From Arthrobacter sp. Bi26 (lineage in GTDB: Bacteria > Actinomycetota > Actinomycetes > Actinomycetales > Micrococcaceae), in contig NZ_CAKKMF010000012.1 in the NCBI RefSeq assembly GCF_918697925.1, positions 1 through 64,000 on the forward strand: a stretch of DNA of 64,000 bases. The letters run 5' to 3'. The notes below the pieces were generated by a model that was not told the DNA's origin, made no database searches, and was given only the letters and a program-made list of their open reading frames with translations. The position numbers were made by a program, and so were the translations under genes. How positions within the stretch are numbered: the stretch's first letter is position 1; each line of letters begins with the position of its first letter. Of this stretch, positions 1 to 64,000 are shown piece by piece.

Positions 1-1110
1 CCGTCGTACCTCATCGAGCAACTCTCCCTGCCCGCCAGCCTTGATGCTGACGCAGCGGAGTTCCTGGAATTCATGGAACTCTGCGACGAACTCGAGTTGC
101 AGACCTGGGGCAACCTTGACCGGGCTTCGTCCGCGGCGGCACGCCTTCAGTACTGGCGGGACACTGCCTACACCCGCACGCGGCTCTTCTTCGTCCGTGT
201 CGAGGGGCGCATGGCGGCCAGATCCTGGGTCCGCTGCGAATTGCAGGAGAATCTGGGCAGTGCGCTCCTGCACGTAAGCGTCTTGGATTCCTTCACCGGC
301 GCAGGGATCGGCCGGGCCCTGCTGGAGCACGCCGAGGCGCTGGCCGCCGCCGACGGGCGGACCATACTGCAGACCTTCACTGAGCACCCGGCCGGCTTCG
401 ACGTCGACGCCCCGTTTCTCATCAAGCCCGCCACGGGAACCGGAGCGCTGCCAGCCGGCGCGCGCGGCGTCCGCTTCGCCGGTCTGGCCGGCTACCGGCT
501 GGAGCAGGTCGAACGGTTTAGTTCGCTCGACATCCCGCCGGTTGCGGACCTCGACAGCCTGGAACGGGACGCCCTGGCCAGGGCGGGGGAGTACGAACTG
601 CTGCACTGGACCGATTCATGCCCGGAAGACCTTGCCGCCCAGCTCGCGGTGCTGATGTCGCGCATGAGCACCGATGCCCCCGTTGGTGCCCTGAGCTATG
701 AGCCGGAGATCTGGGACGTCGCCCGGGTCCGCCACGTCGAGGACACCTGGCGTCGGGCCGGCCTGTCCGCCCTGGTGGTCGCGGCACGGCACCTGGCCAC
801 CGGTGAACTTGCCGCCTATACCGTCCTCCAGACAACAGCCGACAAACCATGGTTGGCCAGCCAGGACGACACCCTCGTCGCGGCGGGCCACCGCGGCCAC
901 CGGCTCGGCATGCTTATCAAGATCCTCAACCTGCGCCTGCTGCGGGAGGCTTACCCGGCTGTGCGGCGCGTCCTGACCTATAACGCCGCCGAAAACGATC
1001 ACATGCTCAGCATCAACATCGCGCTGGGCTTCAAGCCGGCGGGCTACGACGGCGAGTGGCAGCGGACCGCGGCCGGTGACGGCACCGTGAGCGACGGCAC
1101 CGTGAACTGA
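1..1110 (+). CDS. Double-GNAT acetyltransferase family protein (5' end missing)
   Basis: Frame 1 is open from the first base, so the start lies upstream of the window. The visible 369 residues align along their whole length with the next gene (1311-2420). Matching landmarks are an LQTWG motif near the N-terminus, a central GIGRALLEHAE acetyl-CoA-loop-like segment and a C-terminal stretch with RGHRLGMLIKI followed by YNAAENDHMLSINIALGF. This is the pattern of proteins with two GNAT folds, which transfer an acyl group from acyl-CoA to an amine. The substrate cannot be told from sequence. The first in-frame ATG at 73 falls inside the conserved region and is unlikely to be the real start. The alignment suggests that only a few codons are missing. 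Confidence 0.8.
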   Translation, partial: PSYLIEQLSLPASLDADAAEFLEFMELCDELELQTWGNLDRASSAAARLQYWRDTAYTRTRLFFVRVEGRMAARSWVRCELQENLGSALLHVSVLDSFTGAGIGRALLEHAEALAAADGRTILQTFTEHPAGFDVDAPFLIKPATGTGALPAGARGVRFAGLAGYRLEQVERFSSLDIPPVADLDSLERDALARAGEYELLHWTDSCPEDLAAQLAVLMSRMSTDAPVGALSYEPEIWDVARVRHVEDTWRRAGLSALVVAARHLATGELAAYTVLQTTADKPWLASQDDTLVAAGHRGHRLGMLIKILNLRLLREAYPAVRRVLTYNAAENDHMLSINIALGFKPAGYDGEWQRTAAGDGTVSDGTVN

Positions 1111-1310
1111 CGGCAACGTGACTGACGGCCCTGTGAACTGGCGACCGTGTGAACAGGCGCCGGCGGCGCCAGGGCGCCGGACGGGGCGGAAACTGCCCGG
1201 CGTCACCAATGGAACAGCGGCCCAAACCAGCATATGCTGGCGGTTGAAAGCCCGGTTTGAGCCGGGCCGTACCGACGGTGGGTGGCACAACGGCTGGAAT
1301 GATGCCCTCT

Positions 1311-2420
1311 ATGGCAAACGATGTACGGATTGAGCAGGTGTGGATCCCCGATTCCCTTGACGCGCCCGACGCCGCCGATTTCCTCGCCGCCATCGAAGTG
1401 GGGCGACGGGTCCGGATGCAGACCTGGGGCACGGACGACCTTGCCTACGCGCCGCAGGAGAAGCTACTTGAGATGGCGGACCCCTACGAACGCCAGGTGA
1501 TCCTGGTGGCCAAGATCGACGGCGTGATTGTCGGGACGGCAGACATTGCCTTGCCGCTCGTGGACAACCTCGACCTCGCCGAATTCACGCTCGACATCCT
1601 TCCGGAATTCCGGCGCCAGGGCGTGGGCAGGCATCTGCTGGAGGCCGCGGAGCACTTCGCCCGGGACGAGGGCCGCCACACCATCCTGATCGACACCAAC
1701 CATCCGGGATCAACCCTGACGGACCCGGATGCCGAACAGCTCGTGCCCGGCAGCGGCGTCGGGTTTGTTCCGATGGGAAGCCGTGACGTGGAATTTGCCC
1801 GCCACGCCGGCTACACGCTCCAGCACATCGAACAGTTCAGTTCCTGCGCACTGCCGCTGGACACCAAACTCGTCGCCGAACTTGAGGCCGAGGCCGAGGA
1901 AGCCAATGCCGGCCGCTACCGTCTGCACCACTGGACGGACCGGTGCCCTGACCGGTGGCTGGAGGCCGTCGCCGCCCTGGAGAACCAGGCAGGCGAGGAC
2001 GAAGTGCCGGGGCCGGATGCCCAGGAAATGGTGTTCGACGGCGGCATCCTCCGGGAGGCGGAGGAGGTCACCATTGCCCAGGGCCGGCGCACGGTGGTCA
2101 CCGCCGTCGAGCACATCGCCAGCGGAACGCTCGCGGGCCTGACCACCATCAGTGTCCTTGCCCTGCGCCCGGACGTCGTCTTCCAGGACGACACCGTGGT
2201 GCTGCAGGAACACCGCGGCAACAAACTCGGGCTGCTGATCAAGGTCGCCAACATGGAACGGCTGAGCGAACAGTTCCCGGACGCCCGCGTCCTGTACACC
2301 TGGAACGCCCCTGAGAACCGCTACCTCCTGAAGGTCAACCAGCAGCTCGGATTCACCACAGCGGGCGTGACGGGTCTCTGGCAGAAAGAACTCCCCAACT
2401 TCGGCCCGGCGGTCAGCTGA
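1311..2420 (+). CDS. Double-GNAT acetyltransferase family protein
   Basis: This 369-residue protein is a close paralogue of its upstream neighbour. The first GNAT half has the acetyl-CoA-binding pattern RRQGVGRHLLEAAE around residues 100-115. The second half has EHRGNKLGLLIKVAN and a terminal LYTWNAPENRYLLKVNQQLGF block, typical of GNAT C-terminal strands. ATG 1311 is chosen because MANDVRIEQ aligns with the paralogue; ATG codons at 1299 and 1302 and a GTG further up are also in frame. No good ribosome binding site is visible. The substrate is unknown. It lies 200 bases after the first copy and reads toward rplJ, but the rplJ promoter and leader separate them. Confidence 0.8.
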   Translation: MANDVRIEQVWIPDSLDAPDAADFLAAIEVGRRVRMQTWGTDDLAYAPQEKLLEMADPYERQVILVAKIDGVIVGTADIALPLVDNLDLAEFTLDILPEFRRQGVGRHLLEAAEHFARDEGRHTILIDTNHPGSTLTDPDAEQLVPGSGVGFVPMGSRDVEFARHAGYTLQHIEQFSSCALPLDTKLVAELEAEAEEANAGRYRLHHWTDRCPDRWLEAVAALENQAGEDEVPGPDAQEMVFDGGILREAEEVTIAQGRRTVVTAVEHIASGTLAGLTTISVLALRPDVVFQDDTVVLQEHRGNKLGLLIKVANMERLSEQFPDARVLYTWNAPENRYLLKVNQQLGFTTAGVTGLWQKELPNFGPAVS

Positions 2421-2455
2421 GGGCTGTTCGCCTAACCCTGCCCGCTGGGCCCGAT

Positions 2456-2485
2456 TTGGAACAGGCGCGCCGCGTCCCGTAAGCT
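2456..2485 (+). promoter_or_regulatory. Putative promoter of rplJ-rplL
   Basis: TTGGAA (2456-2461) and TAAGCT (2480-2485) are separated by 18 bases. This fits a housekeeping sigma promoter of actinobacterial type. Transcription would begin near 2492 and give a leader of about 255 bases before rplJ. Confidence 0.5.
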
Positions 2486-2491
2486 TGAAGG

Positions 2492-2746
2492 ACCAAAGAC
2501 CGTCGGTTGTTGGAAATCCACTCTCCCAAGCAAGACTCACTTCTGCAGTCGCGCCGGGAGAGCGCAGTGGATTTCCGGACGAAGGACCCTGAACATAGGG
2601 CGGCCGGCGCAGGTGAACGAAGCAAAGCTCCGCGGTCATGGACCGCGTCGAGACAAGCCCCGTGCATCTGCGCGGGGCGTTTTTTAGTTTTAGCTCTTTT
2701 TGAGCGGGGACCCGGACACACCGGCACTATCCCCGGAAGGAGGGTT
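2492..2746 (+). promoter_or_regulatory. rplJ (L10) mRNA leader with attenuator-like hairpins
   Basis: This non-coding leader holds a perfect 7-bp hairpin at 2631-2647 (CGCGGTC, loop ATG, GACCGCG). A 9-bp GC-rich stem with one GU pair follows at 2657-2678, and then a T-run at 2680-2685. The second structure looks like a full intrinsic terminator placed 60 bases before rplJ. L10-L12 complexes are known to repress their own mRNA through leader binding in other bacteria. Action by premature termination here is inference. The 2421-2746 stretch contains no gene. Confidence 0.6.
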
Positions 2747-3340
2747 ATGGCAACGCCTAGCAAGGTTTCAGCAGTAGCTGAGATCACTAACGATTTCAAG
2801 GAATCGAACGCCGCTGTCCTGACCGAATACCGTGGGCTCACCGTTGCACAGCTCAAGCAGCTGCGTGTTTCTCTCGGCCAGGAAACCAAGTTCTCGGTCG
2901 TCAAGAACACCCTGACCGCTATTGCAGCCAAGGAAGCTGGTGTCGAAGCATTCGACGGTCAGCTCGCCGGCCCCACTGCAATCGCGTTCATCAAGGGTGA
3001 CGCAGTTGCCGCTGCCAAGAGCCTGACGGATTTTGCCAAGGCTAACAAGCAGCTGGTCATCAAGACCGGTTACTTCGAAGGCAAGGCACTGAACGCCAGC
3101 GAAGTTGCTGCCCTGGCAGCACTCGAGTCCCGTGAGCTGCAGCTCGCTAAGGTTGCAGGTATCCTCAAGGCTCCTGCTGCCGCTGCTGTACGCATCATCG
3201 ACGCACTGCGCCTGAAGCTTGAAGAAGAGAACGGTGCCCCGGCAGCAGCCGAAGCACCCGCCGCTGAAGAAGCTCCCGCAGCAGATGCAGCAGCCGAGGC
3301 CGAAGCACCGGCCGAAGCCGCAGCCCCCGAAGAGAACTAG
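2747..3340 (+). CDS. rplJ: 50S ribosomal protein L10
   Basis: The 197-residue protein carries the L10 N-terminal domain that binds 23S rRNA at the stalk base (AVLTEYRGLTVAQLKQLR, then KFSVVKNTL). A C-terminal helix that anchors L7/L12 dimers follows. The last 45 residues are a low-complexity tail rich in Ala, Glu and Pro, longer than in most L10 proteins. ATG 2747 is fixed by a strong GGAAGGAGGG ribosome binding site at 2735-2744. Upstream in-frame codons lie inside the regulatory leader and are rejected. rplL follows after 77 bases in the usual stalk-protein pair. Confidence 0.97.
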   Translation: MATPSKVSAVAEITNDFKESNAAVLTEYRGLTVAQLKQLRVSLGQETKFSVVKNTLTAIAAKEAGVEAFDGQLAGPTAIAFIKGDAVAAAKSLTDFAKANKQLVIKTGYFEGKALNASEVAALAALESRELQLAKVAGILKAPAAAAVRIIDALRLKLEEENGAPAAAEAPAAEEAPAADAAAEAEAPAEAAAPEEN

Positions 3341-3417
3341 TCCTCTTCTCCATAAGACTCCGGTGCGACAGCGAGCCTCAGGGCCGCCGCGCACCACTAT
3401 AGGAAGGACGCCACACC

Positions 3418-3789
3418 ATGGCGAAGCTCACCAACGAAGAGCTCATTGAAGCTTTCAAGGAACTGACCATCATCGAGCTCTCCGAGTTCGTCAAGCTCTT
3501 CGAAGAGACCTTCGAAGTTACTGCTGCTGCTGTTGCCGTTGCCGGCCCCGCCGCTGCTGCAGAAGAAGCTGAAGAGAAGACTGACTTCGACGTCATCCTC
3601 GAAGCTGCTGGCGACAAGAAGATCGCAGTGATCAAGGAAGTTCGCGCCATCACCTCCCTGGGCCTCAAGGAAGCCAAGGACCTGGTTGACAGCGCACCCA
3701 AGGCTGTTCTCGAAGGCGCCACCAAGGAAGCCGCCGAGAAGGCAAAGGCTCAGCTCGAAGAAGCTGGCGCCCGCGTTACCCTCAAGTAA
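3418..3789 (+). CDS. rplL: 50S ribosomal protein L7/L12
   Basis: This 123-residue protein forms the mobile ribosomal stalk that recruits and activates translational GTPases. The N-terminal dimerisation helices (residues 1-35) are followed by an Ala-rich hinge near residues 36-55. The conserved globular C-terminal domain contains [17 protein letters not shown] and [17 protein letters not shown] at about 3401-3407 is a good ribosome binding site. It forms an operon with rplJ and ends in a strong intrinsic terminator at 3830-3863. Confidence 0.98.
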
Positions 3790-3829
3790 CTCTCGCCGTC
3801 CGGATCCATCGCGATCCGCACTGCTCGAA

Positions 3830-3863
3830 GGAAACCCCGTCCACTCAGGTGGGCGGGGTTTCC
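3830..3863 (+). terminator. Hairpin terminator after rplL
   Basis: A perfect 10-bp stem GGAAACCCCG (3830-3839) pairs with CGGGGTTTCC (3854-3863) 41 bases after the rplL stop. The 3' arm includes TTT, but no longer T-run follows. Confidence 0.75.
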
Positions 3864-4032
3864 TGCGTTCCCGGGACCGGAAACCCGAAACCCCCGGACC
3901 GGAAGGCGGCGCCGGTGAACGGTACCCAAGGATTCGGCAAAGTTTTTCTGATACCCCTGTCGCACTTGATGGCGCGACCCTAGACTTTGGATTTGTGCCC
4001 ACCGGCCCCCAACGTTCAGGAGTTCACCCACA

Positions 4033-5883
4033 ATGATGGACCCAAACACTTCCCCCTCCCGCCGCGCCATGCTCGCGGCAGCCCTCGTGGGCGGCGGCGC
4101 GGCCGCCGCCGCGCTGGCCGGAGCCCCGGCGGCGCAGGCCATCCCCGGCGAAGCCAGTGGCAGGGCAACCGCCAAGAAACAGTTCACCCTGACGGTGCTC
4201 GGCACCACGGATCTGCACAACAACGTCTTCAACTGGGACTACTTCAAGAACGTCCCCTATGCCGACGCCGCCGGGAACAAGATCGGGATTGCCCAGGCCG
4301 CGACCCTGATCAACGCCATGCGGGCCGAGCGCGGCGCGGCCAGCACCCTGACCATCGACGCCGGGGACACCATCCAGGGCACGCCCCTGGCCTACTACTT
4401 CGCCAAGATCAACCCCATCTCGGCAACCGTGAAACACCCCATGGCGCTGGCCATGAACGCGATCGGCTACGACGCCGTGGGGCTGGGCAACCACGAGTTC
4501 AACTACGGCATTGGGCTCCTGCGCACCTGGGAGCGGCAACTGGACTTCCCGCTGTTGGGCGCCAACGTGCACGACGCCGTGTCGGGCGGGCGCGCCTTCA
4601 CCCCCTACGTCCTGAAGCGGATCAAGACGGACAACGGCTGGCTGACGGTCGGCCTGGTCGGCCTGGTGACGCCGGGCTGCGCACTCTGGGACCGGGACAA
4701 CGTCCAGGGCAAGCTCGATTTCAACGGCATCGTAGAAGAGGCCAAAACCGTCATCCCTCAGGTGAAAGCGGCCGGGGCAGACGTCGTAATCGTCACGAGC
4801 CATTCGGGGGCGACTCCCGGGTCCTCCTACGGTGACGCCCTGCCCTTCCCCGAGAACGCGTCCACCCAGCTGGCAGAGGAAGTCCCGGGCATCGACGCCA
4901 TCCTGGTCGGGCACGCCCACCTGGAGATCCCCGAGCGCTTCGTCACGAACAAGGCCACGGGCAAGCAGGTGCTCCTGACCGAGCCGCTCAAGTGGGGCAT
5001 GCGCGTCTCCGTCATGGACCTCGATCTCGTCAAGGAAAAGGGGCAGTGGACCGTCACCGCGGCGCATTCGCTCCTTTTGGACGCCAAGACCGTCGACCCC
5101 GATCCCGCCGTCGTCCGGGCCGTTCAGGCCGGGCACGAGGCCACGGTGAACTACGTCAACGAGGTCATCGGAACTTCCACGGCGCCGCTCAGCACGGCCA
5201 CCGCCTGCTGGGAGGACTCCGCCGCGATCGACGCCATCAACTACATCCAGGCCAGCACCGTCAAGGCCGAGCTGGCCAACACTCCCGCGGCAGGGCTGCC
5301 CGTATTGTCCATTGCGGCGGCGTTCTCCCGTGCTGTGGACGTCAAGGCCGGACCGCTGACCATCCGCGATGTCGCAGGACTGTACATCTTCGACAACACC
5401 CTGCTCGCCATCAAGGTCACCGGCGCGCAGGTCAAGGCATACCTGGAGTGGTCCGCCCAGTACTTCAAGCCGGTGACCGCCACGACGGCCAGGGCCCAGG
5501 ACGTCACCAACGCTGTGACGGCCACGGCCCCGAACGGCACGCCCGACTACAACTACGACGTCGTCTACGGACTCGACGCGCCGCTGAACTATGAGATCGA
5601 CCTCGCCCGGCCGGCGGGGGACCGGATCGCCAAGCTCAGCTACGGCGGCCAGCCGCTGGCGCCCGAGCAGGAATTCGCTTTGGCCATCAACAACTACCGG
5701 CAGAGCGGCGGAGGCAACTTCCCGGCCGTGAAGAGCGCGCCGGTGCTCTCGAACAGCCAGCAGGAGATCCGGCAGCGCATCATCGACTATGTCGTGGACC
5801 GCGGAACCCTGGACGTCGCCGTGTTCAGCCAGGCCAACTGGCGGCTCACCGTCAACGGGACGCCACTGACGGTCACCGCCTAA
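4033..5883 (+). CDS. Tat-exported 5'-nucleotidase / 2',3'-cyclic phosphodiesterase family protein
   Basis: This 616-residue secreted metallophosphoesterase belongs to the UshA/CpdB family, which removes phosphate from extracellular nucleotides. A twin-arginine signal is visible at residues 9-40 (SRRAML, a hydrophobic Ala-rich core, then AAQA as likely cleavage site). Metal-binding motifs of the catalytic domain follow in order: GTTDLHNN, DAGDTIQG, GLGNHEFNYG, VTSHSG and GHAHLE. The substrate-binding C-terminal domain spans roughly residues 360-570 and includes NNYRQSGGGNFP. There is no cell-wall sorting signal, so the enzyme is probably released. Two ATG codons (4033, 4036) are possible starts, with AGGAG at 4019-4023. 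It is monocistronic and faces a convergent gene. Confidence 0.9.
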   Translation: MMDPNTSPSRRAMLAAALVGGGAAAAALAGAPAAQAIPGEASGRATAKKQFTLTVLGTTDLHNNVFNWDYFKNVPYADAAGNKIGIAQAATLINAMRAERGAASTLTIDAGDTIQGTPLAYYFAKINPISATVKHPMALAMNAIGYDAVGLGNHEFNYGIGLLRTWERQLDFPLLGANVHDAVSGGRAFTPYVLKRIKTDNGWLTVGLVGLVTPGCALWDRDNVQGKLDFNGIVEEAKTVIPQVKAAGADVVIVTSHSGATPGSSYGDALPFPENASTQLAEEVPGIDAILVGHAHLEIPERFVTNKATGKQVLLTEPLKWGMRVSVMDLDLVKEKGQWTVTAAHSLLLDAKTVDPDPAVVRAVQAGHEATVNYVNEVIGTSTAPLSTATACWEDSAAIDAINYIQASTVKAELANTPAAGLPVLSIAAAFSRAVDVKAGPLTIRDVAGLYIFDNTLLAIKVTGAQVKAYLEWSAQYFKPVTATTARAQDVTNAVTATAPNGTPDYNYDVVYGLDAPLNYEIDLARPAGDRIAKLSYGGQPLAPEQEFALAINNYRQSGGGNFPAVKSAPVLSNSQQEIRQRIIDYVVDRGTLDVAVFSQANWRLTVNGTPLTVTA

Positions 5884-5931
5884 CCCAACTCCAACAACAA
5901 CGCGGGCAACAACAAAGACGGGGTCACTCAG

Positions 5932-5974
5932 GGCCCATCCCGGCCGTCGGGATGGGCCGGGGAGTGAGTCCGCG
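5932..5974. terminator. Terminator between convergent genes
   Basis: A perfect 10-bp stem GGCCCATCCC (5932-5941) pairs with GGGATGGGCC (5949-5958) around a 7-base loop. A T-rich tract lies about 12 bases later. It sits between the nucleotidase gene and the convergent YbaK gene and could serve either strand. Confidence 0.6.
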
Positions 5975-5994
5975 TTGCTTTTAACCCGGGCGGG

Positions 5995-6492
5995 CTAGTT
6001 TGGTTCGGTGATGTCGGCGACGACGGCGCCCAGGGCCGCCGTCAGGGCGTCCGCGTCCACGAACGCGCTGTAGCCATGTTCCCCGGCGCCCATGGAGATC
6101 CGCCGGCCTGTGATGGTCTGGTCGGCGTAGACAGGCCAGGGGCGGGTGCTGCCGAGCGGCGTGATGGTCCCGCGCTCGTACCCGGTGGCCTCGAAGGCGG
6201 TATCCGCCGCGGGCAGCGAGAGCTTGTTGACGCCCAGCAGCGCCCGCAGCTTGGGCCAGGAGATCTGACGGTCGCCCGGGACCAGGGCGAACAGGAAACT
6301 GCCGTCCTTGTGCTTGACCACGAGCGACTTCACGATGTCCGCGGGCCGGATCCCCAGGATTCCGGCCGCCTCCTCCAGGCTGCGGGCGGCGAGGCGTTCC
6401 ACGATCTCGACGTCCAGGCCGCGGGCCGCGGCGTCGGCCAGGAACCTCTCGCGGCCGCCGCTGGTTGCTCCCTGCTCCGTCATCCCCGTCAA
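5995..6492 (-). CDS. YbaK/EbsC-family aminoacyl-tRNA deacylase
   Basis: The 165-residue protein matches the YbaK/ProX fold that hydrolyses mischarged aminoacyl-tRNAs such as Cys-tRNA(Pro). Typical segments are VKSLVVKHKDGSFLFALVPG, the catalytic-lysine region at KSL, and LGVNKLSL. A TGYERGTITPLG strand and a final GEHGYSAFVDADAL complete the fold. Start ATG 6492 is used; ATG 6483, three codons downstream, is an alternative. It lies 108 bases downstream of the thiolase gene on the same strand. That gap holds a decayed tandem repeat. The exact tRNA substrate cannot be inferred. Confidence 0.88.
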   Translation of the reverse strand: MTGMTEQGATSGGRERFLADAAARGLDVEIVERLAARSLEEAAGILGIRPADIVKSLVVKHKDGSFLFALVPGDRQISWPKLRALLGVNKLSLPAADTAFEATGYERGTITPLGSTRPWPVYADQTITGRRISMGAGEHGYSAFVDADALTAALGAVVADITEPN

Positions 6493-6524
6493 ACCTTTCC
6501 CTGGCTCCTCGTGGCAGCTCCTCG

Positions 6525-6602
6525 TTCCCTGTGTCGCGCGGTCCCCCCGATTTCCTGTGTCGCGCGGGTTCCGCGGTTTCCCGGTTCGCCGGGTGCCGGT
6601 TC
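6525..6602. repeat. Three decaying 26-bp tandem repeats
   Basis: Units begin at 6525, 6551 and 6577. The first two share a 17-base core (TTYCCTGTGTCGCGCGG) with one difference. The third keeps only the general pattern (TTTCCCGGTTCGCCGGG) and runs into the thiolase stop codon. Confidence 0.6.
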
Positions 6603-7800
6603 AGTCGCGGTACAGCAGCAGTGCCTCGCCCTGGCCGCCGCCGCCGCACAGGGACACGGCCGCCTTGCCGGTGCCCCGGCGTTTGAGTTCGTGGGCCGCG
6701 TGCAGGGCCAGGCGGGCGCCCGAGGCCCCGATCGGGTGGCCCAGGGCGATGGCCCCGCCATGGATGTTGCACTGCTCCAGCGGATAGTTGAGGTCCTTCA
6801 GGGACTGCACCGCGACGGAGCCGAAAGCCTCGTTGATTTCGATGAAGTCCAGGTCCGCGGCGGACCAGCCGGCCTTGTCCAGGGCGTTCTTGATGGCGTT
6901 CGACGGCTGGGAGTGCAGTGAGTTGTCCGGCCCGGCGACCTGGCCCGGCTTGCCGACAACCGCCAGGTACTCGAGGCCGTTGTCCTCGGCGAACTGCCGG
7001 CTGGCCAGCACCAGGGCGGCGGCGCCGTCGGACAGGGGAGAGGAGTTGCCCGCGGTGATGGTTCCGTCCGTGACGAACGCGGCTCGCAAACCGGCCAGCG
7101 ATTCGACTGTCGTGTCCGGCCGGATGCCCTCGTCGGAGGTGACGGCGATCGGATCGCCCTTGCGCTGCTTGACGCTCATTGCGGCGATCTCGCCGTCGAA
7201 GACGCCGTCCTTGGCAGCCCGGGCGGCACGCTGGTGCGACTGGGCCGCCACCTCGTCCTGGGAGGCCCGGTCGATGCCGAGGGTCAGGTTTTTGGTCTCG
7301 GTCGACAGTCCCATGGACTGCCCGTCGAAGGCGTCGGTCAGGCCGTCGTGCGCGGCCACGTCGAGGGCCTGGACCGTGCCGTACGCCCAGCCCTGCCGGG
7401 AACCGGGCAGCACGTGCGGTGCGCGGGTCATGGACTCCTGGCCGCCGGCGACCACCACCGTGGCGTCGCCGCTGCGGATCATCCGGGCGGCGTCGATCAC
7501 CGCGGTGAGGCCGGAGAGGCAGACCTTGTTGATGGTCACCGTGGGAACGTTCCAGCCGATGCCGGCGCCGATGGCGCTCTGGCGCGCCGGGTTCTGGCCC
7601 GCTCCGGCCTGCAGGACCTGGCCCATGATTACGCTGTCCACCTGGTCGGCTTTGACGCCGCTGGCGGCAAGGGCCGCCCGGATGGCGTGGGTGCCGAGTT
7701 CGACGGCGGTGAAGCTGGCCAGCTGTCCGTTCAGGCGCCCCTGGGGGGTACGGGCGGCTGCGAGGATGACAACATCGTTGTTGTCCGCGGGATTGCTCAT
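6601..7800 (-). CDS. Acetyl-CoA C-acetyltransferase (thiolase)
   Basis: This 399-residue thiolase interconverts acetoacetyl-CoA or 3-ketoacyl-CoA with acetyl-CoA. The nucleophilic cysteine sits in NKVCLSGLTA (C94). The active-site histidine is in GGAIALGHPIGASGARL and the second cysteine is in SLCGGGGQGEALL near the C-terminus. The N-terminus VVILAAARTPQGRL is typical of the family. Length and motifs fit biosynthetic or degradative type II thiolases, and the direction of use cannot be decided here. No partner fatty-acid or polyhydroxybutyrate gene is next to it. It is divergent from rpoB. Confidence 0.93.
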   Translation of the reverse strand: MSNPADNNDVVILAAARTPQGRLNGQLASFTAVELGTHAIRAALAASGVKADQVDSVIMGQVLQAGAGQNPARQSAIGAGIGWNVPTVTINKVCLSGLTAVIDAARMIRSGDATVVVAGGQESMTRAPHVLPGSRQGWAYGTVQALDVAAHDGLTDAFDGQSMGLSTETKNLTLGIDRASQDEVAAQSHQRAARAAKDGVFDGEIAAMSVKQRKGDPIAVTSDEGIRPDTTVESLAGLRAAFVTDGTITAGNSSPLSDGAAALVLASRQFAEDNGLEYLAVVGKPGQVAGPDNSLHSQPSNAIKNALDKAGWSAADLDFIEINEAFGSVAVQSLKDLNYPLEQCNIHGGAIALGHPIGASGARLALHAAHELKRRGTGKAAVSLCGGGGQGEALLLYRD

Positions 7801-8264
7801 GGTGTTTTCTTCCGATCTACTTTCGACTTATGTCTACGTTATCGTGAGCCCCGTCACCTATCCATTCGACGGCCCCGGTCACGGTCTCGGTCAGGTTCCG
7901 CCCACTGTCTCGGGCGCCGTCCGGCGGGACTTCGCCAGTAGTCCAGCAGAACTCCGGCAGAACTCCAGAAAAACCCCGGCAGAACTTCGTGCTTGCAATC
8001 CCGCCGGAAGTGGGGTAGACAAGTAGGTTGCTTTGCCGTATCGTAGATATTTGCGTCTTCCCTGTTTACCTTCAGCCTTCATATAGCGGTGGGCTTAGCC
8101 TGACAGCTGTTCCATCAATGTGCCGTCTACAACGTGCACCAGCATGGACAGCGCGGGTCCCGGGTCATATAGCGGAACCGGACTGGTAGCGCTGCGGAGT
8201 CATTCTGCAGAGTGCATAACGGGGGAGATCTGACAACGCCTGAAGGTCTGTGGAAGGATCCCTC
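7801..8264 (+). promoter_or_regulatory. Divergent intergenic region and rpoB leader
   Basis: No gene is seen in these 464 bases. A candidate rpoB promoter is TAGACA (8016-8021), a 17-base spacer, then TATCGT (8039-8044), with an overlapping TAGATA at 8044-8049. Transcription from it would give a leader of roughly 215 bases. A rpoB leader this long is plausible but no specific RNA motif is recognised. Confidence 0.45.
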
Positions 8265-11200
8265 TTGGTCGCCTCGAGCACCTCTAATGTAAACAACGCT
8301 ACCGCTATCAATGCCGACAGCACCGACGGTGCAACCCGCCGGCTCTCATTCGCAAAGATTCACGAACCTCTTGATGTTCCGAATCTGCTCGCCCTGCAAA
8401 CCGACAGCTTTGACTGGCTGGTCGGAAACGAACGCTGGCAGGCGCGCGTTGCGAAGGCCGTCGAAGAAGGCGACCTCAGCGTCGCCACCTCCTCGGGTCT
8501 GTCCGACATCTTCGAAGAGATCTCCCCGATCGAAGACTTCCAGGGCACCATGTCCCTGAGCTTCTCCGAGCCGGAGTTCGCTGACCCCAAATACACCATG
8601 GCCGAGTGCAAGGACCGGGACGCAACGTACTCCGCTCCGCTGTACGTCAAGGCCGAGTTCATGAACAACAACACGGGCGAAATCAAGCAGCAGACCGTGT
8701 TCATGGGTGACTTCCCGCTGATGACCGAGAAGGGCACCTTCGTCGTCAACGGCACCGAGCGTGTCGTCGTCTCCCAGCTGGTCCGCTCGCCGGGCGCCTA
8801 CTTTGAGCGCACCGCCGACAAGACCAGCGACAAGGACATCTTCACCGCGAAGATCATCCCGTCCCGCGGCGCCTGGTTCGAACTCGAAATCGACAAGCGC
8901 GACCAGGTCGGCGTCCGTCTTGACCGTAAGCGCAAGCAGTCCGTCACCGTGCTGCTGAAGGCCCTCGGCTGGACCGAAGGCCAGATCCTCGAGGAATTCG
9001 GCCAGTACGACTCCATGCGCGCCACGCTGGAGAAGGACGCCACCGAGACCCGCGAAGACGCGTTGCTAGACATCTACCGGAAGCTGCGACCGGGCGAGCC
9101 GCCCACGGTTGAGGCTGCCCAGTCCCTGCTGGACAACCTGTACTTCAACTCCAAGCGCTACGATCTGGCCAAGGTTGGCCGTTACAAGATCAACCGCAAG
9201 CTTGGCATCGATCGCTCCCTTGGCGACAAGGAAGCTTCGGTCCTGCACGTTGAAGACATCGTGGCCATGATCAAGTTCCTGGTTGCACTGCACGCCGGCG
9301 AGAAGACCCTCACGGGCAAGCGCGACGGCCAGGACCACGAGCTGCGCGTCGAGATCGATGACATCGACCACTTCGGCAACCGTCGCATCCGCGCCGTCGG
9401 CGAGCTCATCGAGAACCAGGTCCGCACCGGCCTGTCCCGCATGGAGCGCGTTGTCCGCGAACGCATGACGACCCAGGACGTCGAGGCCATCACGCCGCAG
9501 ACCCTGATCAACATCCGTCCCGTCGTGGCAGCCATCAAGGAGTTCTTCGGAACTTCCCAGCTGTCCCAGTTCATGGACCAGAACAACCCGCTCTCGGGTC
9601 TGACCCACAAGCGCCGCCTGTCCGCGCTTGGTCCGGGTGGTCTGTCCCGTGACCGTGCCGGCATGGAAGTTCGTGACGTGCACCCGTCCCACTACGGACG
9701 TATGTGCCCCATCGAAACTCCTGAAGGCCCGAACATTGGTCTGATCGGTTCGCTGGCTTCCTACGGACGCATCAACCCGTTCGGTTTCATCGAGACCCCG
9801 TACCGCCTGGTCGCCGAGGGTGTCGTCTCCGATGAGGTCAAGTACCTCACGGCCGACGACGAGGCCGAGGTCCTGATCGCTCAGGCCAACGCCCCGCTCG
9901 ACGAGAACAAGCGTTTCGCGGAAGAGACCGTCCTGGTCCGTGCCCGCGGTGGTGGAGGCGAGCCCGTGCTGGTTCCCGCCGCCGACGTCGAGTTCATGGA
10001 CGTTTCCCCGCGCCAGATGGTGTCCGTGGCTACCGCCCTGATCCCGTTCCTCGAGCATGACGATGCCAACCGTGCACTCATGGGTGCCAACATGCAGCGC
10101 CAGGCCGTGCCGCTGGTCCGTTCCGAGGCACCGTTCGTCGGTACCGGCATGGAGCGCGCCGCTGCTGTCGACGCCGGTGACGTCACCATCGCCAAGAAGG
10201 CCGGTGTGGTCACCGAGGTCTCCGCTGAGCTCGTCATCATGCTTAACGACGACGGTACGGAAACCAACTACCGCATCAACAAGTTCGCCCGCTCCAACCA
10301 GGGCAACTGCTACAACAACCGTGTCCTGGTGAACGAAGGCCAGCGCCTGGAGGTCGGCGGCATCATCGCTGACGGCCCGGCAACGGACCAGGGCGAGCTC
10401 GCCCTCGGTAAGAACCTCCTCGTGGCATTCATGTCATGGGAAGGCCACAACTTCGAGGATGCCATCATCCTGTCCCAGCGCATCGTGGCCGAGGACGTCC
10501 TGTCCTCCATCCACATCGAGGAGCACGAGATCGATGCCCGCGACACCAAGCTTGGTGCCGAGGAAATCACCCGTGACATCCCCAACGTGTCTGAGGAAGT
10601 CCTGGCAGGCCTGGACGAGCGCGGCATCATCCACATTGGTGCCGAGGTTGAAGCCGGTGACATCCTGGTCGGCAAGGTCACCCCCAAGGGCGAGACCGAA
10701 CTGACCCCGGAAGAGCGCCTGCTGCGCGCCATTTTCGGTGAGAAGTCCCGCGAAGTGCGCGACACCTCCCTGAAGGTGCCGCACGGCGAGTCCGGCACCG
10801 TGATCGGTGTCCGCGTCTTCGACCGCGACAACGACGACGAGCTGCCCCCGGGCGTCAACCAGCTGGTGCGCGTTTACGTGGCTGCCAAGCGCAAGATCAC
10901 CGACGGCGACAAGCTCGCCGGCCGTCACGGCAACAAGGGTGTTATCTCCAAGATCCTTCCGATTGAGGACATGCCCTTCCTTGCCGACGGTACCCCCGTT
11001 GATATCGTCCTGAACCCGCTGGGTGTTCCGGGCCGTATGAACGTCGGCCAGGTGCTGGAAACGCACCTCGGCTGGGTTGCCAAGACCGGCTGGAAGATCG
11101 AGGGCGAGCCCGAGTGGGTCAAGCAGCTGCCGAACCTGCCGCGCGAGAGTGGCCAGACCACTGTGGCGACGCCGGTCTTCGACGGTGCGCGTGAAGAGGA

Positions 11201-11780
11201 AATCACGGGCCTGCTCGATTCCACCAACGTCACCCGCGACGGCGACCGCCTGATCAACTCCTCCGGCAAGACCCGTCTGTTCGACGGCCGCTCCGGCGAG
11301 CCGTTCCCGGATCCGATCTCGGTCGGCTACATGTACATCCTGAAGCTCCACCACCTGGTGGACGACAAGATCCACGCCCGCTCCACCGGCCCGTACTCCA
11401 TGATCACGCAGCAGCCGCTGGGTGGTAAGGCACAGTTCGGTGGCCAGCGCTTCGGTGAAATGGAAGTGTGGGCGCTCGAGGCTTACGGCGCCGCTTACAC
11501 GCTCCAGGAACTGCTGACGATCAAGTCGGATGATATCCACGGTCGTGTGAAGGTCTACGAAGCCATCGTCAAGGGCGAGAACATCCCCGAGCCGGGCGTT
11601 CCTGAGTCCTTCAAGGTCTTGATCAAGGAAATGCAGTCGCTGTGCCTGAACGTGGAAGTGCTTTCCACGGACGGAACCACAATTGAAATGCGTGACTCTG
11701 ATGACGCAGTCTTCACGGCTGCGGAAGAACTGGGCATCGATCTGTCTCGTGCAGAGCCCAGTTCCGTAGAAGAGGTTTAG
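8265..11780 (+). CDS. rpoB: DNA-directed RNA polymerase subunit beta
   Basis: The 1171-residue beta subunit forms one pincer of RNA polymerase and most of the rifampicin pocket. The rifampicin region ([32 protein letters not shown]) is intact, with Asp, His and Ser present at the three main resistance positions, so the allele looks sensitive. Later landmarks are [38 protein letters not shown]-type sequence and the C-terminal [27 protein letters not shown] 8265 is chosen as start because GGAAGG at 8252-8257 is well spaced for it. The in-frame GTG 8250 overlaps that site and has none of its own. rpoC follows after 116 bases. Confidence 0.97.
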
Positions 11781-11896
11781 CAGGGGCCCGGAGAGAAGCA
11801 GGCGGCCCACCGGCCCAACCTGCTTTTCTCCGGCTCCTCCCTCTTCCCGTAACCCAAGACTTCAGAATTTAGAGAACAAGAGAGAACAGGGACCAT

Positions 11897-15796
<3,900 letters not shown>

Positions 15797-15810
15797 ACTG
15801 AGTGACTGAC

Positions 15811-15846
15811 AGGCCCCGTTCCCACCTCGGTGGGGGCGGGGCCTTT
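15811..15846 (+). terminator. Terminator after rpoC
   Basis: AGGCCCCG (15811-15818) pairs with CGGGGCCT (15837-15844), with a further CCCACC/GGTGGG stem inside. A short T-run follows. It lies 15 bases after the rpoC stop. Confidence 0.8.
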
Positions 15847-16179
15847 CCAGTGGTAAACCCCGCCGATTAAGGGCTGGGAGCCGTCCGTGTTAGACTTGAG
15901 ACTAATTGTTATTGTGGCAGTGGATGAGTGCGCCGGTTGCAGCTGAAAGGTTCAACCAGGACGACGTTTCCGGTTTGCAGGGTTCTTGTGCAACGTATGC
16001 CACATTTTCGCATGCCTAGGGGCAATTCAGGTCGAAAGTCCTTGGACCCCGGCGTGCGGTCCGACTATTAAGGCTTCGCCTCAGCTGCTCTGGAGAGAAC
16101 TTCAAAGCTCGGGCGGCGAGGCGCAGCGACAAGAGAGCGGCCGCCAACGGCCGCTCCGGATAAAACGGAGAACACGAGA
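15847..16179 (+). promoter_or_regulatory. str operon leader with GC hairpin before rpsL
   Basis: No gene is seen in this stretch. A TAGACT -10-like element at 15891-15896 gives only a weak promoter call, because no good -35 lies upstream. A perfect 9-bp hairpin GAGCGGCCG, loop CCAA, CGGCCGCTC spans 16135-16156. It ends only 23 bases before the rpsL GTG, just upstream of the GGAG ribosome binding site, so it may influence initiation. Confidence 0.5.
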
Positions 16180-16554
16180 GTGCCTACGATTAACCAGCTG
16201 GTCCGCAAGGGCCGCACGCCTAAGGTCAAAAAGACCAAGGCTCCCGCGCTTAACGGCAGCCCGATGCGCCGCGGTGTTTGCACCCGCGTTTACACGACGA
16301 CCCCGAAGAAGCCGAACTCGGCTCTGCGTAAGGTTGCTCGCGTGCGCCTCAACGGCGGCATTGAAGTCACCGCATACATCCCCGGTGTAGGCCACAACCT
16401 GCAGGAGCACTCCATTGTGCTCGTCCGCGGCGGCCGCGTGAAGGACCTTCCGGGTGTCCGCTACAAGATCGTCCGTGGCGCCCTCGATACCCAGGGTGTC
16501 AAGAACCGTAAGCAGGCTCGCAGCCGCTACGGCGCAAAGATGGAGAAGAAGTAA
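16180..16554 (+). CDS. rpsL: 30S ribosomal protein S12
   Basis: S12 lies at the decoding centre and controls accuracy. The 124-residue sequence has the universal [12 protein letters not shown] and [13 protein letters not shown] motifs. Both streptomycin-related lysines (equivalent to K43 and K88) are wild type. The start is GTG 16180, supported by GGAG at 16167-16170 and by the conserved N-terminus [11 protein letters not shown]. rpsG follows after a single base, so the two are probably translationally coupled. Confidence 0.98.
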
Positions 16555-16555
16555 T

Positions 16556-17026
16556 ATGCCTCGCAAGGGTCCGGCCCCCAAGCGGCCGCTAGTTCTAGAT
16601 CCCGTTTACGGCTCCCCGCTGGTCACCCAGCTCATCAACAAGGTGCTGGTTGACGGCAAGAAGTCCACCGCAGAGCGCATCGTTTACGGTGCACTCGAGG
16701 GTGCTCGCGCCAAGTCCGGCGGCGACCCCGTTGCAGCCCTCAAGAAGGCCATGGAGAACGTCAAGCCTTCGCTTGAGGTCCGCTCCCGCCGCGTTGGTGG
16801 CGCCACCTACCAGGTTCCCGTTGAGGTCAAGCCGGGCCGTTCCACGGCCCTCGCCCTCCGCTGGCTGGTTGGCTACTCCAAGGCCCGCCGCGAAAAGACC
16901 ATGACCGAGCGCCTCCAGAACGAAATCCTGGATGCCTCGAACGGTCTCGGTGCCGCTGTGAAGCGTCGCGAAGACACCCACAAGATGGCCGAGTCCAACA
17001 AGGCCTTCGCACACTACCGCTGGTAA
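16556..17026 (+). CDS. rpsG: 30S ribosomal protein S7
   Basis: S7 is the primary assembly protein of the 30S head and contacts E-site tRNA. The 156-residue sequence starts [10 protein letters not shown] and contains [11 protein letters not shown] and [15 protein letters not shown], which are family signatures. ATG 16556 is one base after the rpsL stop, with a GGAGAAGAAG ribosome binding site inside the end of rpsL. A perfect 12-bp hairpin lies between its stop and fusA. Confidence 0.98.
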
Positions 17027-17037
17027 TACTTCCCGGA

Positions 17038-17065
17038 CGCCGCCGGCTCGACTGAGCCGGCGGCG
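17038..17065 (+). other. 12-bp hairpin between rpsG and fusA
   Basis: CGCCGCCGGCTC (17038-17049) pairs perfectly with GAGCCGGCGGCG (17054-17065) around loop GACT. No T-run follows, so simple termination is unlikely. It may protect or process the rpsL-rpsG mRNA, or act as a partial attenuator before fusA. Confidence 0.65.
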
Positions 17066-17095
17066 AACGTGCAGTCCATCCGAAAGGGAGACACC

Positions 17096-19210
17096 GTGGC
17101 ACAGGACGTGCTTACCGACCTTAGCAAGGTCCGCAATATCGGCATCATGGCCCACATCGATGCCGGCAAGACCACTACTACCGAGCGCATCCTCTTCTAC
17201 ACGGGTGTGAACCACAAGATCGGCGAAACGCACGACGGCGCTTCGACGACTGACTGGATGGAACAGGAAAAGGAACGCGGCATCACCATCACGTCTGCCG
17301 CCGTGACCTGCTTCTGGGAAAACAACCAGATCAACATCATCGACACCCCCGGCCACGTTGACTTCACGGTCGAGGTTGAGCGCTCCCTGCGCGTCCTCGA
17401 CGGCGCAGTCGCAGTGTTCGACGGCAAGGAAGGCGTGGAGCCGCAGTCCGAGACTGTTTGGCGCCAGGCCGACAAGTACAACGTTCCGCGCATCTGCTTC
17501 GTCAACAAGATGGACAAGCTCGGCGCTGACTTCTACTTCACCGTCGACACCATCATCGGCCGCCTCGGTGCCAAGCCGCTGGTCATGCAGCTGCCGATCG
17601 GCGCCGAGAACGACTTCATCGGCGTAGTCGACCTTCTCTACATGCGCGCGCTGGTCTGGCCCGGCGACGCCAAGGGTGACGTCACCATGGGTGCGAAGTA
17701 CGAGATCCGCGAGATCCCGGCTGACCTCCAGGCGAAGGCCGAAGAGTACCGCGCAACTCTCGTTGAGACTGTTGCCGAGGCCTCCGAAGAACTCATGGAG
17801 AAGTACCTCGAAGGCGAAGAGATCAGCATCGGTGAGCTCAAGGCCGGCATCCGCAAGATGACGATCAACTCTGAGCTGTACCCGGTCTTCTGTGGTTCCG
17901 CATTCAAGAACCGCGGCGTCCAGCCGATGCTCGACGCAGTCGTGGACTACCTGCCGAACCCGCTCGACGTCCCGCCGATGATCGGTCACGATCCCCGCGA
18001 CGAAGAGAAGGAACTTACCCGTAAGCCCTCCTCTGAAGAGCCCTTCTCCGCACTGGCCTTCAAGATCGCCGCGCACCCCTTCTTCGGCCAGCTCACCTTC
18101 ATCCGCGTGTACTCCGGTCACGTGGAAGCAGGCTCGCAGGTGGTCAACTCCACCAAGGGCAAGAAGGAGCGCATCGGCAAGCTGTTCCAGATGCACGCCA
18201 ACAAGGAAATGCCCGTCGAGGGCGCTACCGCCGGCCACATCTACGCAGCGATCGGCCTGAAGGACACCACTACCGGTGACACCCTGTGCGATCCGGCCAA
18301 CCAGATTGTCCTCGAGTCCATGAGCTTCCCGGAGCCCGTGATCTCGGTTGCGATCGAGCCGAACACGAAGGGTGACCAGGAGAAGCTCTCCACGGCCATC
18401 CAGAAGCTCTCCGCTGAGGACCCGACCTTCCAGGTCTCCCTCAACGAAGACACCGGCCAGACCATCATCGCCGGCATGGGCGAGCTCCACCTGGACATCC
18501 TGGTGGACCGCATGCGCCGCGAATTCAAGGTTGAGGCGAACGTTGGCAAACCGCAGGTTGCTTACCGCGAAACCATCAAGCGTGCTGTAGAGCGTCACGA
18601 CTACACGCACAAGAAGCAGACCGGTGGTTCCGGCCAGTTCGCAAAGATCCAGATCGCGATCGAGCCGCTGGACACTGCGGAAGGCGAGCTGTACGAGTTC
18701 GAGAACAAGGTCACCGGTGGCCGCGTTCCGCGCGAGTACATCCCGTCGGTTGACGCCGGCATCCAGGATGCGCTGAACGACGGCGTCCTGGCCGGCTACC
18801 CGGTTGTCGGCATCAAGGCAACGCTGATTGACGGCGCCTACCACGATGTTGACTCCTCGGAAATGGCGTTCAAGATCGCCGGCCGTATGGCTTTCAAGGA
18901 AGCCGCACGCAAGGCGAACCCTGTCCTGCTCGAACCGCTGATGGATGTCGAGGTCCGCACCCCTGAGGAATACATGGGTGAAGTTATCGGTGACCTCAAC
19001 TCCCGCCGTGGCCAGATGCAGTCCATGGAAGATGCCCAGGGCGTCAAGGTTATTCGCGCACACGTCCCGCTGTCCGGCATGTTCGGCTACATCGGCGACC
19101 TGCGCTCGAAGACCCAGGGCCGCGCTGTGTACTCCATGACGTTCAACAGCTACGCCGAGGTCCCGAAGGCAGTTGCCGACGAGATCATCCAGAAGAACCG
19201 CGGCGAGTAG
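17096..19210 (+). CDS. fusA: Elongation factor G
   Basis: EF-G is the GTPase that drives translocation on the ribosome and, with RRF, recycling. The 704-residue protein has the G1 motif [14 protein letters not shown]2 [11 protein letters not shown]3 DTPGHVDF and G4 NKMDKLGAD. Domain IV-V signatures include [15 protein letters not shown] and [13 protein letters not shown] 17096 is chosen from the AAAGGGAG ribosome binding site at 17083-17090 and the conserved [21 protein letters not shown] start. An upstream in-frame ATG would add unlikely residues. It lies third in the str operon. Confidence 0.98.
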
Positions 19211-19461
19211 TCCCTAGGACGCATCGCAGCAGCAAGAACTCGGATGCGTCTCCGCCAACGGAGATTCATCTGGTGCAAGTGGCCGGGCTCCGGTCCAGAC
19301 CGAAGTCCGGCCGCCTGCACGAACAGGCTCTAGGCACTAGCATTAGTACCTGAATCTGCAATTTCACCAATCCAAAGCCCCCCAAGTAGACTTACTGGAG
19401 TTTCTGCCGCGACAAGCGCGGCCGAAGGGTAAGTCATTTGAAAACGTTCTAGGAGGAACCT
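19211..19461 (+). promoter_or_regulatory. fusA-tuf intergenic region with stem-loop and putative tuf promoter
   Basis: A long imperfect stem-loop runs from about 19273 to 19319: GTGCA and GGCCGG pair with CCGGCC and TGCAC around an internal CGGTC/GACCG hairpin. Downstream, TTCACC (19363-19368), an 18-base spacer and TAGACT (19387-19392) form a candidate promoter of tuf alone. A dedicated promoter would allow more EF-Tu than EF-G, as is usual. Confidence 0.45.
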
Positions 19462-20652
19462 GTGGCAAAGGCAAAGTTCGAGCGGACTAAGCCGCACGTT
19501 AACATCGGTACCATTGGTCACGTTGACCACGGTAAGACGACGCTGACGGCCGCCATTTCCAAGGTGCTGTACGACAAGTACCCGACTCTCAACGAGAAGC
19601 GTGACTTCGCGTCGATTGACTCTGCTCCCGAAGAGCGTCAGCGCGGCATTACCATCAACATCTCCCACGTTGAGTACCAGACCGAGAAGCGCCACTACGC
19701 ACACGTAGACGCTCCGGGTCACGCTGACTACATCAAGAACATGATCACCGGCGCTGCTCAGATGGACGGTGCAATCCTCGTGGTTGCCGCCACTGACGGC
19801 CCGATGGCTCAGACCCGCGAGCACGTTCTGCTCGCCCGCCAGGTTGGCGTTCCCTACCTGCTGGTCGCGCTGAACAAGGCTGACATGGTCGATGACGAGG
19901 AACTCCTCGACCTCGTCGAAATGGAAGTTCGCGAGCTGCTCAGCTCGCAGGGCTTCGATGGCGACGAAGCACCGGTCATCCGCGTTTCGGGCCTGAAGGC
20001 TCTGGAAGGCGACCCGGAGTGGGTCAAGTCCATCGAGGACCTCATGGAAGCTGTCGACAACTCGGTTCCGGACCCCGTACGTGACCGTGACAAGCCCTTC
20101 CTGATGCCGATCGAAGACGTCTTCACGATCACCGGCCGTGGCACCGTTGTTACGGGCCGCGCCGAGCGTGGAACCCTCGCCATCAACTCCGAGGTCGAGA
20201 TCGTCGGCATCCGTCCGGTCCAGAAGACCACGGTTACCGGTATCGAGATGTTCCACAAGCAGCTCGACGAAGCATGGGCCGGCGAGAACTGTGGCCTCCT
20301 GCTCCGCGGTCTGAAGCGCGACGATGTCGAGCGTGGCCAGGTTGTCGTCAAGCCGGGTTCCATCACCCCGCACACCGACTTCGAGGCTAACGTCTACATC
20401 CTCTCCAAGGACGAAGGCGGACGTCACAACCCGTTCTACTCCAACTACCGCCCGCAGTTCTACTTCCGCACCACGGACGTAACCGGCGTTATCACCCTGC
20501 CGGAAGGCACGGAAATGGTTATGCCCGGCGACAACACTGAGATGACCGTTGCGCTCATCCAGCCGATCGCAATGGAAGAGGGCCTCGGCTTCGCTATCCG
20601 CGAAGGCGGCCGCACCGTTGGTTCAGGACGCGTCACCAAGATCGTCAAGTAA
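19462..20652 (+). CDS. tuf: Elongation factor Tu
   Basis: EF-Tu delivers aminoacyl-tRNA to the ribosome. The 396-residue protein has [14 protein letters not shown] (G1), [13 protein letters not shown] (G2), [12 protein letters not shown] (G3) and NKADMVDD (G4). Domains II and III follow, ending [15 protein letters not shown]. The start is GTG 19462, with an excellent AGGAGG ribosome binding site at 19451-19456. It is the last gene of the str operon and is closed by a strong terminator. Confidence 0.98.
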
Positions 20653-20717
20653 TTACTTGCTGATCTGATGCTTGACCACTGATCGGCCGGCCGTCTGGCA
20701 GCTGTTCAGAGGACCGG

Positions 20718-20756
20718 GAACAGCCCCGCTGCACTTGCAGCGGGGCTGTTCTTTTT
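20718..20756 (+). terminator. Intrinsic terminator after tuf
   Basis: The 15-bp arms GAACAGCCCCGCTGC (20718-20732) and GCAGCGGGGCTGTTC (20737-20751) pair perfectly and are followed by TTTTT. This is the clearest terminator in the window. Confidence 0.95.
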
Positions 20757-20796
20757 AAGTTCCTGATACCTTTGCAGGAAGGGAAAGGAGCTCACT

Positions 20797-20922
20797 ATGG
20801 GCTGGTTCATTTTTCTACTGATCGTCGTGGCGGTTGTCGTCGCATTCTTTTGGGCGAAGAGGCACTTCCGCCAGGAGATCGAGCGCGCCAAGCGCATCAA
20901 TCGGGCAAACCGGAACCAGTAG
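20797..20922 (+). CDS. 41-residue single-pass membrane microprotein
   Basis: The reading frame begins ATG GGC TGG and ends TAG. GAAAGGAG sits 6 bases before the start, a near-ideal ribosome binding site. Residues 3-19 are strongly hydrophobic (WFIFLLIVVAVVVAFFW) and form one membrane segment. The rest is a basic, charged cytoplasmic tail (AKRHFRQEIERAKRINRANRN). It lies 40 bases after the tuf terminator and 18 bases from the convergent GH1 gene. I do not recognise the family. The ribosome binding site, membrane-like composition and positive-inside tail argue for a real gene. Confidence 0.65.
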   Translation: MGWFIFLLIVVAVVVAFFWAKRHFRQEIERAKRINRANRNQ

Positions 20923-20940
20923 GCCCGGGCCGGGCGGGAC

Positions 20941-22365
20941 TCAGGGCCGCCGGGCACGCGCGAGGGCCTGGTACCAGTAGTACGAGTCTTTCGGCGTGCG
21001 CTGGAGGGTCGTGAAATCCACATGTACCAGGCCGAAGCGCTGGGAATAACCGGCCGCCCATTCAAAGTTGTCCATGAGCGTCCAGACGTAGTAGCCGAGC
21101 AGATCGACGTCGTGGGCCACGCCCCCGGGGGCGGTGGCCTCCACCGCCTGGCTGAGGTGGGCGGCGAGGTAGCTGATCCGCCCGGCGTCGGGAATAGGAC
21201 CGCTGACGTGGTCCGGTTCGGGGAAGCTCGCCCCGCTCTCGGTGATGTAGAGCGGGGGCAGTGACTCGCCGTACCTGTCCTTCAGTTCCCGGAGCAGGAT
21301 CCCCAGATGGTCCGGGGCAACCGGCCAGCCGAATCCCGTGAGTTCGTACTCCGGGAACGCGGCCATGTGGAACGGGACTTTCAGCATCGCCGCCGCGGTT
21401 GCGGCAGGGCTGTCGATGCCGCCCCCCGTGGCCACCTTCACGGGGTAGTAATAGTTCAGGCCGTAGAAATCCAGCGGTTGGTGGATCGTGGCCAGGTCCG
21501 CGTCGGTAATCCTGCCCAGCGAACGAAACCATGGCCGGGCGATCAGAGGCGGCCGGGGAAAGCGGCCCAGGAGGATCGGGTCCGCGTAGAGCCGGTTCAG
21601 CACGAGGTCGAAAACCCCGGCCAGCAGCCTGTCGGTTAGCGAGCCGGACGCCGGGCGGACGGGGGAATGCAGGTTCGAGACGCCAACGGCGCCGGACACG
21701 CCCGCCGCCCGCAGCGCCTGCACCGCCAGGCCGTGACCCAGGAGCTGGTGGCGCACCGACGGCAGGGCCTCGAAGAGCAGGCCATGGCCGGGCGCGTGGA
21801 CGCCCAGGGCGTAGCCGTTGAGGGTGACCGAGGCGGGCTCGTTCAGCGTCACCCACTGCGCCACGCGATCGCCGAACCTCTTGCCGGCGGCCGCGCTGTA
21901 CTCGGCAAACCGTTCCGCCGTCGAACGGTTCATCCAGCCGCCGCGCTGCTCCAGGGGGAGCGGCGTATCCCAGTGGTAGAGAGTGGCCATGGGCGAGATG
22001 CCGGCGGCGAGCAGCCGGTCGATCAGGCGGTCGTAGAAGTCCAGCCCCGCCGCGTTGAAGCGGCCGGTGCCCTCAGGCTGGACCCGCGGCCACGAGATCG
22101 AGAACCGGTAGGAATCGATCCCGAGCTCGCGCATGAGCGCGATGTCTTCCTCCGCGCGGTTGTAGTGGTCGCAGGCCACTGCGGGGGAGTGTCCGTGCAG
22201 GATGTTGCCCGGCTTTTCGGCGAACGCGTCCCAGCCGGAGGGCCCACGGCCGCCGGCCGCGAGGTTCCCCTCGATCTGGAACGCCGCGGAGGCCACGCCG
22301 AGGGTGAATCCGGGGCTCAGGCGTGCGGCGAGGGCCTGAACTGTTACAGAGTCCTGCACAGTCAT
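20941..22365 (-). CDS. Glycoside hydrolase family 1 beta-glucosidase
   Basis: This 474-residue enzyme hydrolyses terminal beta-linked glucose or related sugars. The GH1 acid/base motif is VTLNEP (E176) and the nucleophile motif is YITESGA (E376, with Ser where most members have Asn in TENG). The N-terminus has FTLGVASAAFQIEG, typical of sugar-binding GH1 residues. Downstream are HYNRAEEDIALMRELGIDSYRFSISW and TLYHWDTPLPL. No signal peptide is visible, so it acts in the cytoplasm on imported oligosaccharides or glycosides. No transporter lies next to it. Natural substrate is not known. Confidence 0.93.
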   Translation of the reverse strand: MTVQDSVTVQALAARLSPGFTLGVASAAFQIEGNLAAGGRGPSGWDAFAEKPGNILHGHSPAVACDHYNRAEEDIALMRELGIDSYRFSISWPRVQPEGTGRFNAAGLDFYDRLIDRLLAAGISPMATLYHWDTPLPLEQRGGWMNRSTAERFAEYSAAAGKRFGDRVAQWVTLNEPASVTLNGYALGVHAPGHGLLFEALPSVRHQLLGHGLAVQALRAAGVSGAVGVSNLHSPVRPASGSLTDRLLAGVFDLVLNRLYADPILLGRFPRPPLIARPWFRSLGRITDADLATIHQPLDFYGLNYYYPVKVATGGGIDSPAATAAAMLKVPFHMAAFPEYELTGFGWPVAPDHLGILLRELKDRYGESLPPLYITESGASFPEPDHVSGPIPDAGRISYLAAHLSQAVEATAPGGVAHDVDLLGYYVWTLMDNFEWAAGYSQRFGLVHVDFTTLQRTPKDSYYWYQALARARRP

Positions 22366-22749
22366 GCCCTAATCATCCATTCGACGGCGATTCAGGACAA
22401 TGGGCCCACCGGCCCCTTCGGTGGGCTGATTCGCTTCTGCCCGCAAATTCCGGCATACTAGATGAGTTGTTCAAGCGCTCTTTCGCGTCCCGATCCGGAT
22501 AATGCCGGGTGCCAGGGTCCAAGTGAGAGACCAAACATAACCCACTCCCCATGGAATTGCGGACGCGTACGTGTGAAAACGTACGACACGCCCGACCGCG
22601 GGGGTCGGTTACGTCGGCAGGTTGAGGAACCCGGATCCTTCCGGATTCAGCTTGTGCGGCGGGTGGTAGTCACGACTTCAAATGCTTCGGCAGCCACATA
22701 CAACAGGCAAGTAAACAGAGCAGCATTTACTGAAAGAGAGTCAGGCGAC
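22366..22749 (+). promoter_or_regulatory. S10 operon upstream region and leader
   Basis: No gene is seen in these 384 bases. CATACT (22454-22459) with a poor -35 TTCGCT (22430-22435) is a weak promoter candidate. The leader holds a hairpin CGTACGT, loop GTGAAA, ACGTACG (22566-22585) and, 6 bases on, CCGACC/GGTCGG (22592-22608). In enterobacteria L4 controls this operon through its leader. Whether these structures do so here is unknown. Confidence 0.45.
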
Positions 22750-23058
22750 ATGGCGGGACAAAAAATCCGCATCCGGCTGAAGTCATACGACCACGAGGTC
22801 ATTGACGTTTCAGCACGGAAGATCGTTGAGACGGTCACGCGCGCAGGCGCAACTGTAGTTGGCCCCGTGCCGCTGCCGACGGAGAAGAACGTTTACTGCG
22901 TTATCCGCTCTCCGCACAAGTACAAGGACAGCCGCGAGCACTTCGAAATGCGCACGCACAAGCGTCTTATCGACATCATCGATCCCACGCCCAAGGCTGT
23001 TGATTCGCTCATGCGTCTCGACCTGCCGGCCGACGTGAACATCGAAATCAAGCTGTAG
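22750..23058 (+). CDS. rpsJ: 30S ribosomal protein S10
   Basis: S10 assembles late into the 30S head and, as NusE, also joins antitermination complexes. The 102-residue sequence [19 protein letters not shown], then [14 protein letters not shown] and [13 protein letters not shown], is fully typical. ATG 22750 is preceded by GAAAGAGAG. Longer in-frame extensions enter the leader and are rejected. It is the first gene of an 11-gene S10 operon. Confidence 0.98.
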
Positions 23059-23075
23059 GGAGGTGCTGAGAGACT

Positions 23076-23726
23076 ATGACCGCAACCCGTAACGTAAAGG
23101 GCCTGCTGGGCACGAAGCTCGGCATGACCCAGGTCTGGGACGAGAACAACAAGCTCATCCCCGTCACTGTGGTCCAGGCTGACTCGAACGTCATCACGCA
23201 GCTGCGCAACGCAGAAACTGATGGCTATGTCGCCGTTCAGATCGGCTACGGCCAGATCGATCCCCGCAAGGTCACCAAGCCGCTGGCTGGTCACTTTGAA
23301 AAGGCAGGCGTCACGCCTCGCCGCCACGTCGTAGAACTGCGCACTGCAGATGCTGACTCTTACGAGCTGGGCCAGGAGCTCTCCGTAGAGCTCTTCGAAG
23401 CCGGCCAGAAGATCGACGTCGTTGGCACCACCAAGGGTAAAGGCTTCGCCGGTGTTATGAAGCGTCACGGCTTCCACGGCGTTGGAGCTTCCCACGGTGC
23501 CCACAAGAACCACCGTAAGCCCGGTTCAATCGGTGGCGCATCCACCCCGAGCCGCGTCTTCAAGGGCATGAAAATGGCCGGCCGCATGGGCGCCGTTCGT
23601 CACACCACGCTGAACCTCACGGTCCACGCGGTTGACGTCGAGAAGTCGCTGCTCCTGATCAAGGGCGCCGTCCCCGGCGCCCGCGGCCAGGTCGTACTCG
23701 TACGCACCGCCGTGAAGGGAGCCTAG
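23076..23726 (+). CDS. rplC: 50S ribosomal protein L3
   Basis: L3 is an early assembly protein near the peptidyl transferase centre. The 216 residues include [29 protein letters not shown] and the [15 protein letters not shown] extension loop that reaches the catalytic core. The gene is 17 bases after rpsJ, with AGGGAGG at 23056-23062 as ribosome binding site. Confidence 0.98.
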
Positions 23727-23730
23727 TTCA

Positions 23731-24351
23731 ATGACTAGCACTGTCAAGGTTGACCTGCCTGCAGAGATCTTCGACGTACAGACCAACGTGCCGCTGCTGC
23801 ACCAGGTTGTCGTTGCCCAGCTCGCTGCTGCTCGCCAGGGTACCCACAAGACCAAGACCCGCGCCGAGGTTTCCGGTGCAGGTCGCAAGCCGTTCAAGCA
23901 GAAGGGCACCGGCCGCGCCCGTCAGGGTTCCATCCGTGCTCCTCACATGACCGGTGGTGGCGTTGTCCACGGCCCCACGCCGCGTGACTACAGCCAGCGC
24001 ACCCCCAAGAAGATGATTGCTGCTGCACTGCGCGGCGCACTCTCGGACCGCGCCCGCAACGGCCGCGTCCACGTCATTGCTGACCTGGTTGCCGGCTCCA
24101 AGCCGTCCTCCAAGGAAGCACTGGCGACCCTGCGCGGAGTCTCCGAGCGCAAGAACCTGCTCGTTGTCATTGAGCGCGCCAACGATGTTGCTGCACTGTC
24201 CGTGCGCAACCTCGAGGAAGTTCACGTTCTGTACGCAGACCAGCTGAACACCTACGACGTTCTCGTTTCCGACGACGTAGTCTTCACCAAGGCTGCCTAC
24301 GAAGCATTCGTTGCTGACAAGGTTGCAAAGAACGAGGAGGATGCCAAGTGA
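23731..24351 (+). CDS. rplD: 50S ribosomal protein L4
   Basis: L4 lines the exit tunnel and is an assembly initiator. The 206-residue protein has the internal tunnel loop [25 protein letters not shown] and a Rossmann-like globular domain. It ends in a basic-acidic tail (VAKNEEDAK). ATG 23731 is 4 bases after the rplC stop. Its last codons contain the GAGGAGG used as ribosome binding site for rplW, and its stop overlaps the rplW start. Confidence 0.98.
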
Positions 24352-24653
24352 GTGCAGCCACCATCAAAGACCCGCGCGACGTCGTGCTTGCACCCGTCGT
24401 CTCGGAAAAGAGCTACGGCCTGATCGATGAGGGCAAGTACACCTTCCTGGTGGACCCCCGCTCGAACAAGACCGAGATCAAGCTGGCCGTGGAGAAGATT
24501 TTCTCCGTCAAGGTCGAATCGATCAACACCATCAACCGTGCCGGTAAGCGCAAGCGCACCAAATTCGGCTGGGGTACCCGCAAGAACACCAAGCGTGCCA
24601 TTGTGAGCCTCAAAGAAGGCACTATCGACATCTTCGGCGGTCCGCTTTCATAA
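24348..24653 (+). CDS. rplW: 50S ribosomal protein L23
   Basis: L23 sits at the tunnel exit and is the docking site for trigger factor and SRP. The 101-residue sequence contains [31 protein letters not shown] and the extended loop [18 protein letters not shown]. The start is GTG 24348, overlapping the rplD stop by four bases (GTGA), which indicates translational coupling. Confidence 0.97.
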
Positions 24654-24683
24654 GCGGAGACCACTTTAACGAGGAAATAAATT

Positions 24684-25523
24684 ATGGGAATCCGTAAATA
24701 CAAGCCGACTACCCCGGGCCGTCGCGGCTCGAGCGTAGCGGACTTCACTGAAATCACGCGGTCGACGCCGGAAAAGTCGTTGGTACGTCCCCTCCCGAAA
24801 AAGGGTGGCCGTAACAACTCCGGTAAGATCACGACCCGTCACAAGGGTGGTGGACACAAGCGCCAGTACCGTCTGATCGACTTCCGTCGCCACGACAAGG
24901 ACGGCGTCAACGCCCGCGTTGCCGAAATCGAGTATGACCCGAACCGTACGGCTCGGATCGCGCTCCTGCACTACGTTGATGGCACCAAGCGTTACATCAT
25001 CGCCCCGAACAAGCTGTCCCAGGGCGACTTCGTAGAGGCCGGCGCCGACGCTGACATCAAGCCCGGCAACAACCTTCCGCTGCGCAACATCCCGGTCGGT
25101 ACCGTAATCCACGCAGTCGAACTGCGTCCGGGTGGCGGCGCCAAGATGGGCCGCTCCGCCGGCGCATCGATCCAGCTCGTTGCAAAGGAAGGCCGTTTCG
25201 CCCAGCTGCGTCTGCCTTCCGGCGAAATCCGCAACGTTGACGTGCGCTGCCGCGCAACCGTCGGCGAGGTCGGCAACGCCGAGCAGTCGAACATCAACTG
25301 GGGCAAGGCCGGCCGTATGCGCTGGAAGGGCGTTCGCCCGACTGTCCGTGGTGTCGCCATGAACCCGGTTGACCACCCCCACGGTGGTGGCGAGGGTAAG
25401 ACGTCCGGTGGACGTCACCCCGTCAACCCGAACGGTAAGCGCGAAGGCCGCACCCGCCGTCCCAACAAAGAGAGCGACAAGCTTATTGTTCGTCGCCGTC
25501 GTACTGGCAAGAACAAGCGATAG
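24684..25523 (+). CDS. rplB: 50S ribosomal protein L2
   Basis: L2 is a core 23S-binding protein needed for subunit joining and peptidyl transferase activity. The 279 residues include [19 protein letters not shown], the SH3-like and OB domains. The invariant C-terminal [22 protein letters not shown] carries the functional histidine. GAGG at 24671-24674 precedes ATG 24684. It lies between rplW and rpsS as in most bacteria. Confidence 0.98.
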
Positions 25524-25535
25524 GAGCCTGGACAC

Positions 25536-25817
25536 ATGCCACGCAGCCTGAAAAAAGGTCCTTTCGTTGACCAGCACCTCTTTGTAAAGGTAGCCAGGGA
25601 AAACGAAAAGGGCACCAAGAACGTCATCAAGACCTGGTCCCGCCGTTCGATGATCGTCCCCGACATGCTCGGCCACACGATCGCCGTACACGACGGACGC
25701 AAGCACATCCCCGTGTTTGTCACTGAGTCGATGGTCGGGCACAAGCTCGGCGAATTCGCTCCCACGCGGACATTCCGCGGCCATGTCAAGGACGACCGTA
25801 AGGGCAAGCGCCGCTAG
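25536..25817 (+). CDS. rpsS: 30S ribosomal protein S19
   Basis: S19 pairs with S13 in the 30S head and contacts the A-site region. The 93-residue protein reads [12 protein letters not shown], then [22 protein letters not shown] and [14 protein letters not shown], all family hallmarks. It starts 12 bases after rplB, with TAGGAG at 25522-25527. Confidence 0.98.
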
Positions 25818-25855
25818 GCGCCTGCACTTACGTCAAAGACGAGAGAAGGAAAGCA

Positions 25856-26221
25856 ATGGAAGCCAAGGCAATTGCGCGTCACATCCGCGTAACGCCTATG
25901 AAGGCCCGGCGCGTCGTCAACCTTGTTCGTGGTAAGCAAGCGAATGAGGCTCTGGCAATTCTGAAGTTTGCCCCCCAGGCAGCTTCGGAGCCGGTATTCA
26001 AGGTAGTTCAGTCGGCAATCTCCAACGCCCGGGTCCTCGCGGACCGCGACGGCGTTGCGTTTGACGAAGGTGACCTCATCATCAGCGAAGCGTTTGTTGA
26101 TGAAGGCCCGACCATGAAGCGGTTCCAGCCGCGAGCCCAGGGTCGTGCATTTCAGATCAAGAAGCGCACGAGCCACATCACCGTGGTAGTCGCTACCCCG
26201 GAGAAAGAGGAGGCTCGCTAA
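25856..26221 (+). CDS. rplV: 50S ribosomal protein L22
   Basis: L22 has a globular surface domain and a beta-hairpin reaching into the exit tunnel at the macrolide constriction. The 121 residues include [20 protein letters not shown] and the hairpin region [22 protein letters not shown]. No duplication or deletion is seen in the hairpin. ATG 25856 follows GAGAAGGAAAG. The stop is directly followed by the rpsC GTG. Confidence 0.97.
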
Positions 26222-27055
26222 GTGGGACAGAAAGTTAACCCGCACGGGTTCCGACTCGGCATCACCACCGATCACGTATCGCACTGGTTTGCTGACAGCA
26301 CCAAGGCCGGCCAGCGGTACAAGGACTTCGTTCGCGAAGACATCCGTATCCGCCAGCTCATGTCCACGGGCATGGAGCGCGCCGGTATCGCCAAGGTCGA
26401 AATCGAGCGCACCCGCGACCGTGTCCGCGTGGATATCCACACGGCACGTCCGGGCATCGTCATCGGCCGCCGCGGCGCTGAAGCAGACCGCATCCGCGGC
26501 GAGCTTGAGAAGCTCACGGGCAAGCAGGTCCAGCTGAACATCCTCGAGGTCAAGAACCCCGAGATGGAAGCCCAGCTTGTTGCCCAGGGCGTTGCAGAGC
26601 AGCTGACTTCCCGCGTGGCGTTCCGCCGTGCGATGAAGAAGGCCATGCAGTCCGCACAGCGTGCCGGTGCCAAGGGCATCCGGATCGCTTGCTCGGGTCG
26701 ACTGGGCGGCGCAGAAATGTCCCGCTCGGAGTTCTACCGCGAAGGCCGTGTGCCCCTGCACACCCTGCGTGCGAACATCGACTACGGCTTCTACGAGGCC
26801 AAGACCACCTTCGGCCGCATCGGCGTGAAGGTCTGGATCTACAAGGGCGACGTCACTGCCAAGGAACTGGCTCAGCAGGCAGCTGCTGCTCCGTCCCGCG
26901 GCCGTGCCGGCGACCGCCCGGGCCGCCCGGGTGGCGCCGACCGTGGTGACCGCCGCCGTCGTACCGACCGCCCCGCAGCTGAGGCAGCACCTGCTGCTGC
27001 CGAAGCTCCGGCTGTCGAAGCAGCTGCACCGGCAGTAGAAGGAGGACAGGCTTAA
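26222..27055 (+). CDS. rpsC: 30S ribosomal protein S3
   Basis: S3 forms the mRNA entry side of the 30S head. The 277-residue protein has [15 protein letters not shown], the KH domain with [16 protein letters not shown], and the C-terminal [15 protein letters not shown] and [26 protein letters not shown] tail of about 60 residues follows, first Arg/Gly-rich and then Ala/Pro/Glu-rich, making it longer than the usual 210-240 residues. The start GTG 26222 directly abuts the rplV stop, with AGGAGG as ribosome binding site. Confidence 0.97.
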
Positions 27056-27472
27056 ATGCTTATCCCACGTCGAGTCAAGCACCGTAAGCAGCACCACCCG
27101 GGTCGTTCCGGCGCTGCTACGGGCGGCACCCAGGTCTCCTTCGGTGAGTGGGGCATCCAGGCTCTGAGCCCGGCCTACGTCACGAACCGTCAGATCGAAT
27201 CTGCCCGTATCGCGATGACCCGCCACATCAAGCGTGGCGGAAAGGTCTGGATCAACATTTACCCGGACCGTCCGCTGACGAAGAAGCCGGCCGAAACCCG
27301 CATGGGTTCCGGTAAGGGTTCTCCGGAATGGTGGGTCTCAAACGTCAAGCCGGGCCGGGTTCTCTTCGAACTCTCCGGTGTCAGTGAAGAGGTAGCTCGC
27401 GAGGCCCTGCGCCTGGCAATCCACAAGCTGCCGTTGAAGGCACGCATTGTGCGTCGCGAAGGTGGTGAGTAG
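27056..27472 (+). CDS. rplP: 50S ribosomal protein L16
   Basis: L16 organises the A-site tRNA elbow region of the 50S subunit. The 138-residue sequence [14 protein letters not shown], then [29 protein letters not shown] and [20 protein letters not shown], is canonical. Its ATG directly follows the rpsC stop TAA, with GGAGG at 27041-27045 inside rpsC. Confidence 0.98.
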
Positions 27473-27474
27473 AA

Positions 27475-27804
27475 ATGGCAGTAGGATCCAAGGAACTTGC
27501 ATCCGCACAGCTGGACGGTTTCGACAACGAGCGACTCGTTGAAGAACTCCGCAAGGCCAAGGAAGAGCTGTTCAACCTGCGTTTCCAGTCCGCCACCGGT
27601 CAGCTGGAGAACCACGGTCGTCTGCGCGCGGTAAAGAAGGACATCGCCCGCATCTACACCGTTCTCCGTGAGCGCGAGCTGGGCATTCGTGCCGAGGTTG
27701 CCGCACCGGTTGTGGAAGCCAAGGAAGAGAAGAAGTCCAAGAAGGCTGCAACCAAGAAGGCCGAGAAGGCTGAAACGGTTGAAACCGAGGAGGATGCCAA
27801 GTGA
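27475..27804 (+). CDS. rpmC: 50S ribosomal protein L29, with long charged tail
   Basis: L29 is a small helical protein at the tunnel exit beside L23. Residues 1-75 hold the L29 helices ([26 protein letters not shown], then [17 protein letters not shown]). Residues 76-109 are an unusual Lys/Glu/Ala-rich extension ending EEDAK. Most L29 proteins are 60-80 residues long. The gene is two bases after rplP. Its end provides the ribosome binding site and overlapping start of rpsQ. Confidence 0.97.
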
Positions 27805-28109
27805 GTGAAAAGGACGAGAACGTGACGGAAACTGTTTCCGACGCAGCCAAGGCTGACGAGCGCGGTTACCGTAAGACGAAGCGCGGCTACGTCGTCTCGG
27901 ACAAGATGGAAAAGACCATCGTTGTCCAGGTCGAAGACCGCGTGAAGCACGCCCTCTACGGCAAGGTCATCCGCCGCAACGCCAAGATCAAGGCTCACGA
28001 CGAAGAGAACAGCGCCGGCATCGGCGACCTCGTGCTCCTCGCCGAGACCCGCCCGCTCTCCGCTACCAAGCGGTGGCGTCTGGTCGAGATCCTCGAGAAG
28101 GCCAAGTAA
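27801..28109 (+). CDS. rpsQ: 30S ribosomal protein S17
   Basis: S17 is a primary binding protein of the 30S body with an OB fold. The 102 residues contain an acidic 20-residue N-terminal extension. The core follows: [40 protein letters not shown] and [19 protein letters not shown] 27801 overlaps the rpmC stop by four bases. It is the last gene of the S10 operon. Confidence 0.97.
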
Positions 28110-28139
28110 CACCTGCACTTGTTGCCTGGTGATACAGCA

Positions 28140-28175
28140 GAAGCCCTCGTTCCCCTTTGGGGGAGCGGGGGCTTC
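28140..28175 (+). terminator. Long hairpin terminating the S10 operon
   Basis: A 16-bp stem with two GU pairs joins 28140-28155 and 28160-28175 around loop TTTG. No real T-run follows. It lies 30 bases after the rpsQ stop. Confidence 0.75.
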
Positions 28176-28678
28176 CGCGTTGCCGGCAGCCGTACCAGCG
28201 GCGTCGCCCGTCACGCAGAGCAGTCTTTGGGGAGTCCTTCGACGCCGGCCGGCCGGGTTCCGCAGGTGCCCGGCGGCAGGCGGGCCCACAGCCTGTCCTG
28301 AGTGACGCCGCCGCCGGGAGATGCGGTCAAGTGGTGCGTGGCGCCGCCGTGTGATGCCACCGCGGGCGCGGGCTAACGTGTGCTGGCGCCAGGGCTGTGA
28401 TATGGGTATACGCCCAAAACGTGCTAAGATTTTGAGTTTGTATGGCGCCTTTAGCGCGCCGTCATCAACCTCGTAAACAATCGTGCCACGGCATAGTGCC
28501 CCCTTGCGCCCCGACCCGTCGGGAACCGCCTGGGAAGCAAATGTTTTTGGCACGGGCGTTTAGGCCTGGTCTGGCAAAATCCAGGCAGGTCAAGAGACAC
28601 CCCGATCAACCGTTCCGCAAGGCTCATTCCGTAGGAAGATTTTCGGTCTGAGAACCAGCGCGACGCAAGGAGTAAATA
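28176..28678 (+). promoter_or_regulatory. S10-spc intergenic region with putative spc promoter
   Basis: I see no convincing gene in these 500 bases; short frames lack ribosome binding sites and family resemblance. An extended -10, TGC TAAGAT (28422-28430), in an AT-rich patch is the best promoter candidate for rplN. It would give a leader of about 240 bases. The leader carries a GGCGCC..GGCGCGCT-type inverted sequence near 28444-28460. Confidence 0.4.
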
Positions 28679-29047
28679 GTGATTCAGCAGGAGTCGCGAC
28701 TCAAGGTCGCCGACAACACGGGTGCTAAGGAAATCCTTACCATTCGCGTTCTCGGTGGATCTGGCCGTCGCTACGCAGGCATTGGCGACGTAATCGTCGC
28801 TACCGTCAAGGACGCAATTCCGGGCGGCAACGTAAAGAAGGGCGACGTCGTCAAGGCTGTCATCGTCCGTACCAAGAAGGAACGCCGCCGTGCGGATGGT
28901 TCCTACATCAAGTTTGACGAGAACGCAGCCGTCATCCTGAAGAACGACGGTGACCCCCGCGGTACCCGTATCTTCGGACCGGTTGGTCGTGAACTTCGTG
29001 ACAAGAAGTTCATGAAGATCGTTTCTCTGGCTCCGGAGGTGCTCTAG
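28679..29047 (+). CDS. rplN: 50S ribosomal protein L14
   Basis: L14 forms intersubunit bridge contacts with 16S rRNA. The 122-residue sequence [19 protein letters not shown], then [27 protein letters not shown] and [24 protein letters not shown], matches the family end to end. The start is GTG 28679 after AAGGAG at 28667-28672. It opens the spc operon. Confidence 0.98.
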
Positions 29048-29050
29048 TCC

Positions 29051-29410
29051 ATGGCTAAGATCAAAAAGGGTGACCTCGTTCAGGTCATCACTGGCGCCAA
29101 GGCTGAGCGCGGCGGCGACAAAGGCAAGCAGGGCAAGGTTCTGCGCGTATTCCCGGAGACCAACCGCGTGTTGGTTGAAGGCATTAACCGCGTAACCAAG
29201 CACACCAAGGTCGGTCAGTCGCAGCGCGGCACCAAGACCGGTGGCATCGAGGTCGTCGAGGCTTCGATCCACATCTCCAACGTGGCTCTGGTTGACCCGT
29301 CCACCAAGAAGCCCACCCGCGTCGGTTTCCGCACCGAGACCGTTGAGCGCGATGGCGTGAAGCGTGAAGTGCGCGTCCGCGTGGCCAAGAGCTCAGGGAA
29401 GGACATCTAA
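29051..29410 (+). CDS. rplX: 50S ribosomal protein L24
   Basis: L24 is an assembly initiator with an N-terminal KOW motif ([26 protein letters not shown]). The 119 residues continue with [14 protein letters not shown] and [19 protein letters not shown]. It begins 3 bases after rplN; CCGGAGG inside rplN is the ribosome binding site. Its stop overlaps the rplE start by one base. Confidence 0.97.
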
Positions 29411-29991
29411 TGACTGAGACTCTCGAGACTCCGGCAAGCAAGATCGTTCCTCGTCTGAAGACCAAGTACGCCGATTCCATCAAGAACTCGCTGACTGAGG
29501 AATTCAACTACCAGAACGTCAACCAGGTTCCCCGCCTGGTCAAGGTCGTTGTGAACATGGGTGTTGGAGATGCCGCCAAGGACTCCAAGCTGATCGACGG
29601 CGCTGTCCGCGATCTGACCCTGATCACCGGCCAGAAGCCGCAGGTAACCAAGGCCCGCAAGTCGATCGCACAGTTCAAGCTGCGCGAAGGCATGCCGATC
29701 GGTGCACACGCAACTCTGCGTGGGGACCGCATGTGGGAATTCCTGGACCGTCTGGTCACGCTGGCTCTGCCGCGTATCCGTGACTTCCGTGGCCTCAGCG
29801 GCAAGCAGTTCGACGGCAACGGCAACTACACCTTCGGTCTGACCGAGCAGGTTATGTTCCACGAGATCGACCAGGATTCCATCGACCGCGTTCGCGGTAT
29901 GGACATCACCGTCGTGACCACTGCCAAGACCGACGACGAAGGCCGTGCGCTGCTCAAGGCGCTTGGCTTCCCGTTCAAGACCGAAGACTAA
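29410..29991 (+). CDS. rplE: 50S ribosomal protein L5
   Basis: L5 binds 5S rRNA in the central protuberance. The 193-residue protein has [41 protein letters not shown] and [23 protein letters not shown] 29410 shares its A with the rplX stop (TAATG). Unlike many actinobacteria, the next gene is rpsH and not rpsN. Confidence 0.98.
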
Positions 29992-30008
29992 TCTAGCTAC
30001 GTAAAAGG

Positions 30009-30055
30009 TCCGCCCGCTGGTTCCGAATTCTGTTCGGGACAACCGGCACGGCGGA
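30009..30055 (+). other. Segmented hairpin between rplE and rpsH
   Basis: Nested pairings TCCGCC/GGCGGA (30009-30014, 30050-30055), GGTT/AACC and CCGAA/TTCGG (30023-30027, 30033-30037) form a bulged stem-loop in the 93-base gap where rpsN usually lies. No T-run follows. Confidence 0.5.
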
Positions 30056-30084
30056 AACCGTTATGAGGAAGGGCAAGAGCCCAC

Positions 30085-30483
30085 ATGACAATGACAGATC
30101 CCGTCGCAGACATGCTTACGCGTCTGCGCAACGCTAACTCGGCATACCACGACTCCGTGACCATGCCGTACAGCAAGCTCAAGGCACGCGTTGCCGACAT
30201 CCTGAAGGCTGAAGGTTACATCGCCTCCTGGAAAGAAGAAGACGCTGAGGTTGGCAAGAAGCTGACCCTCGAGCTCAAGTTCGGTCCGAACCGCGAGCGT
30301 TCAATCGCTGGCGTTCGTCGTATTTCCAAGCCGGGACTGCGCGTTTACGCAAAGTCCACCAACCTGCCGCACGTGCTCGGTGGCCTGGGTGTCGCAATCC
30401 TGTCCACCTCTTCCGGCCTCTTGACTGACAAGCAGGCCGGCAAGAAGGGCGTGGGCGGCGAAGTCCTCGCTTACGTCTGGTAA
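30085..30483 (+). CDS. rpsH: 30S ribosomal protein S8
   Basis: S8 is a primary 16S-binding protein and in E. coli the translational repressor of the spc operon. The 132 residues include [21 protein letters not shown], the central beta domain and the C-terminal [12 protein letters not shown], ending [12 protein letters not shown] 30085 and ATG 30091 are both possible starts; GAGGAAGGG at 30064-30072 sits better for the first. Confidence 0.98.
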
Positions 30484-30501
30484 CGGGAAAGGAAGAGAAT
30501 A

Positions 30502-31038
30502 ATGTCACGTATTGGACGTCTCCCCATCACCGTTCCTGCCGGCGTTGAGGTCAAGGTTGACGGCTCTGTCGTCAGCGTCAAGGGTTCCAAAGGCGAGCTG
30601 AGCCACACTGTGGCCAGCCCGATCGAGGTTTCCCTGGAAGATGGCACCCTGACTGTCGCCCGCCCGAACGACGAGCGCGCCTCACGTTCGCTGCACGGCC
30701 TGACCCGCACCCTGATCGCCAACATGATCCAGGGTGTCACCGCAGGCTACGAGAAGAAGCTTGAGATTGTCGGTACTGGTTACCGCGTCCAGGCCAAGGG
30801 ATCTGACCTGGAGTTCGCTCTGGGCTACAGCCACCCGGTCAACGTCTCGGCACCGAACGGCATCACCTTTGCAGTTGAGACCCCGACCAAGCTCTCTGTT
30901 TCAGGTATCTCCAAGCAGCAGGTCGGCGAGGTTGCTGCCAACATTCGCAAGCTGCGGAAGCCGGACCCCTACAAGGGCAAGGGCATCCGTTACGCAGGCG
31001 AAGTCATCCGCCGCAAGGTCGGAAAGGCTGGTAAGTAA
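30502..31038 (+). CDS. rplF: 50S ribosomal protein L6
   Basis: L6 sits near the factor-binding site and sarcin-ricin loop. The 178-residue protein has two repeated folds: [17 protein letters not shown] at the start and the signature [25 protein letters not shown] at the end. AAAGGAAGAG at 30486-30495 precedes ATG 30502. Confidence 0.98.
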
Positions 31039-31040
31039 CC

Positions 31041-31424
31041 ATGGCGATCGCAATTAACAAGAAGCGTACGAACAAGAGCAAGTCTGCCCAGCGCAGCCGC
31101 CGCCAGCTTCGTATCCGCAAGCGCATCTCCGGTACGGCTGTACGCCCGCGTCTGGTCGTCAACCGCTCCGCACGTCACGTATTCGTCCAGGTTGTCGATG
31201 ACACCAAGGGCCTGACCGTGGCAAGCGCCTCCACACTGGAAGCCGACCTTCGTGCATTCGACGGTGACAAGACCGCCAAGGCCAAGCGCGTTGGCGAACT
31301 GGTCGCCGAGCGTGCCAAGGCTGCCGGTATCGAAGCAGTTGTCTTCGACCGCGGTGGTAACAAGTACCACGGCCGGATCGCCGCCGTCGCTGACGGCGCA
31401 CGTGAAGGTGGGCTGGCACTGTGA
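31041..31424 (+). CDS. rplR: 50S ribosomal protein L18
   Basis: L18 attaches 5S rRNA to the 50S subunit together with L5. The 127 residues contain the basic N-terminus ([22 protein letters not shown]), [20 protein letters not shown] and [23 protein letters not shown]. It starts two bases after rplF. The stop overlaps the GTG of rpsE by four bases. Confidence 0.98.
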
Positions 31425-32131
31425 CCGAAAATAACGAAAAGGACATTCAGGTGACTGAAGCTGTAGCTGCTCCGGCAACTGAGACCGCTGCGCCTGCTAC
31501 CACTGACGACCGCCGTGGTGGCGCCCGTCGTGGCGAGCGTGGCGACCGCGGCCAGGGCCGTGGCGACCGTGGCGGCCGTGGTGGCCGTGACGGCGGCCGC
31601 GAAGCCGAGAAGAGCCAGTTCGTAGAGCGCGTTGTAACCATCAACCGTGTTTCCAAGGTCGTCAAGGGTGGTCGTCGCTTCAGCTTCACCGCCCTCGTCG
31701 TCGTCGGTGACGGCAACGGCATGGTCGGCGTCGGCTACGGCAAGGCCAAGGAAGTTCCCGCCGCCATCGCGAAGGGCGTTGAAGAGGCCAAGAAGTCCTT
31801 CTTCCGCGTTCCCCGCATCGGCAGCACCATCCCGCACCGCGTTCAGGGTGAGGCCGCCGCAGGCGTCGTCATGCTGCGTCCGGCTTCCGCCGGTACCGGT
31901 GTTATCGCCGGCGGCCCGGTCCGTGCAGTACTTGAGTGCGTGGGCATCCACGACATCCTCTCCAAGTCGCTCGGTTCCTCCAACGCCATCAACATCGTTC
32001 ACGCGACCGTTGATGCCCTGAAGCGCCTCGAAGAGCCGGCAGCAGTGGCAGCACGCCGCGGCCTCCCGCTCGATGAGATCGCTCCGCCGGCAATGGTGAA
32101 GGCTCTCCTGAACCAGAAGGCAGGTGTCTGA
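31421..32131 (+). CDS. rpsE: 30S ribosomal protein S5, with RG-rich N-terminal extension
   Basis: S5 lines the mRNA entry channel and affects accuracy. The core (from about residue 65) has [44 protein letters not shown] and [15 protein letters not shown]. Residues 1-64 are an added low-complexity segment: first acidic/Ala-rich, then a run of Arg-Gly-Asp repeats ([20 protein letters not shown]). Most S5 proteins lack this. GTG 31421 is coupled to rplR by a GTGA overlap. A shorter start would remove the extension, but no better ribosome binding site is seen. Confidence 0.96.
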
Positions 32132-32134
32132 GTC

Positions 32135-32341
32135 ATGGCTAAGAACGTGCTTGTCTCCGATGCAAAGTTGGAGATCACTCAGATCAAGTCCGCCATTGGC
32201 GGCAAGCAGAACCAGCGCGACACCCTGCGGTCCCTCGGCCTGAAGCGGATTGGACACACCGTTGTCCGCACCGCCGACGCCGTGACCGTCGGGATGCTCA
32301 ACACGGTTCCGCACCTGGTAAAGGTAGAGGAGGCGAAGTAA
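32135..32341 (+). CDS. rpmD: 50S ribosomal protein L30
   Basis: L30 is a small two-helix, three-strand protein of the 50S subunit. The 68 residues include [25 protein letters not shown] and [22 protein letters not shown]. It starts 3 bases after rpsE. GAGGAGG-like sequence near its end serves rplO, whose ATG immediately follows the stop. Confidence 0.97.
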
Positions 32342-32833
32342 ATGGCAGAGAAGAACACCGCCGAAAAGGCACAGGGCGCCGCTGAAAAGCAGAACGCACT
32401 GAAGGTTCACCACCTGCGTCCCGCCCCGGGTGCCAAGACCGCCAAGACCCGTGTTGGTCGTGGTGAAGGTTCCAAGGGTAAGACCGCTGGCCGCGGTACC
32501 AAGGGTACGAAGGCCCGCTACCAGATCAAGGCTGGCTTTGCCGGCGGCCAGCTGCCGCTGCACATGCGCCTGCCGAAGCTGCGCGGCTTCAAGAACCCGT
32601 TCCGGGTTGAGTACCAGGTTGTAAACCTGGACAAGCTCAACGAGCTGTTCCCGGAAGGTGGCGCAGTCACCGTGGAGAACCTGGTCGAAAAGGGTGCCGT
32701 TCGCAAGAACCAGCCCGTCAAGGTGCTGGGCACCGGCGACATCACCGTCAAGGTTGACGTCACCGTCCACGCATTCTCGGCCAGTGCCGCTGAAAAGATT
32801 GCCGCAGCAGGCGGAAGCACCACCGCCCTCTAA
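32342..32833 (+). CDS. rplO: 50S ribosomal protein L15
   Basis: L15 is a late-assembly 50S protein. After an Ala/Lys/Glu N-terminal extension of about 20 residues, the family core appears: [37 protein letters not shown] and the second region [21 protein letters not shown]. The protein has 163 residues. AGAGGAGG overlaps the end of rpmD. A strong terminator follows, so the spc operon ends before secY here. Confidence 0.97.
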
Positions 32834-32862
32834 CGAGGCGGCGGGGCAGTTGCCCGTTGTTG

Positions 32863-32911
32863 AAAACTCCCGGCACCAGGGGCCCAGGCCCCCGGTGCCG
32901 GGAGTTTTTTT
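32863..32911 (+). terminator. Intrinsic terminator after rplO
   Basis: AAAACTCCCGGCACC pairs with GGTGCCGGGAGTTTT, with an inner GGGG/CCCC stem, and is followed by a seven-base T-run ending at 32911. It separates the spc ribosomal genes from secY. Confidence 0.93.
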
Positions 32912-33021
32912 CATTTTCCTGGCCCTGCCGATTGTTCGCCGGGCGCATCCACCCGTTAGACTCGGTTGTTGGGTTTATTTGACCTGTCTCACACGACTTT
33001 ACTTATTACTCAGGAGGACGC

Positions 33022-34332
33022 TTGCTTAGCGCATTTGGCCGGGCCTTTCGCACGCCTGATCTGCGACGCAAGTTGTTGTTCACGCTGGGAATCATCACAA
33101 TCTTCCGCTTGGGTGCCTTCATCCCCTCGCCTGGTGTGAGCTACCAGAATGTCCAGCAATGCTTGCAGAACGGTCAGACCTCGGGCGGGATCTACCAGCT
33201 CGTCAACCTGTTCAGCGGCGGTGCATTGCTGCAGGTATCCATCTTTGCCCTGGGCATCATGCCCTACATCACCGCCAGCATCATCGTCCAGCTGCTCCGG
33301 GTGGTCATTCCCCGCTTCCAGCAGCTGTATGAGGAGGGCGCATCCGGGCAGTCGAAGCTGACCCAGTACACCCGGTACCTCACGATCGCGCTCGGCCTTC
33401 TCAACGCCACGACACTGGTGTCGCTGGCACGGTCCGGCCAGCTGCTGCCTAACTGCCAGCTGCCGATCATCCCGGACACCTCCATCGTCACCACGGTCCT
33501 GATCATCATCACGCTCACGGCCGGTACCGGCCTGATCATGTGGATGGGCGAGCTCGTGACGGAGAAGGGCGTCGGCAACGGCATGTCCCTGCTCATCTTC
33601 ACGTCCATCGCGGCAGGCTTCCCGGGCTCGCTCGGTGCGATCTGGAAGGCCCAGGGCCCCGGCACCTTCTTCCTGGTCCTGGTTATCGGCCTGCTCACCG
33701 TTGCCCTCGTGGTCTTCGTGGAGCAGTCCCAGCGCCGTATCCCGGTGCAGTACGCCAAGCGCATGATCGGCCGCCGCACCGTCGGCGGGACCAGCACGTA
33801 CATCCCGATCAAGGTGAACATGGCCGGCGTAGTGCCCGTCATCTTTGCCTCATCCATGCTGTACCTGCCGGGGCTGATCTCTCAGTTCAACCAGCCGAAG
33901 GCCGGCGAGCCGATGCAGCCCTGGGTTGAGTGGATCAACAACAACCTGACCAAGGGCGACCACCCGATCTATATGGCACTGTATTTCGCCATGATTGTGT
34001 TTTTCACCTACTTCTATGTTGCGATTACATTCAACCCCGAAGAGGTCTCGGACAACATGAAGAAGTACGGCGGCTTCATTCCGGGCATCCGCGCCGGCAA
34101 GCCGACCGCGGATTATCTTCAGTACGTCCTATCCCGGATCACCCTGCCCGGAGCCTTCTACCTCGGCTTCGTGGCATTGATCCCGCTGGTTGCACTTGTC
34201 CTGATCAACGCGAACCAGAACTTCCCGTTCGGCGGCACCTCGATCCTGATCATGGTGGGCGTCGGTCTGGAGACCGTGAAGCAGATTGATGCGCAACTAC
34301 AGCAACGTCACTACGAAGGGCTTTTGCGATGA
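33022..34332 (+). CDS. secY: Preprotein translocase subunit SecY
   Basis: SecY is the protein-conducting channel of the Sec translocon in the cytoplasmic membrane. The 436 residues contain ten hydrophobic segments. Family motifs are FRLGAFIPSPGV, QLVNLFSGGALLQVSIFALGIMPYITASIIVQLL (plug and TM2) and the cytoplasmic loop RRIPVQYAKRMIGRRTVGGTSTYIPIKVN. The start is TTG 33022, decided by a perfect AGGAGG at 33012-33017; the conserved N-terminus LSAFGRAFRTPDLRRK agrees. Its stop overlaps the adk start by four bases (ATGA). Confidence 0.98.
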   Translation: MLSAFGRAFRTPDLRRKLLFTLGIITIFRLGAFIPSPGVSYQNVQQCLQNGQTSGGIYQLVNLFSGGALLQVSIFALGIMPYITASIIVQLLRVVIPRFQQLYEEGASGQSKLTQYTRYLTIALGLLNATTLVSLARSGQLLPNCQLPIIPDTSIVTTVLIIITLTAGTGLIMWMGELVTEKGVGNGMSLLIFTSIAAGFPGSLGAIWKAQGPGTFFLVLVIGLLTVALVVFVEQSQRRIPVQYAKRMIGRRTVGGTSTYIPIKVNMAGVVPVIFASSMLYLPGLISQFNQPKAGEPMQPWVEWINNNLTKGDHPIYMALYFAMIVFFTYFYVAITFNPEEVSDNMKKYGGFIPGIRAGKPTADYLQYVLSRITLPGAFYLGFVALIPLVALVLINANQNFPFGGTSILIMVGVGLETVKQIDAQLQQRHYEGLLR

Positions 34333-34907
34333 CGAGAATGTTGATTATCGGACCTCCCGGCTCCGGCAAGGGAACGCAGGCGGAACGCATTTCGGAACGC
34401 CTCGGCGTCGTTGCGATCTCCACCGGAGATATCTTCCGCGCCAACGTCAAGGGTGAGACTCCGCTCGGCGTCGAAGCCAAGAAGTACATGGACGCGGGCG
34501 ACTTCGTCCCGGACAGCGTCACCAACAAGATGGTGCGCGACCGGCTCAGCGAAGACGACGTCGAGGCAGGCTTCCTGCTGGACGGCTACCCCCGCACCAC
34601 CGCACAGGTGGATTACCTCGATGAGATCCTCGCCGGCGCCGACCAGAAGCTCGACGTCGTGCTTCAGCTCACCGCGGACGACGAGGAACTGGTCACCCGC
34701 CTCCTGGGCCGTGCCAAGGAAACCGGGCGCAGCGACGACAACGAAGGCGTTATCCGTCACCGGCTGGACCTGTACCACGAGCAGACCGAACCCGTCGTGG
34801 CCAAGTATGCCGAGCGCGGCATCCTGACCCAGGTGGACGGCATCGGCGGCATCGACGAAGTCACCGAGCGTGTCATGGAAGCGATCAAGTCGGCCCAGGC
34901 CGCCTGA
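34329..34907 (+). CDS. adk: Adenylate kinase
   Basis: Adenylate kinase balances ATP, ADP and AMP. The 192-residue protein has the P-loop IGPPGSGKGTQ, AMP-binding ISTGDIFRANV, and GFLLDGYPRTTAQ. The lid is short (LLGRAKETGRSDDNEGVIRHRL) with no zinc cysteines, which is the actinobacterial short-lid form. It is translationally coupled to secY and probably co-transcribed with it. Two adjacent hairpins follow. Confidence 0.98.
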   Translation: MTRMLIIGPPGSGKGTQAERISERLGVVAISTGDIFRANVKGETPLGVEAKKYMDAGDFVPDSVTNKMVRDRLSEDDVEAGFLLDGYPRTTAQVDYLDEILAGADQKLDVVLQLTADDEELVTRLLGRAKETGRSDDNEGVIRHRLDLYHEQTEPVVAKYAERGILTQVDGIGGIDEVTERVMEAIKSAQAA

Positions 34908-34940
34908 ACCACGCTTGTGCACTGCAACTGAAGCAGTACA

Positions 34941-35008
34941 GAAGGGCGTGTTCCGTACCATCGTGTACGGGACGCGCCCTTCGCTGTTGGGCGGGCCCGC
35001 CCAACAGC
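34941..35008 (+). terminator. Two abutting hairpins after adk
   Basis: The first is an 18-bp stem with two GU pairs (34941-34958 with 34965-34982). Directly next to it is a perfect 26-base palindrome (34983-35008, centre GGGCCC). No T-run follows. The pair lies 33 bases after the adk stop and 120 before map. Confidence 0.7.
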
Positions 35009-35127
35009 CCGTTCCTGGCCACTGTGCCGGTGCGGGAGAATAGAGCTTGAAGACTTGGGTTGATGACCCATGGTGGAGGCCCGGGTTGAAGCGCCACCGG
35101 ACCGCGAGAGAAAACATTGAGGTACAG

Positions 35128-35955
35128 ATGGCATTCGGCCAGGCACGCATTGAATACAAGACCAACGCCCAGATGCGCACGATGCACGAGGCCGGGCTTG
35201 TCCTGAGCCGGGCACTGGACGCAGCGGTGGCCGCCGCGGCCCCGGGCGTCACCACGGCCCGGCTGGACGAGGTCTTCGCCGCCGTGCTCCAGGACGCCGG
35301 CGCCAAGTCCAACTTCCTCGGCTACCACGGATTCCCGGCCACGATCTGCACCTCGGTGAATGAAGAAGTGGTGCACGGCATCCCCGGCGGCCGGGTGCTG
35401 CAGGACGGCGACATCATCTCGATCGACGGCGGCGCGATCGTGGACGGCTGGCACTCCGATTCTGCGCGGACCGTGATTGTCGGCACCGCCGATCCCGAGG
35501 ACGTGCGCCTGTCCGAGGTCACCGAGGAAGCCATGTGGCGAGGCATCGCAGCCCTGGCCACCGGAAAATTCGTGGGCGACGTCGGCAACGCGGTGGACGA
35601 CTACGTCTCCTCCGTTCCCGGCAAGCCGCTGGGCATCCTGGAGGACTACGTGGGCCACGGCATTGGCTCCGAGATGCACATGGCCCCGGACGTGCTGAAC
35701 TACCGCACCAGCCACCGCGGACCGAAAATCCGCCCGGGGCTGTGCCTCGCAATCGAGCCCATGCTGGTCCGCGGGAGCATCGACACCGCCGTCCTTGACG
35801 ACGACTGGACCGTTGTCACCACTGACGGCAAGCGCTCCTGCCAGTGGGAGCACTCCGTCGCCGTGCACGAGAAGGGGATCTGGGTCCTCTCGGCGCCGGA
35901 CGGGGGAGCGGCGAAACTGGCGCCCCTCGGCGTCGTGCCCGTCCCGATCCCCTAG
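35128..35955 (+). CDS. map: Methionine aminopeptidase, type I
   Basis: MetAP removes the initiator methionine from nascent proteins. The 275-residue enzyme has all metal ligands: the two Asp in SIDGGAIVDGWHSDSART, His in YVGHGIGSEMH, Glu in AIEPMLV and Glu in CQWEHSVAV. ATG 35128 is chosen because MAFGQARIEYKTNAQMRTMHEAG is the typical short N-terminus and GAGG lies 6 bases upstream. An earlier ATG (35047) would add an unrelated basic stretch. Confidence 0.97.
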   Translation: MAFGQARIEYKTNAQMRTMHEAGLVLSRALDAAVAAAAPGVTTARLDEVFAAVLQDAGAKSNFLGYHGFPATICTSVNEEVVHGIPGGRVLQDGDIISIDGGAIVDGWHSDSARTVIVGTADPEDVRLSEVTEEAMWRGIAALATGKFVGDVGNAVDDYVSSVPGKPLGILEDYVGHGIGSEMHMAPDVLNYRTSHRGPKIRPGLCLAIEPMLVRGSIDTAVLDDDWTVVTTDGKRSCQWEHSVAVHEKGIWVLSAPDGGAAKLAPLGVVPVPIP

Positions 35956-35984
35956 GCCGTTGCACACAGCGACTCGCAAGTTTT

Positions 35985-36052
35985 CTGGAGACACGAAAAA
36001 TCCCTGGCGACACCGGAATACCGGTAGCGCCAGGGATTTTGCGTGTCGCCAG
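35985..36052. repeat. 68-base near-perfect inverted repeat
   Basis: Two 25-base arms (35985-36009 and 36028-36052) pair at 23 of 25 positions. The centre adds ACCGG, loop AATA, CCGGT. It lies 29 bases after the map stop and can act as a terminator on either strand, since AAAAAT and ATTTT occur inside the arms. Its size and symmetry resemble REP or MITE-like dispersed elements. Confidence 0.8.
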
Positions 36053-36141
36053 CAAAGCTCAGGAACGTGGCGGCTGCGAGCTGGACTTCCTTGCTGACAA
36101 GGATGCGGGCAGTGGCCCGCACCCGGGCGCACAATAGAGCC

Positions 36142-37107
36142 ATGGGAGCAACAGGAGCGATCACCGACGTCGCCGGGATCCGGATAGGACATGTCCAGAA
36201 ATCCGGCGACGGCTGGCTGAGCGGCGTGACGGTGGTCCTCCCGCCACCGGGCACGGTGGGCTCGGTCGACGTCCGGGGCGGCGGGCCCGCGACGCATGAG
36301 ACGGACGCGCTGGATCCCACCACGCTGTCCTCGAGAGTGGACGCCGTGGTCCTGACCGGGGGCAGCGCCTTTGGCCTCGCCGCGGCGCACGGTGCCCAGC
36401 GCTGGTGCGAGGAGAACGGCCGAGGCTTTCCCGTCCCCGGCGGGCTCGTTCCGATCGTGCCGGCGGCCGCAATTTTCGATCTGGGCCGCGGCGGCGATTT
36501 CTCCGCCCGCCCCGACGAGGCGATGGGCTACGCGGCGACCGCCGCCGCCGCCGCGCAGCCGGAAGGGCACGACGTCGAACGCGGCAATGTCGGCGCCGGC
36601 ACGGGAGCAGCAATCGGCCGGGGAACCTACAAAGGGGGAGTAGGCACAGCCTCCATCACCCTGGAGAACGGGGTGACCGTTGGCGCCATTGCGGTAGTCA
36701 ATGCGCTGGGACTCCCATTTGGCACTTCGCCTGATGCGGCGAAAGCCGCGCAAGTCTCCGAGCCGGCGCCGTCGCAAGCACCGCCCCCGCTCAACACCAC
36801 CCTCGTTGTCGTCGCCACCGATGCCGTCCTGGACAAGGCGGACTGTAAGCGGACGGCCTCGGCGGCCCATGCCGGACTGGCCCGGGCGCTGGCGCCTAGC
36901 CACACCCTCGCCGACGGCGACACCGTGTTCGCCCTGGCGACGGGCGCCGTCGCGCTGGACCGCAGCACCCAGACGGCCCGGCAGATCAGCCTCATTACAC
37001 TGCAGAGCGCGGCCGCCGACGTCGTCCGGCTTGCCATCCTTGACGGGATCTCGCGGGCGGAGGCAGTGACGACGGCGGCCGGGACGTTAGGTGCGTACGG
37101 GCGCTGA
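36142..37107 (+). CDS. P1 family (S58, DmpA-like) autoproteolytic peptidase
   Basis: This 321-residue protein belongs to the DmpA/BapA N-terminal-nucleophile hydrolases, which cut N-terminal residues from peptides after self-cleavage. Motifs are GIRIGHVQ, VVLTGGSAFGLAAAHG, GNVGAGTGAA, KGGVGTAS and the cleavage-site region PPLNTTLVVVATDA, where a Thr would be the exposed nucleophile. ATG 36142 has no clear ribosome binding site; CACAAT at 36130-36135 could be the -10 of a leaderless mRNA. The natural substrate is unknown. It lies alone between map and infA. Confidence 0.88.
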   Translation: MGATGAITDVAGIRIGHVQKSGDGWLSGVTVVLPPPGTVGSVDVRGGGPATHETDALDPTTLSSRVDAVVLTGGSAFGLAAAHGAQRWCEENGRGFPVPGGLVPIVPAAAIFDLGRGGDFSARPDEAMGYAATAAAAAQPEGHDVERGNVGAGTGAAIGRGTYKGGVGTASITLENGVTVGAIAVVNALGLPFGTSPDAAKAAQVSEPAPSQAPPPLNTTLVVVATDAVLDKADCKRTASAAHAGLARALAPSHTLADGDTVFALATGAVALDRSTQTARQISLITLQSAAADVVRLAILDGISRAEAVTTAAGTLGAYGR

Positions 37108-37295
37108 GTGCGCTACGATAGGCGGATTTAACTCCGGATTTAACAATCGGACCGCAATGGCGTAGTGTTGTCTGTTGGTTGTCTGCCCCGTTGTGCCCTT
37201 TTGTGGTCGGGTGGCACCAACCAACCAATCAAAAACGTCCGCGGTCATGACCGGTGCAAACCGGGAGGCTGCGGCAACAACAGTTAGCGGAGGGT
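37108..37295 (+). promoter_or_regulatory. infA upstream region with direct repeat and long-range pairing
   Basis: TACGAT (37114-37119) is a weak -10 candidate. CGGATTTAAC occurs twice, at 37123-37132 and 37135-37144. GTTGGTTG (37174-37181) can pair with CAACCAAC (37218-37225). The GGAGG before ATG 37296 is clear. Confidence 0.4.
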
Positions 37296-37517
37296 ATGGC
37301 CAAGAAGGACGGGGTCATTGAGATCGAGGGCGTTGTGACCGAGGCGCTGCCTAACGCGATGTTTCGCGTTGAGCTCACCAACAAGCACATCGTTCTGGCA
37401 CACATCTCTGGAAAGATGCGCCAGCACTACATCAGGATCCTCCCCGAGGACCGCGTAGTGGTGGAGCTGAGCCCTTACGACCTGACACGTGGTCGTATCG
37501 TCTACCGCTACAAATAA
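37296..37517 (+). CDS. infA: Translation initiation factor IF-1
   Basis: IF-1 occupies the A site during initiation. The 73-residue OB-fold protein [20 protein letters not shown], then [25 protein letters not shown] and [15 protein letters not shown], is canonical. ATG 37296 follows GGAGGGT; the in-frame ATG at 37254 would add 14 unrelated residues. Confidence 0.98.
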
Positions 37518-37586
37518 ACACTGGGCGGCCAGAGCAACAGCCGAGGGCCGGTCCAGCTGACCAACTGCAACACGCAAAGGAACGCC

Positions 37587-37700
37587 ATGAAGGTCAAGCC
37601 GAGCGTCAAGCAGATCTGCGAAAAGTGCAAAGTGATCCGCCGTAATGGCCGGGTCATGGTGATCTGCGAGAACCCGCGCCACAAGCAACGCCAGGGCTAA
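37587..37700 (+). CDS. rpmJ: 50S ribosomal protein L36
   Basis: The 37-residue protein starts [19 protein letters not shown] and ends [11 protein letters not shown]. It carries the CxxC and C..H zinc ribbon of the C+ form of L36. AAAGGAA at 37576-37582 is a suitable ribosome binding site. It lies 69 bases after infA and before rpsM, the usual place. Confidence 0.96.
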
Positions 37701-37874
37701 TTTCCCTCACGGGAAACCCTGGGTTGCTAACCCACGCAAGTAAATAAAGGCAGCACAAGCTGAACTGGGACGTATTGAGCCCGGACAGCTAACCCCCGGT
37801 CGGAGGCTGGGGCCGCAGTGAAACTGCGGGTGTACTGCCTACGACCTCCGGTTTATACAAGGAGTACTGCCAAT

Positions 37875-38249
37875 ATGGCTCGTCTCGCTGGCGTAGACAT
37901 TCCCCGCGAAAAGCGGTTGGAAATTGCGCTTACTTACATCTACGGCGTGGGCAAGACCCGTGCACACGAAACCCTGACTGCCACCGGCATCAGTGCTGAC
38001 GTTCGGGTCAAGGACCTGACCGACGCACAGCTGGTTGAGCTGCGTGACTACATTGAAGGCAACTACAAGGTTGAGGGTGACCTTCGCCGCGAAGTGGCCG
38101 CTGATATCCGCCGCAAGGTTGAAATCGGCAGCTACGAAGGTATTCGCCACCGCAAGGGCCTGCCAGTGCGCGGACAGCGTACGAAGACGAACGCACGTAC
38201 CCGCAAGGGTCCGAAGCGCACCGTCGCAGGCAAGAAGAAGGCCCGTTAA
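37875..38249 (+). CDS. rpsM: 30S ribosomal protein S13
   Basis: S13 in the 30S head contacts P-site tRNA and the 50S bridge. The 124 residues include [24 protein letters not shown] and the C-terminal [22 protein letters not shown] tail. ATG 37875 follows AAGGAG at 37859-37864; the longer in-frame start at 37818 is rejected. A perfect hairpin (38245-38265) begins just before its stop codon. Confidence 0.98.
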
Positions 38250-38265
38250 TCCCTGAGGGATTAAC
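38245..38265 (+). other. Hairpin overlapping the rpsM stop codon
   Basis: GTTAATCCC (38245-38253), loop TGA and GGGATTAAC (38257-38265) pair perfectly. The TAA stop of rpsM lies inside the 5' arm. Confidence 0.6.
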
Positions 38266-38301
38266 GAGGCTTTCCCCCAATAACTTTCTGTAGGAGAAAA
38301 A

Positions 38302-38703
38302 ATGCCCCCGAAGACTCGTGGCGCGGTTCGCAAGCCGCGTAAGAAGGACAAGAAGAATATCGCGCTGGGCCAGGCGCACATCAAGAGCACCTTTAACAAC
38401 ACCATCGTGTCCATCACGGACCCGAACGGTGCTGTCATCTCCTGGGCTTCGTCCGGTGAGGTTGGCTTCAAGGGCTCGCGTAAGTCCACCCCGTTCGCTG
38501 CCCAGATGGCCGCCGAAGCCGCCGCAAAGCGTGCACAGGAGCACGGCATGCGCAAGGTTGACGTGTTCGTCAAGGGACCGGGTTCCGGACGCGAAACCGC
38601 CATCCGCTCGCTGCAGGCCGCTGGCCTCGAGGTTGGCTCCATCCAGGACGTCACCCCCAGCGCCCACAACGGCTGCCGTCCGCCGAAGCGCCGCCGCGTC
38701 TAA
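38302..38703 (+). CDS. rpsK: 30S ribosomal protein S11
   Basis: S11 forms the platform near the mRNA exit. The 133-residue sequence has [39 protein letters not shown] and the end [21 protein letters not shown], as expected. GTAGGAGAAA precedes ATG 38302. rpsD, often next in other bacteria, is absent here, and rpoA follows. Confidence 0.98.
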
Positions 38704-38722
38704 GGCTTTCCAGCGCCCAGGA

Positions 38723-38754
38723 GCTTGCCCGGACCCTCACCGGTCCGGGCAAGC
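38723..38754 (+). other. 13-bp hairpin between rpsK and rpoA
   Basis: GCTTGCCCGGACC (38723-38735) pairs perfectly with GGTCCGGGCAAGC (38742-38754). There is no T-run, so it is either a weak terminator or an mRNA stability/processing element before rpoA. Confidence 0.65.
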
Positions 38755-38836
38755 CCGGCCGCGTTAAGTCTTCAGACCGATCTTTCCACCACCTGTGTTG
38801 CGTCATATAGCGGATGCTCGCCGAAAGGAAACCTAA

Positions 38837-39847
38837 GTGCTCATTGCACAGCGCCCCACCCTCTCCGAAGAGGTCGTCTCCGAAAACCGCTCCCGGTTCA
38901 TCATCGAACCGCTGGAGCCGGGCTTTGGTTACACCCTCGGAAACTCCCTCCGCCGTACCCTGCTCTCCTCCATCCCCGGTGCCTCTGTAACGAGCATCCG
39001 GATCGATGGCGTGCTGCACGAGTTCACCACGGTTCCGGGTGTCAAGGAAGATGTCACCGAGATCATCCTGAACATCAAGAACCTGTCGGTTTCCTCCGAG
39101 CACGACGAGCCGGTTGTTGCTTACCTGCGCAAGCAGGGCCCGGGAGTCGTCACCGCCGCGGACATTGCTCCGCCGGCCGGCGTCGAATTCCACAACCCGG
39201 ATCTGCACATTGCCACGCTGAACTCGAAGGGTAAGTTCGAACTCGAACTGACCATCGAGCGCGGTCGCGGCTACGTTTCGGCAGCTCAGAACAAGTCCGG
39301 CGACTCCGAGATCGGCCGCATCCCGGTCGACTCGATCTACTCGCCGGTCCTGAAGGTTACTTTCCGCGTGGAAGCTACCCGTGTTGAGCAGCGCACTGAC
39401 TTCGACAAGCTCATTGTCGACGTCGAGACCAAGCAGGCAATCGCCCCGCGCGACGCCGTTGCTTCGGCAGGTACCACCCTGGTGGAACTGTTCGGTCTGG
39501 CCCGCGAGCTGAACACGGCAGCTGAAGGTATCGAGATCGGCCCGTCGCCGACGGACGCTGCCCTGGCAGCCGACATGGCCCTGCCGATCGAGGATCTGGA
39601 CCTGACGGTCCGTTCCTACAACTGCCTCAAGCGTGAGGGCATCCACACCGTGGGTGAACTCGTTGCCCGCTCCGAGGCTGACCTCATGGACATCCGCAAC
39701 TTCGGTGCGAAGTCCATCGATGAGGTCAAGGCCAAGCTGGTCGAACTGGGCCTGTCCCTCAAGGACTCCCCTCCCGGTTTCGATCTCGCAGCACGTGCCG
39801 CAGCCATCGAAGAGGACGACGCCGCGTTCAGCGACGACGAGCTCTAA
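38837..39847 (+). CDS. rpoA: DNA-directed RNA polymerase subunit alpha
   Basis: The alpha dimer nucleates RNA polymerase assembly and its C-terminal domain binds UP elements and activators. The 336 residues show the N-terminal domain ([28 protein letters not shown]). A linker and the C-terminal helix-hairpin-helix domain ([21 protein letters not shown], then [14 protein letters not shown]) follow. The start is GTG 38837 after GAAAGGAAA. An acidic C-terminal end ([12 protein letters not shown]) is typical of the phylum. Confidence 0.98.
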
Positions 39848-39924
39848 CCAACAGATCTTGGCCGGCTGGCTGGATGCACCCTGGTGTGCGCAGCCCAACG
39901 GCTTCCATATGAGGAGAAACTATA

Positions 39925-40491
39925 ATGCCTACCCCCGCTAAGGGTCCGCGCCTCGGAGGCGGAGCGGCTCACGAGCGTCTTATGCTCGCGAACCTGTCCG
40001 CCGCACTTTTCGAGCACAAGCGGATCACCACCACGGTGACCAAGGCCAAGCGCCTGAAGCCGTACGCCGAGCGCCTGGTGACTTTCGCCAAGCGTGGCGA
40101 CCTCGCTTCCCGCCGTCGTGTACTCGGCCTGATCAGCAACAAGGGCGTCGTCCACGAGCTGTTCACCGACATTGCACAGGCAGTGGAGAACCGCGATGGC
40201 GGCTACACCCGCATCACCAAGATCGGCAACCGCAAGGGCGACAACGCTCCCATGGCTGTCATCGAACTGGTTCTCGAGCCGGTTTCCGCGAAGCAGGCAG
40301 TCGTAGCCGAGGCTACCTCCGCCGCCAAGCGCGATGCTGACAAGAAGGACGCCGAGAAGGCCGAAGCAGCTCCGGTTGCCGAGACCGAAGAGGCTCCCGA
40401 GGCTGAGGTCACTGAGACTGAAGCTGCAGCTACCGAAGAGGCTCCGGCCGCTGAGGAAGCAGCCGCTGAGTCCGAGAAGGACGCGAAGTAA
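39925..40491 (+). CDS. rplQ: 50S ribosomal protein L17, with long acidic tail
   Basis: L17 lies at the tunnel exit. Residues 1-115 form the family core ([44 protein letters not shown]). Residues 120-188 are a Glu/Ala-rich low-complexity tail ending EKDAK, which makes the protein much longer than the 117-130 residues usual in other phyla. AGGAG at 39912-39916 serves ATG 39925. An intrinsic terminator lies 44 bases after the stop, across the start of truA. Confidence 0.97.
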
Positions 40492-40509
40492 TTCGCTAAA
40501 ACCTTCTTA

Positions 40510-40522
40510 TAGACTTAAGTCT
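40510..40522 (+). promoter_or_regulatory. Putative -10 element and palindrome before truA
   Basis: TAGACT (40510-40515) lies 8 bases before ATG 40523, a spacing typical of leaderless actinobacterial transcripts. It also forms part of the perfect palindrome AGACTTAAGTCT (40511-40522). No convincing -35 is visible. Confidence 0.35.
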
Positions 40523-41413
40523 ATGAACGAGCTCAAACCCGCTGCCCCCGTCTTGGGGGGCGGCGGGTTTTTGCGTATCCGGATGGATGTGGCCTACGAC
40601 GGCGGACCGTTTAGCGGGTGGGCTGTCCAGCCGGGACTGCGCACCGTCCAGGGCGTCCTGGAGGAGGCCCTGGAACTGCTGATCCGCCGCCCCATCCGAG
40701 TCACGGTCGCCGGCCGCACCGACGCCGGCGTGCACGCCCGCGGCCAGGTGGTCCACCTGGACCTCCGTGAGGCGGAGTGGCTGGGCTTGAACCGGGGCGC
40801 TGAACTAGATCCCGCCGTTGCCCTGCTGCGCCGCATCCGTGGCGCCTTGAGCCGGGGCCTGGGCGAGCTAAGCGGGGCGATCGAGGTGCACAGCGTGAGC
40901 GTGGCCCCCGTTGGCTTCGACGCCCGCTTCTCCGCCCTCTGGCGCCGATATTCCTACCGGATCGCGGACGGCCCGGCGTTCTGGGATCCGCTGGGACGCG
41001 CCTCGACCTTGTGGCATAAGGAACGGCTCGATGTCGGGCTCCTCAACGAGGGCGCGGCACCGTTGCTCGGGCTGCAGGATTTCCGCTCGTACTGCAAGCC
41101 ACGCGAGGGCGCCACGACCATCCGCGAACTGCAGCGCTTCGAATTCGCCCGCGGCAGCGATGGGGTAATTGTCGCCACCGTCCAGGCCGACGCGTTCTGC
41201 CACAACATGGTCCGCTCCCTGGTGGGCTCGGCGTTGTACGTGGGGGAGGGCGTGGAGGCCCCGGGCTGGCTCTATGAGCGGCTCCTCGCCCGGCAGCGCG
41301 ACGCCCGCTCCGTGCTGGCAGCCCCGCATCCGCTGGTGCTTGAGGAAGTGGCCTACCCAACTGAGAGCGGCATGCTGGCCAGGGCCGAACTGACCCGGGC
41401 CATGCGCGCGTAG
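40523..41413 (+). CDS. truA: tRNA pseudouridine synthase A
   Basis: TruA isomerises uridines 38-40 in the anticodon arm of many tRNAs. The catalytic Asp sits in AGRTDAGVHARGQVVHLDL. Other family segments are MDVAYDGGPFSGWAVQPGLRTVQG and FCHNMVRSLVGSALYVGEG. The protein has 296 residues from ATG 40523. That start has no ribosome binding site and the rplQ terminator (40535-40572) would lie inside codons 5-17. Alternatives are TTG 40571 (giving MRIRMDVAYDGG, close to the family N-terminus) and ATG 40583. The true start is uncertain; the body of the gene is not. Confidence 0.93.
   Translation: MNELKPAAPVLGGGGFLRIRMDVAYDGGPFSGWAVQPGLRTVQGVLEEALELLIRRPIRVTVAGRTDAGVHARGQVVHLDLREAEWLGLNRGAELDPAVALLRRIRGALSRGLGELSGAIEVHSVSVAPVGFDARFSALWRRYSYRIADGPAFWDPLGRASTLWHKERLDVGLLNEGAAPLLGLQDFRSYCKPREGATTIRELQRFEFARGSDGVIVATVQADAFCHNMVRSLVGSALYVGEGVEAPGWLYERLLARQRDARSVLAAPHPLVLEEVAYPTESGMLARAELTRAMRA
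40535..40572 (+). terminator. Intrinsic terminator of rplQ, inside the truA 5' end
   Basis: AAACCCGCTGCCCCC (40535-40549) pairs with GGGGGCGGCGGGTTT (40556-40570), one GU pair included, around a 6-base loop and is followed by a five-base T-run (40568-40572). Confidence 0.85.
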
Positions 41414-41432
41414 ATCCAGAGCGGGAGTGCGG

Positions 41433-42755
41433 CTACGGGAATGCCTGCTGCGAGTAAGCCGGCGCGGCGCCTTCCGCGGGGAGCTCCAGCGTGAAGGTGC
41501 TTCCGGATCCCAGGTGCGTGTTGCAAGAGATGGAGCCGCCATGGCGCTCCACGATCGCCTTCGTGATCGACAACCCGAGCCCGGCCCCCGGGATGGAACC
41601 GTCCCGCACCGCCGGGCTTCGGAAGAACCGCGTGAAGACTTGTTCGGCGTCGGTGGCTGTCATCCCCAATCCGTCATCTTCCACGTGCAGCAGCACCCGG
41701 TCTCCCTCCGTGCTGGCGGAGACGCGCACGCTGCCGCCGTTGGGTGAGTATTTGATGGCGTTGGAAATGAGGTTGTCCAGTGCCTGGTTGATCCGGAGCG
41801 GGTCCACGTGCGCCCATAGCGGCGCCGGCACTTCCATCGAGAGCGTGACCTGGGAAGCCTCGGCGTGGGCGTGGGCCGAACCGAGGCTCGCCTCCACAAG
41901 GCTCGCCAGATCGGTCCTCAGCGGATGGATGTGGACAGCCGAGTTGGCGGACATCAGCAGATCCGAGACAAGGGCGAGGAGTCGTTCGGCGTTTCGTTGC
42001 GCAACCTCGAGGCGGCGGAGGGCCTGTGCGGACAACTGTTCCGAGTCGCTGAGGGCTAGATCCAGATTGCCGATGATCGATGTGAGGGGGGTCCGGAACT
42101 CATGGGAGACGGTGGTGACCACGTCGTCCTTGGCCGACAGGGCATCGATCAGACCGGACACCTCGTCATTGAGCAGCCGTTCGCGTTCACGGCCGGCGTG
42201 GAGTTGGCTTGCCAAGCGCCCAGTCAACTCCTGCCGCGCGAATCGCAGGACAACGGAGACGGCCAATGTGATGAACGGCAGGAGGACGGCGGCCGCGATT
42301 CGGTCCGGGGGGGAGCCGGCGTGGAGCAGCCACGGCAGGCCGGTCAGCAACGGCCCGAAGAAGCTGATCGAGAGGATGGCCGGACCGGACAAACGTGAGA
42401 CTGTGATCCAGAGGACCGGAAGAATGGCCAGGATGCCGAGGTCCGGCAGGCCTTCGACGCTGTCACTGCGGATGAGGCAGATCGCGGCCAAGTCGAGCAC
42501 GGGGATTGCTAGCGGAGCGAGCAGCCCGAATCGCTGCCAGGGCAACAGAAGGCAGGCGATAAAGAGTGCCAGTTGGAGCGCCGAGGCAGCCCGCCACAGG
42601 CCGCTCTCGAAGAGGCCGGGCCAGCCCCAGGGCGCAGCAAGCACCACAGCAGTCATCGCCAGCGTGAGCGGGAGCTGGCATAGGGCCACCCGCACACGCC
42701 GCGGGAACCCCGCAAAGGTACCTTCCTGGTTCCGGACCAGTTGCTGTTTACTCAA
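41433..42755 (-). CDS. Membrane sensor histidine kinase
   Basis: The 440-residue kinase has about six hydrophobic segments in residues 25-172 with no large extracellular domain, so it probably senses within the membrane or cytoplasm. A short coiled linker leads to HisKA with SHEFRTPLT (H218 as phosphorylation site). The ATPase domain has the N box LDNLISNAIKYSP (around 326-338), G1 DDGLGM (360-365) and G2 GAGLGLS (390-396). The divergent response regulator across a 210-base gap is its likely partner. The signal is unknown. Location next to two Tad pilus clusters suggests, but does not prove, a link to piliation. Confidence 0.92.
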   Translation of the reverse strand: MSKQQLVRNQEGTFAGFPRRVRVALCQLPLTLAMTAVVLAAPWGWPGLFESGLWRAASALQLALFIACLLLPWQRFGLLAPLAIPVLDLAAICLIRSDSVEGLPDLGILAILPVLWITVSRLSGPAILSISFFGPLLTGLPWLLHAGSPPDRIAAAVLLPFITLAVSVVLRFARQELTGRLASQLHAGRERERLLNDEVSGLIDALSAKDDVVTTVSHEFRTPLTSIIGNLDLALSDSEQLSAQALRRLEVAQRNAERLLALVSDLLMSANSAVHIHPLRTDLASLVEASLGSAHAHAEASQVTLSMEVPAPLWAHVDPLRINQALDNLISNAIKYSPNGGSVRVSASTEGDRVLLHVEDDGLGMTATDAEQVFTRFFRSPAVRDGSIPGAGLGLSITKAIVERHGGSISCNTHLGSGSTFTLELPAEGAAPAYSQQAFP

Positions 42756-42965
42756 TGCACCCGCGCCCCTTCCTCACTGCTCCAATTTAACGGCATTCGT
42801 CACGCTAACTTGACAAGTTACGAAATTATATTGCGGTGGCTGTGCCTAAACGGTCATTGGCGCTATAGCGTAGGTAATCTAGCAATGCTGGCGAATCATC
42901 ATTGCACAGCAGTACCGACGCGGCAGCTATGGGGGTAGGTGCCGCATCAGATGTGAGGGGGGGCC
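42756..42965. promoter_or_regulatory. Divergent kinase/regulator intergenic region with candidate operator
   Basis: This AT-richer gap contains the palindrome AACTTG A CAAGTT (42807-42819), flanked by TTCGT (42796-42800) and ACGAA (42820-42824). On the minus strand a consensus TATAAT lies at 42825-42830, partly overlapping, and would serve the kinase gene. The layout fits an autoregulated two-component promoter. Confidence 0.45.
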
Positions 42966-43736
42966 ATGACTGACTTGGGAGTCGCCGTCGTTGTGGAAGA
43001 CGACGACGACGTGCGTCATCTCGTCGAAGCTGTGTTAAGCCAGGCGGGATTTGACGTCCACGGCGCAGCGAGCGGTCGCGAGGGGGTCGAGGTCGTACGG
43101 AATGAGAAGGCCAATGTTGTCACCTTGGACGTTGGCCTCAACGATATTGACGGCTTTGAAGTCCTGCGTCGAATTCGGCAGTTCAGCGATGCCTACGTGG
43201 TCATGCTGACGGCGAGGACGGACGAGTTGGACACATTGACCGCACTGCATACCGGCGCCGACGATTTCATGACCAAACCGTTCCGGCCGCGCGAGCTCCG
43301 AGCCCGGGTCTCTGCGATGATGCGCCGGCCTCGGCAGGACGGCCCCGCTGCCGAGTCCGTGGACCCGGGAACGGCTCCGTCGAAGGCCGTTGTCCTGTCC
43401 CACGATTCGGAATTCCGGCACAACGGCCTGGTATTGAACCCACACACCCGTTCGGTCACCGTTGACGGCATTGCTGCCAGTCTCACGCGCAGTGAGTTCG
43501 ATCTCCTGCATGCCCTGTTGAAAGGGGCAGGTGCCGTCCGGTCGAAGACCGATCTGGTGCGGGTAGTGCGGGGTGAGCACTACAGCGCGGACGCCTACAT
43601 CAGTGAATCCGACGAGCGTGCCGTCGAAGTGCACATCGGCAACATGCGTCGCAAGCTGCGGGAGGATCCGCTGCACCCTCGTTGGCTCCAGACCGTCCGT
43701 GGCGTTGGGTACCGGCTCACGCCGGCCTCGGACTAG
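42966..43736 (+). CDS. OmpR-family response regulator
   Basis: The 256-residue regulator has a receiver domain with acidic pocket EDDDD (11-15), phosphoacceptor D55 in VTLDVGLND, switch T82 and K104 in FMTKPF. A winged-helix DNA-binding domain follows from about residue 150 (LTRSEFDLLHALLKGAGAVRSKTDLVRVV, then EVHIGNMRRKL and VRGVGYRL). The linker between domains, about 35 residues, is longer than average. ATG 42966 has GAGGGGGGG upstream. It is divergent from its probable kinase and overlaps the convergent Hpt-like gene by four bases. Confidence 0.95.
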   Translation: MTDLGVAVVVEDDDDVRHLVEAVLSQAGFDVHGAASGREGVEVVRNEKANVVTLDVGLNDIDGFEVLRRIRQFSDAYVVMLTARTDELDTLTALHTGADDFMTKPFRPRELRARVSAMMRRPRQDGPAAESVDPGTAPSKAVVLSHDSEFRHNGLVLNPHTRSVTVDGIAASLTRSEFDLLHALLKGAGAVRSKTDLVRVVRGEHYSADAYISESDERAVEVHIGNMRRKLREDPLHPRWLQTVRGVGYRLTPASD

Positions 43737-44194
43737 CTGTCCCCGAGGTTGTGCCTGAGCTGCAGTTCGTCCACTGTGTCGTTTCCACTCTCTGCAACTT
43801 CACGCAGGAGCAACCGCGCCAGGCGAGCGTCGCGGACGCGGATGGCGTCCTCAAGCTCTCTGGCGAGCTCGGCCAGACGGACGCCGCCGACCATCGCTGA
43901 GGACGTTTTCAGGCTCAGGACTGCGTCCAGTGCGGCCGTCTCGTCACCGCTATCAAGGGACGTCGCGAGGGATTGATAGCGATGGTCCCACATCCTTGCA
44001 TAGTCCCTGGCGAATACTTTGGCCACTGCAGGGCTGTCCAGCTGTGATCCGAGTTCCTTGAGGGCGGAGGGGTCCACGATCGGGCTCGCGACGTCTTCGG
44101 CCGCCGTTGCGGCCACGCCTGGACCGGACGGGGAGCTGTCGGCGGAGGAGCCAGTGTTTGCATCGCCGTCGTCTGGCGCACCTTGGAAGGACAT
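43733..44194 (-). CDS. Hpt-like protein lacking the phosphoacceptor histidine
   Basis: The 153-residue protein has a disordered Ser/Gly/Asp/Ala-rich N-terminus (1-40) and a helical domain (41-145). The segment AVLSLKTSSAMVGGVRLAELARELED reads like the Hpt signature AHxLKGSSANLG..L..L...LE. The histidine position is Leu93 and the following Gly is Thr97. It therefore cannot carry phosphate by the usual route. It may act as a binding or inhibitory partner of the neighbouring kinase or regulator. Its stop overlaps the regulator stop tail to tail. It lies downstream of the Tad genes on the same strand after a 118-base gap. Confidence 0.75.
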   Translation of the reverse strand: MSFQGAPDDGDANTGSSADSSPSGPGVAATAAEDVASPIVDPSALKELGSQLDSPAVAKVFARDYARMWDHRYQSLATSLDSGDETAALDAVLSLKTSSAMVGGVRLAELARELEDAIRVRDARLARLLLREVAESGNDTVDELQLRHNLGDS

Positions 44195-44312
44195 GTGCCC
44201 ACGCTACTGCCTGGTCTGGCCGATGCCCGGCGCACCGTGTGATCCTGCGGAAACCTTTCGGCTATCCCGATGGCTTCCTGAGGGTTTGCCGTGAAGGCGC
44301 CATGGGCCGGCG

Positions 44313-45197
44313 TTACTGGCCGCTGAACGTCTCGATCGTGTTGATGACGGCGGGACCCAGGATGGCAATGAAGAGGACCGGAAAGATGAAGAATAGGAGC
44401 GGAAACAGGATCATCACGGGCAGCTTCATGGCCTTCTCTTCTGCCCGCTGCCGGCGCTTGACGCGCATCACCTTGGCCTGGACGCGCAGGACGCGGCTAA
44501 TGGCGATGCCGTACGTATCCGCCTGCACCACTGCCTGGACGAAGCTCCGGAGTTCGGGGATGTTGGTGCGTTCTGCGAGGGCGAGGTAGGACTCGCGGCG
44601 GCTGCGTCCCACCTGCATGTCCTGCAGGGTGCGCACGAGTTCCTCCGCCAGCGGCCCTTTGCCGTTCTCGCCGGCGCGGGCCATGGCACCCTCGAAGCCG
44701 AGGCCGGCTTCCACAGAGATCAGCATCTGGTCCAGGGTGTTGGCGAGCTCCAGCTGCATGGCCTTCTGCCGTTCCTGCCCCTTGCTGTAGAGCATCAGAT
44801 CGGGGATGAAGTAGCCCAGGAACACTACGAACACCCCGACCAGCTTGATGATCGGCGTCGACCCAATGGAACTGAGGAACAATCCGAGCAATCCGCCCAC
44901 AACACCCAGGGCAGGTTTGGCTGCCAGCAGCCGGCCCAGGGGCATGTTTGCCGGGCGCCCGGCCAGGGACAGCAGATGATCGAGTTTGAGCACGTAGGCG
45001 GCTGGCGTGAGGCGGTAGCCGATCTTCTCGATGAAGCCTGTACTGGACTTCTTCTCCTCCTCCGCACGGTGGGTTCCCCTGGACAGGATGTCCCGGGCCA
45101 CCCTCTCGCCCTTCCTGTCGGCGGACAGCAGGGTCCACACCAGGTAGCCGAGCGGCAGACAGATCAGGAGGAGGGCGAGGACAATCAAGGGATCCAT
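44313..45197 (-). CDS. tadC: Tad pilus inner-membrane protein TadC (cluster 1)
   Basis: This 294-residue type II secretion F-domain protein is one of the two membrane platform subunits on which the TadA motor acts. Hydrophobic segments lie at residues 3-25, about 95-140 and 262-285. The F domain includes LANTLDQMLISVEAGLGFEGAM and RTLQDMQVGRSRRESYLALAERTNIPELRSFVQAVVQADTYG. It ends 118 bases before the Hpt-like gene and follows tadB by six bases. It closely resembles the cluster 2 copy at 51657-52535. Confidence 0.93.
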   Translation of the reverse strand: MDPLIVLALLLICLPLGYLVWTLLSADRKGERVARDILSRGTHRAEEEKKSSTGFIEKIGYRLTPAAYVLKLDHLLSLAGRPANMPLGRLLAAKPALGVVGGLLGLFLSSIGSTPIIKLVGVFVVFLGYFIPDLMLYSKGQERQKAMQLELANTLDQMLISVEAGLGFEGAMARAGENGKGPLAEELVRTLQDMQVGRSRRESYLALAERTNIPELRSFVQAVVQADTYGIAISRVLRVQAKVMRVKRRQRAEEKAMKLPVMILFPLLFFIFPVLFIAILGPAVINTIETFSGQ

Positions 45198-45203
45198 GGC
45201 CGG

Positions 45204-46136
45204 TCAGAACTTCAGGTCGATAATCTTGCGCATCCAGAGACCGCCAATGGTCATCAGGATGACGGACGCCACAACCATGATTCCGCCAAGAAGTGTGGTG
45301 AACATCTTGTCCATGTACCCGGGGCTGACCAACATCAGCATGGCCACAATGCCGAGCGGGAGGGCCATCAGGATGTAGGCAGAGAACTTGCCCTCCGCGG
45401 CCAGGGACTTGATGTGGCCCTTGATCTCGCTGCGTTCGCGGATGGTTTCGTTCACCTGGTCCATCACCTCGGCCAGGTTGCCGCCCACTTCGCGGTTGAT
45501 CTGGATGGCCTGGGAGATCCAGACGAAGTCCTCGTTCTTCATCCGCTCCGCCGTGTCGTTGAGCGAGGCCAGCAGGTCACGCCCCAGGCTCGTCTCCGAG
45601 ATGACCCGGCGCATCTCCTCGGAGGTGGGGGCCTGGGATTCATTGGCGGCGGCGTCGATGGCGCGAAGAATACTGTGCCCGGCGCGGAGGCTGCCGGAGA
45701 GCAGCTGCAAAGTATCGCCCAGCTGGGCATCGAATTTGGCGCGCCTCTTACCCGCCAGGAAACCCAGGACGAGGTGCCCCAGGAAAGGCGCAGCGAGCAT
45801 CAGGAGTATCGCCAGAAGGGGGCCTGCCACCACGAGGCCCACGAGTCCGCCCACGAAGGAACCGATGATCACCAGGAACAGGAAATCCGCCTGGCTCAGG
45901 CGCAGGCCTGCGTTCTCGAGGGCTTCCCGGTTGAAGAACCGGACGTTCCGCTTTGCCAGGAAGCGCTCGATCAGCTCGACGGCGGAACCCGCGAAACGGG
46001 TCAGTTGCGAGTCCGATTCGGTCCGGTAGGGCCGACGGCGATCCAGCGGTACGGTGGGGGTGCGGGGGATGAGTACTGTCGCTCCGGCCAGGGCGGCTGC
46101 CGCGACCACGAGTATGACGCTTATTATCAGGACCAT
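45204..46136 (-). CDS. tadB: Tad pilus inner-membrane protein TadB (cluster 1)
   Basis: TadB (310 residues) pairs with TadC as the pilus assembly platform. It has an N-terminal membrane segment, two more around residues 85-130, the F domain (GDTLQLLSGSLRAGHSILRAIDAAANES, then NREVGGNLAEVMDQVNETIRER) and two C-terminal membrane helices. Five bases separate it from tadA upstream. The cluster 2 paralogue is at 52546-53499. Confidence 0.93.
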   Translation of the reverse strand: MVLIISVILVVAAAALAGATVLIPRTPTVPLDRRRPYRTESDSQLTRFAGSAVELIERFLAKRNVRFFNREALENAGLRLSQADFLFLVIIGSFVGGLVGLVVAGPLLAILLMLAAPFLGHLVLGFLAGKRRAKFDAQLGDTLQLLSGSLRAGHSILRAIDAAANESQAPTSEEMRRVISETSLGRDLLASLNDTAERMKNEDFVWISQAIQINREVGGNLAEVMDQVNETIRERSEIKGHIKSLAAEGKFSAYILMALPLGIVAMLMLVSPGYMDKMFTTLLGGIMVVASVILMTIGGLWMRKIIDLKF

Positions 46137-46141
46137 GAGCG

Positions 46142-47602
46142 TCAGTGCCTTCCGCTGGAGGCCACGGGCGCCCCGAAGACGCCGGCCGAAACGTGGATGC
46201 CCAGATCTTCGAAGCGGTCGATAAACCGTGGACGGATTCCGGTGGGAACCGGAGTCCCAAGGAAACGTCCGTGCTGGTCAACACCTGCGGAATAGTCGAA
46301 GACAAAGGCATCCTGGAGGGTGACGATGTCACCTTCCATGCCCTGGACTTCCGTGACGTGCGTGATGCGGCGGGTGCCGTCCCGGAGCCGGGAAATCTGG
46401 ATGATCAGGTTGACGGCGGACGCGATCTGTTCGCGGATGGCCCGCAGCGGCAGATCCATGCCGGCCATGAGCACCAGCGTTTCCAGACGGGCGACGGCGT
46501 CGCGCGGCGAGTTGGAGTGGACCGTGGAGAGCGAACCGTCGTGGCCGGTGTTCATGGCCTGGAGCATGTCCAACGATTCGCCGCCGCGGACCTCACCCAC
46601 CACGATGCGGTCCGGACGCATGCGCAGGGAGTTGCGCAGCAGTTCGCGGATGGTGACTTCACCCTTGCCTTCGGTGTTTGGCGGCCGGCTTTCCAGCCGC
46701 ACCACATGGGCCTGCTGGATCTGGAGTTCAACGGCATCCTCGATGGTCACGATGCGCTCGTTGGCCGGAAGGAAAGACGAAAGCACATTGAGAAGCGTGG
46801 TCTTGCCTGTGCCCGTACCGCCGGAAACGATGATGTTCAGCTTGGCCTTGACGCAGGCGTTGAGCAGCTCGGCCATCTCCGGGGTGAGGGTGCCGAATTC
46901 GATCAGGTTCCGGACGGTCAGCGGCACCTTGCTGAACTTACGGATGGTCAGCGATGAGCCACCGACGGCGAGCGGGGGGATCACGGCGTTGACGCGGGAG
47001 CCGTCTTCCAGTCGCGCGTCGACCAGAGGCGAGGATTCATCGATACGACGGCCCACCTTGGACACGATGCGTTCGATGACTTTGCGCAGGTGGTCCTCGG
47101 AGCTGAACATCGATTCGGTGAGCGTCAGCTGGCCCTTGCGTTCCACATAGATCTGGTCCATCCGGTTCACCATGATTTCCGTGACGTCCGGATCGTCGAG
47201 GAGCCGCTGCAGCGGTCCGTAGCCGAGCACGTCGTCGGCCACGTCCCGGACCAACCGGGAGCGCTCATCCGCCGTCAGCGGGACCTGCTCCGAATCGATG
47301 ATGCGGGTGAGCTCCTCCCGGGCCGTACTGCGCAGCTCGGCCTCCGTGATGGCAGAGTCGTTGAACCGGGCCCCCATCTTTTCGAACAGGGCGGTCGCGG
47401 CGCGCTGCTTGATCGCGGCAAAAGCGTCCACGGGCTGGTGGCCTTTGGCCTGGAAACCTTCGTGCTGGACGGACGCGCCCGGCGACTGTACCGGCTTGGC
47501 GGGCGACGCCGGCCGTTCCCGGCGTGTTGCAGCCACGGAAGTAGGGACCGGCGGGCGCGGAACCGGGGGAGCGGTGTTGGCGGCAACGGAAGCCACAGCC
47601 AT
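46142..47602 (-). CDS. tadA: Tad pilus motor ATPase TadA/CpaF (cluster 1)
   Basis: This secretion ATPase powers Flp pilus extension. Counting 486 residues from ATG 47602, Walker A is SGGTGTGKTT (260-269). The Asp box IVTIEDAVELQIQ, Walker B-like region MRPDRIVVGEVRGGE and His box TGHDGSLSTVHSNSPRDA follow. The open frame continues upstream from 47602 to the stop of the previous gene, reading LKLSERIQAAQEKT from a CTG at 47665. This matches the N-terminus of the cluster 2 copy, so the true start may be that CTG. No normal start codon is available there. Confidence 0.93.
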   Translation of the reverse strand: MAVASVAANTAPPVPRPPVPTSVAATRRERPASPAKPVQSPGASVQHEGFQAKGHQPVDAFAAIKQRAATALFEKMGARFNDSAITEAELRSTAREELTRIIDSEQVPLTADERSRLVRDVADDVLGYGPLQRLLDDPDVTEIMVNRMDQIYVERKGQLTLTESMFSSEDHLRKVIERIVSKVGRRIDESSPLVDARLEDGSRVNAVIPPLAVGGSSLTIRKFSKVPLTVRNLIEFGTLTPEMAELLNACVKAKLNIIVSGGTGTGKTTLLNVLSSFLPANERIVTIEDAVELQIQQAHVVRLESRPPNTEGKGEVTIRELLRNSLRMRPDRIVVGEVRGGESLDMLQAMNTGHDGSLSTVHSNSPRDAVARLETLVLMAGMDLPLRAIREQIASAVNLIIQISRLRDGTRRITHVTEVQGMEGDIVTLQDAFVFDYSAGVDQHGRFLGTPVPTGIRPRFIDRFEDLGIHVSAGVFGAPVASSGRH

Positions 47603-47665
47603 GGCCGGCGTGGCGGCAGGCTGGGTCTTCTCCTGCGCGGCCTGGATGCGTTCTGACAGTTTCAG

Positions 47666-48859
47666 CTAGACCACAACCCGCCGGTGACTCTTACGCTGGG
47701 ATTTCGTCCGCCCGGCCGGGCTGAACCGTTCCACGAGCTGGTTGAGGCCTTTGACGGCAGGGTCCTTTCGGGCTTCCTGTAGGACGGGAACGCCACGGTT
47801 GGTGGAGAACGCGACAGCACGGGAACGCGGGACACTGACATCCACGGGGGCGCCAAGGGTGGATTCGACATCCTGGACCGAGAGACCGCACTTGGGATCG
47901 GCCATGTTGAGCACCACGTGCCGGCTTTCCGGCATGATGTCCAGCTGACGGAGGATATCGAGACCGGAACGGAGGCCGCGGACGCTGGGGATGTCCATGG
48001 CGCTCACCCAGACCACGTCGGTGCAGGCCTCCATGGCGGCCAACCCGATTTCAGGCAATCCGGGTGCGGTGTCCACCACCACGTATTGGAACTCGTCCGC
48101 CAACTGCTCCAGCAGACGGGTGATCTGCTCGGGGGTGATGTAATCGGCCTCAACCGGGCTGACGGGGGCGCAGAGGGCGTAGATGCTGGACGGGTGAACG
48201 GTGAGAAAAGCCTTCAGCACTAGCGTGTCCTGGCTAGCGGCAGGGGAGACGGCATCCGTGACCGTATGCTCGGGATTCAGGTACAGCCCGGAGGCGACGT
48301 CGCCGAACTGCAGGTCCAGATCCACGATCACCACGCTCATGGGTGCAATTTTCCCCAGGCCCACGGCGATGTTGGTGGCGATGGTGGTCTTGCCGACGCC
48401 ACCTTTGGGAGAGAACACGCCGATGACTGTGCCCTTGCCTCCTTCCGCCTGCTGAGGCTGATCCGTCCGGTGACGGCTGGCGAAGGACTGGCACGCCCGC
48501 TCCAAAAGCACCCGCATCTGCGCCGGATCGGCTGAAGGGCTGAGGATGTCCCGGACGCCGGCCCGCATGGCCTGCAGGATGAAAGCGGGATCCGGCTCGC
48601 TGACCAGGAGAACCGTCAGGTCAGGGACCTGGACGTCAAGCACGGTGGCGAGGCGCAGGGCCTCGTCGATCGGCACGTCGGGCCCCAGCACAAGAACCTC
48701 CGGCTGCTCCTGGTTCAGCTGGGCGAACAGGTCGTAGGGACCGGCGGGCAAAACATGGGTCAGGAATGTCTGCACGCCGCCCTGGAGCCCGCCGGCAACC
48801 GCCTGCCGCAAGCGGTTGTCAAAGTCCGCGTTCGGTGTGATCAGGACGAAGCGGCTCAC
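47666..48859 (-). CDS. tadZ: Tad pilus protein TadZ/CpaE, MinD-like ATPase (cluster 1)
   Basis: TadZ localises the Tad machine to its site on the membrane. The 397-residue protein has an N-terminal atypical receiver-like domain (1-130) with EVLVLGPDVPIDEAL and TVLLVSE. A ParA/MinD ATPase follows with the deviant Walker A SPKGGVGKTTIATNIAVGLG and VVIVDLDLQFGDVASGL. An Arg/Lys-rich tail (KSQRKSHRR) ends the protein. Its start overlaps the end of cpaB by four bases. Confidence 0.92.
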   Translation of the reverse strand: MSRFVLITPNADFDNRLRQAVAGGLQGGVQTFLTHVLPAGPYDLFAQLNQEQPEVLVLGPDVPIDEALRLATVLDVQVPDLTVLLVSEPDPAFILQAMRAGVRDILSPSADPAQMRVLLERACQSFASRHRTDQPQQAEGGKGTVIGVFSPKGGVGKTTIATNIAVGLGKIAPMSVVIVDLDLQFGDVASGLYLNPEHTVTDAVSPAASQDTLVLKAFLTVHPSSIYALCAPVSPVEADYITPEQITRLLEQLADEFQYVVVDTAPGLPEIGLAAMEACTDVVWVSAMDIPSVRGLRSGLDILRQLDIMPESRHVVLNMADPKCGLSVQDVESTLGAPVDVSVPRSRAVAFSTNRGVPVLQEARKDPAVKGLNQLVERFSPAGRTKSQRKSHRRVVV

Positions 48860-49623
48860 TTGTAGACCTCACTCCGCTGAATGATCCGGGGGCCGCCGTC
48901 CGTGGCGTCGAGCGGTTCCTTGCTCAGCCACATCTTGGCGTATTCGGCGGCGAACACAATCTTGGCGGCGTCCACGTCGCTGACCGCCACGGTGAGCATG
49001 AGTGAGCCGACCGGAAGGGTCGTGTCTCGAGGATCGGCTGTGGCGCTCGCGGTGGGTGTGGGCTGGGCGGCGGGGGTCGCCTCTGGAGCGCGCTGCACTG
49101 CGGTCACAAGCGCCTTTCGGACAGTCAACTTGGTGGTCTCCTTGTCGGCCTTGTCTGCCAGACCGCCGGCATCCATCGAAACGAAGACCCCCACGTGATC
49201 GCCAGGAACCAGACGGCCACCGATAACGCGATCCGGCTCCAGCTGAAAGGAGACCTCTTGAAGACCGGCCGGGATGTCTACCGCCCCTTGGATTTTGAGG
49301 TTTTCGGGTTCCACCAGCCGTTCTTTCACGAGCTGCTCGCCGGGAATGAGGTCGACTGCGGCAACCTTGCCTTGGGACTCATCCAGCGACTTGAGCGATG
49401 AAGCAGTTACGGCCGCTGCAGGCAGCTGTTCAGTAGCGATGGAAGCGCTCATGGCTTCCACCGGCGTTCCCGCGGGGATCGCTGCCTTGACTACCAAGAC
49501 GCTCACAGGCTCAAGGTTCTTGACGGCCCGCTGGTCCGCGCCCTGGGCGTAGGAAACGACCAGTAATGCGCCGATGATGGCGAGGACAACTGCCGCCGCT
49601 CCTGCCAACAACCGAGACTTCAC
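48856..49623 (-). CDS. cpaB: Tad pilus protein CpaB/RcpC (cluster 1)
   Basis: This 255-residue protein has an N-terminal membrane anchor (residues 5-26) and a SAF domain (SVLVVKAAIPAGTPVEAM, then LIPGEQLVKERLV). In diderm bacteria it works with the RcpA secretin. No secretin gene occurs here, as expected for a monoderm, so its role must be within the envelope, perhaps wall passage of the pilus. A Thr/Ala/Pro-rich insert near residue 200 is present. It is translationally coupled to tadZ and lies 42 bases after the TadG-like gene. Confidence 0.9.
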   Translation of the reverse strand: MKSRLLAGAAAVVLAIIGALLVVSYAQGADQRAVKNLEPVSVLVVKAAIPAGTPVEAMSASIATEQLPAAAVTASSLKSLDESQGKVAAVDLIPGEQLVKERLVEPENLKIQGAVDIPAGLQEVSFQLEPDRVIGGRLVPGDHVGVFVSMDAGGLADKADKETTKLTVRKALVTAVQRAPEATPAAQPTPTASATADPRDTTLPVGSLMLTVAVSDVDAAKIVFAAEYAKMWLSKEPLDATDGGPRIIQRSEVYK

Positions 49624-49665
49624 GAACTGCTCCTGAGGGGTATTGAATCGCTGAACTTCATAGAT

Positions 49666-50691
49666 CTAGCTGGTCAACTCAACGACGGTGGCGCCGTATG
49701 GGCTGACGGGACCAAGCTTGTAGCCGTCGGACAAAGAGACGTAGTTGACGAATTTGCCGATGATCCCCCGGCAGTTACCTTTGCAGTCCAGGTTTTTGTC
49801 GGAGGATGTATTGCGGTAGACCATCGGCAGCTTATCGGCGCCGCTGAAAGCCCAGCCTTGAACGCTGAAGGCGGCGAAAGCCAGGAGTTTGTAGGACGCC
49901 CCGGACCCGGTTCCGCTGACATCCTGATAGACCGGCAGCAGCACAGTGACTGTGTTGCCTGCAGCGAGATCGCTAGCCCATTTGTTCAGTACCGCATCGC
50001 AATTTGACGGTCCGTCATTCCCAGTGGCGCTGCCGCTTTGATTGACGGCCAGGTTCACTATCCCGCCGCACTGCCCAGAGCTCTGGACGATCCAGCCAAA
50101 GCCTCCCTCCACCGTCTTGCCGGCGGGCCCCAGGGGGCAATCGGTATTGGCATTCGCGGAGTGGTTCTGGAGCAGCTGCATTGCGCCGCCCACCATCCCG
50201 GACACCTGGCAGATGGAGAATGTCAGTGGAAACGGTGTTGTGCCCTCAGTCGGGCTTCCCCACCGCACGGAAGAACTGGCGGCAACTTCGGCGCTGGTGA
50301 TCCCCAGCGCCCTGGCGAAGAAAAGGGAGATTATATTGGGAGCGCTGCCAGTTTCATTGGCGCGGGTGATTACCTTGACCGTGCGTCCGATTGTGTCCAA
50401 GGTGATGGACTCTACGCCGCTCTTTGCGTCCAGGGCGTTGGCGTTAGCCAAGTCTGCTGCGAGGGGGGAGGAACTGGAACAATTTGTTGCGTCACCCGCA
50501 TTCTTGGCGCACTTCTGGGCCACCATGAGCGCGGCCGAGTCGGCGCCATTCTGCAGTTGTGCCTGCTCGGAGTAGAGCTTCCCGACATCGATGGCGATGG
50601 CCGCGAAGCCGAGCAGAACCACCATAAGAAGGGCAACGATGACCGCGATTCCGCCGCGTTCCTTGTCCGCTCGTACTGCTAGCCCCCGCAC
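49666..50691 (-). CDS. TadG-like pseudopilin/pilus protein (cluster 1)
   Basis: The 341-residue protein starts with an N-terminal membrane segment after ERGGIAVIVALLMVVLLGFAAIAIDVGKLY, the TadE/TadG signature. A helical LQNGADSAAL segment and a large extracytoplasmic domain with several cysteines follow, including CKGNCRG near the C-terminus. Such proteins are processed like pilins and are needed for pilus function. The start is GTG 50691, overlapping the tadE 3' end by 13 bases. The C-terminal domain differs from that of the cluster 2 copy. Confidence 0.85.
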   Translation of the reverse strand: MRGLAVRADKERGGIAVIVALLMVVLLGFAAIAIDVGKLYSEQAQLQNGADSAALMVAQKCAKNAGDATNCSSSSPLAADLANANALDAKSGVESITLDTIGRTVKVITRANETGSAPNIISLFFARALGITSAEVAASSSVRWGSPTEGTTPFPLTFSICQVSGMVGGAMQLLQNHSANANTDCPLGPAGKTVEGGFGWIVQSSGQCGGIVNLAVNQSGSATGNDGPSNCDAVLNKWASDLAAGNTVTVLLPVYQDVSGTGSGASYKLLAFAAFSVQGWAFSGADKLPMVYRNTSSDKNLDCKGNCRGIIGKFVNYVSLSDGYKLGPVSPYGATVVELTS

Positions 50692-51065
50692 AGCATCGTT
50701 CCTTTTCCTGTCATTACGAACGGTCCGGCTATGCCTGTCATCGTTTTGAGGGTGTAGCTGATTGTCACAGTCATTAGTTTTGACTCACTACACGTGTCGG
50801 TTCCATCGGAGGCAAGGAATTTGATATCGGTATCGGACAACGTCGGGCTGAGCGTGCTGGCCGCGCGTATTGCGGCGTCGCGGGCCGGCGCCGCTGTGTT
50901 CGTGATAGCCATCACTCGCACGCCCTCGCGGGCGGCGTTGGTCAGTGAGATTTGGGCGTTGTAGGCGCGCCCAAACTCCATGATTCCGAGTAGGAGCATG
51001 ATCAGCACAGGTGCTATGAGCGCGAACTCAACTGCCACGGCACCGCGCTCGGATGCCTTAGACAT
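50679..51065 (-). CDS. tadE: TadE-like pseudopilin (cluster 1)
   Basis: The 128-residue protein has the TadE motif SERGAVAVEFALIAPVLIMLLLGIMEFGRAYNAQISLTNAAREG near its N-terminus, with Gly just before the hydrophobic helix as probable prepilin-peptidase site. A small beta-rich domain with two cysteines follows. It lies 73 bases after the pilin gene flp and overlaps the next gene. Confidence 0.9.
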   Translation of the reverse strand: MSKASERGAVAVEFALIAPVLIMLLLGIMEFGRAYNAQISLTNAAREGVRVMAITNTAAPARDAAIRAASTLSPTLSDTDIKFLASDGTDTCSESKLMTVTISYTLKTMTGIAGPFVMTGKGTMLCGG

Positions 51066-51138
51066 GGGGCCTCTCTTCGAAACTGATCAGAAAGTTCGGC
51101 GACGGTACTGCTACCGCCGCCGAACTGATGATGCCTAC

Positions 51139-51375
51139 CTAGGCCTTGCAACCACCCTTGCCGAGGTTGAGAGTTGGGTCCCACGTGGGCGTCTTGGGGG
51201 AGCTGATCTGGCAATTGACCCCCTGGAACATGTCAGTCAACGTCGTACCGAGCAGGCTCACGGCAACGATGATGACAACAGCAATGAGGGCGACCATGAT
51301 GCCGTATTCAACGGCGGTTGCGCCTTTCTCATCGCTGCGGAGACGGACAGACAGGTTGGTATAAAGAGCAAGCAT
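51139..51375 (-). CDS. flp: Flp-type pilin (cluster 1)
   Basis: This 78-residue prepilin has the Flp signature EKGATAVEYGIMVALIAVVIIVAVSLLG, with cleavage expected after the Gly. Start ATG 51375 is set by AGGAG 6 bases upstream; an ATG 63 bases earlier is less likely. Unlike Flp2, it has a 26-residue C-terminal tail after the helix with two cysteines (VNCQ and GGCKA), which could form a disulfide. It is the first gene of cluster 1, after a 281-base gap. Confidence 0.9.
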   Translation of the reverse strand: MLALYTNLSVRLRSDEKGATAVEYGIMVALIAVVIIVAVSLLGTTLTDMFQGVNCQISSPKTPTWDPTLNLGKGGCKA

Positions 51376-51570
51376 TGTGGACTCCTGAGCGAGCGAAGGG
51401 AAGCTGGTCAGATGCCAGCTCTGCCAGAAAGCTAGCAACGCGATTCGTCAGAAGTTACGCTGCTTGCCACATCCTGCGGTAAGACTTCCCTAACTGCACA
51501 TTTCCTGAGGATTTCCTGCGCGTAATCTGTGCTCAAACTGCTCCGGGACTCACAGGGATGGCACACGAAG

Positions 51571-51603
51571 GGACCCCCTAGGCTCTGGGGTCCAAGGGGG
51601 TCC
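51571..51603 (-). other. Competing hairpins between Tad clusters
   Basis: GGACCCCC (51571-51578) can pair with GGGGTCC at 51587-51593 or with GGGGGTCC at 51596-51603, but not both. It lies between tadC of cluster 2 and flp1. It may terminate cluster 2 transcription partially; no T-run is present. Confidence 0.45.
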
Positions 51604-51656
51604 GGCCCATTTAGGCGTGGTTGTTAGCCTCACCGATACTTCCTGCCTGCGGTGTC

Positions 51657-52535
51657 CTAGGAGAACGCAGCCATGATGCCCATGACCGCGGGCCCTAGCA
51701 GGATGATGAAGAGCGTAGGAAAGATGCAGAAGAGCAGGGGGAAAAGGATCTTGACGGGAATCTTCATGGCGTGTTCCTCGGCGCTCTGTCGACGCTTGGT
51801 CCGCAATTCCTGGGCTTGCGCCTTAAGGACTTTTGCGATCGCGATGCCGTACGTATCGGCTTGGACGACGGCCCGGATGAAGCTGCGAAGGTCAGGTGAA
51901 TCGACTCGTCCTGCGAACGCCAGGTAGGCATCCTTTCGGCTGCGGCCCACTTGCATGTCTTGCAGAGTGCGAGTGAATTCATCCGCAAGTGGGCCGGTGC
52001 CGTTCTGAGCGCTCCGTGCCATAGCTGCTTCAAAGCCGAGTCCAGCCTGAACGGAGATCAGCATCTGGTCTAGTGCGTTAGGAAGCTCAAGCCGGATGGC
52101 TTCGCGTCGCTTCTCCGCCTTCGTCCGAATCAGTAAGTCGGGAGCAAAGTAGAGGAAAACCACGAAGGCCAAGGCGATGAGAATACGCTGCGGAGAGGGC
52201 TCGCCAAGGAAGCCTGCAAGTCCCAAGCCGGCGCCGGCCAGCGCCAACAGTGGCTTGACCATGAGCAGCCGCCCAAGTGGAAATTCTTTGGGTCGTCCCG
52301 CGCCGGCCAACTGCTTATCCAGCCAGGCAACGTAGCCAACCGGGGCCAGCTTCTTGCTGAGAGCTGCAAGTTGCTCTCCTGCGACCGATCGCCCGGCGGC
52401 GGCCCCCGAAGATTTCGCCCCAAGGTTAGTTCGGATATTCCGCAGCCCGCTGCGATCACCGGTGAAAGCCAGCCAGACCATGCCAGAGATGGGTGCAATG
52501 ATGGCCAAAACGGCGGCCATTGCGATGGGTTGCAT
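51657..52535 (-). CDS. tadC: Tad pilus inner-membrane protein TadC (cluster 2)
   Basis: A 292-residue F-domain platform protein similar to the cluster 1 copy (LPNALDQMLISVQAGLGFEAAM, RTLQDMQVGRSRKDAYLAFAGRVDSPDLRSFIRAVVQADTYG). The divergence is strongest in the N-terminal 100 residues. Start ATG 52535 is chosen because GAGGAGG lies 6 bases upstream. An upstream in-frame start at 52616 would overlap tadB and add a non-hydrophobic leader. It is last in cluster 2. Confidence 0.92.
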   Translation of the reverse strand: MQPIAMAAVLAIIAPISGMVWLAFTGDRSGLRNIRTNLGAKSSGAAAGRSVAGEQLAALSKKLAPVGYVAWLDKQLAGAGRPKEFPLGRLLMVKPLLALAGAGLGLAGFLGEPSPQRILIALAFVVFLYFAPDLLIRTKAEKRREAIRLELPNALDQMLISVQAGLGFEAAMARSAQNGTGPLADEFTRTLQDMQVGRSRKDAYLAFAGRVDSPDLRSFIRAVVQADTYGIAIAKVLKAQAQELRTKRRQSAEEHAMKIPVKILFPLLFCIFPTLFIILLGPAVMGIMAAFS

Positions 52536-52545
52536 GTTTTCCTCC

Positions 52546-53499
52546 TCAGAACTTTGGCTTGATGAGACGGCTGAGCCAGAAAGCCCCGAGGCTGAGCATG
52601 ACGGCGGCGACCGCAATCATGATGTAGCCCGGAACCGTTGACGAGAACGTCTTGGAATAGACCGGATTGATGAATTGCAGTGCGATGAACAACACAATTG
52701 GCAGCGAGACCAGAACTATGGCGGACATTCGTCCTTCAGCGCTGAGGGCTTTCACTTGGCGCCTGACCTGGTTCCGATCGCGGATCGTCTCGCCCACGTG
52801 GTCGAGGACCTCGGCCAGATCCCCGCCAACCTCGCGGTGGATTTCTATGGCCTGGGCGATCCAAGCGAAGTCCTCGTTCTTGGTCCGGTCGGCGACATCG
52901 AGGAGGGACTCGCCCAGGTCGCGGCCGATACGCGTCTCATTGACAACGCGGCTTAGTTCATCCGCCATCGGGGCGTCGTTTTCCTGGCCTGCAGCATCAA
53001 GCGAGCGAAGCAGGCTATGCCCGGCTCGCATGCCGCCGGAGAGCATCCGGAGCGTGTCCGGAACCTGGTCATCGAACTTCGCTCGGCGGCGCGAGACGAG
53101 CAAGTTCAAACTCAACGCGAATCCAATTGGTGCGGCGATGATCAGGAGAATCGCCGGGAACATACCTCCCAACAGAAATCCGACGACCCCTGCCAGCACG
53201 GTGATGATGCCAGCTAGGAGCAAGTAGTCCGCGGGCTGTTTCTTGAGGCCGGCGCTGTCCAGCCGGCGCCGAGACAGGATGCCCGAAGGCTGGGGCTTGA
53301 GTCGGGCATCGATCACGCCCAGCGTCGCGTCTGTCAGCTTTGACAGGGTGGAGGATTGCGCGGCGCCAGCCGGCCGGCGCCGTTCCGCCGAAATGACGTT
53401 TCGAGACTTCAGGATGACCCAGAAAACGATAACGAGGGCCAAATAGACCAGCGCCAGGCCCAGCACCATGACCGCAGGAGAAGCATCGTCGGGGATCAT
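52546..53499 (-). CDS. tadB: Tad pilus inner-membrane protein TadB (cluster 2)
   Basis: The 317-residue protein has an N-terminal membrane helix (8-31) and a central helix pair. The F domain has DTLRMLSGGMRAGHSLLRSLDAAGQE and HREVGGDLAEVLDHVGETIRDR, and two C-terminal helices follow. Its start overlaps the tadA stop by four bases. It pairs with TadC of cluster 2. Confidence 0.92.
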   Translation of the reverse strand: MIPDDASPAVMVLGLALVYLALVIVFWVILKSRNVISAERRRPAGAAQSSTLSKLTDATLGVIDARLKPQPSGILSRRRLDSAGLKKQPADYLLLAGIITVLAGVVGFLLGGMFPAILLIIAAPIGFALSLNLLVSRRRAKFDDQVPDTLRMLSGGMRAGHSLLRSLDAAGQENDAPMADELSRVVNETRIGRDLGESLLDVADRTKNEDFAWIAQAIEIHREVGGDLAEVLDHVGETIRDRNQVRRQVKALSAEGRMSAIVLVSLPIVLFIALQFINPVYSKTFSSTVPGYIMIAVAAVMLSLGAFWLSRLIKPKF

Positions 53500-54968
53500 C
53501 GGACACTCCCAACATGCGCCCCGAAAACGGCAGGCGAGATTTGAATGCCGAGTTCCACGAACCTGTCGGTGAACCGCGGACGGACGCCGGTGGGTATCGG
53601 CTTGCCGAGGAACCTGCCATTGGCGTCCACGCCGGCGGAATAGTCGAAGACAAAGGCGTCCTGGAGGGTGACAATGTCGCCTTCCATGCCTTGCACCTCG
53701 GTGATGTGCGTGACACGGCGGCTACCGTCACGGAGCCTTGTGATGTGCACGATGAGGTTCACCGCGGAAGCGACTTGTTCGCGGATAGCCCGCAGCGGCA
53801 AGTCCATCCCGGCCATCAGCACCAGCGTCTCCAGCCGGGCCACCGCATCCCTGGGGGAATTGGCGTGAACGGTGGAGATTGACCCATCATGGCCGGTGTT
53901 CATGGCCTGGAGCATGTCCAACGATTCGCCGCCGCGGACCTCGCCGACGACAATACGGTCCGGCCGCATGCGGAGCGAATTGCGGACGAGTTCGCGAATT
54001 GAAACCTCGCCGCGGCCCTCGATGTTGGCCGGCCGACTTTCGAGCCGCACTACATGTTCCTGCTGCAACTGGAGCTCCACGGCGTCCTCGATAGTCACAA
54101 TGCGGTCTGTCTCCGGGATGAAGGAAGACAGGACATTGAGCAAGGTGGTCTTGCCGGTGCCGGTACCGCCGGAGACGATGATGTTCATTCGCGCCAGGAC
54201 ACAGGCCTGCAGGAGTTCAGCCATTTCCGGGGAGAGGCTGCCGAACTCGATGAGCTTGTTCACGGTGAGGGCTTCGCGGGCAAACTTTCGGATGGTCAGC
54301 GAAGGACCATTGACGGCCAAGGGCGGAATGATGGCGTTCACACGCGAGCCATCGGCAAGCCGCGCATCAACCAACGGCGAGGACTCATCGATCCGTCGAC
54401 CCACCCGGGAGACGATCCGTTCAATGACCCGGCGGAGCGCCTCGTCCGAACTGAACTTGGCATCTGTTTTTTGCAGGTGGCCATACCGTTCCACGTAGAT
54501 GCTGTCATGGCGGTTGACCATGACTTCCGTGACTTCGGGATCGTCGAGGAAACGCTGGATCGGACCGTGGCCCAGTACGTCGTCGATGATTTCGCGGGTT
54601 AGTCGCTGCCTTTCAGCCGAGGAAAGGGGGACCTGCTCCGCGTCCACGACCTCCTTGAGTTCATCCTTGACATGCTGGTGCAGCTCGGATTCATCCATCG
54701 AGGAGTCCGAGATCCTGGAGCCGAGCCGCTCGTAAAGGGCCAAGCTTGCCCGCTCTTTGAGCCCACGGAGGGCCTCGCTGGCCATGCCGGCGTTGGGACC
54801 GACTTCTTCGACCACGAGTGCCGCGCTGGCAGCATCGGCGGCTTTGGCTTCCTGAATTCGGCCAAGGGTCGAGGGGAAGCCCGGGCTCGTCTGGGCTTCC
54901 GACGGCGTGGCCGTCTCGCCGTCCTGGCTGCCGTGCCGCAATTGTTCAAATCTCCTGGTGAGACTCAC
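53496..54968 (-). CDS. tadA: Tad pilus motor ATPase TadA/CpaF (cluster 2)
   Basis: The 490-residue secretion ATPase has Walker A SGGTGTGKTT (267-276), IVTIEDAVELQLQ, MRPDRIVVGEVRGGE and TGHDGSISTVHANSPRDA, nearly the same as the cluster 1 enzyme. The N-terminal 60 residues are variable. GTG 54968 overlaps the tadZ stop by four bases and gives MSLTRRFEQLR; a much longer upstream frame runs inside tadZ and is a shadow. This start is the model for the missing start of the cluster 1 gene. Confidence 0.94.
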   Translation of the reverse strand: MSLTRRFEQLRHGSQDGETATPSEAQTSPGFPSTLGRIQEAKAADAASAALVVEEVGPNAGMASEALRGLKERASLALYERLGSRISDSSMDESELHQHVKDELKEVVDAEQVPLSSAERQRLTREIIDDVLGHGPIQRFLDDPEVTEVMVNRHDSIYVERYGHLQKTDAKFSSDEALRRVIERIVSRVGRRIDESSPLVDARLADGSRVNAIIPPLAVNGPSLTIRKFAREALTVNKLIEFGSLSPEMAELLQACVLARMNIIVSGGTGTGKTTLLNVLSSFIPETDRIVTIEDAVELQLQQEHVVRLESRPANIEGRGEVSIRELVRNSLRMRPDRIVVGEVRGGESLDMLQAMNTGHDGSISTVHANSPRDAVARLETLVLMAGMDLPLRAIREQVASAVNLIVHITRLRDGSRRVTHITEVQGMEGDIVTLQDAFVFDYSAGVDANGRFLGKPIPTGVRPRFTDRFVELGIQISPAVFGAHVGSVR

Positions 54969-56170
54969 TGGACTACCGCCCTTCGGTGGAGCTTGCGATG
55001 TGTTCGGTCCTGCCAATTCGGCTGGAAACGTTCTACGAGTTGACGAAGGCCCTTCGCTGCGACATCCCGGCGGCCGTCCTGAAGGATGGGAACACCCTTG
55101 TTGGTCGAAAAGGGCAGGGTCCTGGAGCGCGGTATGGCGATGTCGACCGGCACACCAATGGTTGCTTCCACGTCGGGGACGGAGAGCCCGCTCCTGCCGT
55201 CGGCCATGTTCAGCACAACATGCCGACTTTCCGGCATGAGGCCGAGCTCGTTGAGGATGTGAAAACCGGTGCGGAGCCCGCGGATGCTCGGCACGTCCAT
55301 GCCGCACACCCAGACGGCATCCGTCGCCTGCTCCAGCGCAGCAAGGACATGCTCCCCAAGTCCAGGCGCGGTGTCGATGACTACGTACTGGAACTCATGC
55401 CGCAACTGCTTCAGGAGGTTGGTGACGTGCGCCGCCGTAATCCCCTCCATTTCCACGGGATCCCTCGGCCCACACAGTGCGTAGATGTTTGCCGAGTGCA
55501 GCGCAAGATACGTCTTGAGCACCATAGAGTCCTGGCTGGCCGCACCCGTAACAGCGTCCGCGATCGTGTGTTCCGGGTCCAGCAACAGGCCACTGGCGAC
55601 ATCCCCGAACTGCAGGTCCAGGTCGACGATGACAACCCCCATCGGCGCCACCTTTCCCAGTCCGACCGCGATGTTGGTCGCGATGGTGGTCTTGCCCACG
55701 CCACCCTTCGGCGACATCACGGCGATGACCCGTCCCCCGGTACCTCCAACCGGCGACCCTGCGGTGCTTGGGTTCAGGCCCCTCCGGCGGCCGGCTGCGG
55801 CCAAACTGGAACGTTCGACCATCGCCCGGATGCCGCTGCTATCAGCCGCGGGGGAAAGGATGTCCCGCACTCCCGAACGCATTGCAGCCAGAACCAGCTC
55901 CGGGGTCTGCTCGGCGGCCAACAGGACACTGATCTCCGGATACTGAAGGTCCAGGAGCGCTGCGTGCTTCAGGGTGTCGTCCAAGTCCAGACCGGGGCCC
56001 AGGATAAGGACTTCCGGCGGCTCTCCGAGCAATTTACTCAGGAATTCGTCCGGACCTTCCGGCAGGTAATCTGCCTGGAACCATTGCAGGCTGCCACTCA
56101 TGCCGGCGGTGGCGGAGCGGACCTTTCGTTCGAAGTCGACGCTGGGCGTGATCAGTACGAAGCGGCTCAT
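54965..56170 (-). CDS. tadZ: Tad pilus protein TadZ/CpaE, MinD-like ATPase (cluster 2)
   Basis: A 401-residue protein with an N-terminal receiver-like domain lacking a clear phosphorylation pocket (EVLILGPGLDLDDTL). A MinD-like ATPase follows with SPKGGVGKTTIATNIAVGLG and VVIVDLDLQFGDVASGLLLD. It ends KLHRRAVVQ, a basic tail like its paralogue. Its start overlaps cpaB by four bases and its stop overlaps tadA. Confidence 0.92.
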   Translation of the reverse strand: MSRFVLITPSVDFERKVRSATAGMSGSLQWFQADYLPEGPDEFLSKLLGEPPEVLILGPGLDLDDTLKHAALLDLQYPEISVLLAAEQTPELVLAAMRSGVRDILSPAADSSGIRAMVERSSLAAAGRRRGLNPSTAGSPVGGTGGRVIAVMSPKGGVGKTTIATNIAVGLGKVAPMGVVIVDLDLQFGDVASGLLLDPEHTIADAVTGAASQDSMVLKTYLALHSANIYALCGPRDPVEMEGITAAHVTNLLKQLRHEFQYVVIDTAPGLGEHVLAALEQATDAVWVCGMDVPSIRGLRTGFHILNELGLMPESRHVVLNMADGRSGLSVPDVEATIGVPVDIAIPRSRTLPFSTNKGVPILQDGRRDVAAKGLRQLVERFQPNWQDRTHRKLHRRAVVQ

Positions 56171-56955
56171 TGGAATACCCTGATGCGTTCCATGACGCCG
56201 GTGTTAGTCGTCGTCGAGCTTGCCGATTCCTTGCTGAGGTACACCTTGCCGAACTCGATGGCGTGGACGATCTTCTCTACGTCGATCGAGGGCCGGGCCA
56301 AAGTGACGAGGTATCCACCGTTCGCCTGTGCGGCGCTTGACTTGGCGCTCAGGGCCCCGTCGGAGGAACTTTCCGTGGTCGTCGTCGCCGACTGATCCTG
56401 TGCTACGGCGCCCGTGGAGTTCTGGACCGCCGTCACCAGCACCTTATGGAAGACCAGCTGAGACTGGTCCGGGACGTTCAGCTTGTCGTTCGCCGCATAG
56501 GACAGAATCACCCCTACGGTATCGCCGGCCTTCAGGCTGCCACCGACAATTCTGTCGAGGGTCAACTTGACCGCGACTTCCTGAAGTCCGCTGGGGACGG
56601 CCACGCGGCCCGCGCCGACCAGCTGTGTCGGGTCCACCATTCGGGTGGCCAGGAGCTGTTCGCCGGGGACCAGTCCGACGGCGGAGACCTTCTGGCCGAG
56701 TTCAGCCAGGGTGGTGACGCTGTCGCTTGCCACCGCTGACTTGGGTACAGATTTCTTAACGATTGAATCACCGAAGTTTGCTGCGGACGTTCCGGCCGCA
56801 ATTTCTTTTTGAACCACATAGACCTCAGCGGTTTCTGTGTTTGCCAGGGCGCGCCGATCGGCGCCTTGGACGTAGGACACAAGCAGAACTGTTCCGATGA
56901 TGGCCACAACGAGTGCGGCGATGCCTCCCAGCAGGCGAGCTTTCAATTCTTCCAC
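56167..56955 (-). CDS. cpaB: Tad pilus protein CpaB/RcpC (cluster 2)
   Basis: The 262-residue protein has a membrane anchor (residues 10-30, GGIAALVVAIIGTVLLVSYVQG) and a SAF domain (VYVVQKEIAAGTSAANF, then LVPGEQLLATRMVDPTQL). A Ser/Thr/Ala-rich insert lies near residues 190-205. No secretin is encoded nearby. It is coupled to tadZ and lies 22 bases after the TadG-like gene. An ATG-proximal AAAGGGG is the ribosome binding site. Confidence 0.9.
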   Translation of the reverse strand: MEELKARLLGGIAALVVAIIGTVLLVSYVQGADRRALANTETAEVYVVQKEIAAGTSAANFGDSIVKKSVPKSAVASDSVTTLAELGQKVSAVGLVPGEQLLATRMVDPTQLVGAGRVAVPSGLQEVAVKLTLDRIVGGSLKAGDTVGVILSYAANDKLNVPDQSQLVFHKVLVTAVQNSTGAVAQDQSATTTTESSSDGALSAKSSAAQANGGYLVTLARPSIDVEKIVHAIEFGKVYLSKESASSTTTNTGVMERIRVFQ

Positions 56956-56977
56956 CCCTTTAGAAATGAATCAGTTT

Positions 56978-57985
56978 TTATTTAATGAGACCGAGAATTT
57001 TAATGTTTCCGGTAGGGGCGGTTGAACCACCCGTGAATAGGCTTGGATCGGCGAAATACCCGACAAAGGTCCCGTAAAGGCCTTTTTGGCTCGTAGTAAA
57101 GACGTTGGTGGGATCATGGGAATTTCCAGGAAATTTCCAACCCTGGACTTCGAAACCCGCCCACTTTTCGATCATGTACTTAACGTTGCTTCCGGTGCAG
57201 GGCGAGAACATGTCCTTGCAGGTGTATTTGAAGACCGGAATTGCGACCGTCTGACCGACGAGGCCGCTGCTGAAGAGGGCGTCACAGCCGGATGGCATAG
57301 CAGCGCCGGCGCTTGTTTTGCTCCACTGACCAACTTCCGCGGTCACCTCGCACCCTGTGGAGCCGTCCGGGTCCAGCCAGGCAAAGCCGCCCGGGATGAT
57401 CTGGTTGGAGGGGTTTCGTCCAGTGCAGTCCACTGCTCCGGCGCCGCCACCCTGTGTCAGGATTTTGTGCGGGAGGCCGTCATCGATGAACTCGCAGGGC
57501 GCAAAGGTCAGTGGAAGGATGCTGCGGCCCCGCGTCGGGAATTCCCATTTGGCGGTAGCAGTAGCGCCGACTCCGATGTCGGGCGTATCGAGGGCGTTGG
57601 CGAATAGCTTGCTCAGGAACCCTGACCCGTTGGTGCCGTTCACTGTTGCCGTGCTGACGGTGACTTCGAAGGGAACGCTAAGGTCAACGAACCGGACCCT
57701 GGAGACTCCGTCCTTCGAGTTCTGATTCGCCAGGAGTGCTGCGACGGCGTTGGCGTCTGCTTGGGTGCATCCTGCTGTTTCGGAGCAGATCTGTGCGCCC
57801 GCCAGCGCCCCGGCGTCGGCGGCGTTTTGAAGTTCCGCGCGTTCTGCGTAGATCTGGCCGACATCGACGGCGATGGCGCCGACGCCAATGAGGACAAGCA
57901 TCATCACGGCGACCAGTACGCCGGCTGCGCCCCGCTCAGAGTCCTGGTTCTCCGTAACTGAAGTTAGTCGGGCAAACGTTCGCAT
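56978..57985 (-). CDS. TadG-like pseudopilin/pilus protein (cluster 2)
   Basis: The 335-residue protein starts with SERGAAGVLVAVMMLVLIGVGAIAVDVGQIYAERAELQNAADAGAL, the membrane helix and following segment of TadG-like proteins. An extracytoplasmic domain with at least eight cysteines follows (CSETAGC, CEF, CKDMFSPC). The cysteine pattern is different from the cluster 1 copy, so each machine appears to have its own tip or accessory protein. It overlaps the tadE gene by 22 bases. Confidence 0.85.
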   Translation of the reverse strand: MRTFARLTSVTENQDSERGAAGVLVAVMMLVLIGVGAIAVDVGQIYAERAELQNAADAGALAGAQICSETAGCTQADANAVAALLANQNSKDGVSRVRFVDLSVPFEVTVSTATVNGTNGSGFLSKLFANALDTPDIGVGATATAKWEFPTRGRSILPLTFAPCEFIDDGLPHKILTQGGGAGAVDCTGRNPSNQIIPGGFAWLDPDGSTGCEVTAEVGQWSKTSAGAAMPSGCDALFSSGLVGQTVAIPVFKYTCKDMFSPCTGSNVKYMIEKWAGFEVQGWKFPGNSHDPTNVFTTSQKGLYGTFVGYFADPSLFTGGSTAPTGNIKILGLIK

Positions 57986-58356
57986 CGCATGGCTCCTTCT
58001 CCGGTTACCGTGACAGTCGGACTGAAAAATCCGGTGAGGGCCGGCCGTGTGAAGGTGACGGTGGCCGTGACCGTGGCGCCCGGCGTGCAGGCCCCAGAGA
58101 AGGCGAAATTCCCCGGGGCAATGGCTACTCCCGGAGCGCCGGCCACGCCAGCGGCGGCGGCCAGGCCGACATCGTTGCTGACCGCCATCTCACGGGCCGC
58201 TTCGCGGGCTGCCTGGGTCACCGAGATCTGGAGATTGTAGAAGTTCGAGAATTCCAGGATCCCGACGACGATTAGCAGGAGCACGGGCGCGATAAGGGCG
58301 AACTCGACCGCGACCGCGCCGCGCTCCCGTCCCGGCATAACTTTGCTGCGTTTCAC
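57964..58356 (-). CDS. tadE: TadE-like pseudopilin (cluster 2)
   Basis: The 130-residue protein has RERGAVAVEFALIAPVLLLIVVGILEFSNFYNLQISVTQAAREAAREMAV, the TadE N-terminal helix with pilin-like cleavage site. A short Gly/Ala-rich domain with two cysteines follows. GGGGG upstream of ATG 58356 is the ribosome binding site. It is 101 bases after flp2. Confidence 0.9.
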   Translation of the reverse strand: MKRSKVMPGRERGAVAVEFALIAPVLLLIVVGILEFSNFYNLQISVTQAAREAAREMAVSNDVGLAAAAGVAGAPGVAIAPGNFAFSGACTPGATVTATVTFTRPALTGFFSPTVTVTGEGAMRCERLPD

Positions 58357-58457
58357 AGTTTCCCCCCGAGGAATGTGACGCTGGATCTAATGAAAAGTGC
58401 CGCGTCCGCGTTTGGCGGACGCGGCACTCCTGGATGAGACCTGGTGGTGAATGCTGG

Positions 58458-58658
58458 CTACCAGGTGCCTACGGTGGTGGCGAGACCGTCGAAGAAAGTG
58501 TTCAGGGCGCCTCCGAAAGCCGTGACGCCGAAGGTAATGGCCAGGGCGATGAGACCGACGAGCAGACCATACTCAGTCGCGGTGGCACCCTTTTCGGATT
58601 CCATCTTGTCCTTGACGCCGGCGATGAAAGAGACCATTGAGATCATGAGACCAGTCAT
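58458..58658 (-). CDS. flp: Flp-type pilin (cluster 2)
   Basis: The 66-residue prepilin has SEKGATATEYGLLVGLIALAITFGVTAFG, with Gly, then the Glu at +5-type position and one hydrophobic helix. It ends shortly after the helix with GLATTVGTW and has no cysteine, unlike Flp1. ATG 58658 follows AAGGAAAAA. A 270-base AT-richer region precedes it and should hold the promoter of the pilus operon. Confidence 0.9.
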   Translation of the reverse strand: MTGLMISMVSFIAGVKDKMESEKGATATEYGLLVGLIALAITFGVTAFGGALNTFFDGLATTVGTW

Positions 58659-58928
58659 TTTAGTTTTTCCTTTTCCAGAGATTGAGTAATGAACGAATTT
58701 CCGGCAAATCCCCGATTGCTTATTTGCTGGAGCTTCGTTGAGACAACATTTGCACGGCCACAAACGGCGCGGCAATGATGTCCGATACTCGACTTTTGGA
58801 GGGAAAAAATGGGTATCACCTGCCCTCAAACGGGGGTGTACTCAGTTTCTAAGTTGGGGTGGGGCTTCCACTACTTGGTTTGATAAGCCGTCTTACTTAA
58901 TGCGCGCCCGGGTGAAGGCGGAGACCAC
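58659..58928 (-). promoter_or_regulatory. AT-richer leader region of flp2
   Basis: This gap between the prepilin peptidase gene and flp2 is clearly richer in A and T than its surroundings. No promoter stands out. On the plus strand GGAGGG (58798-58803) precedes a 24-codon frame at 58809-58883, whose status is doubtful. Confidence 0.4.
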
Positions 58929-59627
58929 TTAGGGGAGCAGCAGGATGATGGCCAGACCGGCAGCAAGCATCGAGGGGCCGTAGGGCACTTCTTTCGGCTT
59001 GTTTCCGCGGTTTTTGAGGACCAGGAGCAGGGAGGCGACGCCACCTAAGACGAATCCCAGGGCGCCGCCGTAGAACAAGTGGGACCAGCCTAAGTAGCCC
59101 AAGTACAGGCCAAGTGGTGCCGCAAGCTTCACATCGCCCATTCCGAGGCCGTTTCGGCTGGTCAGAGCGAGAAAAAGGTACAAAACGAACATTATTGAGG
59201 CGCCGGCGACCCCGCGTAGCAGGCTACCTGCCTCGCCGGACACTCCCGCGGCGGCCCCGAGTAGCACAATTCCGGCCCCTAATAGGGGGAGGACCATCCG
59301 GTTAGGCAGCAAGTGGTGCTGCAGGTCGATCCGCGCCAGCTGCACGCCGGCCACGGCCAGCAGGACGTACGCGGGGAGCTCGGGGGAGAGCCCAAAGCGC
59401 CAGGCCAGCAGGGCGGACAACGCGAAGGTGGCCGCCGCCGTCGTAAGTCTTATGCGTACTGTCAGTGGTCCGCCCAGGCGGGGGAGTGCGCGCCGGATGA
59501 GGAGCTCGGCCAACAGGGACAGGCATGCGCCCGCGAGGCCAACGCCGGCTATGAACAGGACCCCGGTGAGTGATCCGGCCGGTTGTGCGAGCAGCAGGGA
59601 GATGGAGCCGGCGGCGGGATCGGACAC
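58929..59627 (-). CDS. Prepilin peptidase (A24 family)
   Basis: This 232-residue membrane aspartic peptidase cleaves and may methylate prepilins. The two catalytic Asp motifs are visible: RIDLQHHLLPNR and the GxGD-type NGLGMGDVKLAAPLG. Six to seven hydrophobic helices cover most of the sequence, and the cysteine-rich N-terminal domain of PilD is absent. GTG 59627 is chosen because GGAGG lies 6 bases upstream; an earlier start at 59717 would add 30 residues without such a site. It is the only prepilin peptidase in the window and may serve both Tad systems. Confidence 0.9.
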   Translation of the reverse strand: MSDPAAGSISLLLAQPAGSLTGVLFIAGVGLAGACLSLLAELLIRRALPRLGGPLTVRIRLTTAAATFALSALLAWRFGLSPELPAYVLLAVAGVQLARIDLQHHLLPNRMVLPLLGAGIVLLGAAAGVSGEAGSLLRGVAGASIMFVLYLFLALTSRNGLGMGDVKLAAPLGLYLGYLGWSHLFYGGALGFVLGGVASLLLVLKNRGNKPKEVPYGPSMLAAGLAIILLLP

Positions 59628-59946
59628 TGTTCCTCCAAGGATGCGACGGACCGGCACGGGGCAGTCTGCGAAACAGAGAGCAGACAGGATGCATCCGGAC
59701 ACCCCATTTTGACCCAAGAGGCCGCGATCGGCTATTCTTGGTAGTCGTTGTGCGTGTCCTATCTCGATGGTGCGTGCCCGCTTGAGAATCCGGTTGCAGG
59801 ATAGCTACTCAACGTGCACATTCGAGACTTCAGGATGACTGGTTACATAGAGCCCTCACCTCTGTTCCGGTAGCGCATAGATAGTAGGTGCACCGTAAGA
59901 GTGACGCCTAAAACAAGAACGCCAGAACAAGAACGAGGCAAACACC
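59628..59946 (+). promoter_or_regulatory. Divergent region before rplM
   Basis: No gene is seen in this stretch. TTCGAG (59821-59826), 17 bases, TACATA (59844-59849) is a weak rplM promoter candidate. No strong hairpin was found. Confidence 0.3.
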
Positions 59947-60390
59947 GTGCGTACGTACACCCCGAAGCCCGGCGATATCAACCGCCAGTGGCACGTCATT
60001 GACGCCACCGACGTTGTCCTTGGTCGTCTTGCCAGCCAGACCGCAATCCTGCTGCGCGGCAAGCACAAGGCCACCTTTGCGTCCCACATGGACATGGGCG
60101 ACTTCGTCATCATCATCAACGCTGAAAAGGTTGCCCTCACCGGCGCCAAGCTGGAGCAGAAGCGCGCATACCGCCACTCCGGTTACCCGGGCGGCCTGAC
60201 CTCCGTCAACTACGCGGAGCTGCTTGAGTCCAACCCGGTTCGCGCCGTGGAGAAGGCTATCAAGGGCATGCTCCCGAAGAACTCCCTCGCTGCACAGCAG
60301 CTGGGCAAGCTGAAGGTGTACCGCGGTGCAGAGCACCCCCACGCCGCCCAGCAGCCCAAGACTTTCGAAATCACCCAGGTCGCCCAGTAG
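59947..60390 (+). CDS. rplM: 50S ribosomal protein L13
   Basis: L13 is an early 50S assembly protein. The 147 residues have [56 protein letters not shown] and [32 protein letters not shown]. The start is GTG 59947, which gives the conserved N-terminus. rpsI follows after 36 bases in the standard pair. Confidence 0.98.
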
Positions 60391-60426
60391 TCCTGGCCAC
60401 CAACCAACTTTTTATCAAGGAGAATC

Positions 60427-60936
60427 GTGGCTCAGAACGAAGAACTGACCACCGAAGCCGTTGAGGCTGAGGAAAACCTGACCAGCTACACCTCGGAGAG
60501 CGGTGCTGCGGAAGCAGCTGCGCCGAAGAAGGAACGCCCGGCACTGACCGTTGCCGGCGCTGCAGTTGGCCGTCGTAAGGAAGCCGTTGCACGCGTTCGC
60601 GTTGTGCCGGGCTCTGGCAAGTGGACCATCAACGGCCGCGAGCTGGCGAACTACTTCCCGAACAAGCTGCACCAGCAGGACGTCAACGAGCCCTTCAAGA
60701 TCCTCGATCTTGACGGCGCCTACGACGTCATCGCCCGCATCCACGGTGGCGGCATCTCCGGCCAGGCCGGTGCCCTGCGCCTCGGCATCGCCCGTTCACT
60801 GAACGAGATCGACACCGAGAACAACCGCGCCACCCTGAAGAAGGCCGGTTACCTGCGCCGTGACGCCCGCGTCATCGAGCGTAAGAAGGCCGGTCTCAAG
60901 AAGGCCCGTAAGGCTCAGCAGTACTCCAAGCGCTAA
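60427..60936 (+). CDS. rpsI: 30S ribosomal protein S9
   Basis: The C-terminal arginine of S9 touches P-site tRNA. The 169-residue protein has a 40-residue acidic Glu/Ala/Thr-rich N-terminal extension. The core follows: [46 protein letters not shown] and the invariant end [15 protein letters not shown] 60427 follows AAGGAG at 60416-60421. Several hairpins follow the gene, the last a strong terminator. Confidence 0.98.
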
Positions 60937-60947
60937 AAATGCGCCTA

Positions 60948-60983
60948 CCCAATCGTCGGCCGCTGGCGCGACCGGCGATTGGG
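60948..60983 (+). other. Hairpin after rpsI
   Basis: CCCAATCG (60948-60955) pairs with CGATTGGG (60976-60983), with inner CGG/CCG pairing. No T-run follows. It is the first of several structures before glmM. Confidence 0.55.
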
Positions 60984-61053
60984 GCCCTCGGCGCTTCTTA
61001 GCGCTCGGATCCACAAGCGCTAATCCCGCTTCCAAGCGCTTTTGGCGCTTGCA

Positions 61054-61091
61054 CGAAAGCCCGTTCCGCCACCCGGCGGGACGGGCTTTCG
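61054..61091 (+). terminator. Terminator of the rplM-rpsI operon
   Basis: A 17-bp stem with one GU pair joins 61054-61070 and 61075-61091 around loop ACCC, with TTTC in the 3' arm. It lies 45 bases before glmM. Confidence 0.75.
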
Positions 61092-61136
61092 CCGTTAAGG
61101 CCGGACTTCTTCCGGCCATCGACTAAACTTGGTCCG

Positions 61137-62498
61137 ATGTCTAGATTATTTGGAACCGATGGAGTCCGCGGCCTGGCGAACGGGTTGCTGACCGCCGAGC
61201 TCGCGTTGCAGCTGGCCCAGGCGGCCGCCGTCGTGCTTGGCCATAACCGCAACACGACCGGGAAGCGGCCGATCGCCGTGGTTGCACGCGACCCGAGGGC
61301 CAGTGGCGAGTTCCTCGCGGCCGCCGTGGAGGCCGGCCTCTCAAGCTCGGGAATCGACGTCTACGACGCCGGAGTTCTCCCCACCCCGGCTGCCGCCTAC
61401 CTCGTGGCAGACCTCGGCGCCGACTTCGGCGTCATGATCTCGGCCTCCCACAACCCTGCGCCTGACAACGGCATCAAATTCTTCGCCCGTGGCGGCCAGA
61501 AGCTGCCCGACGACGTCGAAGACGCCATCGAAGTGCAGCTCGCCAAGGAGCCCTTCCGGCCCGTGGGCGGCGAGGTAGGACGGATCCAGCGCTTCTCCGA
61601 CGCCGAGGACCGCTACATCGTGCACCTGCTCGGCACGCTCCCGCACCGCCTGGACGGCCTGAAAGTGGTGCTCGACTGCGCCCACGGCGCAGCTAGCGGC
61701 TGTTCCCCGCAGGTCTTCAAGGACGCCGGCGCCAGCGTGATCGTCATTGGCGCCGAACCGGACGGACTCAACATCAACGAAGGGGTGGGCTCCACCCACC
61801 TTGGCCCGCTCAAGCGGGCCGTGCTGGACCACGGGGCGGACCTCGGTATCGCCCACGACGGCGACGCCGACCGTTGCCTCGCGGTGGACCACGAAGGCAA
61901 CGAGGTGGACGGCGACCAGATCATGGCCATCCTGGCCATAGCCCTCAAGGCCTCCGGAAAGCTCAAGGACGATGTCCTGGTGGCCACAGTCATGAGCAAC
62001 CTCGGCCTGAAGCTCGCCCTGCGCGACGCCGGGATCAGCCTACGTGAAACCGGCGTGGGGGACCGCTACGTCCTCGAGGAAATGCGCAACGGCGGCTTCA
62101 GCCTTGGCGGCGAGCAGTCCGGGCATGTGATTTTTGCCGACCACGCCACCACCGGCGACGGCGTGCTGACCGGGCTGCAGATTGCGGCCCAGGTGGCCCT
62201 CACCGGGCGCCCCCTCAAGGAACTGTCCACGGTGATGACCAAGCTGCCCCAGGTCCTCATCAACGTCAAGGGCGTGGACCGTAGCCGGGTGAAGGGCGAT
62301 GAAGTGGTGGCTGCAGCCGTGTCGATCGCCGAAGCCGAACTCGGCGACACCGGACGCGTCCTGTTGCGTCCCTCCGGCACCGAGCCGGTGGTACGTGTGA
62401 TGGTGGAGGCCGGAGACCACAAGACCGCCCAGGGCGTCGCCGAGCGGCTGGCTCAAGTGGTACGGACCGAACTGGCCCTGGAGCTTGTGGCCGAATAG
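61137..62498 (+). CDS. glmM: Phosphoglucosamine mutase
   Basis: GlmM converts glucosamine-6-phosphate to glucosamine-1-phosphate for UDP-GlcNAc and peptidoglycan. The 453 residues have [13 protein letters not shown], the phosphoserine loop MISASHNP (S104), metal loop DGDADRC, sugar loop GEQSGHVIF and phosphate loop [12 protein letters not shown]. No ribosome binding site precedes ATG 61137. TAAACT at 61124-61129 is spaced as the -10 of a leaderless transcript. It follows rplM-rpsI as in many actinobacteria. Confidence 0.97.
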
Positions 62499-62548
62499 CC
62501 AGACTCAAACGGTTCCGTCGGCCGGTCCCTGTGGCCGGCGCCGCCGGG

Positions 62549-62632
62549 TTTCCCCACCTACGAGGGCGCCCGACGGCGTGTCGGCCGATTGCGCCGGGGT
62601 GTCCCGTCGTCGTGGTGGCAAAGGTGGGGAAA
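62549..62632. repeat. Inverted repeat between convergent glmM and VanY-family gene
   Basis: TTTCCCCACCT (62549-62559) and AGGTGGGGAAA (62622-62632) are perfect 11-base complements 62 bases apart. The position between convergent genes suits a bidirectional terminator, although the loop is long. Confidence 0.45.
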
Positions 62633-62654
62633 ATCCGCGCAGGCCGCTGACGCC

Positions 62655-63587
62655 TTACAAGTACGCCGGCGCCGGCTCCAGGCCGAAGTACTGTTCCAGC
62701 GTGCCGATCCCGCGGGCGGACATGTCCGTGGCCGCCGCGGTACCGATGTAGCGCAGATGCCATGGCTCGTAGAAATAGCCGGTGATTTCGTGCAGCATCC
62801 ACGGGTAGCGGACCACGAAGCCGAAGCGGTGGGCGTTCGCCTTCGCCCAGATCGCCGCCGGCCGGTCCTTGAACTGCGGGGTAAAAGCGTCTGCGCCGCT
62901 GCCGTCGCCGATGTCGAATGCCCAGCCCGTCTGGTGCTCGGAATAGCCCGGCCGTGCGGAGGCAGTGTCGGCCCCGGCCTGCCCTTGCGCGCGAACCCAA
63001 CTGCCGTAGGTCGCCGTCTGCGTCGCGAATGAACGGTAACCGCTGGCCAGCGTGATGATGACGCCCTCCGCTGCCGCCGCCGCGAACATCTTCTCCGCCG
63101 CGGCCGCCGTCGTGCTGTTCAGCAGTGCCGCCTCGCCGGAGGTGGCCAGGCGGACGGCCGGCCGGACCAGATCCGGCGGCACAAAGGTGGCGGGGGCCAG
63201 CGGCCGGTGCTTGTTGACGATCACCCAGGCACTGGTGGGGTCCGTGAGTGAATGCTGCGGCCCCGGCGCCGCGGCCGAGGGAGGGGGCGCCGCGGCCGAC
63301 GGCGGGACAGCCGCCGCCGCCGCGGGCGCCGGGGTCGCAGATGGTGAGCTGGCCGGCGGGCTAGACGCCGCGGCGGCTGCGGTCGGCGTCGCACTGCCCA
63401 TGCCCGGGGTCGGGTCCGGCGTCGGCCCCGGCGTGCCGGACGGCGTGAAGGACTGGGCCGGGGTGCAGGCTGAGAGCGCCGCGAGGCCAGTGCCTGCCAG
63501 CAGGAGGCGGCTGAAGGCCCGGCGGCTCGGCGAATCCGGGCTGGCAGGCTGCCGTCCGAACGCTCCGTCCGCGTTGTCGTAGCACAT
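62655..63587 (-). CDS. Tat lipoprotein of the VanY D-Ala-D-Ala carboxypeptidase family
   Basis: The 310-residue protein has twin arginines (SRRAFSR, 21-27), a hydrophobic stretch and lipobox LSAC (Cys41), so it should be exported by Tat and lipid-anchored. A Pro/Ala/Ser-rich linker covers residues 42-110. The M15 peptidase domain follows with SGYRSFATQ, the zinc motif SEHQTGWAFDIGD and EPWHLRYIG. It trims D-Ala from wall peptides or precursors. It lies 5 bases after the pantothenate kinase gene on the same strand. ATG 63587 overlaps no good ribosome binding site, so the start is moderately certain. Confidence 0.9.
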   Translation of the reverse strand: MCYDNADGAFGRQPASPDSPSRRAFSRLLLAGTGLAALSACTPAQSFTPSGTPGPTPDPTPGMGSATPTAAAAASSPPASSPSATPAPAAAAAVPPSAAAPPPSAAAPGPQHSLTDPTSAWVIVNKHRPLAPATFVPPDLVRPAVRLATSGEAALLNSTTAAAAEKMFAAAAAEGVIITLASGYRSFATQTATYGSWVRAQGQAGADTASARPGYSEHQTGWAFDIGDGSGADAFTPQFKDRPAAIWAKANAHRFGFVVRYPWMLHEITGYFYEPWHLRYIGTAAATDMSARGIGTLEQYFGLEPAPAYL

Positions 63588-63592
63588 CTGTG

Positions 63593-64000
63593 CTAGACCT
63601 TCCTCAGTAGCATCCGGCGGATGGAGTGGTCGGCGTCCTTGGTCAGGACCAGTTGCGCACGGCCCCGGGTCGGGAGGACGTTCTCCTCGAGGTTGGGCTC
63701 GTTGATGCGCTTCCAGATCTCACGCGCGGTTTGTTCGGCCTCGGTATCGGAGAGTGTTGCGTAGCGGTGGAAGTACGATTCCGGCTGGGCGAAGGCCGTG
63801 GTCCGCAGTTTGCGGAACCGGTCCACGTACCACTCCTCGATATATGAGGTTTTCGCGTCGACGTAGATGGAGAAGTCGAAGAAGTCGCTCAGGGCCAGGC
63901 CCTGCCTGCCGTCCTGCCGCGGCCGGGCCGGCGCCAGGACGTTCAGTCCCTCGACGATCAGCACGTCCGGCCGGCGCACCACCACTTCCTTGCCGGGGAC
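63593..64000 (-). CDS. coaA: Pantothenate kinase, C-terminal part
   Basis: The frame is open to the right window edge, so the N-terminal part with the P-loop is outside. The visible 135 residues match type I pantothenate kinase, which catalyses the first step of CoA synthesis: [51 protein letters not shown] and [21 protein letters not shown]. The end IRRMLLRKV is the normal C-terminus. Confidence 0.95.

Follow-up and report, generated by a model that had tools for sequence, protein, structure and literature searches.

The 64,000-nucleotide stretch of Arthrobacter sp. Bi26 DNA analyzed here (the window, whose coordinates are used throughout) carries two complete tandem Tad/Flp operons, both without a secretin gene, in an island between rplM and truA, among ribosomal genes. 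Beside the second operon (set 2) lie genes for a kinase, a regulator and an Hpt-like protein (hereafter the trio). Taken as a whole, this locus is fairly likely to be an exchange island in which the trio controls set 2 through an upstream sequence box, with feedback by the Hpt-like protein. We advance more tentatively the broader idea that in Arthrobacter and its kin whole Tad machines are swapped like surface-antigen cassettes, and that any machine arriving in the slot beside the resident two-component system comes under its control, with feedback through the box at flp and hpt and an Hpt-like protein that takes no phosphate.

The named tad genes match Pfam families above curated cut-offs and confirm the gene order given in an earlier note on this DNA, flp-tadE-tadG-cpaB-tadZ-tadA-tadB-tadC twice (58658-51657 and 51375-44313), with one prepilin peptidase upstream (58929-59627; Peptidase_A24, E 1.3e-13; likely GTG start at 59627 after GGAGG), all on the minus strand. 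Set 1 comprises the pilin gene flp1 (58458-58658; Flp_Fap, E 1.5e-13; site G/ATATEY), the minor pilin gene tadE1 (57964-58356; TadE, E 1.4e-16), tadG1 (56978-57985; PF13400, E 3.3e-11), cpaB1/rcpC (56167-56955; RcpC, E 2.5e-10), tadZ1 (54965-56170; AAA_31, E 8.7e-16), the motor ATPase gene tadA1/cpaF (53496-54968; T2SSE, E 2.1e-68) and the platform genes tadB1 (52546-53499; T2SSF, E 1e-20) and tadC1 (51657-52544; T2SSF, E 2.3e-18). A tadA1 start at 55307 was replaced, on reading of the start region, by the GTG at 54968 as most likely, which overlaps the tadZ1 stop. Set 2 comprises flp2 (51139-51375; Flp_Fap, E 8.4e-16), encoding a pilin with the site G/ATAVEY and two cysteines in its C-terminal tail, tadE2 (50679-51065; TadE, E 3.3e-19), tadG2 (49666-50691; PF13400, E 1.9e-12), cpaB2/rcpC (48856-49623; RcpC, E 2.5e-9, and SAF), tadZ2 (47666-48859; AAA_31, E 9.7e-14), the motor ATPase gene tadA2/cpaF (46142-47602; T2SSE, E 4.5e-68), tadB2 (45204-46136; T2SSF, E 2.8e-19) and tadC2 (44313-45197; T2SSF, E 2.3e-17). 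The gap between flp1 and tadE1 (58357-58457, minus strand) holds a strong hairpin with a T tail, a possible attenuator (MFE -49.1 kcal/mol, z -5.46 for 58340-58457). Between the operons, a GC-rich hairpin (51571-51603, minus strand) is a candidate set 1 terminator; comparable hairpins occur in several relatives, and the folding of 51555-51625 was no better than that of shuffles (z -1.2).

Each locus encodes an Flp with a G/XXXXEY site, TadE/G, TadZ, TadA, TadB and TadC; these genes, together with cpaB/rcpC and an A24 peptidase, are those of Tad/Flp (type IVc) systems, from which the window differs in its two complete tandem sets, its recurrent site among ribosomal genes and the absence of a secretin match in the genome. 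A search of the genome for the secretin family PF00263 gave no match, with 6 of 14 control genomes positive. This is compatible with Tad membership, because secretin loss in monoderm Tad systems is described in the available part of PMC6668835. The A24 peptidase is the only one of the island, a second being encoded on contig C105, and the genome search placed two further T2SSE-family ATPases above cut-off, on C29 and C63.

Protein identity between set 1 and set 2 is highest for tadA (72% over 448), followed by tadZ (59%), tadC (53%), tadE (42%), tadB (41%), cpaB (40%), flp (39% over 54 columns of the core) and tadG (34%), with alignment scores far above those of shuffled controls (z 17 to 184, 100 shuffles each). 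With the starts adopted here, the N-terminal residues of the two TadA proteins, about 35 in each, cannot be aligned with one another. This protein-by-protein comparison, proposed in the earlier note, supports the view that the two sets are whole operons of shared ancestry, long separated and with diverged pilins. In our set trees (one with 86 of 88 sets, two being left out for missing genes, and a quick tree with 55 of these 86 rows, hand-picked for speed and also used for single-gene trees), set 1 and set 2 of the window fall in separate supported clades, each with other species, and their nearest relatives differ in species (G005 for set 1, ISL-5 for set 2). The upstream slot, held by set 1 in the window, is occupied by at least three deep lineages, one of them common to a conjugative plasmid, and by different lineages in sister species. 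The same tandem is present in another genus, where its upstream members adjoin clade A of the upstream-slot sets and its downstream members lie inside the set-2 lineage. Judging by these trees, the split between set 1 and set 2 predates the genus.

Against a species tree built without G013 (a fragment) and G026, and with two extra Hpt matches (L064 and L066) left out of the correlations, the regulator, the kinase and truA track the species (rho 0.62-0.74). The machine genes do so weakly (rho 0.17-0.48; 0.17-0.23 for the upstream sets and 0.29-0.48 for set 2), and tadE and tadG do not; the intermediate values of set 2 are alone no proof of exchange, because the peptidase stands at 0.45 and the core gene rpsI is also low, at 0.34. 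DNA identities shift between tadC2 and hpt, an apparent exchange breakpoint. Plasmid-borne Tad sets were found, one of them within upstream clade B, and in G032 the site is empty, with the gene order rplQ-truA-rplM-rpsI-glmM. Such patterns suggest that the rplM-truA site is an exchange island and that whole machines are exchanged between species. The trio at the truA edge and, to a lesser degree, the peptidase at the rplM edge would be inherited with the chromosome, and between these edges homologous exchange and transfer, in part through plasmids, would replace the machines and leave species with different combinations. Tad systems are known for frequent transfer, to judge from the available part of PMC6668835. 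Here the exchange may be traced at one chromosomal site with better-inherited edges, which would make it possible to test how fast it proceeds, from which donors, and whether phages, surfaces or DNA uptake select for it.

As the earlier note had also claimed, genes of the trio follow downstream, with the kinase just outside the range 42966-59627 that it covered. The genes for an OmpR/PhoB-type response regulator (42966-43736, plus strand; Response_reg, E 1e-26; Trans_reg_C, E 8.3e-19) and the Hpt-like protein (43733-44194, minus strand; Hpt, E 2.5e-6) lie tail to tail with a 4-bp overlap. The membrane histidine kinase (41433-42755, minus strand) was recognized by related NCBIfam kinase models, all 25 matches listed being below cut-offs, and has six hydrophobic segments by hydropathy and the H-box His. 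The phospho-accepting His of Hpt domains stands three residues before a conserved Lys; at this position the Hpt-like protein has a Leu, within VLSLKTSS, and Leu or Ile is found there in 40/40 aligned rows. A phosphorelay through this protein was rejected because the phospho-accepting His is absent. Its AlphaFold model (mean pLDDT 78.9) has the helical-bundle Hpt fold, the best PDB match being HptB (7c1i; E 5.8e-4, TM 0.67/0.88). A literature search on Hpt domains without their His found nothing fitting; the conserved His-less protein next to an OmpR-type regulator hints at a function of the Hpt fold outside phosphorelay.

In the main sample of relatives, the trio adjoins tadC2 in 28/28 genomes with set 2 and is at the locus in 3 of the 8 near-complete genomes without it (Fisher p 0.00015, relatedness ignored). 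In G012 and G021, set 2 and the trio stand together elsewhere, and the rplM-truA site holds another set without a trio. These associations suggest that the neighboring sensor system serves set 2 and not set 1, although it may affect set 1 indirectly.

The candidate regulator site 5′ of flp2 (51471-51520, minus strand) combines CGCAGGAA-like repeats in direct orientation, 11 bp apart (51502-51520), with the box AAGTCTTACCGCAGGAT (51471-51487), whose pattern has no other exact match in the genome, and a second copy of the box (12/14) lies upstream of hpt (44242-44258, minus strand). Among regions of 100 to 1600 bp, the box was found in 32/34 set-2 upstream regions versus 2/50 others (G010 and G030, both beside a trio), in 22/37 tadC-hpt gaps and in 0/34 upstream-slot sets of clades A-C; L079 and G002, seemingly one genome (identical rows), count twice in these and the following promoter numbers. 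Autoregulation via the box was rejected, as 0/38 regions upstream of the regulator have it, and so was a wide box regulon in the genome (5 matches at up to one mismatch versus 3 for a reversed-pattern control). In a test for 11-bp direct repeats, 27/35 set-2 regions reached p ≤ 0.02, an enrichment that, like that of the box, is partly by construction because both were first noticed in set-2 promoters; the upstream sets of G004 (p 0.01) and G028 (p 0.04) also scored, with a different repeated sequence. Among regions of 250 to 1600 bp, CGCAGG occurs in 33/34 set-2 regions versus 6/37 others, and GAGTAC in 34/37 non-set-2 regions. The GAGTAC matches in 13/34 set-2 regions were rejected as promoter boxes, since the first match in each lies in pilin codons or just before an flp start. 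Scans with consensus patterns of sigma-70 promoters and of terminators found no more matches than in shuffles. The two-component switch between pili proposed in the earlier note is not favored, because the trio accompanies set 2 and the box is found at flp2 and often at hpt, and at none of the upstream-slot sets of clades A-C.

In other genera, held out for this purpose, box scores were higher beside a trio; the support is by rank, as the strict criterion fixed beforehand (at least 12/14, p ≤ 0.02, trio right after tadC) was passed by 1/10 trio-bearing sets versus 1/12 without (L151, which has a trio at a distance of about 3.5 kb). The 50-bit cut and 1500-bp limit of the script had labeled L141 and L151 as lacking hpt, and by these labels p 0.05 was reached by 4/9 sets with a trio versus 2/13 without. 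When both were moved to the trio group, p 0.06, a limit picked after the values were seen, was reached by 7/11 versus 0/11 (Fisher p 0.004), and with only L141 moved the counts were 6/10 versus 1/12 (p 0.02), the relatives being non-independent samples throughout.

The trio might be an unrelated neighbor of set 2, and the box the target of another regulator. We hold this to be rather unlikely, even though regulator-Hpt pairs exist also away from tad genes, the box is missing at the regulator itself, G031 has a trio and lacks both set 2 and the box, and the strict held-out result is weak. Set 2 and the trio stay together outside the island in the two genomes mentioned, the box also precedes hpt, the 11 tested sets of other genera without any nearby trio score at most 9/14, and direct repeats about 11 bp apart fit the targets of OmpR/PhoB-type regulators. 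Turning to origin, a recent tandem duplication was rejected on the pairwise identities and on the trees, in which the two window sets are not each other's closest relatives. The old whole-operon duplication proposed in the earlier note stands insofar as the operons are old and related; a simple in-situ event inherited by descent does not fit nearest relatives in different species, varying upstream lineages and a split older than the genus. We therefore regard a simple old tandem duplication, with both copies vertically inherited and the two-component system switching between the pili, as unlikely. The shared gene order and Tad clade and the tandem of the other genus speak for it, as does the 55-row tree, in which the upstream sets and G033 form one clade sister to set 2 (SH-aLRT 96), the grouping with the best likelihood of three constrained trees. 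AU tests on 53 of the 55 hand-picked rows rejected none of the three groupings of upstream sets versus set 2, and in single-gene trees set 2 is one clade in 4/4, the upstream sets with G033 in tadZ and tadB only. Against it, the upstream sets barely track the species tree, sister species carry different upstream lineages, clade C and G033 join set 2 (98) in the tree with other genera (25 earlier rows and 23 new sets), and the box is absent from all 34 upstream-slot sets of clades A-C.

That the two sets build one composite pilus, both being needed as for tad-1 and tad-2 of Micrococcus luteus, seems very unlikely to us. The island has a single peptidase gene, and in M. luteus a mutation in either locus abolished extracellular Flp complexes according to the available part of PMC4322843; however, neither window set lacks a component, each having an flp gene too, the promoter signatures differ, seven genomes of the main sample carry a single set of this family and lack set 2, one genome carries only set 2, and the two further Tad-type loci of the window genome could be the M. 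luteus counterparts. The same part of that source describes two Tad clusters in one actinobacterial genome with a single prepilin peptidase candidate, as a likeness, but tad-1 and tad-2 are about 1.2 Mb apart, without a TadZ orthologue, whereas the window sets are adjacent and complete; in tad-2 TadB and TadC are fused, and M. luteus has one Flp of typical size. Nearly all tad mutants there lost transformation, the tadB mutant in part only (PMC4322843, as far as its available part goes).

In the reading that we favor, the exchange island houses a pair of complete Tad (type IVc) pilus machines, each probably with its own transcript; the cell has no outer membrane, and the pili may serve adhesion, biofilm formation or DNA uptake. 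The kinase would phosphorylate the OmpR-type regulator, and set 2 would work with the trio: the regulator is predicted to bind the 11-bp direct repeats that precede flp2 and hpt and to control, with either sign, pilus 2 and the Hpt-like protein. The latter, lacking the usual His as a phosphate carrier, would probably act as a feedback modulator by binding the regulator (or the kinase). Set 1, with its GAGTAC boxes, would answer to a separate regulator. Capsule and O-antigen exchange loci likewise have conserved edges and exchanged surface-structure cassettes inside, but the island would swap whole pilus machines, not sugar pathways. PprAB of Pseudomonas aeruginosa reportedly controls flp-tad, and we know of no His-less Hpt-like partner in that system. 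Our locus resembles it in pairing a Tad pilus with a two-component system (PMC3510237 and PMC6821963, available parts). Mobile Tad sets in Actinomycetota are also represented by the plasmid-borne tad locus of Cutibacterium acnes (PMC5696575, available part); here, by comparison, a plasmid set is related to those of the upstream slot on the chromosome.

The two Tad operons, peptidase, Hpt-like gene and regulator described in the earlier note were recovered as Pfam matches; the kinase gene was recognised through related NCBIfam models, with scores below their cut-offs. Pairwise identity between the upstream operon (set 1) and the downstream operon (set 2) of the window was highest for tadA (72%), tadZ (59%) and tadC (53%) and lower for tadE (42%), tadB (41%), cpaB (40%), the flp core (39%) and tadG (34%). 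A search of the window genome (5.1 Mb, 217 contigs) gave no secretin match, which fits a cell without an outer membrane. Counts in relatives indicate that the tandem arrangement is ordinary for this genus. Among 36 same-genus relatives, two tadA genes of this kind were close together in 24, both present but apart in 2, single in 8 and absent in 2, one of the last being a 68% complete genome. The spacing in the 24 was about 7-9 kb except in G009, where the genes (loci L061/L062) lie 14.5 kb apart, implying some 7 kb of extra DNA between or within its two sets. Of 197 genomes sampled from the family, 67 had at least one such tadA and 19 had two (E 1e-150 or less). The seven relatives bearing names that were found with TadZ2 belonged to Arthrobacter (5) and Pseudarthrobacter (2), which places the window with Arthrobacter. 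In G032, a relative with no tad set, rplQ, truA, rplM, rpsI and glmM stand together, with 222 bases between the frames of truA and rplM.

The downstream sets formed a single clade (35 rows, support 100; 18 rows, support 100 in a smaller tree) and were monophyletic in all four single-gene trees. The sets in the upstream slot, the position of set 1 in the rplM-truA island, split into deep clades A (which includes the window), B and C; clade B also contains the tad set of the conjugative plasmid pYA7-1b, and the sets of G010, G030 and plasmid pACHL01 fall outside all three. The same tandem was found at four loci of another genus, its upstream members adjoining clade A and its downstream members lying inside the set-2 lineage. 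Trees differed on whether A, B and C jointly form the sister group of set 2: one supported this, another placed clade C with set 2, and none of three alternative groupings was rejected by AU tests. Frequent transfer and plasmid carriage of Tad systems are reported in PMC6668835. An rpoB-rpoC tree of 36 genomes grouped the window with G014, G030, G031, G010, G023 and G018. This group of seven varies in its upstream slot, which is occupied by clade A in the window and G023, by clade B in G014 and G031 and by the G010/G030 lineage in those two genomes, and is empty in G018. In G029, rpoB (L109) is broken across several frames, perhaps through sequencing errors.

When protein distances were rank-correlated with species distances, using 10 to 34 genomes for each gene, the highest values were those of the regulator (0.74), truA (0.71), glmM (0.69), rplQ (0.68), hpt (0.63) and kinase (0.62), followed by set-2 tadA (0.48), tadB (0.46), the peptidase (0.45), tadC (0.41), cpaB (0.35) and tadZ (0.29). 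Values were 0.17-0.23 for cpaB, tadZ, tadA, tadB and tadC of the upstream slot and 0.01-0.09 for tadE and tadG from either set. As rpsI, a slow-changing core gene, also scored low (0.34), a middling value is no proof of exchange, and the clear candidates for exchange by this measure are the upstream slot and tadE/tadG. Taken whole, window set 2 was closest in trees to ISL-5, Soil736, G002 and G035; cpaB2, tadZ2, tadB2 and tadC2 were each closest to G002 or G035, with tadA2 as the exception (G024, 92.7%). The window hpt, regulator and kinase were closest to G014 or G031, members of its own species group, and the switch in DNA identity pattern falls between tadC2 and hpt.

These three genes (the trio) adjoin tadC2 in 28 of 28 set-2 genomes of the same-genus sample (27 relatives and the window). 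Of eight near-complete genomes without set 2, three (G010, G030, G031) carry the trio at the locus and five do not; two genomes, G012 and G021, have set 2 together with the trio at a different place. The hpt and regulator genes overlap tail to tail. The Hpt-like protein is predicted to fold as a helical bundle that resembles HptB of Pseudomonas. In place of the phospho-accepting His, all 40 aligned rows of the Hpt-like protein have Leu or Ile, making a phosphorelay through it unlikely. At other Hpt-like loci, a tail-to-tail regulator with no tad gene found nearby was seen in 6 of 7 fetched stretches. L126-L132 hold paralogous regulator/Hpt-like pairs, some with a kinase near, and tad genes are absent from the fetched stretches.

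A direct-repeat scan upstream of window flp2, the set-2 pilin gene, revealed an exact 8-bp repeat at 11 bp spacing. CGCAGG was present in 33 of 34 set-2 regions (mean 1.88, expected 0.38) versus 6 of 37 non-set-2 regions (mean 0.22, expected 0.22), and repeated GAGTAC boxes were present in 34 of the latter 37 (mean 2.46, expected 0.05). The window set-1 promoter (58660-58930) has one GAGTAC and one GAGTAT. At p 0.02 the paired repeat was detected in 27 of 35 set-2 regions, and also in G010, G030 and, with a different sequence, the G004 upstream set. A longer candidate regulator box (p <=0.02) occurred in 32 of 34 set-2 regions versus 2 of 50 others, these being the trio carriers G010 and G030. 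At the same threshold, 22 of 37 tadC-hpt gaps contained the box; none of 34 upstream-slot regions of clades A-C did, and it was likewise missing upstream of all 38 regulator genes.

In held-out genera, the strict criterion fixed in advance (at least 12 of 14 box positions, p <=0.02, trio directly after tadC) gave no difference, with 1 of 10 sets with the trio versus 1 of 12 without. Box scores were greater near the trio (ranks p 5e-5), with 7 of 11 sets versus 0 of 11 (Fisher p 0.004) at p <=0.06, a limit picked after the values were seen. These counts change with the grouping of L151, whose trio lies about 3.5 kb off; counted as lacking it, they become 6 of 10 versus 1 of 12 (p 0.02), and the rank test gives p 0.0008. 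Six loci of the set-2 lineage (L138-140, L143, L144, L152) showed no trio within the sequence fetched, and the box was found in none of the five of them that allowed a test. Together, these scores and boxless loci suggest that, within the held-out limits, the candidate box tends to follow the trio more than the lineage.

Strong hairpins lie 3′ of flp1 (58357-58457, the only one of the two compared with shuffles) and flp2 (51066-51138), and may perhaps raise pilin output above machine output. We found no description of such an island in the literature, judged mostly by titles and abstract openings, with subscription journals mostly outside the scope of the search. Three tad loci are reported for Vibrio vulnificus (PMC6748444), and PMC4322843 describes two Tad loci in Micrococcus luteus that are both required together. 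The window genome has two more Tad-type loci, L076 (contig C29) and L077 (C63), which may correspond to tad-1 and tad-2 of M. luteus.
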